NCBI RefSeq assembly: GCF_021462285.1 | Contig: NZ_CP082787.1 | Span: forward strand, 4,092,001-4,156,000 | DNA from: Serratia entomophila | GTDB lineage: Bacteria > Pseudomonadota > Gammaproteobacteria > Enterobacterales > Enterobacteriaceae | Reading direction: 5' to 3' | Length of the DNA stretch: 64,000 nucleotides | Shown here: one piece after another, positions 1 through 64,000 of the stretch | How positions within the stretch are numbered: the first letter of the stretch is position 1 | Layout of the letters: each line of letters starts with the position of its first letter | Translations under genes and position numbers: made by a program | Notes under the pieces: generated by a model | What the model saw: the letters and a program-made list of their open reading frames with translations, nothing else | Database searches by the model: none | Told to the model about the DNA's origin: nothing

Positions 1-405
1 CACCACGGTGGCGTCCAGATCGTGGCCGCCCGGGTGGGCAAACAGCACCTTCTTCGCTCCCGCCGCCAGGTGGGCTTCGCCATCCGCCCGGCTGCCGTAC
101 ACGCCGCTGCAGTCCAGCACCACGTCAACGCCCAGCTCGCCCCAGGGCAGCAGCTCTACCGCCGGCTGATGCAGCAGACGGATAGCATCATCGCCAACGC
201 TCAGCGTGTCGCGCTCCTGGCGCACGTCCCAGGCGAAGCGACCGTGGCTGGAGTCGTATTTCAGCAGGTGGGCCATCCCCTCGGCGTTCGCCAGTTCGTT
301 GATCGCCACCACGGAAATTTCCGCTCGCCGTCCCGATTCGTACAGTGCGCGCAATACGCTGCGGCCAATGCGGCCAAAGCCGTTTATCGCTATGCGGATG
401 GTCAT
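1..405 (-). CDS. epd: D-erythrose-4-phosphate dehydrogenase, N-terminal part
   Basis: Epd oxidises erythrose 4-phosphate to 4-phosphoerythronate with NAD+, the first step of de novo pyridoxal phosphate synthesis, in the cytoplasm. Only the first 135 codons are present; the gene leaves the window at base 1. The N-terminus has the GAPDH-family NAD-binding motif GFGRIG (residues 9-14) and the stretch [22 protein letters not shown], split here as [17 protein letters not shown], which closely matches E. coli Epd rather than GapA. The catalytic cysteine (about residue 155 in the family) lies outside. The start is the ATG at 403-405. In E. coli pgk and fbaA follow downstream; here they would be beyond the left edge. 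Upstream, tktA is separated from epd by a 10-kb insertion. Confidence 0.95.
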
Positions 406-769
406 GCTGCTCCTGAAAAAGGGCCTTCCCTCGCCGGGCGAACTCACCGGCGCCGGGCCGGCGCTGACTGGTTATCTGAATAACCCGCATAGAGTAGTGT
501 ATCGTACCGCCCGCTGTGAATCGCCGCGTTGCATTATTCCTCGGCGCCGGCGCGATGCCGCCGCCCTCACTCCGGCGTTTCTGCTGAAGACCGCATCAAC
601 TGAAACGCTTCAGCCGAGCATAAACCAAAGTTTTGGCAAAAGGAACAGATGCAGCGAACCGGCAAGCAACGGGAAGGAGTTTTACGAGAATAAGATGATC
701 TAGCGCACACTTTTGGCCTGAGCCGCGGCCAGAGACAACCGGCAGAAGGCCGAATTTATCGTCGAAAGA
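406..769. other. Intergenic region between epd and the ABC transporter operon
   Basis: This region carries no convincing gene. It should hold the epd promoter on the minus strand and a candidate Cra site at 600-613. A GC-rich self-complementary stretch (ccggcgccgggccggcg, about 447-463) lies close upstream of epd and could be leader structure. Short ORFs called here overlap epd antisense and have no recognisable domain. Confidence 0.6.
600..613. promoter_or_regulatory. Candidate Cra (FruR) operator upstream of epd
   Basis: CTGAAACGCTTCAG is a near-perfect palindrome that fits the Cra consensus TGAAACGTTTCA at 11 of 12 central bases. In E. coli the epd-pgk operon is a known Cra target, so the match is biologically sensible. 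It lies about 195 bases upstream of the epd start codon, which is rather far, and no mapped promoter is available. Assignment is by motif only. Confidence 0.45.
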
Positions 770-792
770 CCGCGCCCCGAATCGGGACGCGG
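770..792 (-). terminator. Rho-independent terminator-like hairpin after the ABC operon
   Basis: The 23-base palindrome forms an 11-bp stem with one G-T wobble around a single-base loop. On the minus strand it is followed by TCTTTC, a weak T-tract. It lies 15 bases past the stop codon of the ATPase gene. Confidence 0.6.
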
Positions 793-807
793 TGATTGCC
801 GGGGGGC

Positions 808-1878
808 TTACTCTTTCGGAAACACCCACAGATGCTCCGTCGGCAAGGAAAGCCGGCACAGCGCCTGCTCGCGCACCTCGCTGCCGTAGGCGCGCACCAC
901 AAAATCCTCGGCGACGGTGCGGAACAGGTACTCCCAGCGGTCGCCGAGGTACATGCTGGTCAGCAGCGGCAGCTCAAGCTGGTTGCCCTGCGGATCCTCG
1001 CCCAGGCGCACGCGCTCCACGCGGATCACCGCGATGCCCTCCTGGCCGACCTGCAGCCCTTTGCCCGCCACGCCCCACAGTGACCAATCCTTGCCTTCAA
1101 TGCGCGCCCTGTCGCCCTCCAGCGCCACTACCTTGCCGGGCAAGCGATTGTTGCTGCCCATAAACTCGGCGGTAAACAGCGTGGACGGCGCGCCGTACAT
1201 CGCCTGCGGCGTGCCCTGCTGTTCAATTTTGCCGTTGTTGAGCAGCAGGATGCGATCAGAAATGGCCATGGCTTCGTTCTGATCGTGGGTCACCATCAGC
1301 GCCGACAAGCCGAGCTTGATGATCAATTCACGCAGGAACACCCGCGCCTCTTCGCGCAGCTTGGCGTCGAGGTTCGACAGCGGTTCGTCCAGCAGGATCA
1401 CCGGCGGGTTGTACACCAGCGCGCGCCCTATCGCCACGCGTTGCTGCTGGCCGCCGGACAGCTGATGCGGATGGCGCTGGCCCAGATGCCCCAACCCCAG
1501 CTGCTCCAGCACCGCCTGCACCCGCTGGGTGATTTCCGCGCCGGCGATTTTGCGCAGCTTCAGCGGATAGGCGACGTTTTCAAACACCGTTTTATGCGGC
1601 CACAGCGCATAGGACTGGAATACCAGCCCCAGATTGCGCTCCTCGGCGGGAATTTCGCTGCGCGCGCTGCCGTCGTACACCGCATTGCTGCCGATGACGA
1701 TACGCCCCTGAGTCGGTTTCTCCAGCCCGGCCACCGCACGCAGCAGGGTGGTTTTCCCGCTGCCCGACGGCCCCAGCAGGGAGACCACTTCCCCTCGTTT
1801 CAGCTCCATGGACACCCCTTTCAATACCGGGTTGTCGCCATAGGTCAAATGCAGGTTGTCTACCGAAAGTTCAATCAT
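808..1878 (-). CDS. ABC transporter ATP-binding protein (FbpC/AfuC-like)
   Basis: This is the ATPase of a binding-protein-dependent importer at the inner membrane face. Visible motifs are Walker A GPSGSGKT (36-43), the Q-loop around VFQSYALWP (about 87-95), signature LSGGQQQR (140-147), Walker B ILLDEP (161-166) and the switch His in MVTHDQNEA. The region after about 240 fits a C-terminal TOBE domain, and the 356-aa length fits the Fe3+/spermidine/hexose-phosphate (FbpC, PotA, AfuC) group. Its start overlaps the end of the permease gene by 8 bases, indicating translational coupling. The substrate cannot be fixed from the ATPase. Confidence 0.9.
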   Translation of the reverse strand: MIELSVDNLHLTYGDNPVLKGVSMELKRGEVVSLLGPSGSGKTTLLRAVAGLEKPTQGRIVIGSNAVYDGSARSEIPAEERNLGLVFQSYALWPHKTVFENVAYPLKLRKIAGAEITQRVQAVLEQLGLGHLGQRHPHQLSGGQQQRVAIGRALVYNPPVILLDEPLSNLDAKLREEARVFLRELIIKLGLSALMVTHDQNEAMAISDRILLLNNGKIEQQGTPQAMYGAPSTLFTAEFMGSNNRLPGKVVALEGDRARIEGKDWSLWGVAGKGLQVGQEGIAVIRVERVRLGEDPQGNQLELPLLTSMYLGDRWEYLFRTVAEDFVVRAYGSEVREQALCRLSLPTEHLWVFPKE

Positions 1879-3640
1879 GTAGTTTCACTCCAAAGCGCAG
1901 GGCGATACCCAGCCCCAACACCACCAGCAGGATGTTAATGAACGACAGCGCGGCGACGATATCGATAGCCCCCGCCGCCCACAGGGAAACCAGCATCGAG
2001 CCGATGGTCTCCGTGCCCGGGGAGAGCAGATAAACCCCGGTTGAATATTCACGTTCGAAGATCAGGAACATCAGCAGCCACGAGCCGATCAGGCCGTAGC
2101 GCGACAGCGGAATGGTGACGTGGCGGGTGATCTGCCCACGGCTCGCGCCGGTGCTGCGCGCGGCCTCTTCCAGCTCCGGCCCCACCTGCAGCAGCGTAGA
2201 GGAAATCAGCCGCAGGCCGTAGGCCATCCACACCACGGTGTAGGCCAGCCAAACGCTGAAGATGGTGCTGCGCAGCGAACGCAGCCAGACGATGAGGTTT
2301 TCCCGCAGCCATTCGGCCACCGGCAGCACCGACAGCCAGCCCTCTTTCAGCGACTTGTCCAGCCACATCGGCAGGAACAGGAACACCCACAGGAACGCCA
2401 GGCCGGCCAGCAGCCCCGGCACCGCGCGCGGCACCAGCACGCTGTAGTCGAGAAAGCGCGTCGCGCCGTCCGGCTTGCGGTGCATGGCGATGCCGATAAA
2501 AAGATAGCAGCCCACTGCCAGCGCCCCACCGATCACCCCGATGGCCATCGAGTTGACGATAGCGCGCAGCAGGTTGGGCTGCTGCCAGATGGTGCGGAAG
2601 GTATTGAGGGAGAGCTCGTCCCAGATTGACACACCCACCCCCCAGTTGGAGATAAAGGCGCGCAGCACCACCCCCACCAGCGGCACGCCGATGGTGACGG
2701 TCAGCCAGAACACCACCACCGCACCGGCCACCCAGCGCCATTTGCCCAGCGGCAGCGCGCGGGCCTGCGAGGCCTTGCCTTTTACGGTAACGAAGCGGTT
2801 GGCGGTGCGCATCAGCCGGCGCTGCAACATCACCAGCGGGATGGTGATGCAGATCAGCACCACCGCCACCGCCGCCATCAGATGATACGACGGCGTGCCC
2901 AGCTTGTTGGTTAACTGATACAGGTAGGTCGCCAGCACCAGGTTGCCTTCCGGATCGCCCAGCACCAACATCAGGCCGAACACTTCCAGCCCGAGGAAGA
3001 ACAACAGTACGCCGGCATACAGAATCGACGGCCGCACCATCGGCAGGCTGACCGCAGTCATCACCTGCAGCGGCGTGGCGCCGGCGGTACGCGCCGCTTC
3101 TTCCACGTCAGAGCCAACGCTGCGCAGCGCCGAAGAGATATACAGGTAGGCGTGAGGAACGTGGGTCAGCCCGGCTATCACCACGATGCTGGCCATCGAA
3201 TAGATGTTCCAGGGCACAAAGCCCAACAGCGCCTCGGCCCACAGCGAGAAAAAGCCCACCGGCCCGGCGGCCACCACATAGCCGAACCCCAGCACCATCG
3301 GCGAAACGAAGATAGGCACCAGGATCAGCGGTTCGATGAATCGGCGGCCGGGCAGATCGGTACGCACCATCAGAAAGGCCAGAATGCCGCCCAACGGAAT
3401 GGCGATAATCACCAGGCCAAACGCCAGAATAAAGCCGCTTCTCAGCGCCTTGTAGAAATCCGGATCGGTAAAGATAAACTCGAAGGCTTCAAGGCTAAAC
3501 ACCTTGGAGGGAGAAAAAAACGGGGCCGAGAGGAAACTCTGAATGATGATAAACGACAGCGGAACATAGATAACCAGCGCGGTTATCAACACCACTAGGC
3601 CGCGCGGCAGGCTCTGCCACTTTCTGCGCCATGCTTGCAT
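1871..3640 (-). CDS. ABC transporter permease, fused two-domain (FbpB/SfuB type)
   Basis: This 589-aa inner-membrane protein has two homologous MetI-type permease halves joined in one chain. Each half carries the cytoplasmic EAA loop that docks on the ATPase: EEAARTAGATP near residues 180-190 and EEAARSTGASRGQ near 490-502. Many hydrophobic segments surround these. Fused permeases of this length are typical of Fe3+ (FbpB, SfuB) and related hexose-phosphate or phosphonate importers. It is the middle gene of a three-gene minus-strand operon: binding protein, permease, ATPase. The gap to the upstream binding-protein gene is 81 bases. Confidence 0.9.
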   Translation of the reverse strand: MQAWRRKWQSLPRGLVVLITALVIYVPLSFIIIQSFLSAPFFSPSKVFSLEAFEFIFTDPDFYKALRSGFILAFGLVIIAIPLGGILAFLMVRTDLPGRRFIEPLILVPIFVSPMVLGFGYVVAAGPVGFFSLWAEALLGFVPWNIYSMASIVVIAGLTHVPHAYLYISSALRSVGSDVEEAARTAGATPLQVMTAVSLPMVRPSILYAGVLLFFLGLEVFGLMLVLGDPEGNLVLATYLYQLTNKLGTPSYHLMAAVAVVLICITIPLVMLQRRLMRTANRFVTVKGKASQARALPLGKWRWVAGAVVVFWLTVTIGVPLVGVVLRAFISNWGVGVSIWDELSLNTFRTIWQQPNLLRAIVNSMAIGVIGGALAVGCYLFIGIAMHRKPDGATRFLDYSVLVPRAVPGLLAGLAFLWVFLFLPMWLDKSLKEGWLSVLPVAEWLRENLIVWLRSLRSTIFSVWLAYTVVWMAYGLRLISSTLLQVGPELEEAARSTGASRGQITRHVTIPLSRYGLIGSWLLMFLIFEREYSTGVYLLSPGTETIGSMLVSLWAAGAIDIVAALSFINILLVVLGLGIALRFGVKLHD

Positions 3641-3721
3641 AAATTATCCCTATGGTTGTGAACGACGACGACCAAAGGGCGCGCGCCCCAGTGGCAGGCG
3701 CGCGTCCGAATGCAGTCCCTG

Positions 3722-4810
3722 TTATTTCGCCGCGGCGGTACGCCACTGTTTGATGTAGTCCAGACGCTTGGCCGGCTGCAGATATTCCAGCAGGCTTTCA
3801 TCCACCGGGATCGGCTTCAGCGCGTTGCCCAGCAGCTTGGTCATGCCGTCGATGTCGTTCTTGCCCTCGATATCGTTGCGGATCGACGGAATATCCGCCT
3901 GATTGGCCAGAATGCTCTGCCCTTTCTCCGACAGCACATAGTCGAACCACAGCTTGGCGGCGTTGGCGTTGGCGGCCTGTTTGCTGATGAAGCTCACGCG
4001 CGACAGCACCAGGGTATAGTCTTTCGGATAGACGATGCCGAGCGACGGGTCGCTCTTGGCGCGCGCTTCGGCATAAGAACCGAGAATGTTGAAACCTATC
4101 AGGTTTTCGCCGGAAGAGACGCGCTCCATCATGGTGCCGGTCGAGGACTGCACCGCCAAGCCGCCCTTGGCCACGTCGGCTAACGTCTTGAAGTAGTTAG
4201 GATCGGCTTTGAAGTCCTGCACCGACAGCATGAACCCGACGCCGGATTTTTCGATGTCGTAAGTGGTGACTTTCTTCTTGAACTTGTCTGTCTGCCCGGC
4301 AATCAGCTTGGCCAGCGCCGCATGGGAATCCGGCACGTCGTTTTGCGGGATCAAACGCTTGTTGTAGATGAACACCACCGGCTCATAGGTCGTACCGTAA
4401 ACCTTCTCTTGCCACACCGCCCACTTCGGCAGCTGCGCCTGTTCCGGGGAGGCGTATTCCTGCGCATAATCGGTCGCCAGCTTCAGAATGGTGTCCATCG
4501 AGGAGCTCCAAACCACGTCGCCGCTGGTGCCCCCCGCCGCCTGCTCGCTGATAAAGCGGTTATACAACTCGGTGCTGTTCATGTCGTTGTATTCGACCTT
4601 CACGCCCGGATACAAGGCTTCGAACCCCTGAATCAGCGGCGCCGCCGCCTTGGTGTCGGTGGTCGAATAAATCACCACCTTGCCTTCTTTCTTCGCGCCG
4701 TCGACCAACTTCTGGTAGTCGGCGGGGTAGCCCGCCGGGAAAGCGGCATAGGCGGAAGCTGAGCCCAGTATTGCTATCGCCGCCACGGTCGCGCTGATTC
4801 TTGTCATCAT
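3722..4810 (-). CDS. ABC transporter periplasmic substrate-binding protein
   Basis: This 362-aa secreted protein has a signal peptide ending at SASAYA (residue 22). The mature part follows the cluster D/F extracellular solute-binding fold: VVIYSTTD near the start, the hinge region VVWSSSMDT, and VFIYNKRLI. It binds the ligand in the periplasm and delivers it to the downstream permease. It is not the classical S. marcescens SfuA: the mature sequence does not match what I recall of that protein. AfuA-like hexose-phosphate, phosphonate or Fe3+ binding are all possible. The start has an upstream GGGGAT sequence about 8 bases before ATG as a plausible Shine-Dalgarno. Confidence 0.85.
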   Translation of the reverse strand: MMTRISATVAAIAILGSASAYAAFPAGYPADYQKLVDGAKKEGKVVIYSTTDTKAAAPLIQGFEALYPGVKVEYNDMNSTELYNRFISEQAAGGTSGDVVWSSSMDTILKLATDYAQEYASPEQAQLPKWAVWQEKVYGTTYEPVVFIYNKRLIPQNDVPDSHAALAKLIAGQTDKFKKKVTTYDIEKSGVGFMLSVQDFKADPNYFKTLADVAKGGLAVQSSTGTMMERVSSGENLIGFNILGSYAEARAKSDPSLGIVYPKDYTLVLSRVSFISKQAANANAAKLWFDYVLSEKGQSILANQADIPSIRNDIEGKNDIDGMTKLLGNALKPIPVDESLLEYLQPAKRLDYIKQWRTAAAK

Positions 4811-4930
4811 GATTCATCCCCTGATTACATTTAACAAACCAAAAATTAACATATATTTAATAACCTCGCTGAGGCAACGGCGTTGCTTTGTTATCTTTCG
4901 GTTTTGTGAGGTTGGACGATTTTCAGCCAA

Positions 4931-4957
4931 TAAAAAAGCCCGATTTCAACGGGCTTT
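4931..4957 (-). terminator. Rho-independent terminator of the EamA transporter gene
   Basis: On the minus strand an 8-bp stem (AAAGCCCG / CGGGCTTT) with a 7-base loop is followed by TTTATT. It lies 29 bases after the stop codon of the EamA gene and upstream of the binding-protein gene, so it separates the two units. Confidence 0.85.
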
Positions 4958-4985
4958 GTTCAGATAACGGGCTGAATAAACGGTG

Positions 4986-5903
4986 CTATGCCTGCAGCCT
5001 GGAACGCCGCCGCAGGCTGATTTTCTGCACGATGGCCACCCCGAGCAGCGTCAGGACAAACCCGCCCAGTTGCATCGGCGAGAGCGCCTCGCTAAACAGG
5101 AAATAGGCCTGCAGCGCGGCGGCCGGCGGCACCAGCAGCATCAGCGCGGTAATGCGCGTCAGGTCGCCATGACGCACCATCCAGATAAACAACGCGGTGC
5201 CGCCCAGCGAAAGCACGCCGGCCGACCACAGCAGCGAGAACCACAGCGTGGGCGAATTATCCCACTGTCCCGAGCCCATCAGCGCCGCCAACGCGCCGGT
5301 AACCAGCGCCGCGCCAAGATGCTGGATGGCGCCGGCGGCCCGCAGATCCGCCGCCGCCAGCGAAGACTTCTGCACCATGATGCCAATCGTCAACGCGACG
5401 ATACTGCCAAAACCCAGCAGAATAGGCAGCAGCGCCATGTTGCCGATGTCGATGCCGGTCAGCCGCGGCGACAGCACCAATGCCACGCCGATAAAACCGA
5501 TCGCCAGCCCCGCCCAGGAACGCAGGCCTATCGGCTTGCGCAGCACCAATGCAAAGATCAGCGCCGTGAACAGCGGCTGCAGGCCGCCGATCAGCGACAT
5601 GACGCCGGCAGCAAGACCGTTCGCCACCGCCCACCAGCTGGCGGCGAGATACACGCCGTTCATCAGCATGCCGGTAAGCAGGTGCATGATGAACTGCCGC
5701 CCTTTGGGCCAGGCGCAGTTGGCGGCCAGCAGGGCAAACACCGCAGCGGCTGCCAGGAAACGGAAAGTCAGAAAGAGATTGGGGTCCGCATGCTCCGCCA
5801 CCGCGCGAGCGGCGATGAACCCGGTCGACCAGATCAATATCAGGAAAAACGGCGCAATAACGGATTTGCGCCGATAAAAGCTTTCCTTGTGGGTAATTGT
5901 CAT
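4986..5903 (-). CDS. EamA/DMT family transporter
   Basis: This 305-aa inner-membrane protein has about ten hydrophobic segments in two EamA repeats, the drug/metabolite transporter architecture. The first helix begins with VIAPFFLILIWSTGFIAARAV, with the ILIWSTGF pattern common in exporters of this family. Family members export amino acids, nucleobases or other metabolites; no specific substrate is evident. The start is taken at 5903 (MTITHKE) because AGGT lies a suitable distance before it. A longer form from 5936 lacks this. It is monocistronic with its own terminator and is divergent from csaA. Confidence 0.85.
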   Translation of the reverse strand: MTITHKESFYRRKSVIAPFFLILIWSTGFIAARAVAEHADPNLFLTFRFLAAAAVFALLAANCAWPKGRQFIMHLLTGMLMNGVYLAASWWAVANGLAAGVMSLIGGLQPLFTALIFALVLRKPIGLRSWAGLAIGFIGVALVLSPRLTGIDIGNMALLPILLGFGSIVALTIGIMVQKSSLAAADLRAAGAIQHLGAALVTGALAALMGSGQWDNSPTLWFSLLWSAGVLSLGGTALFIWMVRHGDLTRITALMLLVPPAAALQAYFLFSEALSPMQLGGFVLTLLGVAIVQKISLRRRSRLQA

Positions 5904-6211
5904 AGAGATACCTGAATAATGCCGTTTGTGGATCACTGCGCAGCATACTAACTAATTTAACATTGCCTTAACAGGCTTTACCGCAAGAAGTCTTGCCCTC
6001 GGTAAAAATAAAACCTGGCCAAGACGGCAGTCATTAAAGCGAAATAATATAATTCACCCAACTTATAATTCACCTTAATTTATTACATCATTGTAAATTT
6101 AGTGTTACGAAGCCGGGTTTTATTTTCGATTCTTTTCCCCTTCCCTCACGTTGTCGGCTTTTCACCCCTTTGCTAGCCTTCTGGGGGTCATTATTGTTCA
6201 GGCGGAAAACC
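5904..6211. other. AT-rich divergent intergenic region, EamA gene / csaA
   Basis: These 308 bases hold no gene. The half nearest csaA is clearly AT-rich and contains two copies of TATAATTCACC (6048-6058 and 6064-6074, 16 bases apart) and the palindrome TTACATCATTGTAA (6083-6096). Promoters for both flanking genes are expected here. Confidence 0.6.
6048..6096. promoter_or_regulatory. Direct repeats and palindrome upstream of csaA
   Basis: TATAATTCACC occurs twice in direct orientation, 16 bases apart, followed within 9 bases by TTACA-TCAT-TGTAA, a perfect 5+5 inverted repeat. The arrangement suggests regulator binding sites that would control csaA and the dioxygenase gene. I do not recognise a matching named regulator. 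Confidence 0.35.
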
Positions 6212-6544
6212 ATGGCCGAAATAACCGATTTTATGAAGCTGGATATGCGCATCGGCGAAATCATCTCTGTGGAATATAACGATAAAGCGTTAAAACCGGC
6301 CTATAAGCTGCAGATCGATTTCGGTGAAGAGATCGGCGTAAAAAACAGCTCGGCGCAATTATGTGAAAATTATAAACAAGATGAACTGCTTGGCCGGAAA
6401 GTTATCTCCGTGGTCAATTTCCCCGCCAAGCGGGTTGCCGGATTTAAATCCGAGGTATTGGTACTCGCTGCTGTCACCAGGGATAAAGGAACCGTCTTGC
6501 TGAAACCCGACTTCGACGTTGAGATCGGCAGCAAGATTTTATAA
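6212..6544 (+). CDS. csaA: CsaA-type tRNA-binding protein
   Basis: This 110-aa protein is a stand-alone EMAP/OB-fold tRNA-binding domain. Conserved stretches LDMRIGEIISVE, IGVKNSSAQLC and VVNFPAKRVAGFKSEVLVL match Bacillus CsaA, described as a chaperone-like, secretion-linked tRNA-binding protein and distinct from the E. coli paralogue YgjH. The ATG at 6212 with AGGCGG upstream gives the usual family length; a longer frame from 6170 adds 14 residues absent in the family. It is 35 bases upstream of a 2-oxoglutarate dioxygenase gene on the same strand, probably cotranscribed. Confidence 0.9.
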   Translation: MAEITDFMKLDMRIGEIISVEYNDKALKPAYKLQIDFGEEIGVKNSSAQLCENYKQDELLGRKVISVVNFPAKRVAGFKSEVLVLAAVTRDKGTVLLKPDFDVEIGSKIL

Positions 6545-6579
6545 CCGTCAGTTACCCTCACCCGAGAGGCAATAGAGAA

Positions 6580-7461
6580 ATGCAACAGCTATCCCTGCTT
6601 GACGCTATAAAGAAGGAATATCAGGAAAAGCGCTCGACTTTTATTCCCGGTGATACCATGAAGGGCATCTTGTTGGCGCTTGGCGCACTGCCCGAAGACT
6701 TTGCCAAACTGACGCAGGTCAGCAATCATCTGGCGGACGATCCCACGTTGCCCTTCCGCAAATCGAGAAATGGCCGCTTCTGCTTTAACTTTGATGATGG
6801 CCGCATAGAGCGACTGGAATTCCAGCCTTTTGTGCTGTCGGTGGAGGAAGACTTTATCCGCCATGATTCGGGGAAAATTCGCCACTTCCGCGGCATCAAC
6901 GATGACCTGCAGTTGAACACGGTATTTCAGGCGATAATGCGCTTCAAAGCCTACATCATCGATGGCGTCAGCGTGGCCCCGCGCACCAGGCTGAATCAGG
7001 ACATCAATAAGTTTGTCTGCACCGTTTTCAATCTGCGTACCCTCACGACGCCGCACATGCTCGGTGAACCGGCGCTGGAAGGCGTGCACAGCGACGGGGT
7101 CGACCACACCATGACCACCTTCCTGGGCAGCGAGAACATGACCGCTGACAGCGCCAAAACCTTCATCCACGACATGCAGGAAACCAGTGGGATCAAATAT
7201 CATCAGGCAAATAAGGCGCTGATCCTCGGTGAAATACAGCACAAGGCGTTCCTCGACACCCTGCTGGTCGTCGACCATGAAAGGAAGCACAGCCTGTCGC
7301 CGGTGGTCGCGCAGGATAAGGCCAAAGACTCGACCCGAGACATGCTGATATTCTTCACCCGAAAACCGGTTGAAGATGGCCATGTCTCGTTTAAATATGA
7401 CTCCTTCAACCCACACGCCGAAATACCGCTTTCCATAGAGATGTTGGCCAAAGCCGGCTAA
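6580..7461 (+). CDS. 2OG-Fe(II) dioxygenase, amino acid hydroxylase (IDO-like) family
   Basis: This 293-aa cytoplasmic enzyme resembles the 2OG-Fe dioxygenase family that includes Bacillus L-isoleucine 4-hydroxylase (IDO). The iron-binding HxD is seen as GVHSDG (H170, D172), the likely distal His is H237 in ERKHSLSPV, and the 2-oxoglutarate-binding Arg is R253 in STRDMLIFF. Relatives hydroxylate free aliphatic amino acids such as Ile, Leu or Met, using 2-oxoglutarate and O2. The branched-chain amino acid transporter gene brnQ follows 222 bases downstream on the same strand, which would suit a branched-chain substrate. The substrate remains an inference. Confidence 0.8.
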   Translation: MQQLSLLDAIKKEYQEKRSTFIPGDTMKGILLALGALPEDFAKLTQVSNHLADDPTLPFRKSRNGRFCFNFDDGRIERLEFQPFVLSVEEDFIRHDSGKIRHFRGINDDLQLNTVFQAIMRFKAYIIDGVSVAPRTRLNQDINKFVCTVFNLRTLTTPHMLGEPALEGVHSDGVDHTMTTFLGSENMTADSAKTFIHDMQETSGIKYHQANKALILGEIQHKAFLDTLLVVDHERKHSLSPVVAQDKAKDSTRDMLIFFTRKPVEDGHVSFKYDSFNPHAEIPLSIEMLAKAG

Positions 7462-7476
7462 CGCCTTTGCTATTTC

Positions 7477-7519
7477 AACCGGTTGCCGTTTATTTCCCGC
7501 CACCCGGCAACCGGTTTAT
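7477..7519 (+). terminator. Stable hairpin after the dioxygenase gene
   Basis: A perfect 12-bp stem (AACCGGTTGCCG / CGGCAACCGGTT) with a 16-base loop begins 15 bases after the dioxygenase stop. It is followed by TATTCC, a poor T-tract, so it may be a weak terminator or a 3'-end stabiliser rather than a full stop. Confidence 0.55.
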
Positions 7520-7683
7520 TCCCTGCGTCAGGCTTATTCATCGCCGCGTACATCAGGCTTTTGTCGGCAAAATATTATATCCTGCACGCCGAAATTTTTA
7601 TGGGCGCCCGATAGCCCATCGCGCCTGCCCCTGATTTACCGGCGCCAGGTTGTTTTTATCGTACACAGGCAACGCAATACCTT

Positions 7684-9003
7684 ATGACGACACGCTTATC
7701 CCCCAAAGACATCATTGCCCTGGGTTTTATGACCTTCGCCCTGTTTGTTGGCGCCGGCAATATCATTTTCCCGCCGATGGTGGGCCTGCAGTCCGGCGAA
7801 AACCTGTGGCCGGCCGCGCTGGGCTTTATGGTCACCGCCGTCGCCCTGCCGGTGATCGCCGTGATCGCGCTGGCGCGCGTCGGCGGCAGCATCAGCCTGT
7901 TGACCGGCCCGATCGGCCGCCGGGCCGGCCTGTTGCTGGCGACCCTCTGCTATCTGGCGCTCGGCCCGCTGTTCGCCACGCCGCGCACCGCCAACGTCTC
8001 TTTCGCTTTGGGCATCGCGCCTTTTACCGGCGACGGCGCCCTGCCGCAGTTCATCTACAGCCTGCTGTTCTTTACGCTGGCAATGGTTATCTCGCTGTAT
8101 CCCGGGCGATTGCTGGATAACGTCGGCCATATTCTGGCGCCGCTGAAGATCCTCGCGCTGGCCGCGCTGGGCATTGCCGCGCTGATTTGGCCCGCCGGCG
8201 CGCCGATCCCGGCCATCGGCAGCTATCGGGACGCTGCATTCTCCACCGGCTTCGTTCAGGGCTACCTGACCATGGATACGCTGTCGGCGCTGATGTTCGG
8301 CTCGATTATCGTTACCGCCGCACGCTCGCGCGGCGTCAACGATCGGGGGCTGCTGATGCGTTACACCCTGTGGGCCAGCCTGATTGCCGGCATCGGCCTG
8401 ACGCTGGTGTATATCTGCATGTTCAAACTGGGGGCAGGCAGCGGCGGCCTGGTTGCCGGCGAACAGGATGGCGCGGCGATCTTGCACGCCTATGTGCAGC
8501 ACACCTTCGGCGATTTGGGCAGCCTCTTTATGGCCATCCTGATGTTCATCGCCTGCCTGGTAACCGCAGTAGGCATGACCTGCGCCTGCGCGGAGTTCTT
8601 CTCCCGCCATTTACCGCTTTCTTACCGCACGCTGGTGGTGATCCTCGCCGCGTTCGCCATGCTGGTGTCCAACCTCGGGTTGGCCAATCTCATCCGCGTG
8701 TCAATCCCGGTGCTCACGGCCATCTATCCCCCGTGCATCGCCCTGGTGTTGCTCAGCTTCAGCCAAAGCCGCTGGCGCAGCGCCACCCGCGTGTTCACGC
8801 CGGTGATCGCCACCAGCCTGCTGTTTGGCCTCGCCGACGGAATCAAGGCCTCCAGCTTCAGCAGCCTGCTGCCCGCCGGGTTCGAACGCCTGCCGCTGGC
8901 GGATCAAGGGCTGGTATGGCTGCTGCCAACGCTGTTGGTGCTGTTGTTGACGGTAGTTGGCGATCGGTTTCGCACGCCGCGTCGCGCCGACGCCCTGAAA
9001 TAA
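7684..9003 (+). CDS. brnQ: Branched-chain amino acid transport protein BrnQ
   Basis: BrnQ is a Na+-coupled importer of Leu, Ile and Val in the inner membrane. The 439-aa product has about twelve hydrophobic segments and the family hallmark near its N-terminus, [18 protein letters not shown], with the length expected for BrnQ. Translation starts at the ATG at 7684; only a weak CAGG lies upstream. It is followed by a strong bidirectional terminator and converges on tktA. Neighbouring upstream genes are csaA and an amino-acid-hydroxylase-like dioxygenase. Confidence 0.95.
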
Positions 9004-9030
9004 AAAAAGCCCGGCAATGCCGGGCTTTTT
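9002..9030. terminator. Bidirectional terminator between brnQ and tktA
   Basis: AAAAAGCCCGGCA pairs perfectly with TGCCGGGCTTTTT, giving A- and T-tracts on both sides. It serves the convergent brnQ (plus) and tktA (minus) transcripts. Confidence 0.9.
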
Positions 9031-9050
9031 ATGGGCTAACGCGAGACGCC

Positions 9051-11045
9051 TTACTTCAGCAGCGCCTGCGCCTGGGCCACCACGTTGTCCACGGTGAAGC
9101 CGAACTCCTTGAACAGCTGCTCCGCCGGCGCCGACTCACCGAAGGTGGTCATGCCCACGATGGCGCCGTTCAGGCCCACGTACTTGTACCAGTAGTCCGC
9201 GATACCCGCTTCCACCGCCACCCGTGCACTCACCGCCGCCGGCAGCACCGACTCGCGGTACGCCGCATCCTGCTTGTCGAACGCGTCGGTCGACGGCATC
9301 GACACCACGCGCACCTTGCGGCCCGCCGCAGTCAGCTTGTCCGCCGCTTCCACCGTGATGCCCACTTCGGAGCCGGTGGCAATCAGGATGAGCTCCGGCG
9401 TGCCCGCGCAGTCTTTCAGCACGTAGCCGCCGCGGTACACGTTCGCCAGCTGCTCTGCGCTGCGCGGCTGCTGGGTCAGGTTCTGGCGCGAGAACACCAG
9501 CGTGGTCGGGCCGTCGTTGCGCTCGATGCCGTACTGCCAGGCAATCGCCGATTCCACCTGGTCGCACGGGCGCCAGGTGCTCATGTTCGGCGTTACGCGC
9601 AGGCTGGCCAGCTGCTCCACCGGCTGGTGCGTCGGGCCGTCTTCGCCCAGACCGATGGAGTCGTGGGTGTAGACGAACACGTTGCGCAGCTTCATCAGCG
9701 CCGCCATGCGCACCGCGTTGCGCGCGTATTCCACGAACATCAGGAAGGTCGCCGAGTACGGCAGGAAGCCGCCGTGCAGCGCGATGCCGTTGGTGATGGC
9801 GGTCATGCCGAACTCGCGCACGCCGTAGTGGATGTAGTTGCCCGCCGGGTCGACGTTCAGCGCTTTCGAGCCGGACCACATCGTCAGGTTGCTCGGCGCC
9901 AGGTCGGCGGAGCCGCCCAGGAACTCCGGCAGCACCTTGCCGAAGGTTTCCAGCGCGTTCTGCGAGGCCTTGCGGCTGGCGATGTTGGCCGGGTTGGCCT
10001 GCAGCTGCTCAACGAATTTCTGCGCGTCGGCTTTCCAGTTCGCCGGCAGCTCACCGCTCATGCGGCGCGTGAACTCGGCGGCCAGCTCAGGGAAGGCCCT
10101 GGCGTAGGCGGCGAACTTGTCGTTCCAGGCCGCTTCTTTGGCCTGGCCGGCTTCCTTGGCGTCCCACTGGGCATAGATGTCCTGCGGGATTTCAAAGGCG
10201 GCGTATTTCCAGCCCAGGGCTTCGCGGGTGGCGGCCACTTCGGCTGCGCCCAGCGCGGCGCCGTGCACGTCGTGGGTGCCGGCCTTGTTCGGGGAGCCGA
10301 AGCCGATGACGGTCTTGCACATCAGCAGGGACGGCTTGTCGGTGACCTTGCGGGCTTCCTCAATCGCCGCCTTGATGGCGTCCGGGTTGTGGCCGTCGAC
10401 GTTGCGCACCACGTGCCAGCCGTAGGCTTCGAAGCGCAGGGCGGTGTCGTCGGTGAACCAGCCGTCGACGTGGCCGTCGATGGAGATGCCGTTGTCATCG
10501 TAGAAGGCGGTCAGCTTGCCGAGCTTGAGGGTGCCGGCCAGCGAACAGACTTCGTGAGAGATGCCTTCCATCATGCAGCCGTCGCCCATGAAGGCGTAGG
10601 TGTGGTGGTCGACGATGTCGTGGCCCGGGCGGTTGAACTGGGCGCCGAGGGTGCGTTCGGCGATGGCGAAGCCGACGGCGTTGGCGATGCCCTGGCCGAG
10701 GGGGCCGGTGGTGGTTTCAACGCCGGGGGTATAGCCGTATTCCGGGTGGCCCGGGGTTTTGGAGTGCAGCTGGCGGAAGTTTTCCAGCTCGCTCATCGGC
10801 AGGTCGTAGCCGGTGAGGTGCAGCAGGCTGTAAATCAACATGGAGCCGTGGCCGTTGGAGAGCACGAAGCGGTCGCGGTCAGCCCAGTGCGGGTTGGTCG
10901 GGTTGTGGTTCAGGTAGTCACGCCACAGGACTTCGGCGATGTCCGCCATGCCCATCGGGGCGCCCGGGTGGCCGGAATTTGCTTTTTGTACGGCGTCCAT
11001 GCTGAGTGCGCGGATGGCGTTGGCAAGCTCTTTACGAGAGGACAT
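9051..11045 (-). CDS. tktA: Transketolase
   Basis: Transketolase moves two-carbon ketol units between sugar phosphates in the non-oxidative pentose phosphate pathway, using thiamine diphosphate. The 664-aa product has the ThDP motif GDGCMMEG (154-161) ending in the DDNGISID segment, the catalytic histidine regions SGHPGAP (24-30) and SNGHGSM (63-69), and the C-terminal domain ending in [12 protein letters not shown]. Length and sequence match E. coli TktA. Codon use is highly GC3-biased, as expected for a strongly expressed gene. It is divergent from loiP, as in E. coli, but separated from epd by an inserted block. Confidence 0.97.
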
Positions 11046-11283
11046 GTTTTACTCCAGGTCGGATTAAAAAAGCAGTCAAGTTTTCTATTTTCTCAGACTC
11101 CGCATTAAAACGGCAATCCCTAATGCCAAATGAGAGCGAGTTCACAACTTATTAGCACGATCGGACGGTTTTTCGGAATAACACTATTCTTGTCGCACCT
11201 GACGTACACTAGGCTCATGCGACAATATTTCCCCAAAGGAAAATGGCACCTTTCCCTTGTTACCATCACAGGAACATAGCGTT

Positions 11284-12036
11284 ATGAAAATCCATACCTC
11301 TTTGATTGCATTAAGCATTGCCACCTTGGTAAGCGGCTGTCAAAACCTGAACACCGATACGCTGATGCAGTCTGGCGCGCAGGCGTTTCAGGCGGCGACG
11401 CTAAGCAACAACGACGTCAAAACCCTGAGTGATAAATCCTGCGCAGAGATGGACAGCAAGGCACAAATCGCGCCTGCCGACAGCACCTACGCCAAACGCC
11501 TGAGCAAAATCTCGGCGGCGCTGGGGGATAATATCAACGGCACGCCGGCCAACTATAAGGTTTACGTGACCAAAGACGTCAACGCCTGGGCGATGGCCAA
11601 CGGCTGCATCCGCGTATACAGCGGCCTGATGGACATGATGACCGACAACGAAGTGGAAGGCGTGCTGGGCCACGAAATGGGCCACGTGGCGCTGGGGCAT
11701 ACCCGCAAAGCGATGCAGGTCGCCTACGGCACCGTAGCGCTGCGCACCGCGGCCTCTTCCGCCGGCGGCATCATCGGCTCGCTGTCGCAGTCGCAGCTGG
11801 CGGACATCGGCGAAAAGCTGGTGAACGCCCAGTTCTCGCAGAAGCAGGAAAGCGAAGCGGATGACTATTCATTCGATCTGATGAAACAGCGCGGCATCGA
11901 TCCCAACGGCCTGGCCACCAGCTTTGAAAAACTGGCGAAAATGGAAGCCGGCCGCCAGAGCAGCCTGTTCGACGATCACCCCTCCTCCGAAGCGCGCGCG
12001 CAGCACATTCGCGACCGCATCGCGGCAGGCAAGTAA
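11284..12036 (+). CDS. loiP: Metalloprotease LoiP (YggG), M48 family lipoprotein
   Basis: LoiP is an outer-membrane, inward-facing zinc metallopeptidase induced in E. coli by low osmolarity. This 250-aa protein has a lipoprotein signal peptide with lipobox LVSGC (Cys19), the zinc motif HEMGH (130-134) and the third zinc ligand region ESEADDY (about 189-195). A late DDHPSSEAR motif typical of M48 peptidases is also present. The ATG at 11284 is preferred over 11257 because it opens the signal peptide and has AGGA upstream. It faces away from tktA, with a 238-base shared promoter region between them. Confidence 0.95.
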   Translation: MKIHTSLIALSIATLVSGCQNLNTDTLMQSGAQAFQAATLSNNDVKTLSDKSCAEMDSKAQIAPADSTYAKRLSKISAALGDNINGTPANYKVYVTKDVNAWAMANGCIRVYSGLMDMMTDNEVEGVLGHEMGHVALGHTRKAMQVAYGTVALRTAASSAGGIIGSLSQSQLADIGEKLVNAQFSQKQESEADDYSFDLMKQRGIDPNGLATSFEKLAKMEAGRQSSLFDDHPSSEARAQHIRDRIAAGK

Positions 12037-12043
12037 TCACGAG

Positions 12044-12070
12044 AACGCCCGGCGAGCGCCGGGCGTTTTT
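12044..12070 (+). terminator. Rho-independent terminator after loiP
   Basis: A GC-rich hairpin (AACGCCCGG / CCGGGCGTT) ending in TTTTTC lies eight bases after the loiP stop. The same hairpin lies just beyond the 3' end of the converging aromatic cluster, but without a T-tract on that strand. Confidence 0.85.
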
Positions 12071-12077
12071 CATTAGC

Positions 12078-13721
12078 TCAGTACAAGGTCTTCTGCGGCG
12101 GCCCGGCAAAGGTCAGCGGCCCAACGCTTTTCATGTCCACTTCGACCACCGACGGCCCCGGATAGTTGATAGCCTCCGCCAGCACGCCGTTGAACTGCGC
12201 CGCATCGTCCACCTTCCAGGCCTTCAGCCCCATCGCCTCGGCGACCTGGGTAAAGGCCGGCGTGTGCAGCTCGTTGTAGTACTGACGCCCGGCAAAATAC
12301 TTGTCCTGAATGCCGCGCATCACGCCGTAACCGCCGTCGTTCATGATCAACAGCGTGATATTCACCTGCTCCTGCGCCATGGTCGCCAGCTCGCCCAGCC
12401 CCAGCGCCAATCCGCCGTCGCCCACCAGCCCCACCACCTTGCGCTGCGGGTTGGCGATCGCGGTGCCGATCGCCATCGGCAGCCCCATGCCGATGGCCCC
12501 GGCCAACGAATGAATGTTGCACAGCGGCGAGATGGCGCGGAACAGGCGGCTGCCCCACACGCTGCCGGACACGGTGATGTCGCGCACCAGCAACCCGTCC
12601 TGCGGAAGCGCCGCGTCGATGGCGTCGTTGAGCTTAACGTACTCGCCGGACTGCTGGCGCAGCGCGCTTTCCGCCTGCTGCACCGCGCGGGCTATTTCTG
12701 CATCCCAGGCGGCGTTTACCTTTTCGGCCGGGCTCAGCCGCGCCGCCAGCGCATCGAGCAGCGCCGCGCAGTCGCCGTTGACCTGTTCGTCGGCCAGATA
12801 ATTGCGGTTGGCCGCCGCCGGATCGATGTCTATTTGCACCAGCGGCCGCGGCAGCGGCAGCGTCCAGGTGCGGGTTTCGTTGCTGCGCAGGCGCGAACCG
12901 GCCACCAGCGTCAGGTCGCATTGGCTCAAAATCGCCTCTATGCTCGGCGAATTGTGGAACGCCCGCAGGCTGCGCGGGTGGCTGTCCGGCAGGATGCCGC
13001 GCCCATGGGTGCTGGAGATCACCGCCACCCCGGCGTCCGCCAGCTTGCGCACCGCAGCGCCGCAGGCCAGCGCGCCGCCGCCCAGCCACAGCAGCGGCCG
13101 CTTGGCCTGCTTCAGCCGCTGGTAAAGGCGTTCCGCCGCCTGCGGATCCGCCGCCGGCAGCGCAGCCGGCGACAGCGGCCGGCTCAGCACCGCGCTGGAG
13201 ACCAGGCTACTCTGAATATCGATCGGAATTTCCACCGCCACCGGGCCGCAGGGCACCGTCTGCGCGTCCTGGATAGCCCGTTGGATCACCGCCACCGCCT
13301 GCTCCGGAGAGTTGACGCGGTAAGCGCGCTTGGAGCAGGCGCTGAGGAAACCGAGCTGATCGCGGGTTTCGTGAATAAACCCGGCGTCGGCGTCCAGATA
13401 GGCCTTTTCCACCTGGCCGGTGATGTGCAACAGCGGGGTATTGGCGTTGAGCGCCTCAATCATCGCGCCGACCGCATTGCCCGCGCCGGCGCCGGTGCTG
13501 GTCAGCGCCACCCCCAGGCCGGAGAAGCGGCCGTGAGCGTCGGCCATGGTGACCGCGCCCGCTTCACCGCGTGCCGGTACGAAGCGGATCGCGCCGCGCT
13601 GCCCCACCGCATCGGCAATCGGCAGATTATGAATCGAAATGATGCCGTACATCGCCGACACCTCGTACTGTTCCAGAGTCCGGGCTATCGCCTCGCCAAC
13701 CGTTATTTTATCGCTCATCAT
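12078..13721 (-). CDS. ThDP-dependent 2-oxoacid decarboxylase/acetolactate synthase-like enzyme
   Basis: This 547-aa protein has the three-domain ThDP enzyme fold. The N-terminal PYR domain carries the cofactor-activating Glu in RGEAGA (E53). The PP domain has GDGGLALG (434-441) and NDGG about 28 residues later. The sequence resembles proteins annotated as acetolactate-synthase-like or 5-guanidino-2-oxopentanoate decarboxylase rather than anabolic IlvB. It is the last gene of the aromatic cluster, after an aldehyde dehydrogenase gene, so decarboxylation of a 2-oxo acid from ring cleavage to an aldehyde is a reasonable inference. Two ATGs overlap at 13721 and 13718, both served by AAGGCGG. Confidence 0.75.
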   Translation of the reverse strand: MMSDKITVGEAIARTLEQYEVSAMYGIISIHNLPIADAVGQRGAIRFVPARGEAGAVTMADAHGRFSGLGVALTSTGAGAGNAVGAMIEALNANTPLLHITGQVEKAYLDADAGFIHETRDQLGFLSACSKRAYRVNSPEQAVAVIQRAIQDAQTVPCGPVAVEIPIDIQSSLVSSAVLSRPLSPAALPAADPQAAERLYQRLKQAKRPLLWLGGGALACGAAVRKLADAGVAVISSTHGRGILPDSHPRSLRAFHNSPSIEAILSQCDLTLVAGSRLRSNETRTWTLPLPRPLVQIDIDPAAANRNYLADEQVNGDCAALLDALAARLSPAEKVNAAWDAEIARAVQQAESALRQQSGEYVKLNDAIDAALPQDGLLVRDITVSGSVWGSRLFRAISPLCNIHSLAGAIGMGLPMAIGTAIANPQRKVVGLVGDGGLALGLGELATMAQEQVNITLLIMNDGGYGVMRGIQDKYFAGRQYYNELHTPAFTQVAEAMGLKAWKVDDAAQFNGVLAEAINYPGPSVVEVDMKSVGPLTFAGPPQKTLY

Positions 13722-13768
13722 CCGCCTTCTTGTATGTTCGTTGTAGGGTTACGCGCAGTGGACCGATT

Positions 13769-15238
13769 CTAGTCACTCCAGCGGTTCACCTGATGGCTCA
13801 GCGCCAGATACAGGCTTTTTTGCTGCATGTAGGCTTTGATGCCGTGCAGGCCCTTTTCGCGGCCCAGACCGCTTTCCTTAAAACCGCCAAACGGCGTGGA
13901 AATAGAAAATGTCTTGTAGGTGTTGATCCAGACGGTGCCGGTTTCCAGGCTGTCCGCCAGCGCCATGGCGCGCGGGAAGTCACGGGTCCAGATGCCGGCC
14001 GCCAGCCCGTAGACCGAATCGTTGGCCTGCTCGATGAGCTGCTGCTCGTCGTCAAACGGCAACGCCACCAGCACCGGGCCGAAAATCTCTTCCTGGCAAG
14101 CGCGGGCGTCGTTGTTCAAACCTTCGATAATGGTCGGCAGGTAGTAACTGCCGCCCGCCAGCAACGGGTCCGCCGGTGCTTCGCCGCCGATCGTCACCTG
14201 CCCGCCTTCTTCGCGCGCCAGCGCCACGTAGTCCGCCACGCTCTGGCGGTGTTTTTCGCCGATCAGCGGGCCGAGATGCACCCCCGGCACCAGCGGATTG
14301 CCGATGCGCAGCCCGGCCGTCAGTTCGATCAGGCGCGCCAGCAGCGGTTGATAGAGCGAGCGGTGCACAAACAGCCGCGAACCGGCGATGCACGCCTGCC
14401 CGGCAGAGCTGAAGATGCCGTAGCAGATGCCGCGCGCCGCCTGTTCCACGTCGGCGTCTTCCAGCACGATGGTCGGCGATTTGCCGCCCAGCTCCAGCGA
14501 GGTCGGGATCAGCTTGTCGGCGGCGATGTGCGCCAGATGGCGTCCGGTGCCGGTGCCGCCGGTAAAGGAAATCTTTTTCACTAACGGGTGGCGCGCCAGC
14601 GCCTCGCCGATCACCGAGCCTTTGCCCGGCAGCACGCTGAACACCCCGGCGGGCAGACCGGCCTGTTCGAACAGCTCCGCCAGCTTCAGCGCCATCAGCG
14701 GCGTGGCCTCGGCCGGTTTGAGTATCACCGCATTGCCCGCCGCCAACGCCGGCGCCACCTTCTGCATTTCGCTGGCGATCGGCGAGTTCCATGGCGTAAT
14801 GGCGGCGATCACCCCCATCGGCTGATACTGACTCAGCGTCATCACTTCGGCGCTGCGCTGGGTCGGCAGCTCGCCCTCCAGCACCTCGCAGGCGGCGGCA
14901 AAATAGCGCGCGGTGGCGGCGGCGCTGGCCACCAGGCCACGGGTTTCCGCCAGCGGTTTGCCGTTGTCGCGGGTTTGCAGCTCCGCCAATTGCTCCTGCT
15001 GCGCCAGGATCAGGTTGCTGACGCGGTAAAGGATCGCCGCGCGCTGATGCGGCATCAGCCCGCGCCAGCTCGGCGCGCGCCAGGCGCGTTCCGCCGCTTC
15101 CACCGCCTCGTTCACATCTTCGATGCCGGCGGCGCGCAGCCGCGCGTTGACGCTGCCGTCGGCCGGAAATACCGAAACCATCTCTTCACCGCGCCCATCA
15201 CGCCAGCGGCCGGCGACAAAAATCTTTAACCTTTCCAT
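13769..15238 (-). CDS. NAD(P)+-dependent aldehyde dehydrogenase
   Basis: This 489-aa protein is a full-length ALDH superfamily member. It shows the nucleotide-binding stretch FTGGTGTGR, the catalytic Glu in LELGGKSP and the nucleophilic Cys in GQACIAGSR, plus the C-terminal PFGGFKESGLGRE. It oxidises an aldehyde to a carboxylic acid in the cytoplasm. Its position between the ThDP decarboxylase-like gene and the aspartate-dehydrogenase-like gene suggests it acts on an aldehyde made from the ring-cleavage product, for example a muconic semialdehyde or a decarboxylation product. The spacing of 16 bases to the upstream gene fits one operon. Confidence 0.9.
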   Translation of the reverse strand: MERLKIFVAGRWRDGRGEEMVSVFPADGSVNARLRAAGIEDVNEAVEAAERAWRAPSWRGLMPHQRAAILYRVSNLILAQQEQLAELQTRDNGKPLAETRGLVASAAATARYFAAACEVLEGELPTQRSAEVMTLSQYQPMGVIAAITPWNSPIASEMQKVAPALAAGNAVILKPAEATPLMALKLAELFEQAGLPAGVFSVLPGKGSVIGEALARHPLVKKISFTGGTGTGRHLAHIAADKLIPTSLELGGKSPTIVLEDADVEQAARGICYGIFSSAGQACIAGSRLFVHRSLYQPLLARLIELTAGLRIGNPLVPGVHLGPLIGEKHRQSVADYVALAREEGGQVTIGGEAPADPLLAGGSYYLPTIIEGLNNDARACQEEIFGPVLVALPFDDEQQLIEQANDSVYGLAAGIWTRDFPRAMALADSLETGTVWINTYKTFSISTPFGGFKESGLGREKGLHGIKAYMQQKSLYLALSHQVNRWSD

Positions 15239-15254
15239 ATTCTGCTCCCGCCGT

Positions 15255-16049
15255 TCAGGCGATAAAGCCGCCGTCGATCAGACGGCGACAGGCTTGCACC
15301 GCGCTCAGCGCCGCCAGGGTGGATGTCTTGGGGTTGCTCGCCAACGGATTGCCGCTCAACTCAATGTGGAACTCCCCGAAGCTGCCGCACACCTGCAGCC
15401 GGTGAGTGTTGCGGCGCGTCGCGGGATCGACCAGCAGCCGCACCCGGGTGGCGTCCATTCCCATGCCGTTGAGGGCGATGGTCGCCGCCACGTTGGCGTT
15501 GGCCGGGAACAGCCGCGCCGCCTCGCGCGCCGAGCCTTCGAAAAAGACCTGAGCTTCGTTCACCGCATCAAGGTCGATCAGCTGCTCCGCCATGCTGCCG
15601 CGCCAGCTGGCCGGGCTTTTGCACGCCTGATAAGTCACGCTGTCCAGCCCGCCCTCGCGCGCCGAAGCCAGCCCGTCCATGCCCGCCACCGCTCCGGACA
15701 GCACGATCACCTGCCCCCGGTGTTGCCGGCAGGCCAGTTGCAGCCGCTGCTGCAGCGCCGCATCCGCCAGCGCGCCGGTGGAGATCACCGCCAGTGGCCA
15801 GCCGCGCTTCACGACCGCTTCGCCAAATTCCGCCACCGCCTGCTGGCTGGCGCACTCCAGCACTAAATCCGGCCGTTCGGCACATTGTTCGGGATGGGTC
15901 AGCGCCTGCACCCGGCCGCCAAAGGCGCGGTCGATCGCCGCATGATGAGCCGCGCGCGCCAGGATCCAGCCGACCGTGACGCCGTCCGGCAGCCGGGCCA
16001 GCACTTCCTGCGCCATCGCGCCGTAGCCAATCATCATGATCTTCTTCAT
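15255..16049 (-). CDS. Aspartate dehydrogenase (NadX)-like protein
   Basis: This 264-aa protein matches the L-aspartate dehydrogenase family: Rossmann motif MIGYGAMAQE (G8, G10), the GAVAGMDGL segment, KSPASWRG, FPANANVAATIAL and NPKTSTLAALS near the C-terminus. The family catalytic His is probably H216 in NTHRL. Known members oxidise L-aspartate to iminoaspartate for NAD synthesis or degradation. Here it sits inside a ring-cleavage operon, so it may instead reduce or oxidise an imino or oxo acid intermediate. That function is unproven. It lies 16 bases after the preceding SDR gene. Confidence 0.8.
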   Translation of the reverse strand: MKKIMMIGYGAMAQEVLARLPDGVTVGWILARAAHHAAIDRAFGGRVQALTHPEQCAERPDLVLECASQQAVAEFGEAVVKRGWPLAVISTGALADAALQQRLQLACRQHRGQVIVLSGAVAGMDGLASAREGGLDSVTYQACKSPASWRGSMAEQLIDLDAVNEAQVFFEGSAREAARLFPANANVAATIALNGMGMDATRVRLLVDPATRRNTHRLQVCGSFGEFHIELSGNPLASNPKTSTLAALSAVQACRRLIDGGFIA

Positions 16050-16065
16050 CTTTCAGCCCCTGCGG

Positions 16066-16860
16066 TTACAGATGACGGTTAAAACCGCCGGAAACGTCCA
16101 GCGCCGCCCCGGTGGTAAAGGAAGCCAGCGGCGAAGCGAGGAACAGCAGCGCCTGCGCCGGCTCCTGCGGTTTGCCGAGGCGCTTCATCGGAATGCCGCG
16201 CCGTTCGGCGATCGCCGCCGTCCACTGCTCCCAGCTCTGATCCTGGTCGCTGCGCGCCTCGAAGCGGCGGCGCCATTGTCCGGACTCCACCATGCCCAGC
16301 AGGATAGAGTTGACGCGGATGCCCTTCTCCACCAGCTCTTTCGACAGCGTCAGCGTCATATTGAGCAGCGCCGCACGCGCCGCCGAGGTGGCGATCATGT
16401 GCTCCTCCGGCTGCAGCGCCAGCAGCGAATTCACGCAGGTGATCGAGGCGATGTCCGAGCGTTCCAGCGCCGGCAGGAACGCCTGCACCGGATTGATGAC
16501 GCCGAACAGCTTCAGTTCGGCCTCGTGCAGCCAGGCCTCGCGCGGGGTCTGGTCAAAGTGGGCGACAAAGCCCTGGCCGGCGTTGTTGATCAGCAGATCT
16601 ACGCCGCCGAAATGCGCCGTCACCTGGGCGGCGAACTGCGCCACCTGCTGCGCATCCAGCACGTCGCAGCGCAGCGCCAGGATGTCAGCCCGAGGAAACT
16701 CGTCGCGCAGGCGGGTTTCCGCGCCGGCCAGCTTCTCCCTATCGCGGCCGCAGAACGCCACCTTAGCCCCTTCAGCCAGCAGCAGCCGCAGGGTTTCAAA
16801 GCCGATGCCCGACGAGCCGCCGGTCACCACCGCCACCCGTTTTTCAAGCTGAAAGTTCAT
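16066..16860 (-). CDS. SDR-family protein lacking the canonical YxxxK active site
   Basis: This 264-aa protein has the SDR cofactor motif TGGSSGIG (13-20), NNAG (92-95) and a catalytic-type Ser (S145 in CVNSLLA). Counting from that serine, the catalytic Tyr position is T158 and the Lys position is R162 (ATSAARAALL), so YxxxK reads TxxxR. The other SDR in this cluster (22591-23346) has S145, Y158 and K162 at the same positions. It may bind NAD(P) but work by another mechanism. Its ATG overlaps the hydrolase stop codon by four bases, so it is translationally coupled. Confidence 0.85.
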   Translation of the reverse strand: MNFQLEKRVAVVTGGSSGIGFETLRLLLAEGAKVAFCGRDREKLAGAETRLRDEFPRADILALRCDVLDAQQVAQFAAQVTAHFGGVDLLINNAGQGFVAHFDQTPREAWLHEAELKLFGVINPVQAFLPALERSDIASITCVNSLLALQPEEHMIATSAARAALLNMTLTLSKELVEKGIRVNSILLGMVESGQWRRRFEARSDQDQSWEQWTAAIAERRGIPMKRLGKPQEPAQALLFLASPLASFTTGAALDVSGGFNRHL

Positions 16861-17675
16861 GGTTGAATCGCTCCCGTAAAGTCCTGCACATAGCGGTTAA
16901 AACAGGCCGGCGCATCGAGATAGCTGGCGTGGCCGGCGCCTTCGATCAGGCGCAGCGGTGCGTCCTGCTCCTGCGCCAGGCGGCCCGCGCCCTCCGGCGG
17001 CGTAATGCTGTCTTCATCGCCGCACCACACTTCCAGCGGCCCGCGATAACGCGCCAGATAGCGGCCAATGTCGTCGTTGGCCAACATCCAGGCGGCGCTG
17101 AGAAAACCGTCGGGATCGAGCTGCTGCATGCCGCTGCGCACCCAGGCGATATTTTGCGGATCCGTCCCCTCACGCAGCAGCGCCGCCGCCCGTTGCTCGC
17201 CGTAGCCCTGCGGCCCCAGCGTTTCCATCATCCGTTTGCGCTGGCCATACACCTGCCGCCGTTTTTCTTCCGGCGCGCTGGCGTAGCCCTGCGCCGGATC
17301 CGCCAGCACCAGCCCGCACAGCCCGTCCGGGTAGCCGGCGGCGTAGGCGCTGCCGATCAGCGCGCCGAGCGAATGCCCGACGATCAGCGGCTGTTCCAAC
17401 CGCAGTTCTGCCACCAGCGCCGCCAGCGCCGCGGCATAGTCGGCCGCATCCGCCGCCCCAGCGGCCAGCGGCAGGCTGCCGCCGTAGCCCGGTGCATCCC
17501 AGGCCAACAGGCGGTGGCCGTCGATCAGGCCGCGATCGCTGAACTGCCTGATCCACGACGCCGAGCTCGAGCTGATGCCGTGCAGCAGTACCACCGGCCG
17601 CCCGTGCCCGGCCTCGCGCCAGCTCAGGGTATAGCCCCCGCAGCGCGCCTGCTGGCGTTGCGCCAGGCCGCTCAT
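16857..17675 (-). CDS. Alpha/beta hydrolase, possible C-C bond hydrolase
   Basis: This 272-aa protein has an alpha/beta-hydrolase fold with the oxyanion motif LLHGISSSSASW (30-41), nucleophile elbow GHSLG (Ser102), acid D222 in GDEDS and His249 in GAGHASYLD. Meta-cleavage pathways use such enzymes to hydrolyse the ring-fission product, which suits its position after extradiol dioxygenase genes, but lactonase or esterase activity cannot be excluded. The ATG at 17675 overlaps the cupin stop (TGATG), preferred over an upstream frame start at 17756 inside the cupin gene. Confidence 0.85.
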   Translation of the reverse strand: MSGLAQRQQARCGGYTLSWREAGHGRPVVLLHGISSSSASWIRQFSDRGLIDGHRLLAWDAPGYGGSLPLAAGAADAADYAAALAALVAELRLEQPLIVGHSLGALIGSAYAAGYPDGLCGLVLADPAQGYASAPEEKRRQVYGQRKRMMETLGPQGYGEQRAAALLREGTDPQNIAWVRSGMQQLDPDGFLSAAWMLANDDIGRYLARYRGPLEVWCGDEDSITPPEGAGRLAQEQDAPLRLIEGAGHASYLDAPACFNRYVQDFTGAIQP

Positions 17676-18199
17676 CAGTTGCGCTTCACTTTGGATAACG
17701 GATGATCCGCCGGGTAAGTCGGGGTTTCCGGCTTGGCGGTGCCCAGCATCACGCACATCAGCGCCTCTTCCTCGCCGTGGTTGAATAACCCGCGATAGAC
17801 GCCGGCCGGCACCGAGATCAGGTCACGCTCTTTCAGCTTGGTCTCGTAATAGTCTTCTCCGTCCTGAATCATCAGCGTGATGCTGCCCTTGAGCATAAAG
17901 AACACTTCTTCCACGTCGTCGTGCAGGTGCAGCGGGCCTTCGCACTTCGACGGCAGCACCATGGTGGAGAAGGTGAAATTGCCCGCCGGAATGGTGTTGG
18001 TGTCGTTGACCACGCCGGTGGCGCCGGTGCCGATGTAGCGCATCTGCGCGCGGCGGTATTTCGGGTCGAAATCGGCCTGGAACTTCAGCGCGTTCCAGTC
18101 GTATTTGCGGCCTTCGAAGCGGGCGATGCGCGATTCCACCCAATTTTCCATCGACAGTTCCTGCGGCTTGACGCCGGCTTTGTTATCAACCTGGGACAT
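17675..18199 (-). CDS. Cupin-domain protein
   Basis: This 174-aa protein has one cupin barrel. The first metal motif reads GPLHLHDDVEEVFFMLKG, with two His and a Glu in order. The second motif (VPAGVYRGLFN) has Arg where metal-binding cupins usually have His, so metal binding may be altered. Function in the cluster is unknown; isomerase, decarboxylase or dioxygenase roles are all seen in cupins. The start at 18199 is supported by GAGGAG nine bases upstream; an ATG at 18214 comes before this Shine-Dalgarno and is less likely. Confidence 0.8.
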   Translation of the reverse strand: MSQVDNKAGVKPQELSMENWVESRIARFEGRKYDWNALKFQADFDPKYRRAQMRYIGTGATGVVNDTNTIPAGNFTFSTMVLPSKCEGPLHLHDDVEEVFFMLKGSITLMIQDGEDYYETKLKERDLISVPAGVYRGLFNHGEEEALMCVMLGTAKPETPTYPADHPLSKVKRN

Positions 18200-18229
18200 G
18201 TTGTCACTCCTCATTGCATCAGACGATTA

Positions 18230-19492
18230 TCAGTACTTTTTCAGCAACGGCAGCAGAATGATGCAGCCGATGAAGGCCATCACCACCAGGAACAGCAGGC
18301 CGTTATCCATGTTGCCGGTGGCGGCGATCAGCGCCCCCATCAGCACCGGCGCCAGCGCGCCGGCAAAATTGCCCAAACCGTTAAAAATGCCGCCGGCGGT
18401 GGCGCTGACCTTGCTGCTGGTGGCTTTCGCCAGCAGCGCGAAGATGTTCGGCGCTCCGGCGCCCCACATAAAGGTGCTGAAGGCCATGGCGGCGATCACG
18501 CTGTAGGTGCCCTGCAGGTGCAGCACCACCGCCAGCCCCAGGCCGGCCCCGCACAGCGAGAGGAAGCAGGCCAGCGCGCGGCGATCCAGCTTGTCCGACA
18601 GCCAGGCGCCCAGCACTTCGCCGAGCAGCATGGCGATGAAAGGCAGTGAAGATAGGTAGCCGGCGTGCTCCAGATGAATGCCCTTGCCCTTGATCAGGTA
18701 GCTCGGCAACCAGCCGTTCATGCCCCACAGGTAGGTGAGGAAGGCGATGTTGAACAGGCAGATCATCCAGAAATGCGGGCTGCGCAGCAGCTCGCGGCGA
18801 TGCTGTTTGCGCTCGGCGATCGCCGGCTGGGAAACCGTAGCCGCCGCCGGGCGCGCCACGTTCAGATGGCGCATGCCGAACAGCACCAGCAGCATCACCG
18901 GCAGCGTCAGAAACGCCATAAAGAAGAAGGTGGCCTGCCAGTCGAAGGTATTGAGGATGTACAGGGTGACCGGGAAACCGAGCGCGGCGCCCAGCGGCGT
19001 GCCCAACAGCCACAGCATGGTGGCGCGCGCCTGCAGCCGCTGCGGGAAGGCCTGGCGAATAATGGCGTAGGCCATCGGCAACAGCGGCCCTTCAGCGATG
19101 CCGAGCAGGATGCGCAGCGTCATCATGGCGTGATAAGAGCGGGCCATGCCCATCAGCACCATCAGCACGCCCCACACGATCATCATGCCGATCAGCACTT
19201 TGACCGGGTTCAGCCGGTCGCCAATGCCGCTGAGCAGCATCGAGGAAATGCCGTAAGAAAACAGAAACGCGCTCATCAACAGCCCGAGCCGCGCCGGATC
19301 AAAGCTGATGCCCAGCGCCTGCTGGAATTCGCCGTCGGAAAACAGCGCCGCGATGCTGATCTTGTCGAAAAACGCCAGCAGCACGCAGGCGAACAGCGCG
19401 ATCGGCACCGACCAGCGCACCCGCTGCTGCGGATTTTCGACAACGGCTTCCCCCACCCGTCCAGCGCGGGCGTCAATGTCTTGCGTAGTCAT
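18230..19492 (-). CDS. MFS transporter, anion:cation symporter-like
   Basis: This 420-aa inner-membrane protein has about twelve hydrophobic segments and resembles the ACS family of the major facilitator superfamily, which takes up organic anions such as aromatic acids, phthalate or glucarate. Segment GIAEGPLLPMAYAIIRQAFP in the middle of the N-half and YLWGMNGWLPSYLI in the C-half are typical. It is part of the aromatic cluster and is related to the divergently transcribed MFS gene at 25431-26666, which has YLWGSSSWLPAYLI at the same place. Uptake of the cluster's substrate is the likely role. Confidence 0.85.
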   Translation of the reverse strand: MTTQDIDARAGRVGEAVVENPQQRVRWSVPIALFACVLLAFFDKISIAALFSDGEFQQALGISFDPARLGLLMSAFLFSYGISSMLLSGIGDRLNPVKVLIGMMIVWGVLMVLMGMARSYHAMMTLRILLGIAEGPLLPMAYAIIRQAFPQRLQARATMLWLLGTPLGAALGFPVTLYILNTFDWQATFFFMAFLTLPVMLLVLFGMRHLNVARPAAATVSQPAIAERKQHRRELLRSPHFWMICLFNIAFLTYLWGMNGWLPSYLIKGKGIHLEHAGYLSSLPFIAMLLGEVLGAWLSDKLDRRALACFLSLCGAGLGLAVVLHLQGTYSVIAAMAFSTFMWGAGAPNIFALLAKATSSKVSATAGGIFNGLGNFAGALAPVLMGALIAATGNMDNGLLFLVVMAFIGCIILLPLLKKY

Positions 19493-19514
19493 GAAACGCT
19501 CCCGATGCCGGGCG

Positions 19515-20726
19515 TTATTTCAACGCCATCAGAGAAAACTCCACGTCCGCCAGCTGCTGCGGTTCCAGTACCCTTCCGCTGGCCAGCCAGCGTTTGCCGA
19601 GCTTGATGGTGCGCGCGTCGTTGAAGGCCACCATCTGCACCAGCTGCCGGTCGGCGTTCAGCGTGAAGAACACCTGCGACTGCGGCGTGCGCCGCACGAT
19701 GTGATGCACCCCGCCGATCGGCACGCCGAGGATTTGAATATTGACGTCGTATTGATCCGACCACAGCCAGGCAACGTCGTCGTAAGGGGCGGCGAAGGCG
19801 TCCAGCATGGCGCAGGCGGTGCTGATGGCCTGGTTCTGCGCATAGGCCCAGGACTGCAGGCACAGGCCGAGCGTCGGATGACGCGCCACGTCGCCGGCGG
19901 CGAAGATAGCCGGGTGGCTGGTGCGCCCCTGGCCGTCGACCACGATGCCGGCGTCGATTTTCAGCCCGGCGCTGTGCGCCAGCTCGAGGTTCAGTTCCAC
20001 GCCGATCCCCACCACCACCAGATCGAACGCCTGAGGATCGCCGAGCTCGCTGCCGATCCAGGCCGCGCCGTCGCGGTCTTCCAGCGAGATCTCGCCGCAG
20101 CCACACAGCACCGTCACGCCCTGCCGTTGATGCAGTTCAAGCAGCGCCTGGGATACCCCGGCGCCGACGCTGCGCATGCACAGCGCAGGCTGGCGTTCAA
20201 ACACCGTTACCTCGGCGCCAAGGCGGCGCGCCGAGGCGGCGATCTCCAGCCCTATCCAGCCGCCGCCGACGATCGCCAACTGACGGCACCCTTGCAGCGC
20301 CTGGCGCAGCCGGGCCGCATCGTCCCAGGAGCGCAGCGTCATCACCCGCGGGTGCGCCGCCCAGGCGGCATTCGGCAAACGCGGCCGCCCGCCGGTGGCG
20401 ATCAGCAGCTGATCAAACTGCAGCTGCCGGCCGTTGCTGAGCGTCACCACCTGCCGCGGCGCATCGATAGCTTCGGCGCGCAGCGGGCGGTGCCAGTCGA
20501 TATTCAGCTCCGCCACCGTCTGTTCGCTGAACAGCCGGCTGAGCGGCGCGGCGCCGTCCAGCAGCGCCGCCTTGGAGAGCGGCGGGCGTTCATAAAAGTC
20601 ATAGGGTTCGTCGCTGACCACCGTCAGGCGCCCGCCGTAGCCGCGGTCGCGCAGCGTTTTCGCCGCCCAGCCGCCAGCCTGGCCGCCGCCGATGATCAGG
20701 ATGCCCGCCGGTTCTGGCTGGCTCAT
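19515..20726 (-). CDS. FAD-dependent ferredoxin reductase
   Basis: This 403-aa protein has two dinucleotide-binding motifs, IIGGGQAGGWAA for FAD near the N-terminus and IVGGGWIGLEIA for NAD(P)H near residue 150, plus IFAAGDVARHP before the C-terminal domain. This is the architecture of reductases that serve Rieske oxygenases (HcaD, BphA4). It would pass electrons from NADH to the [2Fe-2S] ferredoxin at 24717-25034. The ATG at 20726 overlaps the VOC gene stop (ATGA), so it is coupled to it; a longer frame to 20954 lies inside the VOC gene and is rejected. Confidence 0.9.
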   Translation of the reverse strand: MSQPEPAGILIIGGGQAGGWAAKTLRDRGYGGRLTVVSDEPYDFYERPPLSKAALLDGAAPLSRLFSEQTVAELNIDWHRPLRAEAIDAPRQVVTLSNGRQLQFDQLLIATGGRPRLPNAAWAAHPRVMTLRSWDDAARLRQALQGCRQLAIVGGGWIGLEIAASARRLGAEVTVFERQPALCMRSVGAGVSQALLELHQRQGVTVLCGCGEISLEDRDGAAWIGSELGDPQAFDLVVVGIGVELNLELAHSAGLKIDAGIVVDGQGRTSHPAIFAAGDVARHPTLGLCLQSWAYAQNQAISTACAMLDAFAAPYDDVAWLWSDQYDVNIQILGVPIGGVHHIVRRTPQSQVFFTLNADRQLVQMVAFNDARTIKLGKRWLASGRVLEPQQLADVEFSLMALK

Positions 20727-21664
20727 AACGCCTCCGCCTTTTTCAGCTGACGACGGGTGTCGTGATCGATGCCGCCTTCCACCGCCCATTCGGTGAACGA
20801 CACCAGCGAGTGTTCCAGCTCGCGCGGTTGCCAGTTCTCCGTCAGGAAATCGTCGTTGGTGTAATACTCGAACGCGCCGCCGGTCGGGCTGTTGACGTAC
20901 CAGAAATAGGCCGAGGAAATCGGGTGACGGCCTGGGCCGATAAAGGTGCTCCATTTCTCCTTGTTCATGGCGATGCCGCCGCCGATCACCTCATGGATAT
21001 CGCGCACGGTGAACGCCACGTGATTCAGGCCGCGCGGGCGGTTAGGCAGCTTCAGCAAAAACAGGTTGTGGTGGCCGCCGCGCGCCTGGGTGCGCAGAAA
21101 TACCGCGCGGTCGATATAACGATCCGAGACCTGGAAACCCAGCACCTCCCGGTAGAAGCGTTCGGTGGCCGCCAGATCTTCGACGAAGAACACCACATGG
21201 CCGATGTTGATCGGCTGCGCCTGCGAATACACCGGGCTGGGCTGATCGATACGGCGCACGTCGCCCCACTGATTGATCGGCGTGACGGGCACGTCAACCT
21301 GCTGCTGGCGGCTGACGCCGAAACGCAGCGTCATGCCGTTGGGATCGACGCACTCCAGCTCTTCGCCAACCTGACGGAAGCCCGGCATCTGCGCCAACAG
21401 CGGCTGCAGCGCCGCCAGTTCGGCTGGGGAAGCCACGCCCCAGGTCATGCAGCGCAGGGTGGAGCCGCCTTCGAACGCCGTCGGCAGCGCTTCGCTTTGT
21501 TGCGGGTGCAGCACCACGCGCGCCCCGCTCAGGGTAGTGAATTCACGCTGGGGCTCGCCCCAGTGCTGCGTTACAGACTGCAGGCCGAAGTCCTGCATGA
21601 ATTTCTCGCAGGTAGACAGATCTTCGACGCCAAACTCCAGCTTTTCGATTCCGATTACGCTCAT
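20723..21664 (-). CDS. Type I extradiol dioxygenase (VOC family)
   Basis: This 313-aa protein has two vicinal-oxygen-chelate modules. The C-terminal module shows the Fe(II) ligands in order: H156 in IGHVVFF, H215 in LNHVAFTV and E266 in GGAFEYYTND. This is the pattern of catechol 2,3-dioxygenase and 2,3-dihydroxybiphenyl dioxygenase, which open a catechol ring next to the hydroxyls (meta-cleavage). It probably acts on the diol made by the cluster's Rieske oxygenase and dehydrogenase. A 105-base gap separates it from the IclR gene upstream, so an extra promoter there is possible. Confidence 0.88.
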   Translation of the reverse strand: MSVIGIEKLEFGVEDLSTCEKFMQDFGLQSVTQHWGEPQREFTTLSGARVVLHPQQSEALPTAFEGGSTLRCMTWGVASPAELAALQPLLAQMPGFRQVGEELECVDPNGMTLRFGVSRQQQVDVPVTPINQWGDVRRIDQPSPVYSQAQPINIGHVVFFVEDLAATERFYREVLGFQVSDRYIDRAVFLRTQARGGHHNLFLLKLPNRPRGLNHVAFTVRDIHEVIGGGIAMNKEKWSTFIGPGRHPISSAYFWYVNSPTGGAFEYYTNDDFLTENWQPRELEHSLVSFTEWAVEGGIDHDTRRQLKKAEAL

Positions 21665-21769
21665 TGTTGTGCCTCACGTTCTCGCTGAATGCGGTTTTCA
21701 GGCATGATCGAACCCCGGCCCCCGTTTTTCATGAGCCTCATCCCTGCCTGAGTAAAAGAATAGTGTCAG

Positions 21770-22564
21770 TTAACCGACGTTTGCCTGCGGCGGCGCGCCC
21801 AGGAAGCCGGAGATTTTTTCCGCGGCGTCCCTCACCTCCATCCGCAGCCGCTCGCGATCCGCTTTCGGGATCTCGTCGAACGGCACCATGATGCTGACCA
21901 CCGCCTCCACCCGCCGCTCGCGGTTGAAGATCGGATACACGATCGAGGAGATGCCGTGGCGGAAAAACGACTCGCCGATCACATAGCCGCGCGCCTTGTC
22001 CTGTTGCACCATCTGCCACAGCGCTTCGCGATCCGCCGGGGTGCCCGGCGCGTTGCCCGGCAGCTGCGCCTGCGGATACAGCTGTTCGAACTCGTCGCGG
22101 GTGGCGCTGGTCAACAGCATGCGCCCGAGCGACGTCTGGTGCACCGGCAAACGGGTACCGACGCTGACCTGATTGATTTGCGAACCGGCGGCGCTGACGC
22201 GGGCGATGTAGATCACATCGCGCTCATCGCGGATCGCCAGATGGCTGCTGCACTGGCTGCGATCGCGCAGCTGCTCAATCACCGGCTGGCCGGCCTGCGC
22301 CACGTCCAGCGAAGCGATATATTCAAAGCCGAGGCGCAGCACCTTGATGCCGAGCGCAAAGGTGTTGGTGCGCGGGTTGCGCTCCAAAAAACCCAGGTGC
22401 TCCAGCGTCTGCACCACGCGGTAGGCGGTGGCCTTTGGCATATCGACCAGGCGATGCAGCTCGGCAAAGGTCATTTCCTTATGCTGCTCGCCAAACGCCA
22501 GCAGCAGCTGCAGCCCGCGATCCAGTCCCGGGATCAAATACTTACACGCGTGATCGTCCGCCAT
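21770..22564 (-). CDS. IclR-family transcriptional regulator
   Basis: This 264-aa protein has an N-terminal winged helix-turn-helix (about residues 12-60, including TFAELHRLVDMPKATAYRVV) and a C-terminal IclR effector-binding domain with VIGESFFRHGISSIVYPIF. IclR proteins commonly control aromatic-degradation operons and bind an intermediate or substrate. It is encoded inside the operon, 26 bases after the SDR gene. Its likely operator is the set of palindromic half-sites at 25057-25080 ahead of the first gene of the cluster. Whether it activates or represses is not known; the site position suggests repression. Confidence 0.9.
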   Translation of the reverse strand: MADDHACKYLIPGLDRGLQLLLAFGEQHKEMTFAELHRLVDMPKATAYRVVQTLEHLGFLERNPRTNTFALGIKVLRLGFEYIASLDVAQAGQPVIEQLRDRSQCSSHLAIRDERDVIYIARVSAAGSQINQVSVGTRLPVHQTSLGRMLLTSATRDEFEQLYPQAQLPGNAPGTPADREALWQMVQQDKARGYVIGESFFRHGISSIVYPIFNRERRVEAVVSIMVPFDEIPKADRERLRMEVRDAAEKISGFLGAPPQANVG

Positions 22565-22590
22565 GTGCTGCTCCTGGCTAAAGTGTTGAG

Positions 22591-23346
22591 TTAGTTGAAG
22601 ACGAAGCCGCCGTTGACCGGCAACAGTTGCCCGGTGACAAAGTCCGCCAGCGGCGACAACAGGTAAAGCACGCTGCCGTTGACGTCGTCCGGATGCTGCG
22701 CCCCGGCCAGCGCTCGCCCCTGTTCATACAGCTGATGGCGCTCGGCCGGCACGTATTCGGTGGCTTCCACCCGCGTCAGCCCCGGCGCGATGGCGTTGAC
22801 GCAAATCCCCTGCGGGCCCAGCTCACGCGCCATCGAACGGGTCATCGAGATAATCGCCCCTTTGCTGGCCACGTAGGCCATCAGGCGCGGCGCGCCCCAC
22901 AGCGCGGTGTCCGAGGCGACGTTGACTATTTTGGCGTGCGGGTTCTGCGCCAGCAGCGGCACCGCCGCCTGGCTCACCAGCCAGGTGCCGCGCACGTTGA
23001 CCTGCATCACCCGATCCCAAAGATCGATATCGTATTCCATCATGGTTTTGCCGCCGACGCCGGTGGCCAACGCCGCGTTGTTGACCAGCCCGTCGATCGC
23101 GCCGCCTGCGGCGATCGCCTTGAATGCCGCCGTGATCGACGCCGGCGACGCCAGATCGATGGTCTGGGTTTCCACCAGAGCGCCCTGCTCGCGCAGGCCG
23201 GCGGCGCTGTCCGCCAGCTCATCCGCCAGAATATCGCACATCACCACCCTGGCGCCGGCCGCGGCGATGGCGGCGGCGAAGCTGCGCCCCAGGCCGCGCG
23301 CCGCGCCGGTAACCAGGATACGTTTGCCGTTCAGCAGGCCGTTCAC
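22591..23346 (-). CDS. SDR dehydrogenase, probable dihydrodiol dehydrogenase
   Basis: This 251-aa classical SDR has TGAARGLG (13-20), NNAA (89-92) and the full active site S145 (NVASDTA), Y158 and K162 (AYVASK). It is translationally coupled to the Rieske oxygenase gene (ATGA overlap at 23343-23346). In ring-hydroxylating pathways the next step is oxidation of a cis-dihydrodiol to a catechol, so this is the natural candidate for that step. The substrate is not evident from sequence. Confidence 0.85.
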   Translation of the reverse strand: MNGLLNGKRILVTGAARGLGRSFAAAIAAAGARVVMCDILADELADSAAGLREQGALVETQTIDLASPASITAAFKAIAAGGAIDGLVNNAALATGVGGKTMMEYDIDLWDRVMQVNVRGTWLVSQAAVPLLAQNPHAKIVNVASDTALWGAPRLMAYVASKGAIISMTRSMARELGPQGICVNAIAPGLTRVEATEYVPAERHQLYEQGRALAGAQHPDDVNGSVLYLLSPLADFVTGQLLPVNGGFVFN

Positions 23347-24386
23347 TGCGCCGCCTCCCGCTCGCTGAGCATCGCCAGCTGCTTTTGCGCCTCTTTCTGC
23401 ATCATGCGGCGCAGGCGGGAAAGGCCGACGTCGTGCTGGTAAAGATATTCGCGGCCGCGGGCGTTAGGCGCCATGTTTTCCAGCACGATGCGATCCTGCT
23501 CCAGCACGTCCCAGTGCAGCGCCTCCAGACGGTTGCGGTACATGAAGCGCCAGATATCACGCTGCCAGTCTTGCACCTTGCGGATACGCCAGAAGAATAC
23601 CCGGCAATGATCCTTGTCTTCCGGCACCACCATGCCGATGATCCAGAAGTGGCCGCCTGGCCCGAAGCGTTTTTTATACGGGATCGACAGGCGCATCCAG
23701 TAAGCGCCGCTGCTGCCGAACTCCACCCAGTCAAAGTTGACGCCGATCTGGCCGTTTTTCTTGAAGATAAAACCGCAGTCGGTAGGTTCCAGCGCCATAT
23801 CCGCCTTGCGATCCCCTTCCGCCATCGAATGCGAAGAAGAGTGCAGATAAGTGCCGTGCATGGGATCCATCACGTTTTCCAGCGCGTACTGATAGTTGCA
23901 GTCCCAGCTGGCGGTGCACAGGAAGTTGCTGTACGAGACTTCGTCCGCCAGCTCCTGCGGGAAGTTCAGCTCCGGCGGCGCTTCGTCCGCGGTGACGCCG
24001 AAATAAAGGAATACCGCGCCGTAGGCCTCTTTCGCCGGGTAAGATCGCAGACATTTCTGCCCCACCAGCGGGCACTTGTCTACCGCCGGCACGTCTTTGA
24101 CCGTGCCGTCGCCGCCCACTTCCACGCCGTGATACCAGCAGGCGATGCGATCGCCGAGGTTCCACCCCATGGAAAGCCGCGCGCCGCGGTGCGGGCAGCG
24201 ATCTTCCAGCGCATGGATGGCGCCTTCAGCGTCGCGCCATACCACGATCTGCTGCGCCAGACGGGTGATGCCCACGGGGTTGTTGCCCACTTCCCAACTG
24301 GCCAGCACCGGATACCACATGCCGCGCAGCCCCTGATCGAGATAGTCCTGCAAATTCTGTGCGGAGGATGTTGTGTTTGCCGTCAT
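23343..24386 (-). CDS. Aromatic ring-hydroxylating Rieske oxygenase, catalytic subunit
   Basis: This 347-aa protein has a Rieske [2Fe-2S] site with C64-x-H66 in CPHRG and C83-x2-H86 in CWYHG. The catalytic domain has D174, H177 and H182 in NVMDPMHGTYLH, the usual bridging Asp and two mononuclear-iron ligands; the third acidic ligand is probably within the EQDRIV segment. It inserts O2 into an aromatic ring using electrons from the ferredoxin. There is no classical beta-subunit gene. The ATG at 24386 is preceded by GGGAG; a frame start at 24449 lies inside the preceding gene. Confidence 0.92.
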   Translation of the reverse strand: MTANTTSSAQNLQDYLDQGLRGMWYPVLASWEVGNNPVGITRLAQQIVVWRDAEGAIHALEDRCPHRGARLSMGWNLGDRIACWYHGVEVGGDGTVKDVPAVDKCPLVGQKCLRSYPAKEAYGAVFLYFGVTADEAPPELNFPQELADEVSYSNFLCTASWDCNYQYALENVMDPMHGTYLHSSSHSMAEGDRKADMALEPTDCGFIFKKNGQIGVNFDWVEFGSSGAYWMRLSIPYKKRFGPGGHFWIIGMVVPEDKDHCRVFFWRIRKVQDWQRDIWRFMYRNRLEALHWDVLEQDRIVLENMAPNARGREYLYQHDVGLSRLRRMMQKEAQKQLAMLSEREAAQ

Positions 24387-24405
24387 TATCTTCTCCCGGA
24401 GGTGC

Positions 24406-24714
24406 TCAGAAACCGTTAACGTGAAGGAATTCGCGGAACGTCGCCTCATTCCACGGCTGGCCGCTGCGATCGAACAGGCGGCGCTGATTCAACGCGCTGA
24501 CGATCTGTTCCAGCTCTTCCGCACCCTGCTCGAAGATCTCTTCCAGCGCCGCAACCAGCGCGGTTTCAAAACCGTCCGGCACCCGGGCGCGGTTTTGCCA
24601 GACAACGTTCTGGAACTGGCCCGGCTGATGAATTTGGCCATTGCCGCCTTCACGCGCCGGGATCACCTGTTGGGTGTCCGGCAGCCAGGGATTGAAATCG
24701 GTGATGTGCTGCAT
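24406..24714 (-). CDS. Small protein encoded with the Rieske oxygenase
   Basis: This 102-aa protein starts at the ATG at 24714, two bases after the ferredoxin stop codon and with GGAGGAG upstream. It lies between the ferredoxin and catalytic subunit genes of the oxygenase. It contains ARVPDGFETALVAALEEIF, an acidic helix-rich middle part and a C-terminal NEATFREFLHVNGF. I recall similar proteins being labelled recombinase-like helix-turn-helix domain proteins beside Rieske dioxygenases; no recombinase catalytic residues are seen. It may be an accessory subunit. The function is unknown. Confidence 0.75.
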   Translation of the reverse strand: MQHITDFNPWLPDTQQVIPAREGGNGQIHQPGQFQNVVWQNRARVPDGFETALVAALEEIFEQGAEELEQIVSALNQRRLFDRSGQPWNEATFREFLHVNGF

Positions 24715-24716
24715 GG

Positions 24717-25034
24717 TTACTCCTCCGCGATAAAGGTGATCTGAATTTGGTTGTCGATCACCCGGGTGGCATAGGTTTGCAGATCGCGGCCGCCCGGCTC
24801 GCGCAGGCATTGCCCGGTGCGCACGTCGAACAGCGCTTCATGCAGCGGGCACTCAACCTTACCGTCGTCAACAAACCCCTGGCTGAGCAAGGCATAAGCA
24901 TGTGGGCAAACGTCTTCCAGCGCGTAGTAGTTGCCGTCGATCAGGTAAACCCCGACCTCTTTCCCTTCCACTTTGGCGGAGAAAGGAAAATCTTCTTTCA
25001 CCTGAGACACTTCACACACGTTCTTCCAGCTCAT
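24717..25034 (-). CDS. Rieske [2Fe-2S] ferredoxin
   Basis: This 105-aa soluble ferredoxin has C43-x-H45 (CPHAYALL) and C62-x2-H65 (CPLHEALFD), the Rieske cluster ligands. It should shuttle electrons from the FAD reductase (19515-20726) to the oxygenase. It is the first gene of the cluster. The ATG at 25034 has AGAGGA about eight bases upstream, and the tandem operator-like sequence ends 22 bases before it. Confidence 0.92.
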   Translation of the reverse strand: MSWKNVCEVSQVKEDFPFSAKVEGKEVGVYLIDGNYYALEDVCPHAYALLSQGFVDDGKVECPLHEALFDVRTGQCLREPGGRDLQTYATRVIDNQIQITFIAEE

Positions 25035-25056
25035 TGCTTTTGTCCTCTATCTGATT

Positions 25057-25080
25057 GTTTCATATATGAAACTCAGTTTC
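25057..25080. promoter_or_regulatory. Tandem palindromic operator, candidate IclR-family site
   Basis: GTTTCATATATGAAAC (25057-25072) is a perfect 16-bp palindrome. Its right half-site GAAAC is reused in a second one, GAAAC-TCA-GTTTC (25068-25080), giving three alternating half-sites. The site lies just downstream of the promoter at 25096-25123, roughly from +9 to +32, where a bound protein would block transcription. IclR-family proteins such as KdgR use TTTCA/TGAAA-type half-sites, and an IclR gene lies in the operon. Binding by that protein is an inference. Confidence 0.6.
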
Positions 25081-25095
25081 TTATTTAATACATCC

Positions 25096-25123
25096 ACTAT
25101 ATGTCTGGTGAATCTTTCGTCAA
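25096..25123 (-). promoter_or_regulatory. Sigma70 promoter of the aromatic cluster
   Basis: On the minus strand TTGACG (25123-25118) is followed after 16 bases by TATAGT (25101-25096), a close match to the sigma70 consensus. The start point would be near 25089, about 55 bases before the ferredoxin start codon. Confidence 0.65.
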
Positions 25124-25430
25124 GGGAGCAAGACGGCGATTGTTAATGAAAGGTTGTTTAAAAATGACAAATGCGGAGAGGATCACGAAAAAATGCACCG
25201 ATATGAAAAACTGATAAACCTTCTGCGCTATATAAGGAATTTATCGCAAAAAAAACGTTGATCTGGTCGGTGTTATGCGAGTAAAAGTTTTCCCCCAGGA
25301 TCTGCCACATCATTTTGATAACAATTAATTCACATTTAATCGGTTAAAAACCTGCCTTTCTGCACTATGAAATCAGCGGGTTAGTTTCTTGCCGCCTGGA
25401 TTTGACCATCGCCCGCAAAAGGAGCGCATC

Positions 25431-26666
25431 GTGCAACAACGTCAACGCTGGTTCGGGGTCATTGCCCTGCTGTTTTTAATCGTTATCGCCTATGCGGATC
25501 GGGTGAATATCGCCGTGATGCTGGTCAATCCCGACTTCCTGCACCACTTCCAGCTCGGCGGCAACCGCGCGCATCAGGGCGTGTTGATGACGGCGTTCTT
25601 ACTGGGTTACGGGGTTTCCGCCATGCTGCTGACGCCGTTCCTGGAAACCTTGATGGGTTACCGGCGCGCACTGACGCTGAGCATCCTGCTGTGGGCACTG
25701 CTCACCGCCGCCTCGCCGCTGGCGGGCTCGGCGCTGCTGTTGCTGGCGGTGCGCGCGCTGCTCGGCATCAGCGAGGGGCCACTATTTTCGTTGAAAACCA
25801 TGTACATCGGCGACCATTTCGCCGCCGACGAGCGCGGCAAACCTAATGCGGTCAGCACCCTGGGCGTTTCGTTGGGGCTGGTAATCGGCTTTCCGCTGGT
25901 GAGTTTCCTGATGGCGCACTTCGGCTGGGCGATGTCGTTCTATCTGCTGGCGTTGATCAATCTGCTGCTGGGGCTGGCGCTGGTGCGGCTGTTTATTCAT
26001 CCGGCTTCGCTGCCGCCGCGCGCCATGGAGCGGCGGCCGGTGCTGCGCCGCGTCTGGGAGACCTTCGTTCAGGCCTGGCGCACGCCGATGCTCGGCTGGA
26101 TCATGCTGATCGAGATCGCCACCCTCAGCTACCTGTGGGGATCCAGCTCCTGGCTGCCGGCCTATTTGATCGACGAGAAAGGCTTTTCCATCAAACAGAT
26201 GGGCTGGATGGCTGCGCTGCCGTTCATCGTCAGCATCGGATCGAAATACCTCGGCGGCGTGCTGCTCGATCGCATTCGACCCTATCAGGCGCCGCTGATT
26301 TTCGCCTTCGGCGGCGCGGCGACCGCAGCATGTATCTACGGCCTGATGCACAGCCAGCAGCTCGGCTGGATCGCCTTCTTCCTGCTGGCGGCCAATGCCT
26401 GCTGGGGCGCGCAGGGCGCGGCGATCCCCACGCTGTTGCAGCATTACGCCCCTCCACAGGCGGTGGGCAGCGCCTATGGCCTGATTAACGGCGTCGGCAA
26501 TCTGTTCTCGGCGTTTGTGCCGATGATGATGGGAATGGTGATGGCCAGCCAGGGTAAGGTGTCTTCGGGGTTCGCGGTGCTGATGGTGTCGCAGCTGGTG
26601 ACGCTGTTGGCGGGCGGCGTGCTGTTCAGCCGGATGCTGATGACGCGCGCGGCGCGGCGGGCATAG
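25431..26666 (+). CDS. MFS transporter divergent from the aromatic cluster
   Basis: This 411-aa inner-membrane protein of the major facilitator superfamily has about twelve hydrophobic segments and the ACS-type segments GISEGPLFSLKTMYIGDHF and YLWGSSSWLPAYLI. It is a relative of the MFS protein at 18230-19492. The chosen start is the GTG at 25431, because AAGGAG lies seven bases before it; a TTG at 25389 would add 14 residues without a Shine-Dalgarno. Being divergent from the same control region, it probably transports a substrate or product of the pathway. Confidence 0.85.
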   Translation: MQQRQRWFGVIALLFLIVIAYADRVNIAVMLVNPDFLHHFQLGGNRAHQGVLMTAFLLGYGVSAMLLTPFLETLMGYRRALTLSILLWALLTAASPLAGSALLLLAVRALLGISEGPLFSLKTMYIGDHFAADERGKPNAVSTLGVSLGLVIGFPLVSFLMAHFGWAMSFYLLALINLLLGLALVRLFIHPASLPPRAMERRPVLRRVWETFVQAWRTPMLGWIMLIEIATLSYLWGSSSWLPAYLIDEKGFSIKQMGWMAALPFIVSIGSKYLGGVLLDRIRPYQAPLIFAFGGAATAACIYGLMHSQQLGWIAFFLLAANACWGAQGAAIPTLLQHYAPPQAVGSAYGLINGVGNLFSAFVPMMMGMVMASQGKVSSGFAVLMVSQLVTLLAGGVLFSRMLMTRAARRA

Positions 26667-26684
26667 GCCGGCGAAACGCCGGCC
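26666..26684. terminator. Hairpin between the MFS gene and rluF
   Basis: GGCCGGCG-AAA-CGCCGGCC forms a perfect 8-bp stem between two convergent genes, overlapping the last base of the MFS stop codon. There is no T-tract on either side, so its role in termination is uncertain. Confidence 0.4.
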
Positions 26685-26698
26685 TCGCGTTGGGCGGC

Positions 26699-27565
26699 TC
26701 AGCGCCCTTTCTTTTTGCGGCCAGGCTGGGCGAAACGCTTGCGGCCGGCCGGAACGCCGCCGGGCCTATCGGCGCTTTTCGGCCCGCTGACGGCAGGCTT
26801 TTTCTTGGCCGCAGGCTGGGCCTTCTTCGCAGGTTTGGCTTCCGATGAGGAATCCTCAATCGATTTAAACAGTTCGATAAGCTCGTCGTCGGTTAAATCA
26901 CGCCACTCGCCCGGCGGCAGCCCGGTGAGGCTGACGTTCATGATGCGGGTGCGCTCCAGCTTGGTGACCTCATAGCCGAAATGCTCGCACATGCGGCGGA
27001 TCTGGCGGTTAAGCCCCTGAACCAGCACGATGCGGAACACAAAAGGCGCTTCTTTCTTCACCTTGCACTTTTTGGTCACGGTGCCCAGCATCGGCACACC
27101 GGCGCCCAGGCCGCGAATAAACTCGTCGGTTACCGGCTTGTTGACCGTCACCCGATATTCTTTCTCGTGGTCATTACCCGCACGCAGGATCTTGTTCACC
27201 AGATCGCCGTGGTTGGTCAGGAAGATCAGCCCCTGTGAATCTTTATCCAGCCGGCCAATCGGGAAGATGCGCGTGCTGTGGTTGACGAAATCGACGATGT
27301 TGTCTTTCTCGCCGTCTTCCGTGGTGCTGACGATGCCCACCGGTTTGTTTAACGCGATAAAGACCAGATCGTCTTCATTGCGGGGTTCGATCAGCTGACC
27401 GTTGACCTTGACGACGTCCCCTGGAAATACCCGATCGCCAAGCGCCACGCGCTTGCCGTTGATAAAAACGTTGCCTTGTTCGATGTAACGATCGGCATCG
27501 CGGCGGGAGCAAATGCCGCTCTCGCTGATATATTTGTTAAGACGTGTTGAAGGCTTGGTCAGCAT
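26699..27565 (-). CDS. rluF: 23S rRNA pseudouridine synthase RluF
   Basis: RluF makes pseudouridine at 23S rRNA position 2604 in E. coli. The 288-aa product has an N-terminal S4 RNA-binding domain ([20 protein letters not shown]), a pseudouridine synthase domain with catalytic D107 in [10 protein letters not shown], and the ending segment [17 protein letters not shown]. The C-terminal 45 residues are rich in Lys, Ala and Pro ([14 protein letters not shown]), an RNA-binding-like tail. The ATG at 27565 has GGAG just upstream; nine bases above it an ERIC repeat begins, so the leader contains this repeat. In E. coli rluF lies elsewhere. Confidence 0.9.
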
Positions 27566-27574
27566 GCTTTCTCC

Positions 27575-27695
27575 ATACCCGTCGTCTTTCAAGCCGCAGC
27601 GTTGTTACCTGCACTCCCCCCAGTCACTTACAAAAGCAAGCTCCCGGGGATGAGCGAGCTGGGCGCCTGGCTGCGGCTTGAAATCCATAGGGTAT
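27575..27695 (-). repeat. ERIC element in the speB-rluF interval
   Basis: These 121 bases match the enterobacterial repetitive intergenic consensus. Inverted ends are ATACCC...TTTCAAGCCGCAG and CTGCGGCTTGAAA...GGGTAT. On the minus strand the core reads like ERIC (CCCGGGAGCTTGC, then GTAAGTGACTGGGG). It ends about nine bases before the rluF start, so it would be transcribed into the rluF leader if the promoter is further upstream. Confidence 0.85.
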
Positions 27696-27784
27696 ATAGA
27701 TCCCGGTTGTGTGTATTTCTCTATGATACCGTTACAGGCGGCTCGGTTTACAGCCCCTAACCGCCTGTTAATACTCTTGGGAAC

Positions 27785-28705
27785 TTATTTGGTTTTTTTC
27801 GCCGCCTGCAGGTACAGCATTTCCAGGCCCAGCGTCGCTGCGGCCAGCGCGGTGATTTCTGACTGGTCGTAGGCCGGCGCCACTTCAACCACGTCCATGC
27901 CGACGATGTTCAGCGACTGCATGCCGCGCACCAGCTTCAGCGCGCGATCGGAGGTCAGGCCGCCGATCACCGGGGTGCCGGTGCCAGGCGCAAACGCCGG
28001 ATCGAGGCAGTCGATGTCGAAGGTCAGGTAGACCGGCATGTCGCCAACGATCCCTTTGATCTGGGTCAGCAGGTCGTCCACGCTGCGATCGTTGACCTGC
28101 GCGGCGTCCAGTACGGTGAAACCGTTGTCATGATCGAACTCGGTGCGGATGCCGATCTGCACCGAATGGTGCGGGTCGATCAGGCCTTCGTTCGGCGCAT
28201 GGAAGAACATGGTGCCGTGATCGTATTTGCTGCCGTTAGCGTAGGTGTCGGTGTGGGCGTCAAAATGCACCAGCGCCAGCTTGCCGAAATGTTTGGCGTG
28301 AGCGCGCAGCAGCGGCAGCGTGACAAAGTGGTCACCGCCGAAAGAGAGCATGCGCTTGCCGGCCTTCAGCAGCTTTTCCGCGTGCGCCTGCAGCTTGTCG
28401 CTCATGTCCTGAGCGTCGCCGAAGTTGAACACGATGTCGCCGCAGTCAACCACGTTCAGACGATCGCGCAGATCGAAGCTCCACGGCCAGCGGTTGCCTT
28501 CCCAGGCCAGGTTGGTGGAAACCTGACGGATAGCCGCTGGGCCGTGGCGGCCGCCGGCGCGGCCGGAGGTTGCCATATCAAACGGAATGCCGGTGATGAC
28601 CCACTCTGCATCGCTGTCGTAAGGCATGAAGTTCAGCGGAAAGCGCAGGAAACCAAAGGCGTTGGACACTAAAGAATTATCGGACTGATGGCCTAAGGTG
28701 CTCAT
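27785..28705 (-). CDS. speB: Agmatinase
   Basis: SpeB hydrolyses agmatine to putrescine and urea, the second step of the arginine decarboxylase route to polyamines. The 306-aa product has the ureohydrolase manganese motifs [18 protein letters not shown] and [18 protein letters not shown], and the family length. In E. coli speB lies directly after speA; here a fimbrial operon separates them, so speB probably needs its own promoter in 28706-28758. A terminator ends the fimbrial transcript just upstream. Confidence 0.97.
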
Positions 28706-28758
28706 AGTAAACCCTCGTAGTTCAACAAGTTGCCCAGACTTTGGCGCCGGGCGGTTAC

Positions 28759-28803
28759 AAAAAAAAATCCCTCCCGCGTCGTTAGCCCGACGAGAAAGGG
28801 ATT
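28759..28803 (-). terminator. Rho-independent terminator after the fimbrial operon
   Basis: On the minus strand a compound hairpin (AATCCCT outer stem, CGTCG inner stem) ends in ten consecutive T residues. It lies about 193 bases past the last pilin gene and upstream of speB. This stretch may represent a terminator of the former speA-speB interval. Confidence 0.85.
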
Positions 28804-28996
28804 GATGTAATGTTTGTTTCGGTGCTACCGATAGAGAAGATTATGGCCGCATTTTTCCTAAGCTTCAAGCGGGTGAGATTAATTCCATACCCTGACATTT
28901 TGCTTAAGTTGGGTGGTGATGTTTGCAATGCGGAGCATCACCTTGTCGCTCGGGATGATACATCGCACCTTGGAATAGATATTTCACGCTATGTAA

Positions 28997-29509
28997 TTAT
29001 TTATAAGTCACGCTAAACTGAATGGTGGCATTAGCTTTTCCTGATGCAATGGGTAAAGCGTAGGTTTTATAACGAGCAAACAACCCTACCTCACCACTAT
29101 TACTTACACTATCAGCATAGCCGCTTCTGTTAGGATAAAAGATCAGCTCATCCATTTGATAACGACTGATTTGCAGACCTAAACCTTTGGCGCTTTCAGA
29201 TGAATTATCCAGCATAAATATACCAGAGCTAGAATCTGGTGTTTCGCCTTCAAATTCAAACCAAACATAAGTACTGGGAACGCAATCTGAAAATTTAAAC
29301 TTGAATGGCACCCATGCACTGGTCGCATTTATCTTATTCAGTTCAGTAGCATCAAGATCCCCTAGCCCTACAGTCAAGCTTTTTGTCTGCAGATTACAAG
29401 TAGGCTTTACAATATCGGCAATAATACGCAAGTTGCCATCGCTGGCATGAGCCGTGAGCAGAGCACTTCCGAGCAGGCCACCGGTCAGGAAATAAATTAC
29501 TTTTTTCAT
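28997..29509 (-). CDS. Minor fimbrial subunit (pilin-like)
   Basis: This 170-aa protein has a signal peptide ending LLTAHA (about residue 22), a disulfide-type Cys in KPTCNL and another in FSDCVP, and a C-terminal IQFSVTYK resembling the pilin donor-strand beta-strand. It is the last gene of the chaperone-usher operon. The start at 29509 has AAGGA upstream. Its DNA is visibly more AT-rich than the usher and adhesin genes, as is the preceding pilin gene. The precise position in the pilus (tip adaptor or terminator) is unknown. Confidence 0.85.
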   Translation of the reverse strand: MKKVIYFLTGGLLGSALLTAHASDGNLRIIADIVKPTCNLQTKSLTVGLGDLDATELNKINATSAWVPFKFKFSDCVPSTYVWFEFEGETPDSSSGIFMLDNSSESAKGLGLQISRYQMDELIFYPNRSGYADSVSNSGEVGLFARYKTYALPIASGKANATIQFSVTYK

Positions 29510-29585
29510 AGAAAATCCTTTTAGCATTCATTATAAATGGCCGTTCAAAGCATGTCGGCATCTATATATAATAAAGTTAATTTAT

Positions 29586-30131
29586 TTATGGATGAACAAT
29601 ACTAAATTGAATATCAGCAATGGCCTTTCCGAACTCAACAGCAGAGGCATATGCGTCTGTCATTATTGCATAAGTGGTAAATTCTAATCTATTTACAGTC
29701 CCAGTTTTCAATGTAAAGAGTTCACTGAGTTCATTAGGAGCGAGATGGGTAGACGTATGGGTTGTTTCTGGATAATAGTAAATCATAAAACCAACGCCTT
29801 TGGCAGCGCCCGGCTCAGAGCTATTATTGGCCGCGAACACACTTTTTTCCCAATCCCAGCCGTTTGGATTCACCGCAGTCCCTTCAAACCTCACACGTAC
29901 CTGCGAAATACTCGCCGGGCAATCCTGTAACACAATATTAAATTCTTTATGCCCGCCATGAGAGGTCGTCGTTCCTAAATTCAGAATCTGATTCTTAGAA
30001 CCCGCATCGACTACGCAGGCACTTTCCACCACCCGGCCGGTCACATTAATACTCCCATCCGCCGCCTGCAGCGGCGGCACCAGCATGGCGGCGCCGAGCA
30101 GCGTCAGGGGCAGGGCTATTTTTCTCATCAT
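29586..30131 (-). CDS. Minor fimbrial subunit (pilin-like)
   Basis: This 181-aa protein has a signal peptide (MMRKIALPLTLLGAAMLVPP..QAADG), the pilin Cys pair in ESACVVDAG and LQDCPASI and a C-terminal beta-strand IADIQFSIVHP. The start at 30131 is preferred because AAGG is nine bases upstream; an ATG at 30140 lies against the Shine-Dalgarno itself and one at 30128 is also possible. It starts just after the stop codon of the adhesin gene. AT-rich compared with the genes upstream. Confidence 0.85.
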   Translation of the reverse strand: MMRKIALPLTLLGAAMLVPPLQAADGSINVTGRVVESACVVDAGSKNQILNLGTTTSHGGHKEFNIVLQDCPASISQVRVRFEGTAVNPNGWDWEKSVFAANNSSEPGAAKGVGFMIYYYPETTHTSTHLAPNELSELFTLKTGTVNRLEFTTYAIMTDAYASAVEFGKAIADIQFSIVHP

Positions 30132-30142
30132 TATCTTCATCC

Positions 30143-31063
30143 TTATTGATAGGTGAGGCTAAAGGTCGCCACCGCATTGGCTTCGCCGGCGGCGATCTGC
30201 GGTTGCGTTTGGTAATAGCGGGCGCTGAACGGGTAGCTGTGCAGCCCCTGCGGGGCGGTTTCCAACGGCAACCGCTCCCCCAATGCCAGCGGTGCGCCGC
30301 GGTAGAGCAACTGCACCCCGACGCCGCGTGCGCTGGATGGCGCATCGGGGCTGACCAGAGCCAGCACGCCCGGCGCGTCGCTGCCGGCGGCAATGCCGTC
30401 GAACTGAATGTTGACCTGGGCGCCGGCGTCGCAGGCCAGATCCAGCAGGAACGGCTGTTCGCCGCGTGTGCTGCCCTGGCCGCGAAAATCGCTGCGCGCC
30501 ACGTCCCCCAGCGCCACCGTGCGGTTGCGGTTGCCCTGCAGCTCGCAGGCCAGCCGGGTGATGGCGACCGGTTTTTGCAACGCAATGTCCAGCACCGGCC
30601 GGCCGTTGACCGCGCGGCGCGCCAGCGTTTCCACCGCCAATACGCCGGAAGACAACGGCCCGGTCACCACCAGCCGCAGGCTGAGCTGTTGCTTGCCGGC
30701 GGCGATCGCGCCATCGGCCGGCCAGCCTTCATTAAAGCCGCCGTCGGTGCTCAGCGCATAACCCAGACCGCGAATGTTGGTGCTGTAAACCGCGCTGCGC
30801 CCGCTGCGTGCGCCACTGTCGTTGCCCAACAGGTTGAGGCGGGCATCGCTAACGCTTTCGCAAGGCGCCAGTGATGCCGGTTGCTGCACCTGACGCGCCC
30901 CTTGCCATATCACGCTGCCCACTGGCAGATCACGCTGCAGGGTTTGCGCGGGGATGTCGAACAACACCCGTTCCGGGGTTTCCACCTGCGGGCACTCGGC
31001 CCCCCAGGCGCTGCCCGCCGCCCATAGCCCACACAGGCCGAGCCTCCATACTCCTGTCTTCAT
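30143..31063 (-). CDS. Fimbrial tip adhesin-like protein
   Basis: This 306-aa secreted protein has a signal peptide ending near WAAGSAWG (residue 21). It is about twice the length of a pilin. The C-terminal half has pilin features: Cys in RLACELQ and LDLACDAG and the final strand AVATFSLTYQ. The N-terminal half has cysteines in ECPQVE and LAPCES and is probably the receptor-binding lectin-like domain, as in FimH-type two-domain adhesins. No specific receptor can be named. It follows the usher gene by 10 bases. Confidence 0.85.
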   Translation of the reverse strand: MKTGVWRLGLCGLWAAGSAWGAECPQVETPERVLFDIPAQTLQRDLPVGSVIWQGARQVQQPASLAPCESVSDARLNLLGNDSGARSGRSAVYSTNIRGLGYALSTDGGFNEGWPADGAIAAGKQQLSLRLVVTGPLSSGVLAVETLARRAVNGRPVLDIALQKPVAITRLACELQGNRNRTVALGDVARSDFRGQGSTRGEQPFLLDLACDAGAQVNIQFDGIAAGSDAPGVLALVSPDAPSSARGVGVQLLYRGAPLALGERLPLETAPQGLHSYPFSARYYQTQPQIAAGEANAVATFSLTYQ

Positions 31064-31073
31064 CCTTCACTCC

Positions 31074-33602
31074 TTAACGACACTGGGCCGCCATCTCCGG
31101 AATCTCCGGGCCGACCGTCTCCGGCAGGCTGTAGTTGACCTGGCACTGCTGGTCAGGCTGCTTGCCCCACTGCACCTGCAGCGTGCCGCTGGCCGGCATG
31201 CCCGCCAGGAACAGCTGGCCGCCGTCGCCGACGATGCTGCTGTTGTCGCCGCCCGCCAGGCCGGCGATGGCGCCGAACGGCACCGGGCGGCCATCGGCGC
31301 GCGTCAGCGTCATCATCAGCCGCGCCCCCACCTTGGTCTGGTAGTCCGCCAGCACCACCGCACCGCGGGTTGGTATCACCGTCTGGCTGGTCAGCTCCAG
31401 CTCCACGTCGTCCGCCAGGGTGGTCGGGTCCAGCGCAATCGGGTTCTGGCGATAGGCGGAGAGATAAGGCACCACCGCATAGCCGCGAGCGTCGGTTTTC
31501 ACCCCCACCTGGTTGACCACGCTCACCCCGCCGGCACCCGGCGCATGCACCAGCGCCACCGTGTCGTTCAGCGGCTGCGACAGCGTCAGCCCGCCGGCAT
31601 GCAACAGCAACCCGCCCTGCATGTCATAATTCAGCCGCTGGCGCTGGCCGTCGTGGCTCAGCCCGGCGCCGAGCAGCGCCTTGCTGCCGCGATAGCCGAG
31701 CGACAGATTGCCGTTTTCCCCTTCGCCCTGGTTGCCGTAGCCGCCGCTCAGCCCCCAGTTCAGGTTGTCGCCTTCCAGCGCGGTGCCGTTTATTCCCAGA
31801 GTTTGCGTAGTCTGCCCGCGGTTGCTGTTGCTGATGCCGTAGCTGGCCCAGGTGTTGTGCGCCCACAGGTTCAGCGGAATGCTGAGATTCAGCGCCACCA
31901 CCCGATCGGTTTCCGCCCCGCGGCTCTGGTTCTGGCTATAGTTGAGGCCGTAGCTCACCCCCTTGACGCTGCCGTTGTAACCCAGGCTGACCGAACGGCG
32001 CTTGCCCTGTTCACCCCAGCTCTGGTCTTCCGTCAGGCTCAGGAACAACGAGCCGGGCAATAATCCCAACCCCTGCTGCAGCGAAAGCTCTTTGCGGCTG
32101 CGGGTAGCGCTATTGTCAGCCCGGCCGTTGGTTTGCATCGCCTGTTGCAGCGTGGCGTAGCCTTCGCTGGCGTGGCGGTAACCGGCCATGCTCAGTTGGG
32201 TGCCGGTGAGCGGGAAGCTTTTCTCATAGCGCAGGCGCCACATCTGGCCCTGCTGGTTATCGCCCTGGAGCGCGCCTTCGCGCCGCCGGATCCAGCTTTG
32301 GGTGATGTCCAGCGACAGCGCGCCTGCGCGGCCAAGGTTTTGCCCCACGCCCAGCGCCAGCGAACGATAACGGTTGGCCCACTGGCCGCCGCCGTAAACC
32401 GTGGTGCCGAACGGCAGGCCGTAAATTAAAGTGCCTTGCATGAACTTTTCGTCATCGGCGCTCGCGTCCTGCGCACGGTATTGCCCGGCGGCCAGGCCGT
32501 AGCTCAGCCGCCCTTCGCGTTGCAGCACCGGCAGCGAGGCGAACGGCACCAGCAGGCGCTGTTCCGCGCCGTCGCTTTCCTTGATGGTGACGTCCAGATC
32601 GCCGCTGCCGGAAACCGCATACAGATCGCTGATTTCAAACGCGCCCGGCGGCACATAGCGTTGATCGATCACCACGCCGTTCTGGCGGATGATCACCTCG
32701 GCATTGCTTTTGGCGATGCCGCGCACCACCGGCGAGTAGCCGCGCAGGCTATCCGGGTACATCTCCTCCACCGAGGCCAGCAGCATGCCGCGCAGCGGCA
32801 AGGAGTCGAAGATATCGCCCGGCGTGGTGGCGTCGCCCAGCGTCAACAGCCCGTTCAACGGCGTGATATCCCGTTGCACATAGCTGTTCAGCGTGCGCCA
32901 ATGCGCTTCGCTCCGGCTGTCGCGGCTCCACACGCCGTCGTGCCGTACGCGCCAGGCCCCCCAGTTGGCGCCGTTGCGCAGGTTAACGAAATAGCTGCTT
33001 TCATTACCGCCGCCCTGCCGGCTGCGATCGTTCGCCCCGCGCAGGGTATAGTTGCTTAACACCGCCGGGATGCCGCTATCCCACTGCTCCGGCGGCACGT
33101 AGCCGCGCGCCTGGCGCTTTAACGCCGCCTGCGGAATGCTCAGCCTAAGCTGTTGCTGCTCGAACTGCAGTTCCGCTCTGGCACCGGGGATCGCCTGCGG
33201 CAGATTGATGCACTCACCGGTCTGCCGCAAAGCGGGAAACGCGGTGAGATCGACGCCAAACCCGGCCAGGTCTTCCAGCGTCAGGCAGGGCTGCAGCCGC
33301 TCCTGGCCCTGGGCGTCCGGCTGCAGCGAGAAGGCCAGCGTGCGGGTATCCAGCCGCTGTTCGTTGAGAAACACATCGACGCGGTATTCCCCCGGTGGCT
33401 GTTTGTCGCCGTCGGAGAACAGCGCCAGATCCACTTCGGTTTGCGGCGTATTGCCTACCTGCAGCAGCGACGAGCTGAAACGGTATTCCGCCTGCGCCAT
33501 GCCGCTGCACATCAGCAGGCCAGCGATCTGCCAGGCCAACGGCGCCAGCCGGTATTCGCGCGGCCGCGGCTTACGCCGGCGGGGCGCAGTTTTGCTGTTC
33601 AT
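31074..33602 (-). CDS. Outer-membrane fimbrial usher
   Basis: This 842-aa usher forms the beta-barrel pore that assembles pili at the outer membrane. After a signal sequence ending in MCSGMAQA (about residue 38) it has the N-terminal domain binding chaperone-subunit complexes (EYRFSSSLLQVG), the barrel with PLRGMLLASVEEMYPDSLRGYSPVVRGIAKSNA, split here as GMLLASVEEM..SLRGYSPVVRG, and C-terminal domains ending in EIPEMAAQCR. It belongs with the chaperone upstream and the subunit genes on both sides. Confidence 0.95.
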   Translation of the reverse strand: MNSKTAPRRRKPRPREYRLAPLAWQIAGLLMCSGMAQAEYRFSSSLLQVGNTPQTEVDLALFSDGDKQPPGEYRVDVFLNEQRLDTRTLAFSLQPDAQGQERLQPCLTLEDLAGFGVDLTAFPALRQTGECINLPQAIPGARAELQFEQQQLRLSIPQAALKRQARGYVPPEQWDSGIPAVLSNYTLRGANDRSRQGGGNESSYFVNLRNGANWGAWRVRHDGVWSRDSRSEAHWRTLNSYVQRDITPLNGLLTLGDATTPGDIFDSLPLRGMLLASVEEMYPDSLRGYSPVVRGIAKSNAEVIIRQNGVVIDQRYVPPGAFEISDLYAVSGSGDLDVTIKESDGAEQRLLVPFASLPVLQREGRLSYGLAAGQYRAQDASADDEKFMQGTLIYGLPFGTTVYGGGQWANRYRSLALGVGQNLGRAGALSLDITQSWIRRREGALQGDNQQGQMWRLRYEKSFPLTGTQLSMAGYRHASEGYATLQQAMQTNGRADNSATRSRKELSLQQGLGLLPGSLFLSLTEDQSWGEQGKRRSVSLGYNGSVKGVSYGLNYSQNQSRGAETDRVVALNLSIPLNLWAHNTWASYGISNSNRGQTTQTLGINGTALEGDNLNWGLSGGYGNQGEGENGNLSLGYRGSKALLGAGLSHDGQRQRLNYDMQGGLLLHAGGLTLSQPLNDTVALVHAPGAGGVSVVNQVGVKTDARGYAVVPYLSAYRQNPIALDPTTLADDVELELTSQTVIPTRGAVVLADYQTKVGARLMMTLTRADGRPVPFGAIAGLAGGDNSSIVGDGGQLFLAGMPASGTLQVQWGKQPDQQCQVNYSLPETVGPEIPEMAAQCR

Positions 33603-33650
33603 GTTCCACGTCCCTGTTTGTGCCGCGTCCCTGACGCACTGATGGTGCTA

Positions 33651-34325
33651 TCACAGCGCCTGCTGGTGCAGCTCGCTCAGGCCACCGTAGTCATTGATCA
33701 CCTGCCAGCTGACCTGCTTGCCGCCGGCCGAAGCCGGCAGGGAGTAACTCAGCGTGGCGAACGGCGCCACCATCTGCGGCTCCTTGATTTTTTCACCGGC
33801 GACGGTCACCGTGGAGAAGCTTAAGAAGTAAGGGGAGTCATTGATCGCCTTCAGCGTGCCGCCGCTGCGCTCCCAGCGCACTTTCTTGGCCGCCTCTTCC
33901 AGCGAACCGCTCAGCGAGGCCGGGCGGTAGAACAGTTTGATGCGGGTGCGCACCGCGATTTGCAGGTGGTTGCCTTTGCCTTCGGCCTCCGGCGGCACGG
34001 TCTTGACGCTGAGCCAGAATACCGATTCGCGGTCTTCCGGCAGCGCCTGGCCGGTTTTCACCACCCGCAGGGTATTCTCCCTTCCGCCGTTCAGGCGGAA
34101 CAGCGGCGGCGTCACTATGAACGGCGCCTTGACGTTGCCTTCCAGGTCGGCGTTAACCCAGGATTGCACCAGGTAAGGAATGTCGTCCGGGTTCTTCACC
34201 GTGATGGTCGCTTCTTTTTTCGCGCCGGGATATACCAGCCGTGTGCCGCCAATCACCACCCCGGCGGCGGCCTGAAAGCTATTGATTAACAGCGCGGCGC
34301 AAAGCGCAATATAGACTGGCTTCAT
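33651..34325 (-). CDS. Periplasmic fimbrial chaperone
   Basis: This 224-aa protein has a signal peptide ending at FQAAAG (about residue 21) and the two Ig-like domains of the FimC/PapD family. Markers are VVIGGTRLVYPGAKKEATITVKN (split as GGTRLVYPGA), NTLRVV preceding the GRENTLRV strand, and ESVFWLSVKTVP. It carries unfolded subunits to the usher through donor-strand complementation. A 95-base gap with a terminator-like hairpin separates it from the major pilin gene upstream. Confidence 0.95.
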   Translation of the reverse strand: MKPVYIALCAALLINSFQAAAGVVIGGTRLVYPGAKKEATITVKNPDDIPYLVQSWVNADLEGNVKAPFIVTPPLFRLNGGRENTLRVVKTGQALPEDRESVFWLSVKTVPPEAEGKGNHLQIAVRTRIKLFYRPASLSGSLEEAAKKVRWERSGGTLKAINDSPYFLSFSTVTVAGEKIKEPQMVAPFATLSYSLPASAGGKQVSWQVINDYGGLSELHQQAL

Positions 34326-34365
34326 TATGGTTCATTCCCTTGAGGTGATTGACTGAAACGCGCTG

Positions 34366-34398
34366 AAAAAATCGCCGGCGAAATATAACTCACCGGCG
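34366..34398 (-). terminator. Attenuator-like terminator between the major pilin and chaperone genes
   Basis: On the minus strand CGCCGG and CCGGCG form a 6-bp stem with a 14-base loop, followed by AT and a run of six T residues. It lies 23 bases after the pilin stop. Partial termination here would give more pilin than assembly-machinery mRNA. Confidence 0.55.
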
Positions 34399-34420
34399 GA
34401 TAACAGCTAAGATATATAAA

Positions 34421-34918
34421 TTAATTATATGAAATGCTGAATTGAAGGGTGGCATTAGCGTCGCCGGCGGTGACTTTATCCGTCGATTTATAGGCCGCAA
34501 CGAATGGCAGTAAATTATTTCCCTCAGATAATGGGATATCTGCCGTGCTGCTGCCCGGAATTACGGCTTTATTGCCAGGCCTTTCAATGCGCAGCGCCAG
34601 GCCGGTGGCGCCGGCGTCATTCAACTTGAACAGCTCGGCGTTGTTGGCATCCGCCGCGCCGTCCAGGGTCACTTTGGCATTCTTCAGGTTCACCGGACAG
34701 TCTTTCAGTTCCAGATCGAAGGCACGAGAACCCGATTCATCACCCACTTTTTTAAAATCGGTGGCCGCGACATCGCCCATTTGCACGTTAAGCGTCGGGT
34801 TAACCACGCAGGCGTTATTGATAATTTTACCGGTGAAGTTAATCACGCCGTCGGCGGCAAACGCGGAAGATGAGAGCACCGCACAGGCCAGTGCAGAAGC
34901 AACCAGATAGTTTTTCAT
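34421..34918 (-). CDS. Major fimbrial subunit
   Basis: This 165-aa protein has a signal peptide ending AFA-ADG (residue 21), the pilin Cys pair in NNACVVNP and LKDCPVNL, and the C-terminal donor strand ATLQFSISYN. It is the first gene of a six-gene chaperone-usher operon (pilin, chaperone, usher, adhesin, two minor pilins), which fits the type-1-like FimA role as main shaft component. It is preceded by a long AT-rich leader. Confidence 0.93.
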   Translation of the reverse strand: MKNYLVASALACAVLSSSAFAADGVINFTGKIINNACVVNPTLNVQMGDVAATDFKKVGDESGSRAFDLELKDCPVNLKNAKVTLDGAADANNAELFKLNDAGATGLALRIERPGNKAVIPGSSTADIPLSEGNNLLPFVAAYKSTDKVTAGDANATLQFSISYN

Positions 34919-35532
34919 ATAAATCCCTTATATAGTTTAAACAACTCATTCATATTTCGACGTTAATACATCGATTCACAGTGGCGCTGGCGCCACTTCT
35001 TTTTGTATCGATATTACTGATACAGATACCTTATGCGAGATACGAGATAACCGGCCGTACGAACCACTTCTTGGCATACGTTGCTGATGGGGAGAGGACA
35101 AATTAAAACCCGAAAAAGATAATAAGGCATTTAAAAAGATCAATTCAACCACAAACCCAAAATATTACCGAACAAGGCTAATAACATATCCGTTAATGAT
35201 TTGTTTTTATGTAAAACCAGATTTCACCCTATGCCGCCCTCACAGAAATAGAGCGAAAAGCCGTTAAATCCATTAAAAATAAATCAGTTAAATCAAACCA
35301 GCAATAAAATGCAGCATGAATAAATTATCAATCAACAATAGGAAACAAAGTGTAAAATAAAGAAAATATGAATGGTTATGGAATTTATAGTTCACGAAAA
35401 AAACAATAATTATAATGCATCCGCTTTTAAATATTTCTCGCATGAATATATATAACTAAAGTAAGTTAATTCTTATCTACAAGCGAGAGAACGTTACCTG
35501 TAAACAGAGACGTAAATTAGGCGGGATCACAC
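34919..35532. other. AT-rich fimbrial upstream region
   Basis: These 614 bases are strongly AT-rich and carry no gene. Such regions often hold silencer (H-NS) sites and fimbrial promoters; this is inference. A hairpin GTGGCG-CTGG-CGCCAC (34981-34996) lies 63 bases upstream of the pilin start and, read on the plus strand, is followed by TTCTTTTT. It is flanked by ATCGAT on each side. No paired inverted repeats of an invertible phase switch were recognised. Confidence 0.6.
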
Positions 35533-35568
35533 AAAAAAGGCCGGGCACCTTAACGGCGCCCGGCCTTT
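35533..35568 (-). terminator. Rho-independent terminator of speA
   Basis: On the minus strand AAAGGCCGGGC pairs with GCCCGGCCTTT and is followed by further T residues. It lies 11 bases after the speA stop and should prevent read-through into the fimbrial region. Confidence 0.9.
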
Positions 35569-35578
35569 CAGGACGATA

Positions 35579-37555
35579 TTATTCGTCTTCCAGGTAGGTA
35601 TAGCCATACAGACCGGCTTCGAACTCTTCCAGGAACTGCGCCTGCAGCGCGTCGTCCAGATCGGTTTCTTTTACCTGATCGCGGAACTTGGCCAGCAACG
35701 CGGTCGGATCGAGCTGCACGTATTCCAGCATGTCCGCCACGGTGTCGCCTTCGTCCGACAGCTCGGTTTCCACGCTGCCGTCCGGGAACACGAACACGTC
35801 GACCGACGCGGTGTCACCGAACAGGTTGTGCATGTTGCCGAGGATCTCCTGGTACGCGCCGACCATGAAGAAGCCCAGCGCCGGCGGGTTATCCGGATCG
35901 TACGGCGGCATCGGCATGGTGGTGGCTACGCCGTCGCCGTCAACGTAATGATCGATGGTGCCGTCGGAGTCGCAGGTGATGTCGAGCAGCACCGCGCGGC
36001 CTTCCGGCGGCTTATCCAACCCTTCCAGCGGCAGGACCGGGAACAGCTGATCGATGCCCCATGCGTCCGGCATGGATTGGAACAGCGAGAAGTTGACGTA
36101 GAACTTGTCCGCCATGCGTTCCTGCAGTTCGTCGATGATCGGACGGTGCGCGCGGTTGCTCGGATCGAGCTGCTGCTGGATCTTGTTGCAGATGTTCAGA
36201 TACAGCTGCTCGGCCCAGGCGCGCTTGGTCAGATCCAGCATGCCGTGCGCGTACTGGGTGTGCACGTCGTGCAGGTCCATCTGGCTGTCGTGCAGCCATT
36301 CGCGCAGCGAGCGGCGGTTTTCCGGCTCGTTCATTTCCAGCCAGGTTTCCCACATGCTCTCCAGCGCGCGCGGCGCGTCTTCCGCCGGCGGCAGCGGCTC
36401 GCTGAACTCATTGCGTTCAACGCCGATCACGTTGGACACCAGCACCGTGTGGTGCGCGGTCACCGCGCGGCCGGATTCGGTGATCACCGTCGGGTGCGGC
36501 AGGCCATGCTCGTTACAGGCGTCGCCGATACCCCAGATGACGTTGTTGGCGTATTCATTCAGGCCGTAGTTCACCGAACAGTCGGACTGCGAACGGGTGC
36601 CTTCATAGTCGACGCCCAAACCGCCGCCCACGTCAAAGCACTGGATATTGACGCCCAGCTTGTGCAGTTCGACGTAGAAACGCGCCGATTCCCGCACGCC
36701 GGTGGCGATGTCGCGAATGTTGGCCAGCTGGGAACCCAGGTGGAAGTGCAGCAGCTGCAAGCTGTCGAGGCGGCCCGCTTCGCGCAGGGTTTCCACCAGC
36801 TTCAGCACCTGTATCGCGGCCAGACCGAACTTGGACTTCTCGCCGCCGCTCGACTGCCACTTACCGGAGCCCTGCGACGCCAGACGCGCACGTACGCCCA
36901 GGCGCGGCACCACGTTCAGCCGCTCGGCCTCTTCCAGCACCATGTTGATCTCGGACATCTTCTCGATCACCAGGTACACCTTGTGCCCCAGCTTCTCGCC
37001 GATCAGCGCCAGGCGGATGTATTCGCGGTCTTTGTAACCGTTGCACACGATCACCGAACGGGTCATGCCGGCATGCGCCAGCACCGCCATCAGCTCGGCC
37101 TTGGAGCCGGCTTCCAGCCCCAGCGGTTCGCCGGAGTTCACCAGGGATTCGATCACCCGGCGGTGTTGGTTCACCTTGATCGGGTAAACCAGGAAATAGC
37201 CGCCCTCATAGCCGAAGGATTCGCGCGCGCGTTTGAACGCGGCGTTGATCGAACGCAGGCGGTGCTGCAGGATCTGCGGGAAACAGAACAGCGCAGGCAG
37301 GCGCTGGCCGTCTTTCTGGCGCTCTTTGACCAGTTCTGCCAGATCGACACGCGCCTGCGGGACGTCCGGATCCGGGCACACGCTGATGTGGCCCAACTCG
37401 TTGACGTCATAGTAATTGTTGCCCCAGTAGGCGACGTTATACGTGCGCAGCATCTTGCTGGCATTACGATCATTCATGGCAACCTCCTGCATGGAGCGCA
37501 AAGATATAGATTCGCCCGCAGCTGACGGACGATGAATCAACAGATCATCAGACAT
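35579..37555 (-). CDS. speA: Biosynthetic arginine decarboxylase
   Basis: SpeA decarboxylates arginine to agmatine with pyridoxal phosphate, the first step of the agmatine route to putrescine. The 658-aa product starts at ATG 37555 ([10 protein letters not shown]) and matches E. coli SpeA in length and sequence. It shows the PLP lysine motif YPIKVNQ, the glycine-rich [13 protein letters not shown] and the C-terminal ending [14 protein letters not shown] frame start at 37567 is less likely. A long leader of several hundred bases precedes it. Its partner speB is 6.9 kb downstream, beyond the fimbrial operon. Confidence 0.97.
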
Positions 37556-37792
37556 TACTCGCCTCACATCGCGTACTGACGATACGGTCAGCCACTATCG
37601 CAGCTACAACCCGCGAGAACAACCCAACAAACCGCCCTTTCGGCAGCGAATAAGACTGCCGTTCGCGGTCAGCGTTCGGTTTATGCCCAAAAGAATTATT
37701 GTAAGACACCCTGTTCAAACCTCGTGAATCGGGTCAAGAAACATCCCACAGGAAGGCTGCAGGCTACCCTTGTTCAGTTCTTCAGACGACCG

Positions 37793-37936
37793 TTAGCCGG
37801 CCCGAGGATCCTGAGTAGCGCCCAAGTGTTCATCACACCTGGAAGGTGGTGTAGAGACAAGACGGGAAATAGCAGAAGAATGTGCGCCAGAACGGCACTG
37901 CTGTTGAGAACCAACAACCGGTAGACAACGGATCAT
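37793..37936 (-). CDS. Possible small leader ORF upstream of speA (uncertain)
   Basis: This 47-codon frame (MIRCLPVVGS...) begins at ATG 37936 with GGAGGT nine to ten bases upstream, in the same direction as speA and 238 bases before it. A possible -10 element TATATT lies about 50 bases upstream. It overlaps a second short frame of 19 codons. The peptide is Ser- and Arg-rich with no recognised domain, and may not be translated. It is not similar to E. coli YqgB as far as I can tell. Listed because the Shine-Dalgarno is strong and the leader is long. Confidence 0.25.
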   Translation of the reverse strand: MIRCLPVVGSQQQCRSGAHSSAISRLVSTPPSRCDEHLGATQDPRAG

Positions 37937-38234
37937 TAATCCAACCACCTCCACGCGCGTCGTCCAGGGAGCGAACGAACAAGCCTCTAATATAATGTAA
38001 GAACGTGACCGTTCGATGAAGCGGCGACGACGGAGCCAGAAGTTCACCGCTTCCGGCCCGGCGCTGTGCAGCAAATGAGCCGCGCGCGCAGTTTATACCG
38101 GTAACCCAGGTAAAAAGCAAAATGAAAATTCGGCGGAAACTGTTTCAAGCGGTGAAAATGGCGCCAGCCCGTTTGCGCAAAAGAGCGGAAGCGCAAAAAA
38201 TTACTGGCAATCCGGCTAAAGCCTGACCTAAAAT

Positions 38235-38266
38235 AGACGTCCAGATGTTAATCCATCTATACTGGT
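38235..38266 (+). promoter_or_regulatory. Tandem MetJ boxes at the metK promoter
   Basis: Four consecutive octamers resemble the met box AGACGTCT: AGACGTCC, AGATGTTA, ATCCATCT and ATACTGGT, the first two best. A TATACT -10 element (38258-38263) lies within them, so MetJ with S-adenosylmethionine should repress metK. The start point would be near 38270, leaving a leader of about 140 bases. Confidence 0.75.
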
Positions 38267-38411
38267 TAACTGATAAACTGCTTAACGGCTTTGCCTGAGG
38301 GGCGTTGCAGGATGCATCTCGCGCCATCAGCGGAAGACCCTTCGCTTTGATGCCGGATCTCCAGCGCTGTGCAGTAATTTCTAACCCGTCTTATGCAAGG
38401 TAAAGAATACA

Positions 38412-39566
38412 ATGGCTAAACACCTATTCACGTCCGAATCCGTCTCCGAAGGACATCCTGATAAAATCGCCGACCAGATTTCCGATGCCGTACTCGACGC
38501 CATCCTGGAACAGGATCCTAAAGCGCGCGTAGCCTGCGAAACCTACGTGAAAACCGGCATGGTATTGGTCGGCGGCGAAATCACCACCAGCGCCTGGGTC
38601 GATATCGAAGAGATCACCCGTAAAACCGTGCGTGAAATCGGCTACGTTCATTCGGATATGGGTTTTGACGCCAACTCCTGTGCGGTACTGAGCGCCATCG
38701 GCAAGCAATCCCCGGACATCAACCAGGGCGTTGACCGTACCGATCCGCTGGAACAGGGTGCTGGCGATCAGGGCCTGATGTTTGGCTATGCCACCAACGA
38801 AACCGACGTGCTGATGCCTGCGCCGGTGACCTACGCGCACCGTCTGGTGCAGCGCCAGTCCGAAGTGCGTAAAAACGGCACCCTGCCGTGGCTGCGCCCG
38901 GACGCCAAGAGCCAGGTGACCTTCCAGTATGACGACGGCAAAATCGTCGGCATCGACGCCGTGGTGCTGTCTACCCAGCACTCCGAAGACATCGCGCTGA
39001 AAGATCTGCAAGAAGCGGTGATGGAAGAGATCATCAAGCCGGTGCTGCCGGCGGAATGGCTGAGCGCCAGCACCAAATACCACATCAACCCGACCGGCCG
39101 CTTCGTTATCGGCGGCCCAATGGGCGACTGTGGCCTGACCGGCCGCAAGATCATCGTCGACACCTACGGCGGCATGGCCCGTCACGGCGGCGGCGCGTTC
39201 TCCGGCAAGGATCCGTCCAAGGTTGACCGTTCCGCCGCTTACGCCGCGCGCTACGTGGCGAAAAACATCGTCGCCGCCGGCCTGGCCGACCGCTGCGAGA
39301 TCCAGGTTTCTTACGCCATCGGCGTGGCGGAACCGACCTCCATCATGGTGGAAACCTTCGGCACCGAGAAAGTCCCTACCGAACAGCTGACGCTGCTGGT
39401 GCGCGAGTTCTTTGATCTGCGCCCATACGGCCTGATCCAGATGATGGATCTGCTGCAGCCGATCTATCGCGAAACCGCCGCCTACGGCCACTTCGGCCGC
39501 GAGCACTTCCCTTGGGAAGCGACCGACAAGGCAGCGCTGCTGCGCGAGGCCGCCGGCCTGAAATAA
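38412..39566 (+). CDS. metK: S-adenosylmethionine synthetase
   Basis: MetK forms S-adenosylmethionine from methionine and ATP in the cytoplasm. The 384-aa product equals E. coli MetK in length and shows [13 protein letters not shown] near the start, [15 protein letters not shown] for ATP and methionine binding, and [19 protein letters not shown] near the middle of the C-terminal half. AAGG precedes the ATG by about nine bases. Tandem met boxes upstream indicate MetJ control. A strong terminator follows; a Hok reading frame on the other strand reaches back over it into the metK end. Confidence 0.98.
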
Positions 39567-39757
39567 GCCTGCGCATCAACATGAAAACGGCGAGCCTTGG
39601 GCTCGCCGTTTTTGTTTGGCGGGTGCTCGTGGATCAACGCGCCGACAATCAGCGGGCGGATGCGCAGCTCGCAAAGCTGGCTGTGTGTTATCCATGCCAA
39701 TGATATAACCGTGGCACAAATAACGATCAGTTTTAATACGCTCCGTTTGTCAGGCAT
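39482..39757 (-). CDS. hok: Hok/Gef-family type I toxin with C-terminal extension
   Basis: Hok toxins are about 50-aa membrane peptides that collapse the membrane potential. This frame has the single hydrophobic segment [17 protein letters not shown] and the family hallmark LCELRIR, then [11 protein letters not shown] in place of the usual EVAAxLAYE. It does not stop at about 50 residues: it continues to 91 aa through the metK terminator and 85 bases into antisense metK, suggesting loss of the original stop. AAGGAG lies upstream, and an adjacent ATG at 39760 is an alternative start. The mok stop codon overlaps the start. The toxin may be inactive. Confidence 0.75.
39584..39617 (+). terminator. 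Rho-independent terminator of metK
   Basis: AACGGCGAGCC and GGCTCGCCGTT form an 11-bp stem with a TTG loop, followed by TTTTGTTT. It lies 17 bases after metK. The hok reading frame on the minus strand is translated across this hairpin. Confidence 0.9.
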
Positions 39758-39843
39758 CATGCCTTCTTCTCCTTGCCGCGCGGCGGGTAAGAAGCTAACT
39801 TAACGTTGTCAGGCGTTAGAGTGGGCCTCGGGTTGATGTACAT
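39757..39843 (-). CDS. mok: Mok regulatory reading frame coupled to hok
   Basis: This 28-codon frame (MYINPRPTLTPDNVKLASYP...) starts at ATG 39843 and ends with a TGA that overlaps the hok start codons (GCATGATG). In the R1 plasmid and E. coli loci, Mok translation is needed for Hok translation and is the real target of the antisense RNA. The mok start lies inside the region complementary to the Sok-like hairpin. The arrangement supports an authentic hok/mok/sok locus. Confidence 0.65.
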   Translation of the reverse strand: MYINPRPTLTPDNVKLASYPPRGKEKKA

Positions 39844-39862
39844 CGACTCGGGGCTTTTCTCT
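39808..39862 (+). ncRNA. sok: Sok-like antisense RNA
   Basis: Antisense to the mok/hok leader. A long hairpin at 39825-39854 (left arm GCCTCGGGTTGATG, right arm CATCGACTCGGGGC) is followed by TTTTCTCTTTCTG, an intrinsic terminator. Its sequence strongly resembles chromosomal SokC as I recall it. A weak promoter (TTGCCG at 39773, TAACTT at 39796, 17 bases apart) would start the RNA near 39808. The 5' end is approximate. Confidence 0.7.
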
Positions 39863-39912
39863 TTCTGTCCCTGGCGTATGCTCAGGACGAAAGATCCAGA
39901 GCACCCGCGCGC

Positions 39913-39918
39913 AGTATA
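39913..39918 (-). promoter_or_regulatory. Possible -10 element of the hok mRNA
   Basis: TATACT on the minus strand (39918-39913) lies just upstream of the GC-rich leader of the mok-hok transcript, placing the start near 39906, about 150 bases before hok. No good -35 element was found. Confidence 0.4.
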
Positions 39919-40006
39919 TTCATCTCCCCGCACATTCCCGTTCCCCTTTTCGCACTCAATGCCGTTTCTGCGTCCCGATGCGCAACGCCTTGCAACGGCC
40001 TGAAAG

Positions 40007-40040
40007 CAGAAAAGACCAGGGCCCGGCGATGCCGAGCCCT
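40007..40040 (-). terminator. Rho-independent terminator of the fhu operon
   Basis: On the minus strand AGGGCTCGGC and GCCGGGCCCT form a 10-bp stem with one mismatch and a 3-base loop, followed by GGTCTTTTCTG. It lies 20 bases after the fhuB stop. Confidence 0.75.
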
Positions 40041-40060
40041 CGATGTTGCGACAGCGCCGA

Positions 40061-42049
40061 TTACGACGTCTGCTTGCGCAACAGATAGACGAAATACGGC
40101 GCGCCGATAAAGGTCGCCAGCAGCCCGGCGGGGATCTGATACGGGAACATCACCATCCGCCCGCACCAGTCGGCGAACACCATCAGCAGGCCGCCCAACA
40201 GCGCGGCGATCAGCATCTGCGGCAGCGCACGGCGGAACCCCAGCATGCGCGCCATATGCGGCGCCATCAGGCCGATAAAGCTCAACGGCCCCACGGTCAG
40301 CGTCGCCATGGCGGTCAGGGTGGCGGCCAGCAGCAGAATGGCCAGCCGCACCGGCGTCAGCGCAATGCCCACCGAACGGGCGGTGGCGCCGCCCAGCGGC
40401 AGAATGGTCAGCCAGCGGCGGCACAGCGGCGCCAACGCGATCAGCCCGGCGGCGATCAGCGCGGTGCGCACCGCCTGAGCGGCATCCACCGAGTAGGTTG
40501 AACCGGAGATCCAGGTCAGCAGGCCGCCCATGCGCGGGTCGCCGCTGGCCAGCAGCAGGAAAATGGTGGTGGTGAAGGCGGTGCTGAGCGCAATGCCGGC
40601 CAGCAGCATGCGCTCGGTGGAGAAACCGCCGCGCCCGGCGGCGATCATGATCACCAGCAGCGTGCCGGCGGCCCCCAGGCTGCCCGCCGGCAGCAGCCAG
40701 GCGAAGGCATCGCCCGGCACGATAAACAGCATCACCACCACGCCAAAGGCCGCGCCGGAGCTGATGCCCAGCACTTCCGGGCTGGACATCGGGTTGCCGG
40801 TCAGCTTTTGGATCAGGGTTCCGGCCACCGCCAGCATCATGCCCGCCGCCAGCGCCGACAGCACCCGCGGCCAACGCCACGGCAACAGGGACTCCAGTTC
40901 CGGCCCCAGGCTCCAGTGCCAGCCGTGGGCGTTCTTGCCGAACATCAGCGCCACCGCCAGTCCGGCTAACAGCAGCGCCCCCGCCAGCGCTATCCAGCCC
41001 GGCAGATGCCCGCGTTCCGCCGGCACCTTGTCGCCCAGGTTCGTCGGCGGCGGCGTGGCGGCGCTGCGCAAGCGCGGCAACAGCCACAGCAGCAGCGGCG
41101 CGCCAAACAGCGCGGTCGCTGCCCCGGTCGGGATCTCACGCCACACCTGCGTCAGCCAGATCATCACCTGATCGGTCAACCACAGCAGCAATGCACCCAG
41201 CAGCGGCGCCAACATCATGCGGTGCGCCAGCCGGCGCGCCCCCAGCATTTTCGCCATCAACGGCGCGAACAGCCCGATAAAGCCAATGACCCCCACGGCG
41301 TTCACCAGCATGGCGCTGAAGATAATGGCCAACGCCAGCGCGCAAAAGCGCGCCATCGACAGACCCAACCCCAGGTTACGCGCCACGCCATCGTCCAGCC
41401 CCAGCAGCGTCAGCGGGCGCAACAGCAGCACCGCCAGCGCGGCTGCTACCAGCAATCGCGGCAGGATAAACTGCACCGCGCTCCAGTCCTGCTGGTTCAG
41501 CGCGCCGGTGCTCCACAGGAACAAGCCCTGCAGCCGATCGTAATTGAACAGCGCCAGCAGGCTGTTGACCGCGCCGCAATACAGCCCCAGCACCAGCCCG
41601 GCCAGGATCAGCGTCACCGGCGACATGCGTTTGCCCCAGGCCACGCCGAATACCAACCCGCCCACCACTATGGCGCCGGCCATGGCGGCCAGCTGGCGGG
41701 TAAATTCACCGCCCGGCAGCACCCACAGCGTGGCGATGGTCAGGCCCAGCTGCGCGCCGGCGGAAACCCCCAGCGTCGCCGGCTCCGCCAGCGGGTTGCG
41801 CAACACCTGTTGAAACAGCACGCCGACCAGCCCCAGCCCGGCGCCGGCCAGCAAAGACACCGATAGCCGCGGCAGCAGGCTGTAGTGGAACAGCATTTGG
41901 TTCACGTCTTCGATGCCGGGTGCGCTCAGCGCCGCCCCCCACTGCGCCAGCGGCAGCTGCTGCAGCAGGTTGTAGATAGTCAAGCCGCCGGCCGCCGCCA
42001 ACAGCAGCAGGATCAGCGTCAGGGGTAGTGCCCGATTGCCTGCGTTCAT
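40061..42049 (-). CDS. fhuB: Ferrichrome transport permease FhuB
   Basis: FhuB is the inner-membrane channel for ferric hydroxamate siderophores. The 662-aa product (E. coli 660) has two homologous BtuCD-type permease halves in one chain. Each half contains the ATPase-contact segment: ARNLGLGLSMAR in the first and ARSVGIALTPVRLA in the second, and a GFIGLFAPLMAKML / SFIGLMAPHMARML pair. The start at 42049 overlaps the fhuD stop codon (ATGA), so it is translationally coupled; the frame extends upstream to 42175 inside fhuD. Confidence 0.96.
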   Translation of the reverse strand: MNAGNRALPLTLILLLLAAAGGLTIYNLLQQLPLAQWGAALSAPGIEDVNQMLFHYSLLPRLSVSLLAGAGLGLVGVLFQQVLRNPLAEPATLGVSAGAQLGLTIATLWVLPGGEFTRQLAAMAGAIVVGGLVFGVAWGKRMSPVTLILAGLVLGLYCGAVNSLLALFNYDRLQGLFLWSTGALNQQDWSAVQFILPRLLVAAALAVLLLRPLTLLGLDDGVARNLGLGLSMARFCALALAIIFSAMLVNAVGVIGFIGLFAPLMAKMLGARRLAHRMMLAPLLGALLLWLTDQVMIWLTQVWREIPTGAATALFGAPLLLWLLPRLRSAATPPPTNLGDKVPAERGHLPGWIALAGALLLAGLAVALMFGKNAHGWHWSLGPELESLLPWRWPRVLSALAAGMMLAVAGTLIQKLTGNPMSSPEVLGISSGAAFGVVVMLFIVPGDAFAWLLPAGSLGAAGTLLVIMIAAGRGGFSTERMLLAGIALSTAFTTTIFLLLASGDPRMGGLLTWISGSTYSVDAAQAVRTALIAAGLIALAPLCRRWLTILPLGGATARSVGIALTPVRLAILLLAATLTAMATLTVGPLSFIGLMAPHMARMLGFRRALPQMLIAALLGGLLMVFADWCGRMVMFPYQIPAGLLATFIGAPYFVYLLRKQTS

Positions 42050-42954
42050 GAATTGCGCTCCTGCACCTGTTCCAGCACGCGGCAAAAACGCATCGCCGAC
42101 AGCGTGGCGCCGTAGAACCACACCGCCGGCACCTGCCGCAGCTGGTTTTGTCGCACGAAAGGCAGCGCCCGCCACAGCGGCGTCGCGCTGACCTTGTCCA
42201 TCATCGCCTGATTGCCATGATCGAGATAAATCGCCCGCGCATTGCTCACCGCCATCAGGCGTTCAATCCCCACGACCGCGGTGCCCCAAAAGTTGGTTTC
42301 CCCTTCCCAGGCGTTCTTGATGCCAAGCTGGTCCATCACTTCCTGGAACAGGCTTTTCTGGCCGATAATCAGCGCATGGCGGCTGTCGATCAGGGAGAAC
42401 ATCAGCAACGGCTGCCGGGTATATGAATGCAGGCGCTGGCGTGCGTCCTGCATAAAACGGTCAAACTGCGCCAGATGTTGCACCGCGCGGGTTTCCACCC
42501 CCAACCGCTGGGCCAGCGCCTGCAACGACTGCCTGGCCACCGTCAGCGGTTTGCCACTGCCGTCGTTGAAGCCGAAGCTCATGGTCGGGGCTATTGGTTG
42601 CAGCTTTTGCGGCGTCGGGCCGTAGCCCTGCGACAGCAGCACCAGAGAAGGCTTCAGCTGCTGCAGCAGTTCCAGATTGGGCTCGGTGCGCTGGCCGACG
42701 TCGAAAACCGACGCAGGCAGCTTCGGCTCCTCCACCCACAGGTTGTAGTTATGGATGTCGGCCACCGCCAGCGGCATGATGCCCAACGCCAACAGCAGCT
42801 CGATGGGCAACCACTCCAGCGCCGCAATGCGGGTGATATCGGGCGGCACATCGATGGCCCTGCCCGGCAGGGAAAACAGCAGCGGCGACAGCGCCATGGC
42901 CGTCAATAAACGGCGGCGCATCGGGTCAGGATAAGCATTGAAAGAAGCAGACAT
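42046..42954 (-). CDS. fhuD: Ferric hydroxamate periplasmic-binding protein FhuD
   Basis: FhuD binds ferrichrome and other Fe3+-hydroxamates in the periplasm and hands them to FhuB. The 302-aa precursor has a twin-arginine-like leader (MRRRLLTAMALSPLLF), as in E. coli FhuD, then the conserved IAALEWLPIELLLALGI and VPAVWFYGATLSAMRF. Its start abuts the fhuC stop codon (42954). The operon order fhuA-C-D-B is that of E. coli. Confidence 0.96.
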   Translation of the reverse strand: MSASFNAYPDPMRRRLLTAMALSPLLFSLPGRAIDVPPDITRIAALEWLPIELLLALGIMPLAVADIHNYNLWVEEPKLPASVFDVGQRTEPNLELLQQLKPSLVLLSQGYGPTPQKLQPIAPTMSFGFNDGSGKPLTVARQSLQALAQRLGVETRAVQHLAQFDRFMQDARQRLHSYTRQPLLMFSLIDSRHALIIGQKSLFQEVMDQLGIKNAWEGETNFWGTAVVGIERLMAVSNARAIYLDHGNQAMMDKVSATPLWRALPFVRQNQLRQVPAVWFYGATLSAMRFCRVLEQVQERNS

Positions 42955-43751
42955 CAGTAGACAAAACTCACCGGAGCGCCGCCGCTTGGGTGCGGCAGCG
43001 TGCCCATAGGGATCCCATAAATTTGCTCCAGCACCGGGCCCCGCATCAGTTCCAGCGGGGCGCCCTGGGCAATCATTTCACCGCCGCGCAGCGCCACCAG
43101 ATGGTCACAGTAGCGCGCCGCCATGTTGATGTCGTGCAGCACCGCGATCACCGTCAGGCCGCGCTCGCGGCTCAGGCGCTGGATCAGCGCCAACACCTCA
43201 ACCTGGTGGGCGATGTCCAGCGCCGAGGTCGGTTCGTCCAGCAGCAGGCAGCGGCTGTCTTGCGCCACCATCATCGCCAGCCAGGCCCGTTGACGTTCTC
43301 CGCCGGACAAGCTGTCCACCAGCCGGTTGGCGAAGGGCTTCAGGCCCACCAGCGCTATCGCCTCCTCCACCTGTTCGCGGTCGTTGACGCCGAAGCGGCC
43401 CAGCGCGCCGTGCCACGGGTAGCGGCCGATAGCCACCAGTTCGCGCACCGTCATGCCTTCCGCCGCGGGCAGCTGCTGCGGCAAGTAAGCGACCTGGCGG
43501 GCAAAGGCTTTGCTGTCCCACTGCGCCAGCGGCTGCTGATTCAGCAAGGCGCGGCCGGCCGTAGGGTTATGGTGGCGGCCGAGTATTTTCAGCAGCGTGG
43601 ATTTGCCGGAGCCGTTATGGCCGATCAATCCGCAGACTTTACCTTCGGGGAAGGTCAGCGACAGCGGCTGCAGCAGCACGCGGCCGGGCACGGCGAAGCT
43701 GGCGTTGTCCAGCGCGAAGGCGGCGTTGCGGTTGAAGTGTTTATCCTGCAT
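42954..43751 (-). CDS. fhuC: Ferric hydroxamate ABC transporter ATPase FhuC
   Basis: FhuC powers ferric hydroxamate import at the inner membrane. The 265-aa protein has Walker A GHNGSGKST (about 39-47), signature LSGGERQR, Walker B CLLLDEPTSALD and the switch His in AVLHDINMAARYC. It follows fhuA by 47 bases and ends against fhuD. Length matches E. coli FhuC (265 aa). Confidence 0.96.
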   Translation of the reverse strand: MQDKHFNRNAAFALDNASFAVPGRVLLQPLSLTFPEGKVCGLIGHNGSGKSTLLKILGRHHNPTAGRALLNQQPLAQWDSKAFARQVAYLPQQLPAAEGMTVRELVAIGRYPWHGALGRFGVNDREQVEEAIALVGLKPFANRLVDSLSGGERQRAWLAMMVAQDSRCLLLDEPTSALDIAHQVEVLALIQRLSRERGLTVIAVLHDINMAARYCDHLVALRGGEMIAQGAPLELMRGPVLEQIYGIPMGTLPHPSGGAPVSFVY

Positions 43752-43798
43752 AGATCCTACTTTGACCGGAGCGGCATGGCGCCGCCCCGGCGAGCCAA

Positions 43799-45994
43799 TT
43801 AGAAGCGGAAGGTTGCGGTGGCGACCACCTGACGTTCTGCGCCCCAGTAGCAGGCATAATCGCGGTAGCAGCTTGAGACGTAGGTCTTGTCGAACAGGTT
43901 GTTGATATTAACCCCGACTGACGAACCCGGCAGGCCAAAGCGCGCCAAATCATATTTGATCGTCGCATCCACCAGGGTGTAATCAGGCACTTTAAAGGTG
44001 CTGTTGTCGGCGCTGTTGAAGCTGGAGCTGGTGCCGACATAACGCACGCCGGAGCCCAACGTCAGGCCGCTGACCGCCGTTTCATGGAAGGTGTAGTCCG
44101 CCCACAGGGAGGCCGTATGCTTGGGGATCTCCGGCGTCGGCTTATCCTGGAAGTTGGTATCCTCGGTGTACTTGGCATCCGTGTAAGTATAAGACGCGAT
44201 CAGGTTGACGTTGGCATTCAGCGCCGCCTTGGCCTCCAGCTCGACGCCGCGCGAACGAATCTCGCCGCTCTGCACGCTGAACTGCGCGTTATCCGGATCC
44301 GGCGTCAGGTTGTTGTTTTTGGTCAGCTGATACAGCGCCGCCGTCAGGACGATCGGTCGATCCTTCGGCACGTATTTCACGCCGGTTTCAAATTGCTTGC
44401 CGATCGAAGGCTTAAAGGTGCTGCCGCCGGCGGTGGTGCCCAGATTAGGTTCGAACGATTGGCTGTAGCTGAAGTACGGCGTGATGCCGTTGTCAAACAG
44501 GTAGTTCAGGCCACCGCGCCAGGTGAACTGCCCGTCGGTTTGTTCGTCCGTGGTGCCCAGGTTGCGGTTAAAGGCAGAGGTCTTCGCCCAGTCGTAACGG
44601 CCGCCCAGCGTCAGCACCCATTGGTTCCACTCGCCCTGTTCCTGCGCATACAGGCCGGTTTGCTCTTGGCGGTTCAGGAAGTTGTAATAAGAACCCACGT
44701 CAATAGCATCATTGCCATACTGCGGATGAGTCATGCTAAGAGCGCTGGCGCTACCATAAATAGCATTAATGTCGTTACGCATGCGCGAGTAATCCACCCC
44801 AAACAATAAGGTGTGATCAATCTGTCCTGTTTTCACCTTCGCCTGCGCTTGGGTATCTACAGAGAAATTGTTCAGGTGTTCCTTCGATTGAACATAGAGG
44901 CGATTAATCGTCGTCGGCGATGACAAACCATATCCGTAAATGCTCTTCAGGTCGGTTTCCAACTGCATATAACGCAGATTCTGGCGCACCGCCCAGGTAT
45001 CGTTGAAGGCGTGCTCGAAGCTGTAGCCGATCATCCGTTGCTTGCGCGAGGTGTAGTTGCTGGCTTCGCCCTCATTGAAATCTGTCGGCAACTTGTTGCC
45101 GTTCGGCAGCGGGATCAGCGTTCCCTGCTTCGGCAGCCAGCCGTAATAACCGGTATAAGGATCGTTTTGAATGTTGGCCAACAGCGTGAAGTTGGTTTTG
45201 TCATCCGGGCGCCAGCTAAAGGAAGGCGCAATCGCGTAGCGCTTCTCTTTGCTCATGTTCTGCTGCGCATCGCTGTCTTTTGCCAGGCCGGTCAGACGAT
45301 AGGAATAGATCCCGTTATCGTCCAGCGCGTCGCTGAAATCGAATCCGGTCTGGAACAGATTGTCGGTGCCCATTTTAAACTGGATTTCGCGCAGCGGCTC
45401 GGTGGTTGGCCGCTTGCTGACCATCGAGACCAGGCCGCCGGGGCTGCTTTTGCCATACAGCACCGACACCGGCCCGCGCAGCAGTTCGGCGCGCTCGAGG
45501 AAATACGGATCGATGGAGGCTTCGCTGTAGTTATCGCCCTGCAGGCGCAGCCCATCCAGATACTGGTTGGTGTTTACCGCCGGGAAGCCGCGAATGGCCA
45601 CCGAATCATAGATCGTGGAACTGCCGCGGCTGGCGAACACGCCCGGCGCATAGGCCAGCGCGCCTTTCACCGTATCGGGCTGGCGCATGTCCATTTCTTC
45701 ACGCGTGACCACGGACACCGACTGCGGGTTCTTCTGAACAGGCGTATCGGTTTTGGTGCCGGTGGCGCTCTGTTTCGCTACGTAGGTGCCGACCGGCCCC
45801 CAGGCGCTTTCCTGCAAGGACGCAGCGCCACCGCCCACGACGGTGAGAGTTTCTTCCTTGGCTGCCGGCTTGGCATCGGCGGAAAATGCCGGCATGGCCA
45901 GCGTACCCAATGCTGCAGCGACAGCGAAAGCTGACATACTGACGGATGAACGGCCCGGTTTGGCTGCGGGAGACGAAAGACGCTTGGTCGGCAT
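43799..45994 (-). CDS. fhuA: TonB-dependent ferrichrome receptor FhuA
   Basis: FhuA imports ferrichrome across the outer membrane with energy from TonB. The 731-aa precursor has a signal sequence ending PAFSADA, the TonB box EETLTVVGGG near residue 50, a plug domain with VRGFPAVNTNQYLDG (split here as IRGFPAVNTNQYLDG), and a 22-strand barrel ending in the outer-membrane signature VATATFRF with C-terminal Phe. Operon context with fhuCDB confirms hydroxamate transport. A Fur box lies 43 bases upstream of the start codon. Confidence 0.93.
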   Translation of the reverse strand: MPTKRLSSPAAKPGRSSVSMSAFAVAAALGTLAMPAFSADAKPAAKEETLTVVGGGAASLQESAWGPVGTYVAKQSATGTKTDTPVQKNPQSVSVVTREEMDMRQPDTVKGALAYAPGVFASRGSSTIYDSVAIRGFPAVNTNQYLDGLRLQGDNYSEASIDPYFLERAELLRGPVSVLYGKSSPGGLVSMVSKRPTTEPLREIQFKMGTDNLFQTGFDFSDALDDNGIYSYRLTGLAKDSDAQQNMSKEKRYAIAPSFSWRPDDKTNFTLLANIQNDPYTGYYGWLPKQGTLIPLPNGNKLPTDFNEGEASNYTSRKQRMIGYSFEHAFNDTWAVRQNLRYMQLETDLKSIYGYGLSSPTTINRLYVQSKEHLNNFSVDTQAQAKVKTGQIDHTLLFGVDYSRMRNDINAIYGSASALSMTHPQYGNDAIDVGSYYNFLNRQEQTGLYAQEQGEWNQWVLTLGGRYDWAKTSAFNRNLGTTDEQTDGQFTWRGGLNYLFDNGITPYFSYSQSFEPNLGTTAGGSTFKPSIGKQFETGVKYVPKDRPIVLTAALYQLTKNNNLTPDPDNAQFSVQSGEIRSRGVELEAKAALNANVNLIASYTYTDAKYTEDTNFQDKPTPEIPKHTASLWADYTFHETAVSGLTLGSGVRYVGTSSSFNSADNSTFKVPDYTLVDATIKYDLARFGLPGSSVGVNINNLFDKTYVSSCYRDYACYWGAERQVVATATFRF

Positions 45995-46036
45995 AATTTG
46001 GTTTCTCTGATGGATAATTCAATAACGAATGTAAAC

Positions 46037-46055
46037 GATAATAATTATTATAAGC
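46037..46055 (-). promoter_or_regulatory. Fur box upstream of fhuA
   Basis: GATAATAATTATTATAAGC matches the 19-base Fur consensus GATAATGATAATCATTATC at about 14 positions. It is placed to repress the fhuACDB operon under iron-replete conditions. Confidence 0.75.
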
Positions 46056-46170
46056 GTCGCATTTTATGCAGAAGGCAAATTAAACTGCAAGCCGAATTCA
46101 TCTGCCAAATAGGTTAGCAATTAACCGCTTAGCCTTATTAACCTCGTGGAAATAAAGCGTGCGAAAAAAC

Positions 46171-46200
46171 AAAAAAGCCCGCAACAAAGGTTACGGGCTT
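46171..46200 (-). terminator. Rho-independent terminator of mrcB
   Basis: On the minus strand AAGCCCG and CGGGCTT form a stem with a long loop, followed by TTTTG. It lies about 48 bases after the mrcB stop and upstream of the fhuA Fur box. Confidence 0.85.
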
Positions 46201-46248
46201 AATAATAAAGAAAAATTTTTCGCTTAAGCGTTTTACCTCAGCGACGGT

Positions 46249-48753
46249 TTACTGGCCGAACATGTCCTTGATCCAACCGGCGACGCCATCCGCATCTTTC
46301 TGCTCACCCGCAGCCTGTTGCTGCTGTTGCTGCTGTTGTTGCTGAACAGCCGCCTGGCTGGCCTGACACAGCCCCTGCGGGTTATCGGTCCATACCGGGA
46401 TGGTGCGCCAGCTACCGCCGCCGCAGATGAAGTTGCCTGCCGAATCTATGCCCATCTGGTTGATGCCTTCCGGTGGCTGCAGCATCAGCGGCAGTGGCGT
46501 CTGGTTTTCCAGATAGCGGCGGTACAGGGTCAGCGCGCCGTTGGCGCCGGTCAGCTTGGCCGGGCCGTTGTTATCGCGCCCCACCCAAGCGATCGCCACT
46601 TCCTTGCCGTCGATGCCGGCAAACCAGCTGTCGCGCAGATCGTTGGTGGTACCGGTTTTCGCCGCCAGGTTGTAGTTCGGGAACTTCACCGACAGTGAGC
46701 GGGAAGTTCCGCGGATAACGCCCTGTTGCATGGCGTACAGCGTCAGGTAAGCAGCCTGCGCCGGCACCATGCGTTCCGCCTGCGGGAAACTCTGGTACAG
46801 CACCGAACCGTCCTCGGCGATCACCGAGCGCACCGCAGACAGCGGCGCACGGTTGCCGCCGCTGGCGATGGTCTGGTATTCCTGCGCCACTTCCACCGGC
46901 GTCAGGCCGATGGCCCCCAGCAACATGGAAGGCACCGGATTGATCTCCGCTTTGGGTATGCCCAGACGCTGCAGCGTGGCGCTGATCTGATCCAGCCCCA
47001 CCGACAGGCCAAGGTTGACCGTCGGCACGTTGAGCGAGTTGGCGAGCGCGTCGACCAGCATCACCTTGCCGCGGAATTTACGGTCATAGTTGTTCGGTTG
47101 CCAGAGAGCGCCGTTCGGCTGTTTCAGCGACAGCGGCGCATCCGCCAGCCAGGTGTTGAGGCGATACTTGTCCGGCTCGGAAAGCGCGGTCAGGTAAGTC
47201 GGCGGCTTAGCCAGCGAGCCGACCAGGCGACGGGCCTGCACCGCGCGGTTAAAACCGGCGAACTGCGGGTTGGAACCGCCGACCATGGCGCGCACTTCGC
47301 CGCTGAAGCGATCGACAATCACCATCGCCGCTTCCAGATCCTTCACATGGCGCGCTGCGCGCAGCGCCGGAATGCCGTCCTCAACCGCTTTTTCCGCCGC
47401 GTCCTGCGACACCGGATCCAGAGTAGTGAAAATTTTCACGCCGGACAGGTCGTTGACCTTATCGCCCAGTTTGGTCTGCAGCTCCTGACGCACCATCTGC
47501 ATAAACGCCGGCTGCGGGGTGATGACCCCGCCTTTCGGCTGCACGCCCAGCGGACGCGCGCTCAGCATGTCATACAGCTCGGCGTCGATCACCCCCTGGT
47601 TCTGCAACAGCTTGAGCACCAGATTGCGGCGCTCCAGCGCCAGCTTAGGGTTGCGCCACGGGTTATACAGCGAAGCGCCCTTCACCATGCCGACCAGCAG
47701 CGCCTGCTGATCGAGGCTCAGCTCATCCACCGGGCGGCCGAAGTAGTACAGGCTGGCCAGCGGGAAGCCGCGGATCTGATCGTTGCCGCTCTGGCCGAGA
47801 TACACCTCGTTCAGGTACAGCTCGAGAATGCGGTCCTTGCTGTAGCGGTAATCCACCAGCAAGGCCATATAGGCTTCATTGGCCTTGCGCCACAGCGAGC
47901 GTTCGTTGGTGAGGAACAGGTTCTTCACCAACTGCTGCGTCAGGGTGCTGCCGCCCTGCACTGCGCGGCCGGCGGTCAGGTTGGCCAGCACGGCGCGGCC
48001 GATAGAGTACGGGCTGATGCCGTCATGCTCGTAGAAATGGCGGTCTTCTGTGGCGATCAGCGTATCCACCAGCAGATCCGGGAAACCGGCGCGGGGCACG
48101 AACAGCCGCTGTTCGCCGTTCGGCGACTGCAGCATGGTGATCAGGCGCGGATCGAGGCGGAAGAACCCGAAGCTGCGCTGGTTTTCCATATTCTCGATCT
48201 TCGCCAGGCGGTTGTTTTGGAAATCCAGCCGGGCGTGGATCTGCCCTTCTTTGCCGTCAGGGAAGTCGAACGGGCGGCGCAGCATCTCGATGCTGTTGGC
48301 CTGCACGGTAAATTCCCCCGGGCGAGTCATGCGGCTCACCTGGCGGTACTGCATGCCTTCCAGCAGATCGACCATTTCCTTTTTGCTGTACGGCATGCCC
48401 GGTTCCAGGTTGACCATGCGGCCGTACACCGCCGCCGGCAGTTGCCAGACTTTACCGTCGATGCGGCTGCGGATCTGGGAATCCAGGTAAACGCCATAGA
48501 TCGCCAGCAGCACGGCGACAATCAGGATCAGCTTAATCAGCAGCCCGAGCCAACGGCGCTTTTTACGCGGCGGAGTCGCTTTCACCTTACGGGGCATGCG
48601 CTGCTGCTCCTCTTCATACTCATCATCGTCATACTCGTCTTCTTCGTATTCATCATAATCGTCGTCTCGGCGACGGCGCGGCGGCTTGCGCGACGCGGTG
48701 GGTTTTGGTTGTTTTCCTTTGCGCCCGATGGGCTCGCGGTCATCCCCGGCCAT
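46249..48753 (-). CDS. mrcB: Penicillin-binding protein 1B
   Basis: PBP1b is a bifunctional glycosyltransferase/transpeptidase that polymerises and crosslinks peptidoglycan in the periplasm. The 834-aa product has a charged cytoplasmic tail rich in Asp, Glu and Tyr, one membrane helix ([18 protein letters not shown]), the UB2H domain, glycosyltransferase motifs [11 protein letters not shown] and [12 protein letters not shown], and transpeptidase motifs SLAK, SLNV and KTGTTND. A run of ten glutamines lies near the C-terminus (46315-46344). It follows hrpB by 105 bases on the same strand. Confidence 0.97.
46315..46344 (-). repeat. Trinucleotide repeat coding for ten glutamines in PBP1b
   Basis: Ten CAG/CAA codons in a row encode Gln near the PBP1b C-terminus. 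The mix of CAG and CAA lowers slippage but the length may vary between strains. Confidence 0.85.
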
Positions 48754-48858
48754 TGCTGTTGTTCTCCGAGCTTGGCGGCCCAGCCGCCATTATTAGTCGC
48801 TTAATCTGTCCCGGCGCCAGGCCGCTGAACAGAAGAAACATCTGAATTCCATACGCAT

Positions 48859-51297
48859 TCACTGGTACTTTTTGGTCCGGCGCGTCGGGGCGGTATTGGC
48901 CGGGTCGTCGGGCCACACGTGTTTCGGATAGCGCCCCTTCATCTCTTTTTGCACCTCGCGATAGGCGCCCTGCCAAAATGCGGCCAGATCGCCGGTGATT
49001 TGCAGCGGCCGGTGCGCCGGTGAGAGTAACTCAAGCACCACCGGGATGCGACCCTCAGCCAACATTGGGCTGCGCTGTTCACCAAACACCTCCTGTAAAC
49101 GCACCGCCAGCGCGGGCGGTTTGCCGGCGTCATAACGGATCGGCAGGCGGCTGCCGGTCGGCACAGTGTAATGAGTGGGTAAGGCATTATCCAGCCGCTG
49201 CTTTTGCTGCCAGTCCAGCAAGCGGGCCAACGCCTCGGCGATATTAACCTGCTTCAACCCGCGCAGATCGCGCACGCCGTTCAGCGAAGGCAGCAGCCAG
49301 CGCTCCAGCGCGTCCAGCAGCGATTCATCGTCCACCGGCGGCCAGGCGGCCTCCGGCAGCCAGCGCTGCGCACACTGCAGCCGCACCCTCAGCTGCTCGG
49401 CGGCGGTGTCCCAGTTGAGCACCGCCAACCCCTGCGACCGCACCCAGCCGATCAGCGCCTGCTGGAGTTCTTCATCCGCCGGCTTGGCCAGCGGTTGGGC
49501 GCGCAGCGTCAGGCGGCCAATTTGCTGGCGCTTCCAGGCGCGCAGCGTGCCCTTTTCTTCATCCCACTCCACCGCCGTTTGCTGCGAGACTATCGCCGGC
49601 AGCTGCGCCGCCAGCGCGTCGATCTCCACCGGCAACGCCAGCAGAATACGCGCATCCGGGCTGTTATGCCCCTGCAGCAGGCTGGGGATAATCAGCCAGG
49701 GCGCACGCGACAACGCTTCATCCTGATTCATCGCCGCGCCCATGCCGTTGGCCAACAGATAACGGCCATCCTGCCCGCGCCGCTGGCCGATGCGATCGGC
49801 GAACGCCAGCGCCAGCAGGCGCGGCGCCAAATCGGCATCGACCTGCCCCGGCCGCTGCGCAAGGCGGCGCGTCAGCTGGGCGGCGCGACGCTGCCAATTC
49901 GGCTGCGGCCGGCTCAGCCAATAGCCGATATCCATCTGCCCGCCGCGCGGCGGCTCCTCCAGCAATGCGGCCAACGCCGCCGCCGTCGCCACCCCCTCGG
50001 CGCCCAGCGCAGCACCGGCGGCCAACATCGCCGCCAGCCTCGGCTCACAGCCCAGCGCGGCCATCTGGCGCCCCTGCGCGCTGAGCTTATCGCCCTCGTC
50101 CGTGGCGCCAAGCCGGCGCAGCAGCCCTTTGGCCGCCGCCAGCGCCGGCGCCGGCGGCCGATCGAGCCAGGTCAGTTGGGCCGCATCGTGGCAGCCCCAC
50201 TGCAGCAGCTCGAGCCAGAAGCCGGCCAAATCGCTTTGCAAGATCTCCGGCTCGGCATGCTCCGCCGCACGCTCCGCCTGCTCTTTGGCGAACAGATGCC
50301 AACAGATGCCCGGCTCCAGACGCCCGGCGCGGCCGGCGCGCTGCACCATCGAGGCCTGGCTGATGCGTTGCGTCACCAGGCGCGTCAGGCCGTTGCGCAC
50401 GTCATAGCGCGCCACCCGCTCCAGCCCGCTGTCGATCACCAGGCGGATACCTTCAATCGTCAGGCTGGTCTCGGCGATATTGGTCGCCAGCACCACCTTG
50501 CGCCGCCCGGCCTGAGCCGGCTGGATCGCTTTCTGCTGCTGCGCCAGCGGCAAGGCGCCATACAGCGGGCACAGATCGGTATCGCCGGGCAACTCGCCGT
50601 TGAGGCGTTCCAGCACCCGGTTGATTTCCGCCACGCCCGGCAGGAACAGCAGCAGCGAGCCCGGCTGTTCGGCCAACAAACGCTTCACCGCCGCCGCCAC
50701 GCCGTCCTCCAGCCGCTGATGGCTGGCCAGCGGCTGATATTGACGATCGACCGGGAAACTGCGCCCTTCGGAAACCACCGCCGGCGCCTGCGGCAGCAGC
50801 TGCGCCAGCCGGGCGTTGTCCAGCGTCGCCGACATGATCAGCAGCTTCAGATCTTCGCGCAGCCCCTGTTGCACATCGAGCAGCAGCGCCAACGCCAGAT
50901 CGGCCTGCAGGCTGCGCTCGTGAAATTCGTCGAGGATCACCAGCGAGACGCCCTGCAGCTCGGCGTCCTGTTGCAGCATGCGGGTGAGAATGCCTTCGGT
51001 CACCACTTCCAGCCGGGTCTGCGGCCCGCTTTTACTTTCGGCGCGCATGCGGTAGCCCACGGTTTGGCCGGGTTCTTCACCCAGCTGTTGCGCCAGCCGG
51101 TAGGCGACGTTTTTCGCCGCCAACCGCCGCGGCTCCAGCATGATGATGCGGCCGGGCAAGCCGGCTTTAGCCAGGATCTGCAGCGGCAGCCAGGTGGATT
51201 TGCCGGCGCCGGTCGGGGCGTGCAGCAAGACCTGCGGGGCGGATTGCAGCGCAGTGAGCAACTCATCAAGTACCGCGCTGACGGGCAGTGAAGACAC
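48859..51297 (-). CDS. hrpB: ATP-dependent helicase HrpB
   Basis: HrpB is a DEAH-box-type helicase of unsettled cellular role. The 812-aa product has Walker A TGAGKST (about residues 31-37), the box DEFH in VILDEFHERS, motif III SATLDN, NIAETSLTIEG and the arginine-finger motif QRAGRAGR. The start is chosen at the GTG at 51297 (SSLPVSAVLDELL), because GGAGAG lies seven bases before it and E. coli HrpB starts at the same residue. An ATG at 51321 adds eight residues but lacks a ribosome binding site. It is divergent from thpR. Confidence 0.93.
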   Translation of the reverse strand: MSSLPVSAVLDELLTALQSAPQVLLHAPTGAGKSTWLPLQILAKAGLPGRIIMLEPRRLAAKNVAYRLAQQLGEEPGQTVGYRMRAESKSGPQTRLEVVTEGILTRMLQQDAELQGVSLVILDEFHERSLQADLALALLLDVQQGLREDLKLLIMSATLDNARLAQLLPQAPAVVSEGRSFPVDRQYQPLASHQRLEDGVAAAVKRLLAEQPGSLLLFLPGVAEINRVLERLNGELPGDTDLCPLYGALPLAQQQKAIQPAQAGRRKVVLATNIAETSLTIEGIRLVIDSGLERVARYDVRNGLTRLVTQRISQASMVQRAGRAGRLEPGICWHLFAKEQAERAAEHAEPEILQSDLAGFWLELLQWGCHDAAQLTWLDRPPAPALAAAKGLLRRLGATDEGDKLSAQGRQMAALGCEPRLAAMLAAGAALGAEGVATAAALAALLEEPPRGGQMDIGYWLSRPQPNWQRRAAQLTRRLAQRPGQVDADLAPRLLALAFADRIGQRRGQDGRYLLANGMGAAMNQDEALSRAPWLIIPSLLQGHNSPDARILLALPVEIDALAAQLPAIVSQQTAVEWDEEKGTLRAWKRQQIGRLTLRAQPLAKPADEELQQALIGWVRSQGLAVLNWDTAAEQLRVRLQCAQRWLPEAAWPPVDDESLLDALERWLLPSLNGVRDLRGLKQVNIAEALARLLDWQQKQRLDNALPTHYTVPTGSRLPIRYDAGKPPALAVRLQEVFGEQRSPMLAEGRIPVVLELLSPAHRPLQITGDLAAFWQGAYREVQKEMKGRYPKHVWPDDPANTAPTRRTKKYQ

Positions 51298-51377
51298 AGA
51301 ACTCTCCGTGGTGGTTAACATTAAACGGCGTACATTGTAGCATTAGACTCTGCGTTTCATTCACTTGCCGGGTATCC

Positions 51378-51920
51378 ATGTCCAGTTCGCGCCGCCTGTT
51401 TTTCGCTTTGCCCTTGCCTGATGCGCTGCAGCAGCAGGTGATCCGCTGGCGCGCCGACGCCTTTTCACCGGAGGCGGGGCGGCCGGTGGCGGCGGCCAAC
51501 CTGCACCTGACGCTGGCGTTCCTCGGTGAGGTCAGCGCCCAGAAAGAGCAGGCGCTGGCCCGGCTGGCTGACCGCATCGCCCAACCCGGGTTCAGCCTGC
51601 GGCTTGACGATCTCGGCCACTGGCCGCGCCCCGGCGTGGTGTGGCTCGGCACCCGCCGCGCACCGCGCGGGCTGCTGCAGCTGGCCGAGCTGCTGCGCTC
51701 GCAGGCCGCCCGCAGCGGTTGCTACCAAAGCCCCATGCCGTTTCACCCGCACATCACGTTGCTGCGCGCCGCCACCCAACCGGTGGCGATCCCGCCGACA
51801 ACGCCGGGTTGGGCCTTCAATGCCGAGACCTTCGCCTTATATCAGTCGGTATTTGAAAACGGCCGCACCCGTTACCATCAGCTCGAACAATGGCCCCTGG
51901 CCCCTCAGGAAAACCGATGA
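51378..51920 (+). CDS. thpR: RNA 2',3'-cyclic phosphodiesterase (2'-5' RNA ligase family)
   Basis: ThpR (LigT) opens 2',3'-cyclic phosphates on RNA and can join 2'-5' ends in vitro. The 180-aa product has the two HxTx motifs of the 2H phosphoesterase fold: HLTLAF (about residue 42) and HITLLR (about 128). The ATG at 51378 begins [14 protein letters not shown]; an earlier frame start at 51288 lies within hrpB. sfsA follows with a four-base ATGA overlap. Confidence 0.93.
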
Positions 51921-52624
51921 TCTTCACCCCGCCGCTGCGCTCCGCCACGCTGATTAAACGTTACAAACGCTTTCTGGCGGACGTGATCACCCCGGAAGGG
52001 GAAACTTTCACTCTGCACTGCGCCAACACCGGCGCCATGACCGGTTGCGCCACGCCCGGCGATACCGTCTGGTATTCCACCTCGGACAACCCCAAGCGCA
52101 AATACGCCCACAGCTGGGAACTGACCCATACCCAGCAGGGCGACTGGATCTGCGTCAATACGCTGCGCGCCAACACCCTGGTGCGCGAGGCGATCGAACG
52201 GGATCTCGTCAATGAATTATCCGGTTACAGTAAAATTGCCGGCGAGGTGAAATACGGCAGTGAAAACAGTCGTATCGATTTGTTATTACAGGCAGAAAAT
52301 CGGGTTAACTGCTATATTGAAGTTAAGTCAGTCACATTACTGCAACAACAACGTGGTTACTTTCCTGATGCGGTAACGCTCAGAGGACAAAAGCACCTGC
52401 GTGAGTTGCTCAGCGTGGTTGAAAGCGGGCAGCGGGCGGTGTTGTTCTTTGCCGTGTTGCACAGCGGTATTGAACAGGTCGCACCGGCACATCATATAGA
52501 TGCGCGTTATGCGGCACTGTTAGCGCAGGTCCGGCAGTTGGGAGTAGAAGTGGTTTGTTATGGGGCTAAATTATCACCTGACGGTATATCTCTCTGCGAT
52601 AAGTTACCGTTTTTTATCGATTAG
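51917..52624 (+). CDS. sfsA: DNA/RNA nuclease SfsA
   Basis: SfsA was named for stimulating sugar fermentation with CRP in E. coli and is now annotated as a nuclease. The 235-aa product (E. coli 234) has the N-terminal OB-like region [19 protein letters not shown] and the nuclease-like core SRIDLLL...[10 protein letters not shown]. The ATG at 51917 overlaps the thpR stop codon and has AGGA upstream. No clear terminator follows. Confidence 0.95.
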
Positions 52625-52796
52625 CGGAATCGGGCAGTAATAAGGTTAGCGCATCGCCAAATACGCCTCCCTTCACAGCATTGTCAAGCGGGCGACAGGA
52701 ATAATTGCCAACCTACCTTCCTTCTGTTATTTATAGCGGCCTGTTTTTCCCCCGCATTGGGGATTCGATAGTGCGTGTGTATGTAGGAGAAGCAAC

Positions 52797-53252
52797 ATGC
52801 AAGAAGGGCAAAACCGTAAAACCTCGTCCTTGAGCATTCTCGCCATCGCTGGGGTGGAGCCGTACCAAGAGAAGCCGGGCGAAGAGTACATGAACGACGC
52901 CCAGTTGTCGCATTTCAAGCGCATTCTTGAAGCGTGGCGCAACCAGCTCAGGGACGAAGTGGACCGTACTGTATCGCATATGCAAGACGAAGCTGCCAAC
53001 TTCCCGGATCCGGTCGACCGTGCCGCGCAGGAAGAAGAATTCAGCCTTGAACTGCGTAACCGTGACCGTGAACGCAAACTGATCAAAAAGATCGAGAAAA
53101 CGCTGAAGAAAGTGGAAGACGAAGATTTCGGCTACTGCGAATCCTGCGGCGTGGAGATTGGCATTCGTCGCCTCGAAGCGCGTCCGACCGCCGATTTGTG
53201 TATCGACTGCAAGACCCTGGCGGAAATCCGCGAAAAGCAGATGGCCGGCTAA
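52797..53252 (+). CDS. dksA: RNA polymerase-binding transcription factor DksA
   Basis: DksA binds the RNA polymerase secondary channel and, with ppGpp, drives the stringent response. The 151-aa product equals E. coli DksA in length, with a coiled-coil carrying the DxxDxA tip (DPVDRA) and a C-terminal four-Cys zinc finger (CESCG...CIDC). Its ATG at 52797 has GGAG upstream. An ERIC element follows 7 bases after the stop. Confidence 0.98.
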
Positions 53253-53258
53253 TACCGC

Positions 53259-53381
53259 TACTCTACATGATTGGAGCTGCATCACGGCGGCAAGAATGCG
53301 CATTCCGAAGCGCTTACTCCGGTAAGCGATTCGGGTAAGCAAGCGCAGCCAACGCAGATGCAGTTTCAGGCATAACGAGTA
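53259..53381 (+). repeat. Divergent ERIC element between dksA and gluQ
   Basis: These 123 bases have inverted ends TACTC...GAGCTGCATC and GATGCAG...GAGTA and an internal CGGCGGCAAG and GTAAGCGATTCGGGTAAGC stretch, matching the element at 60999-61123 closely. The core is more diverged from the ERIC consensus. Confidence 0.75.
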
Positions 53382-53447
53382 TGTTACCGCTGCGGTGTGC
53401 GTTCATGCGCACACCGCACAGAGTAAAGGGAACCTTTCCCCTCTGAT

Positions 53448-54359
53448 ATGCAAGAAAGTCATTATGTGGGGCGCTTTGCCCCATCGCCTTCCGGGGATCT
53501 GCATTTCGGTTCGCTGATTGCCGCTCTGGGAAGCTACCTCCAGGCTCGCGCCCAGCGCGGGCAATGGTTGGTTCGCATTGAAGATATCGATCCCCCGCGC
53601 GAAGTCGCCGGCGCCGCCGATCGTATCTTATCCGCTCTGGAACATTATGGTCTCCTCTGGGACGGCCAGGTCATCTATCAGTCTCAACGCCACGACGCCT
53701 ACCGCGCCGCCTTGGATCTGCTGCAACAGCGGGGGCTCAGCTATTACTGCACCTGCACCCGCAGCCGCATTCAGCACATCGGCGGCCTGTATGACGGCCA
53801 CTGCCGCGATTTGCATCTCGGCCCGCAGGGCGCCGCCATCCGCTTGCGCCAGTCCGCTCCCGTCTATGCGTTTCACGATCGCCTGCAGGGCGAACTGCGT
53901 GCCGATCCGGCGCTGGCCGGCGAAGACTTTATCATTCGCCGCCGCGACGGGCTGTTCGCCTACAATCTGGCGGTGGTGATCGACGACCATTTTCAGGGCG
54001 TGACCGAAATCGTACGCGGCGCCGACCTGATCGAACCCACGGTGCGCCAGATTGCGCTGTATCATCAGCTGCAGGCGCCGGCGCCTTCTTACGTGCATCT
54101 GCCGCTGGCGTTGGGCGCCAACGGCATCAAGCTGTCGAAGCAAAACCACGCGCCCGCGCTGCCCGGCGGCGATCCGCGCCCGGTGCTGGTCGCCGCATTG
54201 AAATTTCTGCGCCAACCGCTGCCGGAAAGCTGGCAAGATCTTGACCTGCCGTTATTATTGAGCTGGGCGGTCGCGCACTGGCAGCTGGAAAACGTGCCGC
54301 GCCAGGAGGCGATCCCCCTGGACGAAAACACGTCGGCATTCTCAAAGGGGCCATGGTGA
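53448..54359 (+). CDS. gluQ: Glutamyl-Q tRNA(Asp) synthetase
   Basis: GluQ attaches glutamate to the queuosine base of tRNA(Asp). The 303-aa product has the class I catalytic core of a truncated GluRS: HIGH-like [13 protein letters not shown] (about residues 10-22), Cys residues of a zinc site ([10 protein letters not shown]...GLYDGHC) and KMSKS-like KLSKQN, but no anticodon-binding domain. It is followed by pcnB after 61 bases. Confidence 0.95.
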
Positions 54360-54420
54360 GCTATGATTAGCCGCTATTTTTTGTTAGCTCCATTTTTATC
54401 AGTCACTATCGAGGTGTACC

Positions 54421-55968
54421 ATTTTTACCCGAGTAGCCAATTTCTGCCGTAAGGTACTAATCCGCGATGACAAGCTGCCCCGCGATGAAGCGCCGGTCAG
54501 CGATAAAAACGTAGTCCGCGAAGAAACCGTGGCTGCAGAAACGCGCCCCGCGCCGTCGCAACGTTCCGCCGATCGCGGAACAGACGCCCCTGCCCGCCGC
54601 TCTGCGCCGCGTAAACGCGCGCCGTTTCCCGCCGCGGAAGGAACCGGTTCTATGACCGTGATCCCACGCGAACAGCACGCGATCTCACGCAAAGACATCA
54701 GCGAGAATGCGCTGAAGGTGCTTTACCGCCTGAACAAGTCCGGTTATGAAGCCTACCTGGTCGGCGGCGGCGTACGCGATCTGCTGCTGGGCAAGAAACC
54801 GAAAGATTTCGACATCACCACCAACGCCACGCCGGAACAGGTGCGCAAACTGTTCCGCAACTGCCGCCTGGTCGGCCGCCGCTTCCGCCTGGCGCACGTG
54901 ATGTTCGGCCCGGAAATCATCGAGGTGGCCACCTTCCGCGGTCATCACGAGCAGAACCCGGAATCGGATAAAAACTCTTCCCAGCAGGCGCAAAACGGCA
55001 TGCTGCTGCGCGACAACATCTTCGGTTCGATCGAAGAAGACGCCCAGCGCCGCGATTTCACCATCAACAGCCTGTACTACGGCGTGGCGGACTTTACGCT
55101 GCGTGACTACGTCGACGGCCTGCGCGATCTGCAACAGGGCGTGATCCGCCTGATTGGCGATCCCGAAACCCGCTACCGTGAAGACCCGGTGCGCATGCTG
55201 CGTGCGGTGCGCTTCGCCGCCAAGTTGGACATGACCATCAGCGACGAAACCGCCGAGCCGATCCCGCGCCTGGCCTCGCTGCTGCATGAGATCCCGCCGG
55301 CGCGTCTGTTCGAAGAATCCCTCAAGCTGCTGCAGGCGGGCTACGGTTACCCCACCTACCTGAAGCTGTGTGAATACCAGCTGTTCCAACCGCTGTTCCC
55401 GCTGATTGCGCGCAACTTCACGCCGAACCACGACACGCCGATGGAACGCATCCTGGCGCAGGTGCTGAAAAACACCGACCACCGCCTGCAGAACGACATG
55501 CGCGTCAATCCGGCGTTCCTGTTCGCCGCCATGCTGTGGTACCCGCTGCTGGAACACGCGCAGAAGCTGGCGCAGGAAAGCGGCCTGGCCTACTACGACG
55601 CCTTCGCGCTGGCGATGAACGATGTGCTGGACGAACAGTGCCGTTCACTGGCGATTCCGAAACGCATCACCACGCTGGTGCGCGATATCTGGCAGCTGCA
55701 GCTGCGCCTGTCTCGCCGTCAGGGCAAACGCGCGCACAAGCTGATGGAGCACCCGAAATTCCGCGCCGCTTACGATTTGCTGGCGCTGCGCGCCGAAGTG
55801 GAAGACAATCAGGAAATGCTGCGCCTGACCGAATGGTGGGGCGAGTTCCAGGAGGCCACGCCGGCGCGTCAGAAGGCCATGTTGACCACCCTGGGCGACG
55901 ATCCGGCGCCGCGCCGCGCGCGTCAACGCCGTCCGCGCCGCCGGGCACCGCGTAAAGAAGGGGCATAA
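54421..55968 (+). CDS. pcnB: Poly(A) polymerase I
   Basis: PcnB adds poly(A) tails to RNA 3' ends and so promotes decay and controls plasmid copy number. No ATG or GTG start gives a full protein. The start is the ATT at 54421 (then [12 protein letters not shown], the E. coli N-terminus), with GAGGTG six bases upstream. E. coli pcnB is known to use AUU, which keeps expression low. The 515-aa product has [10 protein letters not shown] and [13 protein letters not shown] of the nucleotidyltransferase domain, and a basic C-terminus ([15 protein letters not shown]). A GTG at 54529 would remove 36 residues. Confidence 0.9.
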
Positions 55969-56462
55969 TGATCCGCGTTTATATCGCGCTGGGCAGCAAC
56001 CTGGCGCAGCCGCTGCAACAGGTTAAAGCCGCACTGGAGGCGCTGGAGCATCTCCCGCGCACCCGGCTGATCGCCTGTTCGTCGTTTTACCGCACCAGGC
56101 CGCTGGGGCCGCAAAACCAGCCGGATTTCCTCAATGCGGTGGTGGCGCTGGATACCCTGTTGCCGCCCGAACAGCTGCTCGACCACACCCAGGCGATAGA
56201 ACGCAATCAGGGCCGCGTGCGCAAGGATGAACGCTGGGGGCCGCGCACCCTCGATCTCGACATCATGCTGTACGGCGATCGGGTGATCCACACCGACCGC
56301 CTGACGGTACCGCATTACGGCCTGAAAGAGCGCGAATTCATGCTCTACCCGCTGGCGGAGATCGCCCCCGATCTGGTGTTCCCCGATGGCGAATCACTCG
56401 CCAGCTGCCTGAAACGCGTGCCGGAAAACGGCATGGCGTTATGGCATAAGCCCAAGCCCTAA
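55968..56462 (+). CDS. folK: 2-amino-4-hydroxy-6-hydroxymethyldihydropteridine pyrophosphokinase
   Basis: FolK transfers pyrophosphate from ATP to 6-hydroxymethyl-dihydropterin in folate synthesis. The 164-aa product starts with YIALGSNLAQP and has the signature DERWGPRTLDLDIMLYGD. Its ATG overlaps the pcnB stop codon (TAATG). It ends three bases from the stop codon of qseC on the other strand. Confidence 0.96.
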   Translation: MIRVYIALGSNLAQPLQQVKAALEALEHLPRTRLIACSSFYRTRPLGPQNQPDFLNAVVALDTLLPPEQLLDHTQAIERNQGRVRKDERWGPRTLDLDIMLYGDRVIHTDRLTVPHYGLKEREFMLYPLAEIAPDLVFPDGESLASCLKRVPENGMALWHKPKP

Positions 56463-56465
56463 GCC

Positions 56466-57824
56466 CTACAGCAGCATCTGAGCAACAAACCCACCCTCCG
56501 GCCGGTTGGCGAAAGTCACCCGCAGCCCGTGCAACCCGGCGATGCGCTGTACGATGGACAGCCCCAACCCACTGCCGGTCTGCTCCTGGCCCGGCGGGCG
56601 GTAGAAGCGCTCCCCCAGCCGCGCCAAATGCTCCGCCGTCACCCCCGGTCCGTTATCCTCAACCGTCAGCAGGCGCTCCGTCAGCCGGAGGGTGACCGTG
56701 CCGCCCGCTGGGGTATAGCGCACGGCGTTATCCACCAGGTTGCGCACCAGCAGCGACAGCAGCAGCGCCTGGCCCTGCCGCGGTCTGGGAGCCCCCTGCT
56801 GCTCATAGCGCAGCGTCACGCCCGCCGCATGGGCCTGACGGTCCTGCTCCGCCAAGGCCATTGGCACCAGCGTACTCCAGTCGACCGGCTCCAACTCGGC
56901 CAAGTCCGACAGCGAATCCAGCCGCGACAGCGTCAGCAGCTGATCCACCAACCGGGTAGCGCGATCGATGCCGAGCGTCAGATTGTCCAACGCATGCTCG
57001 CGCATCTGCGCATCGTCGCCCGCCAGCTGCACCACTTCGGTTTGCACCCGCAGCGCCGCCAGCGGACTGCGCAGCTCATGGGCGGCATCTGAGGTAAAGC
57101 GCCGCTCGCGCACCAACAGCGCATTGATGCGGCTGAACAACGCGTTGAGCGCATCCACCAGCGGCCGCACTTCGGTCGGCACCTGCCGCGCGTCCAGCGG
57201 CGTTGCATCGTCCGGCGCGCGCCGGCGCAACCCGGCCGCCACCGTGCGCAGCGGCCGCAGCTCGCGCCCGACCATCAGCGCAATCAGCAGCATCAGCACC
57301 GGCAACATCGCCAGCCAGGGCGCCAATTGGCCGGTCACCATGCCCAACGCCATATCGCGCCGGTAATCCCACTCCTGCCCGACCACGATGCGATAGCGGC
57401 CATCCGGGCTGGTCAGCCACAGCAGGCGCCAGCTGTCGTCATCCCCTTTGCGTTCACCGTCGGTAAAGCCTTCGCGCTCTCCGTCAAAGCGGAAATCGGC
57501 GCCGTTCTCCCCGTCGTTGAGCAGCATCTTGCCGTCGCGAGCGAAGATGGCGAAAGCCAGCGCGTCGTCGTCCTGATCGCCGCGCTTGCCATGGCGCAAC
57601 AGCTTTTTGGTTTTCGGCAGGCTGCGCGCGCTTTCATCGGCCAGCAGGTCCCCGAGGTTGGCGGTCGCCAGCCGCTTGGCGAACAGCATCTGCTGGGTAT
57701 CGAACACTTCGTTGATGTTGTCGCGCGTCATCGTCCAGGCGACCAGGCTGGCGGCCCCCCAGGTCAGCAGCGCCAGCAGGCTGAAGAGCAGGATCAGGCG
57801 CAGACGCAGGCTGAGACGCTTCAC
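56466..57824 (-). CDS. qseC: Sensor histidine kinase QseC
   Basis: QseC is an inner-membrane sensor of the QseBC two-component system, reported to respond to autoinducer-3 and adrenergic signals, and linked with PmrB. The 452-aa product has two transmembrane helices (about 9-30 and 165-190) around a periplasmic domain, a HAMP-like linker, the phosphoacceptor His in [16 protein letters not shown] and the ATPase motifs [17 protein letters not shown] and GSGLGLSIV. It follows qseB with a four-base overlap. Confidence 0.93.
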
Positions 57825-58483
57825 GGCGCGTCCCCCAGCGTATAGCCCACGCCATGGACGGTGCGGATAAAACCGTTGCCCAGCTTGCGCCGCAGGTGGT
57901 GGATGTGCACCTCGACCGCGTTGCTGCTCACCTCGTCGTCCCAGTTGTACAGTTTCTCCTGGATCAGCGGCCGCGCCAGCACCCGCCCCTTGTTGTGCAG
58001 GAACAGCTCCAGCACCGCCAGCTCTTTCGGCGTAAGCATGACGGGTTCGCCGTTGCAGCTCAGGCTGCGGGTGGCGACGTCAAACACCACGCCGCCGTGC
58101 ACCAGCTGCGGCTGCAGTTGGCCATGGCGACGGCGGATCAGCGCCTGCAGGCGCGCCGCGACCTCAGCCAAAGCGAACGGCTTGCAGAGATAGTCGTCGG
58201 CGCCGCTCTGCAGGCCGCTGACCCGCTGCTCGAGCGCGTCGCGGGCGGTGAGGATCAGGACCGGCACGTCGTGCCCGGCCTGCCGCCACTGGCGCAACAA
58301 TGCCAGGCCGTCGAGGCCCGGCAGGCTAAGGTCGAGGATCACCGCATCATAGGGCGCGCTTTCCAGCGCATTTTTGCCGACCAGCCCGTCGGTGAACCAG
58401 TCCAGATTGAAGCCGAGCTTGGTCAGCCCAGCCTTGATGCCGTCGCCTATTAACTTGTCATCTTCTATCAGCAGAATTCGCAT
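57821..58483 (-). CDS. qseB: Response regulator QseB
   Basis: QseB is an OmpR/PhoB-type transcription factor. The 220-aa product begins [15 protein letters not shown] (acidic pocket DD), has the phosphorylation Asp in VILDLSLPG (about D51) and conserved Lys in YLCKPF, then a winged-helix DNA-binding domain with [12 protein letters not shown] and VHGVGYTLG. It matches E. coli QseB closely. A CTTAAG-N5-CTTAAG site sits 45 bases upstream, which fits autoregulation. In E. coli qseBC lies elsewhere, beside ygiW. Confidence 0.93.
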
Positions 58484-58523
58484 AAGCGTCCTTTTTTAGC
58501 CATTGCCGTCTATTACAGCATAA

Positions 58524-58544
58524 GGTTCTTAAGAACCTCTTAAG
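58524..58544. promoter_or_regulatory. QseB/PmrA-type box upstream of qseB
   Basis: CTTAAGAACCTCTTAAG (58528-58544) has two CTTAAG direct repeats with a 5-base spacer, matching the PmrA and QseB consensus (YTTAAK-N5-YTTAAK). It overlaps the palindrome GGTTCTTAAGAACC (58524-58537). It lies in the shared divergent region of qseB and panB. Confidence 0.65.
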
Positions 58545-58652
58545 CATGATGATCTGCGCTACCCACCCCGATAGGGTTACAGTAGAATGACAGCACTTTT
58601 TTGCAGCCTGAGCCCCGCGTGTGCCGCAGGGTTCGATTCAGGAGACGAAGTG

Positions 58653-59447
58653 ATGAAACCCACCACCGTGACCCATTTGCGCCAGTGGAAACAGGAGCAA
58701 CGCAAGTTTGCTACCCTTACCGCCTACGATGCCAGCTTTGCCAAACTGTTTGAAGAGCAAGGCATCAAAGTCCTGTTGGTGGGCGATTCGCTGGGCATGA
58801 CGCTGCAGGGCCACGACTCCACGCTGCCGGTCACCGTCGCCGACGTGGCCTACCATACCCGCGCCGTGCGCCGCGGCGCGCCGGCCTGCCTGCTGCTGGC
58901 CGACCTGCCGTTCATGAGTTACGCCACCCCGGAACAAACCTTCACCAACGCCGCCGAACTGATGCGCGCCGGCGCCAACATGGTGAAGCTGGAAGGCGGC
59001 AGCTGGCTGTGCGAGACGGTGAAAATGCTCGCCGAACGCGCCGTGCCGGTATGCGGTCATCTGGGCCTGACGCCACAGTCGGTCAACGTGTTTGGCGGCT
59101 ACAAGGTGCAGGGCCGCGATGAGCTGGCCGCCAAGCAGCTGCTGGAAGACGCGCAGAACCTCGAGCTGGCCGGCATCCAACTGCTGGTGCTGGAGTGCGT
59201 GCCGACCGAACTGGCGCGCCAAATCACCGCCGCCTTGTCTATCCCGGTGATCGGCATCGGCGCCGGCAACGCGACCGACGGCCAGATCCTGGTGATGCAC
59301 GACGCCTTCGGCATTACCGGCGGCCATACGCCGAAATTCGCGAAAAACTTCCTGGCGCAGAGCGGCGATATCCGCACGGCGGTGCGGCAGTACATCCAGG
59401 ACGTGGAGCAAGGCGTCTATCCCGCAGAAGAACACTCTTTTAATTAA
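58653..59447 (+). CDS. panB: 3-methyl-2-oxobutanoate hydroxymethyltransferase
   Basis: PanB makes ketopantoate from 2-ketoisovalerate and methylene-tetrahydrofolate, the first committed step of pantothenate synthesis. The 264-aa product has the metal-binding [10 protein letters not shown] and the conserved VKLEGG and [10 protein letters not shown] segments. The ATG at 58653 has AGGAG about nine bases upstream; an earlier frame start at 58587 is not supported. It is followed by panC after 23 bases. Confidence 0.97.
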
Positions 59448-59470
59448 GCGATGGTTCCAGGAGTTAGCCA

Positions 59471-60325
59471 ATGATTATTATCGAGACCCTACCGCTGCTG
59501 CGCCAACAGATCCGCCGCTGGCGCCAGGACGGTAAACGCGTCGCGCTGGTGCCAACCATGGGCAACCTGCATGACGGGCACATGACGCTGGTCGACGAGG
59601 CGCGCGCGCGTGCCGATATCGTGGTGGTGAGCATCTTCGTCAACCCGATGCAGTTCGAACGCCCGGACGACCTGGCGCGCTACCCGCGCACGCTGCAGGA
59701 AGACAGCGAGAAGCTGACCCGCCGCGGCGTGGATCTGGTGTTTGCGCCGGCGCCGGCCGACGTTTATCCGCAGGGCCTGGAACAGCAAACCTCTGTCGAT
59801 GTGCCGGGCATTTCCTCCATGCTGGAGGGCGCCAGCCGCCCTGGCCATTTCCGCGGCGTCGCCACCATCGTCAGCAAATTGTTCAACCTGGTGCAGCCCG
59901 ATCTGGCCTGCTTCGGCGAGAAGGATTACCAGCAGCTGGCGCTGATCCGCAAAATGGTGGCGGACATGGGCTACGACATTGACATCGTCGGCGTCCCGAC
60001 CGTGCGCGCCAAAGACGGCCTGGCGCTCAGTTCGCGCAACGGCTACCTGACCGCCGAGGAGCGTAAAATCGCCCCGCAGCTCAGCGCGATCATGAACGCG
60101 CTGGCGCAGCGGTTGGCCGATGGCGAACGCCACGTCGACGAACTGCTGGAGCGCAGCGCCGAGCAGCTGCGCGCCGCCGGCTTTACCCCGGACGAACTGT
60201 TTATCCGCGACGCAGACAGCCTGCAGCCGCTGTCGACCGAAAGCCGCCGTGCGGTGGTGTTGATGGCCGCCTGGCTGGGCAAAGCGCGCCTGATCGACAA
60301 TCAGCAGGTCGATCTGACGCTGTAG
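59471..60325 (+). CDS. panC: Pantothenate synthetase
   Basis: PanC joins pantoate and beta-alanine with ATP to make pantothenate. The 284-aa product has the class I nucleotidyl-transferase motif MGNLHDGH (HIGH-like; about residues 30-37) and the later ALSSRNGYL segment. It follows panB closely, so both are probably in one transcript. An ERIC-like element lies between it and panD. Confidence 0.97.
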
Positions 60326-60372
60326 TTTTTTGCATATTTGGTATCCTTATTACCGGGAAAGTAATAAAAATT

Positions 60373-60531
60373 CTACCCAATGGATTTCGAGTTGCAGCCA
60401 GGCGGCAAGCGCTGGCCCGAAGGGCTAGCCTCATGGCCGAGGCTCGTAAATCCCCAGGAGCTTACTCAAGTAAGTGGCTGGGGTGAGCGTAAGCAGCCAA
60501 CAACGCTACGGCTTGAAAGACGAAGGGGATA
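60373..60531 (+). repeat. ERIC element with internal insertion between panC and panD
   Basis: The core at 60449-60491 (ATCCCCAGGAGCTTACTC then AAGTAAGTGGCTGGGGTGAGCG) is essentially ERIC consensus. The inverted ends are TACCCAATGGATTTCGAGTTGCAGCC and GGCTTGAAAGACGAAGGGGAT, split to keep each part short. The element is about 159 bases, some 30 longer than a normal ERIC, owing to extra sequence near 60412-60445. Confidence 0.85.
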
Positions 60532-60580
60532 AACGCCACCCCAATCGCCTGCGAAGGCCGATATTCAGTTAGGTAAAGCT

Positions 60581-60961
60581 ATGATACGTACTATGCTGCA
60601 AGGCAAGCTGCATCGGGTCAAAGTCACTCAGGCAGACTTGCACTATGAAGGGTCCTGCGCCATCGACCAGGATTTTCTGGAGGCCGCCGGCATTCTGGAA
60701 TATGAAGCTATCGACATTTATAACGTTGATAACGGCCAGCGTTTTTCCACCTACGCCATCGCCGCCGAGCGCGGTTCGCGCATCATCTCGGTCAACGGTG
60801 CGGCTGCGCGCTGCGCCTGCGTGGGCGACAAACTGATCATCTGCTCTTACGTGCAGATGACCGACGCCGACGCCCGCCAACACCATCCTAAAGTCGCCTA
60901 TTTCGAAGGTGACAACAACCTGCAGCGCAAGGCGAAAGCCGTGCCGGTTCAGGTAGCCTGA
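60581..60961 (+). CDS. panD: Aspartate 1-decarboxylase precursor
   Basis: PanD makes beta-alanine from aspartate using a pyruvoyl group. The 126-aa proenzyme has the self-cleavage site Gly24-Ser25 in YEGSCAID and the family length. It is the third pan gene on this strand; the panC-panD interval contains an ERIC element, so a separate promoter or read-through is possible. A bidirectional terminator follows. Confidence 0.97.
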
Positions 60962-60968
60962 GAGTAAA

Positions 60969-60994
60969 AACGGGCGCATTCGGCGCCCGTTTCA
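60969..60994. terminator. Bidirectional terminator between panD and yadE
   Basis: AACGGGCGC and GCGCCCGTT form a 9-bp stem with an ATTCG loop. On the plus strand it is followed by TTCAC; on the minus strand by TTTTAC, a better T-tract serving yadE. Confidence 0.75.
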
Positions 60995-60998
60995 CTCG

Positions 60999-61123
60999 AT
61001 ACGCTAAATAGTTCGAGTTGCATCGCGGCGGCAAGGGAGCGAGGCCCGATGAGCTTACTGAAGTAAGTGATTCGGGTGAGCAAGCGTAGCCAACAAAGAT
61101 GCAGCTTGAAATATGACGAGTAT
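60999..61123 (+). repeat. ERIC element between panD and yadE
   Basis: These 125 bases have inverted ends ATACGC...GAGTTGCATC and GATGCAGC...GAGTAT, with core GAGCTTACTGAAGTAAG and TGATTCGGGTGAGC. The right end touches the yadE stop codon. It is the closest relative of the element at 53259-53381. Confidence 0.85.
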
Positions 61124-62403
61124 TATTGCACCACCACCGTTCCCGGCTTGTTGGCTATTCGGTCCGCCATGGTCTGGATGGAATCGGTGCGCAAAATATA
61201 CAGCCGCTTCAGCGTATAGGGATTATCCCCCGGCTTCACCTTGCCCTGCACCGTAGTCACCGCCAGATGGAAACCGGCGTCTTTCCCCGCCTGGATCGCG
61301 CGCTGGTTGTAGCCGCCGAACGGATAGGACACGTACAGCACGTGCGGGTTGAACTGCGACAGCGCGCGGCGTGAACGCTCGAAATCAAACTCGATATTGT
61401 GCAGCGACCGGCTCAGCAGGATCGGCTGGCGGTTGCCGTCCGTGCGGTGCAGGAAATGGGTGTGCGACTGCACGTCGAACACGTCCTGGATCTGCTTAAG
61501 CTCCGAAACGCTCATAAACTGCAGCGAATCCGGGTTCCACTTCTGCGGATGGCGCTTGATGCGCGAAGAAATGATAAACGCCGTGGCGCGGAAGCCGTAC
61601 TCTTTCAGCACCGGATAAGCATAGCGATATACCGACTTCAGCCCGTCGTCGAAGGTCAGCACCACCGCCTTGCCCGGCAGGTTGATTTGGTTCTTCAGGT
61701 AGGCTTCCAGCTGATACAGCGAGATGGTGTCGTAGCCCGCCTGCTTCAGGTAGGTCATCTGGTTGCTGAACGCCACGTCCGAAGTGGTGGTCGAGGTATG
61801 GCGAAAACGCTTGTTCTCTTCGTTCTTCAACAGATGGTGATAGGTCAGGACCGGGATGCCGTTGTCTATCTCGCAGTCCAGATCGCTGACGTAGCCCAGC
61901 CGATCGCCGATGTTGATCTCATACCAGGTGTTGTTCAACCGATCCTTCAGCTTGCCGATAATCGGATAGCGCAGATTTTCCTCGAGCGTGCCGAACACCT
62001 CGCTCTCGTTATCCGCGGCGGTATAGACGTTGATCGCTTTTTGGGTGATCAGATTCTGGTTGGTCAGCGGTTTGTTCAGTTCGCCGAGGGCGTCTTCCAC
62101 CTTGCGCGATTTCTTCAGCCCGCGCACGTCGTCTTTATCGATAAAGCCGGTGCCGTGGCCAAACTTGAATTCGTAATATTCCGCATCCGCCGGGAACACC
62201 TGGATCAGTTGCCCGCGCTTCACTTCCCCTACCGGGATCACATGCTCGCCAATCAGCGAATAAACTTCGCTGTCGCGCTGCGCTTCCATGTATTCAGATT
62301 GAACCGCGCTGTCTTCCGACAGCAGATTCGCCAGGCTCGCCGGAGACGTCAGCGCTATCAGAACGCCGAGTAGCCCAGCCGCTATCTTGTGTTGAGGCCG
62401 CAT
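61123..62403 (-). CDS. yadE: Polysaccharide deacetylase family protein YadE
   Basis: This 426-aa protein has a signal sequence ([25 protein letters not shown], cleaved after about 25 residues), an SH3-like N-terminal region (residues about 30-170), then a NodB-type polysaccharide deacetylase domain with [12 protein letters not shown] and the metal-binding VQSHTHFLH. It is probably periplasmic and may remove acetyl or other groups from a cell-envelope glycan; the E. coli homologue is uncharacterised. The ATG at 62403 starts the signal peptide; a longer frame from 62469 lacks one. It converges on panD. Confidence 0.85.
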
Positions 62404-62516
62404 GATTATGTTCTGCTTACGAGTGCGTAATAACAAAAATGGAGAAAATGTGGAGCGCCAGCATAGCACGATTTGAACAGCGGGGAGAAAGGGGTTATTT
62501 GAGCAATTTTATTGGG

Positions 62517-62549
62517 TTAAAAGCGCCTCCGCAGCCGATGCGGAGGCGC
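62517..62549 (-). terminator. Rho-independent terminator of yadGH
   Basis: On the minus strand GCGCCTCCGCA and TGCGGAGGCGC form an 11-bp stem with a 5-base loop followed by TTTTAACC. It lies eight bases after the yadH stop. Confidence 0.9.
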
Positions 62550-62556
62550 GCTACGA

Positions 62557-63327
62557 TCAGCTGCGCAGGCCGCGGCCGCGCTCGATCAGGTACCAGGACA
62601 GCAGATAGAACACCGCGATAAACGCCACCAGCACCGCCATGGTGAACGCCAGCGGCACGTCGCTGATGCCGAGGAAGCCATAGCGGAAGCCGCTGATCAT
62701 ATAAACGATCGGGTTCAGCTTGGACACCGCCTGCCAGAACGGCGGCAGCAGCGTCAGCGAGTAGAACACCCCGCCCAGATAGGTCAGCGGCGTCAGCACG
62801 AAGGTCGGGATCAGGCTGATGTCGTCGAAGGTGGTGGCGAACACCGCGTTGATCAGCCCCGCCAGCGAGAACAGGATCGCCGTCAGCAGCAGCGTCAGCG
62901 CAATCACCCACCAGGCATGCACCTGCAGCGGTACGAAGAACAGCGAGATAACGGTCACCAGCACCCCGACGCAGATGCCGCGCGCCACGCCGCCGCCGAC
63001 ATAGCCGGCAATCACCACGTGGGTCGGTACCGGCGCCACCAGCAACTCTTCGATATTGCGCTGGAATTTGGCGCTGAAGAACGACGAAGCGACGTTGGCG
63101 TACGAGTTGGTGATCACCGCCATCATAATCAGGCCGGGAACGATAAACTGCATATAGCTGAAACCGTGCATATCACCGATGCGCGAACCGATCAGGTTGC
63201 CGAAGATGATGAAATACAGCGTCATGGTGATAACCGGCGGCACCAGGGTCTGGATCCAGATACGTGCGAAGCGGTTGACCTCTTTAGCCCAGATGCTCTG
63301 CAAGGCGACCCAATACAAACGCGTCAT
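62557..63327 (-). CDS. yadH: ABC-2 type transporter permease YadH
   Basis: This 256-aa inner-membrane protein has six hydrophobic segments of the ABC-2 permease family and the conserved TFDDISLIPTFVLTPLTYLGGVFYSL stretch near residue 190 to 215, quoted here as PLTYLGGVFYSL. It forms an exporter with YadG. The start overlaps the end of yadG by four bases. Substrate unknown. Confidence 0.95.
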   Translation of the reverse strand: MTRLYWVALQSIWAKEVNRFARIWIQTLVPPVITMTLYFIIFGNLIGSRIGDMHGFSYMQFIVPGLIMMAVITNSYANVASSFFSAKFQRNIEELLVAPVPTHVVIAGYVGGGVARGICVGVLVTVISLFFVPLQVHAWWVIALTLLLTAILFSLAGLINAVFATTFDDISLIPTFVLTPLTYLGGVFYSLTLLPPFWQAVSKLNPIVYMISGFRYGFLGISDVPLAFTMAVLVAFIAVFYLLSWYLIERGRGLRS

Positions 63328-64000
63328 GCTTTTTCTCCATTGCCGTTAACCAGGGTGACGAACAGCTCTTCCAGCCGGTTGGCCTTGTTGCGCATGCTCA
63401 GCACCTGCACGCCCTGCGCGCTCAGCTGGGCGAACAGGCCGTTCAGCCCCTGTTCGCGCATCACTTCCACCTCCAGGGTGGAAGTGTCGGTCAGGCGGCT
63501 GTGGTAGCCGTCCAGCTTCGGCAACGGGCTTTTTGCCGCCAGATCGAGGATAAAGGTTTCCGATTTCAGCTTGGACAGCAGCCCTTTCATCGAGGTGTTT
63601 TCCACCAGCTCGCCGTTCTGGATGATGCCGATATTGCGGCACAGCATTTCCGCCTCTTCCAGATAGTGCGTGGTGAGAATGATGGTGGTGCCCTGCGCGT
63701 TCAGCTCCTTCAGGAAGCCCCACATCGAACGGCGCAGTTCGATATCCACCCCGGCGGTCGGTTCGTCGAGGATCAGCAGCTTCGGCTGATGCATCAGCGC
63801 GCGAGCGATCATCAGGCGGCGCTTCATGCCGCCGGACAGCATGCGCGCGCGCTCGTTGCGTTTGCCCCACAGATCCAGCTGGGTGAGGTATTTTTCCGCG
63901 CGCGCCAGCGCTTCGCGCCGCGTGACGCCGTAGTAGCCCGCCTGGTTGACCACAATCTGCAACACGGTTTCAAACGGGTTGAAGTTGAACTCCTGCGGCA
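63324..64000 (-). CDS. yadG: ABC transporter ATP-binding protein YadG, C-terminal part
   Basis: This gene continues past the right edge of the window, so the Walker A end is missing. The visible 225 codons contain QEFNFNPFETVLQI, the signature LSGGMKRR and Walker B LLILDEPTAGVD, the D-loop and the TTHYLEEAE switch region. An ATG at 63965 inside the gene is not the start. It makes an ABC-2 exporter with YadH; the E. coli orthologue lies at the same place beside panD. Confidence 0.95.
   Translation of the reverse strand, partial: PQEFNFNPFETVLQIVVNQAGYYGVTRREALARAEKYLTQLDLWGKRNERARMLSGGMKRRLMIARALMHQPKLLILDEPTAGVDIELRRSMWGFLKELNAQGTTIILTTHYLEEAEMLCRNIGIIQNGELVENTSMKGLLSKLKSETFILDLAAKSPLPKLDGYHSRLTDTSTLEVEVMREQGLNGLFAQLSAQGVQVLSMRNKANRLEELFVTLVNGNGEKA

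Follow-up and report, generated by a model that had tools for sequence, protein, structure and literature searches.

Gene content and regulatory elements of the cluster

The analysed window, a stretch of 64,000 nucleotides from Serratia entomophila, carries on its minus strand (12078–25034) 14 genes in a row that overlap or lie at most 105 bp apart, together with a divergent MFS transporter gene (Table 1); the last gene of the row stops at 12078, and the divergent gene at 26666. The 13 intergenic gaps (47, 16, 16, –4, –1, 30, 22, –4, 105, 26, –4, 19 and 2 bp) span only –4 to 105 bp, so the 14 genes likely form a single operon. Likely true start sites were set from the preceding sequence for RO (24386), the HTH_62 protein (24714), FdR (20726), ABH (17675) and the cupin (18199), that of RO also being backed by the point where the similarity of relatives sets in; MFS2 probably starts at a GTG (25431) behind AAGGAG. 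This packing and the divergent transporter gene had been described in an earlier note on the DNA, and Pfam agrees with the gene kinds given there for all named reading frames; the one gene left unnamed there is the small PF20552 (HTH_62) gene that separates ferredoxin from oxygenase. The "three-component Rieske oxygenase" of the note does have three parts, here corrected to a Rieske ferredoxin, a lone alpha subunit and an FAD reductase; Pfam assigned none of the 15 gene products to a beta-subunit family.

Table 1. Genes and regulatory features of the cluster (window coordinates)
Feature	Coordinates	Strand	Evidence
Fd, Rieske-type ferredoxin, first gene of the operon	24717..25034	-	Pfam Rieske 4e-21; NCBIfam AndAb 1.1e-28, under cut-off
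Small PF20552 (HTH_62) protein, 102 aa, conserved oxygenase neighbour	24406..24714	-	Pfam 3.8e-21
RO, Rieske oxygenase alpha subunit, proposed kynurenate 7,8-dioxygenase	23343..24386	-	Pfam Rieske 1.1e-22, VanA_C 1.6e-13
SDR1, proposed cis-dihydrodiol dehydrogenase	22591..23346	-	Pfam adh_short_C2 5.7e-53
IclR-family regulator	21770..22564	-	Pfam IclR_C 3.5e-34; NCBIfam PcaR/PcaU/PobR family 4.5e-48, under cut-off
VOC-type extradiol dioxygenase, proposed 7,8-dihydroxykynurenate 8,8a-dioxygenase	20723..21664	-	Best PDB match homoprotocatechuate 2,3-dioxygenase, E 2e-15
FdR, FAD-dependent ferredoxin reductase	19515..20726	-	NCBIfam HcaD 1.2e-94, under cut-off; Pfam Reductase_C
MFS transporter 1 (MFS1), proposed uptake	18230..19492	-	Pfam MFS_1 3.3e-56; NCBIfam D-galactonate transporter subfamily 4.1e-51, under cut-off
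Small cupin	17675..18199	-	Pfam Cupin_2 3.1e-11; PDB matches weak only
ABH, alpha/beta hydrolase, proposed lactam or C-C bond hydrolase	16857..17675	-	Pfam Abhydrolase_1 5.2e-23
SDR2, non-canonical SDR, proposed ene-reductase	16066..16860	-	NCBIfam PRK07062, 438 bits (cut-off 266)
AspDH, L-aspartate dehydrogenase family, proposed iminosuccinate to L-aspartate	15255..16049	-	NCBIfam PRK13303.1-3, 403 bits (cut-off 177)
ALDH, aldehyde dehydrogenase	13769..15238	-	Pfam Aldedh 3.8e-166
ThDP-dependent enzyme, proposed 2-oxoacid decarboxylase, last gene	12078..13721	-	NCBIfam PRK07064, 826 bits (cut-off 495)
MFS transporter 2 (MFS2), divergent	25431..26666	+	Pfam MFS_1 8.8e-47
Perfect 16-bp palindrome, proposed IclR operator	25057..25072	.	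Before the first gene of the operon
Promoter-like TTGACG-16-TATAGT, upstream of the ferredoxin gene	25096..25123	-	Consensus match only

The perfect palindrome GTTTCATATATGAAAC has no other exact copy in the genome. Palindromes of at least 16 bp arose in 44 of 5000 shuffled intergenic regions, which makes the palindrome by itself modest evidence for an operator; its weight comes from conservation, a palindromic operator-like site upstream of the first gene recurring across classes. The promoter scan returned 3 sites in total against a shuffle mean of 3.6, and thus no excess.

Active sites and distribution of the gene set

Active-site residues are nearly invariant across the alignments of relatives. 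RO combines Rieske and VanA_C-type domains with iron ligands as in single-alpha-subunit (VanA/CarAa) Rieske oxygenases; its Rieske ligands are kept in 90/90 rows, no putative iron ligand is kept in fewer than 89/90, and the predicted structure model has a pLDDT of 84. PDB profile searches placed RO nearest to a putative phthalate 4,5-dioxygenase (9e-30), followed by carbazole dioxygenase (3e-28) and DdmC (5e-26), with 2-oxoquinoline 8-monooxygenase lower (1e-17); the resemblance to quinoline-type oxygenases is remote and is common to phthalate, demethylase and steroid enzymes too. Complete conservation was found for S145, Y158 and K162 of SDR1 (76/76 rows), H156, H215 and E266 of the VOC enzyme (73/73), the S129, D249, H276 triad of ABH (84/84), E249 and C283 of ALDH (69/69), E53 of the ThDP enzyme (59/59, with 8 short rows dropped), and the putative metal ligands H96, H98 and E102 plus R141 of the cupin (78/78), cupin and ABH residues being numbered on the long reading frames. 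Names of VOC homologues are generic among the 120 of 3060 matches listed.

SDR2 lacks the catalytic YxxxK pair of classical SDRs, its Tyr and Lys being replaced by Thr and Arg (S145 in 78/80, T158 in 79/80 and R162 in 80/80 rows), and the missing pair is the sole ground on which SDR2 is proposed to be an ene-reductase. Its best PDB match, Q9HYA2 (3lf1, also 3lf2; E 5e-93), has the same Thr and Arg at these positions. We take Q9HYA2 to be a Pseudomonas aeruginosa SDR from the cluster PA3504–PA3511, which to our knowledge includes no Rieske oxygenase. AspDH matches the aspartate dehydrogenase 2dc1 (6e-33) and, besides its score above the curated NadX family cut-off, carries N214 and H216 in 77/77 rows, the Asn/His signature of L-aspartate dehydrogenase (NadX); the activity is a predicted one.

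The earlier note had proposed searching the cluster against sequenced genomes, and the gene set recurs there in Serratia, Klebsiella, Enterobacter, Acinetobacter, Burkholderia-type bacteria, Cupriavidus, Novosphingobium, Rhodospirillales and Rhodobacterales. Co-occurrence was counted with similarity cut-offs and 10-kb flanks around related oxygenases, in 74 loci that each measure 20 kb or more. Neighbours were ABH (72), SDR2 (69), the ThDP enzyme (69), AspDH (68), the cupin (67), VOC (65), SDR1 (65) and ALDH (63), and the full set of seven core genes under test, which does not include ALDH, occurs in 52/74; at a low score cut-off, the PF20552 gene is found in 66/74. Recurrence on this scale exceeds a chance grouping. 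The 14-gene cluster is a widespread conserved unit, not peculiar to this strain. Transporter genes near the relatives' clusters include MFS, ABC, TRAP and TTT types, several of which are known for carboxylates.

SDR2 was discarded as a genome-wide marker: it was found in 1/369 genomes (its own), a count uninformative on distribution because genomes hold many SDRs and scoring stopped at 7 candidates in each. AspDH relatives of about 40% identity on plasmids of Rhizobium and Phaeobacter (4 loci examined among 60 listed matches) are annotated without RO, VOC or ThDP enzyme nearby; at both Phaeobacter loci, kynureninase and 3-hydroxyanthranilate dioxygenase lie 7–11 kb off.

A proposed route for kynurenate

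The earlier note had read the cluster as one for aromatic ring cleavage. Ring cleavage stands, as does the order of dihydroxylation, dehydrogenation and meta-cleavage (a ring-hydroxylating oxygenase, a diol-dehydrogenase-type SDR and an extradiol dioxygenase share the operon by family and residues), whereas the gene set proves not to be unusual to the strain. The claimed lack of hydratase and aldolase also holds, Pfam finding no 2-hydroxypentadienoate hydratase or 4-hydroxy-2-oxovalerate aldolase family in the 15 gene products; the cluster thus shares oxygenase, SDR and extradiol enzyme with classical meta-cleavage operons but not their hydratase/aldolase. The note had not drawn the conclusion that a ThDP decarboxylase, ALDH and AspDH in this setting point to an N-heteroaromatic acid such as kynurenate, and away from classical lower pathways of the benzoate/biphenyl type.

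The gene content fits, step by step, the kynurenate pathway of KEGG map00380 and of Hayaishi and Dagley, and, judged by family and active site, the cluster has enzymes suited to dihydroxylation, dehydrogenation and extradiol cleavage as well as to 2-oxoacid decarboxylation and aldehyde oxidation. The enzymology of this pseudomonad ("quinoline") pathway is chemistry of the 1960s, and we know of no genes for it. We consider the chances evenly balanced that the operon, under IclR control, serves to degrade kynurenate (4-hydroxyquinoline-2-carboxylate), or a quinoline-2-carboxylate closely resembling it, aerobically; kynurenate itself as substrate, suggested by chemical logic, stands at about the midpoint between doubt and belief. 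The sequence gives families, active sites, layout, the operator-like site and co-occurrence; we infer the substrate and how the late steps are ordered.

In the proposed route, MFS1 and MFS2 would take up the substrate, and RO, with electrons delivered via Fd and FdR, would form the 7,8-cis-dihydrodiol, to be oxidised by SDR1 to 7,8-dihydroxykynurenate. The VOC enzyme would cut C8–C8a, leaving a dihydroxypicolinate whose 3-carboxy-3-oxopropenyl side chain may have its C=C bond reduced by the Tyr/Lys-less SDR2. The ThDP enzyme would decarboxylate the 2-oxo acid to an aldehyde, and ALDH would yield 5-(2-carboxyethyl)-4,6-dihydroxypicolinate. ABH, perhaps with the cupin, whose role is uncertain, would hydrolyse the tautomeric pyridone at C4–C5 and the lactam, giving glutarate and iminosuccinate, the latter being converted by AspDH to L-aspartate. 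L-aspartate, a C5 diacid and CO2 are the products on our best reading, and the carbon balances (C10 = C4 + C5 + CO2). Aspartate fits because the pyridine nitrogen, C2–C4 and the carboxyl group make a matching fragment, and the ThDP enzyme and ALDH would account for the absent hydratase/aldolase. The pseudomonad pathway shares the predicted steps from dihydroxylation, dehydrogenation and extradiol cleavage to a putative C=C reduction, decarboxylation and aldehyde oxidation, but the late steps and AspDH are our proposal, and the substrate here is a predicted one.

We count in favour of the kynurenate reading the retention of the set as a unit with a conserved operator-like motif, the carboxylate-type transporters near relatives and the second place of carbazole dioxygenase among solved oxygenases, with 2-oxoquinoline 8-monooxygenase lower; the remote similarity of RO to quinoline-type oxygenases counts against kynurenate. 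Enzymatic formation of 7,8-dihydroxykynurenic acid appears in a title of Taniuchi and Hayaishi (1963) cited in PMC5610271. According to the available part of PMC11354673, pseudomonads turn kynurenate into glutamate, alanine and organic acids, which is not exactly aspartate plus glutarate and so counts against the proposed products. As a glutarate sink, CsiD had no match in the strain's own genome, which leaves glutarate use without explanation. Tryptophan 2,3-dioxygenase occurs in 10/20 cluster genomes and in the strain's own; as an adjacent substrate clue it was rejected, the own enzyme having no relative in 90 cluster loci (the positive control was found).

Accessory genes, alternative substrates and significance

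Some relatives carry accessory oxidative genes that the Serratia cluster itself does not hold. Orthologous three-subunit Mo hydroxylases (59–66% identity) lie about 6 kb or less from RO in Billgrantia (L051), on the strand opposite long, partly spurious reading frames, and in Caballeronia (L031). The Mo large subunit was detected in 7/90 loci, five of these being only 24–35% identical to the L031/L051 pair, and its best match is 4-hydroxybenzoyl-CoA reductase by both NCBIfam (under cut-off) and PDB. A flavin monooxygenase likewise occurs in 7/90 loci (six matches share 55–71% identity with the seventh); the enzyme that was examined is closest in the PDB to 6-hydroxynicotinate 3-monooxygenase (E 8e-81). 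NCBIfam places it nearest to 3-hydroxybenzoate 6-monooxygenase and relates it to salicylate hydroxylases too, in each case under the cut-off. Such genes suit an N-heteroaromatic substrate, although 3-hydroxybenzoate 6-monooxygenase and 4-hydroxybenzoyl-CoA reductase among the matches leave a nitrogen ring unproven. In the 74 loci, Mo gene and ALDH occur together once, Mo without ALDH in 4, ALDH only in 62 and neither in 7 (L051 included, though Mo genes were later found there); the Mo enzyme could therefore be an aldehyde oxidase standing in for ALDH, a pattern confounded by shared ancestry.

The same genes would suit several rings, and paralogous RO genes with different neighbours (L031, L032) also speak for another N-heteroaromatic or amino-aromatic acid, e.g. 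another hydroxyquinoline or an indole carboxylate, handled along the same lines, kynurenate then being at most a side substrate. We regard this as rather unlikely, since kynurenate is a close fit to the set of 2-oxoacid decarboxylase, ALDH and aspartate-forming enzymes and we thought of no equally fitting alternative.

An ordinary N-free aromatic acid from plants or peptides, with the AspDH-like protein working on something else, is less probable still. The kinship of the accessory flavin monooxygenase with 3-hydroxybenzoate and salicylate hydroxylases and the breadth of the MFS types favour it, as do data in the accessible part of PMC5757984, where A1S_0954, 0956, 0957 and 0958 of Acinetobacter baumannii ATCC 19606 (hydrolase, AspDH, betaine-aldehyde dehydrogenase and acetolactate synthase, ordered as in L025) rise 2.2–3.7 fold with mucin alongside benzoate and phenylacetate genes; against it stand the invariant AspDH signature and the presence of that gene in nearly all loci counted. 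An aromatic amino-acid-type substrate, which after dihydroxylation and extradiol cleavage ABH would split by C–C hydrolysis into aspartate and 2-hydroxypentadienoate, with AspDH deaminating aspartate and hydratase/aldolase supplied in trans, would agree with the intact ABH triad and the AspDH family but is highly improbable, because it gives no task to the conserved ThDP enzyme, ALDH and SDR2 and leaves the cluster without its hydratase/aldolase.

The carbazole 1,9a-dioxygenase (car) system likewise has a single-type alpha subunit, a Rieske ferredoxin, a separate reductase, an extradiol enzyme and a hydrolase, with a lower pathway via hydratase/aldolase; its oxygenase is only remotely similar, and the ThDP enzyme, ALDH and AspDH are extra in Serratia. 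As far as the available text of PMC12746152 goes, the Nocardioides simplex lumichrome operon also directs a thiamin-dependent decarboxylase, a Rieske dioxygenase and an extradiol enzyme at an N-heteroaromatic, but differs in its two-subunit oxygenase, P450, amidases, gene order and retroaldol ending, and no aspartate dehydrogenase was found for it there. Among the papers listed by a limited, mostly open-access literature search, there was no description of the cluster's function, in keeping with its earlier description as uncharacterised, and there were no genes for bacterial kynurenate breakdown; for locus tags PA3504–3506 and the A1S numbers, it found only PMC5757984.

Returning to kynurenate, the fullest claim is offered tentatively, with doubt outweighing confidence: that the operon supplies the missing genes by which bacteria degrade kynurenate to L-aspartate, glutarate and CO2, with a Tyr-less SDR as ene-reductase, AspDH as terminal iminosuccinate reductase and a cross-class IclR operator, the relatives' Mo hydroxylase serving quinaldate and their flavin monooxygenase xanthurenate or a hydroxypicolinate intermediate. 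Kynurenate, a tryptophan product of hosts and foods, has been described as neuroactive and immune-modulating; it is also present in insects, and the chemistry of its bacterial breakdown was solved decades ago. If the claim is true, several orphan activities would gain sequences together, aspartate dehydrogenase would acquire a clear catabolic task, and genome sequences would reveal the capacity in Serratia, Klebsiella, Acinetobacter and other bacteria that encounter tryptophan metabolites of a host.

Operon organization and a candidate operator

The operon is a genuine, intact and conserved catabolic unit. The 14 minus-strand genes with a divergent MFS gene that the earlier note had described were borne out; they are listed below with the other features. 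Four junctions within the operon are overlaps of 1 or 4 bp, the maximum gap is 105 bp, and the cluster has housekeeping neighbours: LoiP at one end, RluF and agmatinase at the other. Beyond the agmatinase gene lie genes for a fimbrial subunit and an outer-membrane usher of the chaperone-usher type.

Features and coordinates in the window and in related records
Feature	Record	Position	Strand
Operon, 14 genes	window	12078-25034	minus
Operon, first part (5' to 3'): Rieske ferredoxin, small PF20552 protein, Rieske oxygenase alpha subunit, SDR1, IclR regulator	window		minus
Operon, middle part: VOC extradiol dioxygenase, FAD ferredoxin reductase, MFS1, cupin	window		minus
Operon, last part: alpha/beta hydrolase, SDR2, aspartate dehydrogenase, aldehyde dehydrogenase (ALDH), ThDP enzyme	window		minus
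PF20552 gene	window	24406-24714	minus
Operator-like palindrome	window	25057-25072	
Divergent MFS gene	window	to 26666	
Fimbrial subunit and usher genes	window	30143-33602	
Further 16-bp palindromes	window	47352-47367; 58523-58538	
Tryptophan 2,3-dioxygenase-like gene	own genome, G000:C1	3052692-3053489	
Genes matching the A1S set	L025, A. baumannii	21843-27443	
Rieske upper genes and Mo hydroxylase	L031, Caballeronia	15055-23611	
Rieske upper genes and Mo hydroxylase	L051, Billgrantia	9293-19662	
Paralogous oxygenase, RidA, PDR/VanB reductase	L032, Caballeronia sp. M1242	13093-17411	
Aspartate dehydrogenase relative and neighbours	L115, L117, Phaeobacter plasmids	12004-24168	

A perfect palindrome, GTTTCATATATGAAAC, lies 22 bp upstream of the operon's first start codon. 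It is the sole exact match to GTTTYATATATRAAAC genome-wide; two mismatches admit six more genomic sites, compared to four for a control pattern. A site within four mismatches of the motif is present before the first gene in 61 loci of the 88 used (from 90 around oxygenase relatives) versus 127 of 1760 shuffled regions, a count in which the loci are non-independent and the motif derives from some of the same loci. Exact or one-mismatch sites were found in enterobacteria, Acinetobacter, Zobellella, Ignatzschineria, Glaciimonas, one Cupriavidus and alphaproteobacteria. By inference, the IclR protein encoded within the cluster is the obvious candidate binder. The window holds two further perfect 16-bp palindromes of different sequence.

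Distribution and conserved core

Strong oxygenase matches (E < 1e-190) were obtained in 28 of the 60 genomes searched: our own, 25 of 29 congeners and two further members of the family. The four congeners lacking a match have genomes of 1.5-3.6 Mb, and oxygenases in named Serratia genomes share 94-95% identity with that of the window. An even, phylum-wide draw of 398 genomes gave 15 matches (own included) at E 1e-80, and E. coli genomes gave no DNA-level match to the whole cluster (megablast) or the oxygenase gene (blastn). In the one Klebsiella record examined, the set is flanked by agmatinase (speB) on one side and, on the other, by an M48 protease that is preceded by an insertion sequence. 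The Serratia cluster occupies the corresponding place, with RluF between, and this correspondence therefore suggests an old enterobacterial location.

Conservation was evaluated in 90 loci (10 plasmid records and the best 80 of 584 genome relatives of the oxygenase), in which ORFs were assigned by similarity to window genes. A full seven-gene core (SDR1, cupin, alpha/beta hydrolase, SDR2, ThDP enzyme, aspartate dehydrogenase and extradiol dioxygenase) was present in 52 of the 74 loci that span 20 kb or more, and at least six of these genes in 61 of 74, in a sample that favours close relatives, includes a few species twice and has two loci (L031 and L032) centred on paralogues. Because the counts rest on similarity cut-offs and 10-kb flanks, some apparent absences are artefacts; in three loci from Rhodobacterales and Nitratireductor (L028-L030), the extradiol, cupin and PF20552 genes are present yet under the thresholds. 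Sought in sequenced genomes as the ordered cluster of the earlier note, the genes recur as a set but not in one order: across the 90 loci, the catabolic core stays while gene order varies by lineage. Also exchanged between lineages are (i) transporters (MFS, ABC, TRAP or TTT), and (ii) electron-transfer partners (Rieske ferredoxin, flavodoxin or PDR/VanB). The PF20552 'recombinase-like HTH' gene accompanies the oxygenase in 66 of 74 loci, and its product may therefore be an oxygenase partner and not a DNA-binding protein. In L032, the paralogous oxygenase, RidA and reductase genes adjoin a copy of the cluster core, which suggests a sister pathway that supplies this core.

Active sites and proposed route

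Active-site residues were counted in hits above a score cut-off, excluding rows below 75% of query length (0-8 per family). Every row retains H156, H215 and E266 of the extradiol dioxygenase (73/73), S/Y/K of SDR1 (76/76), N214/H216 of aspartate dehydrogenase (77/77), S/D/H of the hydrolase (84/84), E/C of ALDH (69/69) and E53 of the ThDP enzyme (59/59); the oxygenase keeps its Rieske ligands in 90/90 rows and putative iron ligands in 89 or 90 of 90. SDR2 lacks the SDR Tyr and Lys, which are replaced by Thr (79/80) and Arg (80/80). Its best solved relative, Q9HYA2, has identical residues at these positions, and one paper on that protein reportedly names its 'atypical catalytic center'. In plant SDRs, loss of the Tyr can accompany ene-reduction.

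The Rieske oxygenase, an SDR and the extradiol enzyme would form a catechol and then cleave it. The classical meta pathway needs a hydratase and an aldolase after ring cleavage; the cluster has a ThDP enzyme and ALDH in their place, and would therefore suit a ring-fission product bearing a 2-oxo acid side chain with one carbon to lose. In kynurenate degradation, ring fission of 7,8-dihydroxykynurenate gives a dihydroxypicolinate carrying an oxo-acid side chain; this product is then reduced, decarboxylated and oxidised. If the remaining pyridone were opened at C4-C5 and the lactam, glutarate and iminosuccinate would result, the latter a substrate for aspartate dehydrogenase. Judged from gene content, kynurenate (4-hydroxyquinoline-2-carboxylate) or a close relative would be the best-fitting substrate, and we put the chances of this at about even. 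On the two Phaeobacter plasmids, genes for kynureninase and 3-hydroxyanthranilate 3,4-dioxygenase occur 7-11 kb away from the aspartate dehydrogenase relative, which again hints at this enzyme near tryptophan catabolism.

Accessory hydroxylases and published data

Additional hydroxylases in relatives agree with an N-heteroaromatic substrate: Billgrantia and Caballeronia have orthologous Mo hydroxylases of three subunits close to the oxygenase, five further, more distant Mo large subunits occur among the 90 loci, and a flavin monooxygenase gene is present in seven of the 90, with 6-hydroxynicotinate 3-monooxygenase as its best PDB match. Counting against this reading, the Mo large subunits score highest with 4-hydroxybenzoyl-CoA reductase (quinoline 2-oxidoreductase is lower), and the best NCBIfam model for the flavin enzyme is 3-hydroxybenzoate 6-monooxygenase, albeit below cut-off. 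Mo genes are relatively commoner in loci without ALDH, which allows the Mo enzyme to be an aldehyde oxidase. In L031 and L051, from two distant genera, Rieske upper genes stand beside a complete Mo hydroxylase (three subunits, CoxG-like); no lower-pathway genes above the cut-offs occur within the stretch of L051 analysed. A Serratia marcescens strain is reported to degrade quinaldate through a Mo-containing 4-oxidoreductase.

As far as we found, the operon is uncharacterised, as the earlier note had it: the literature, partially covered, yielded no description of its function. The titles and abstracts listed on kynurenate and quinaldate gave no genes for kynurenate degradation, which is weak evidence of absence given partial coverage with few subscription papers or preprints. 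Pseudomonads turn kynurenate into glutamate, alanine and organic acids (PMC11354673). P. aeruginosa produces kynurenate, with no degradation reported in the parts available (PMC4938989). The available part of an A. baumannii study includes an RNA-seq table in which A1S_0954, 0956, 0957 and 0958 are mucin-induced 2.2-3.7 fold and filed under benzoate/catechol and amino-acid catabolism (PMC5757984). Their order and kinds of annotation match genes of L025, A1S_0955 being outside the portion compared; because names and order agree, these are likely the lower-pathway genes of that locus. Far from the cluster, our own genome has a gene for a tryptophan 2,3-dioxygenase-like protein, and the strain may therefore make kynurenine itself.
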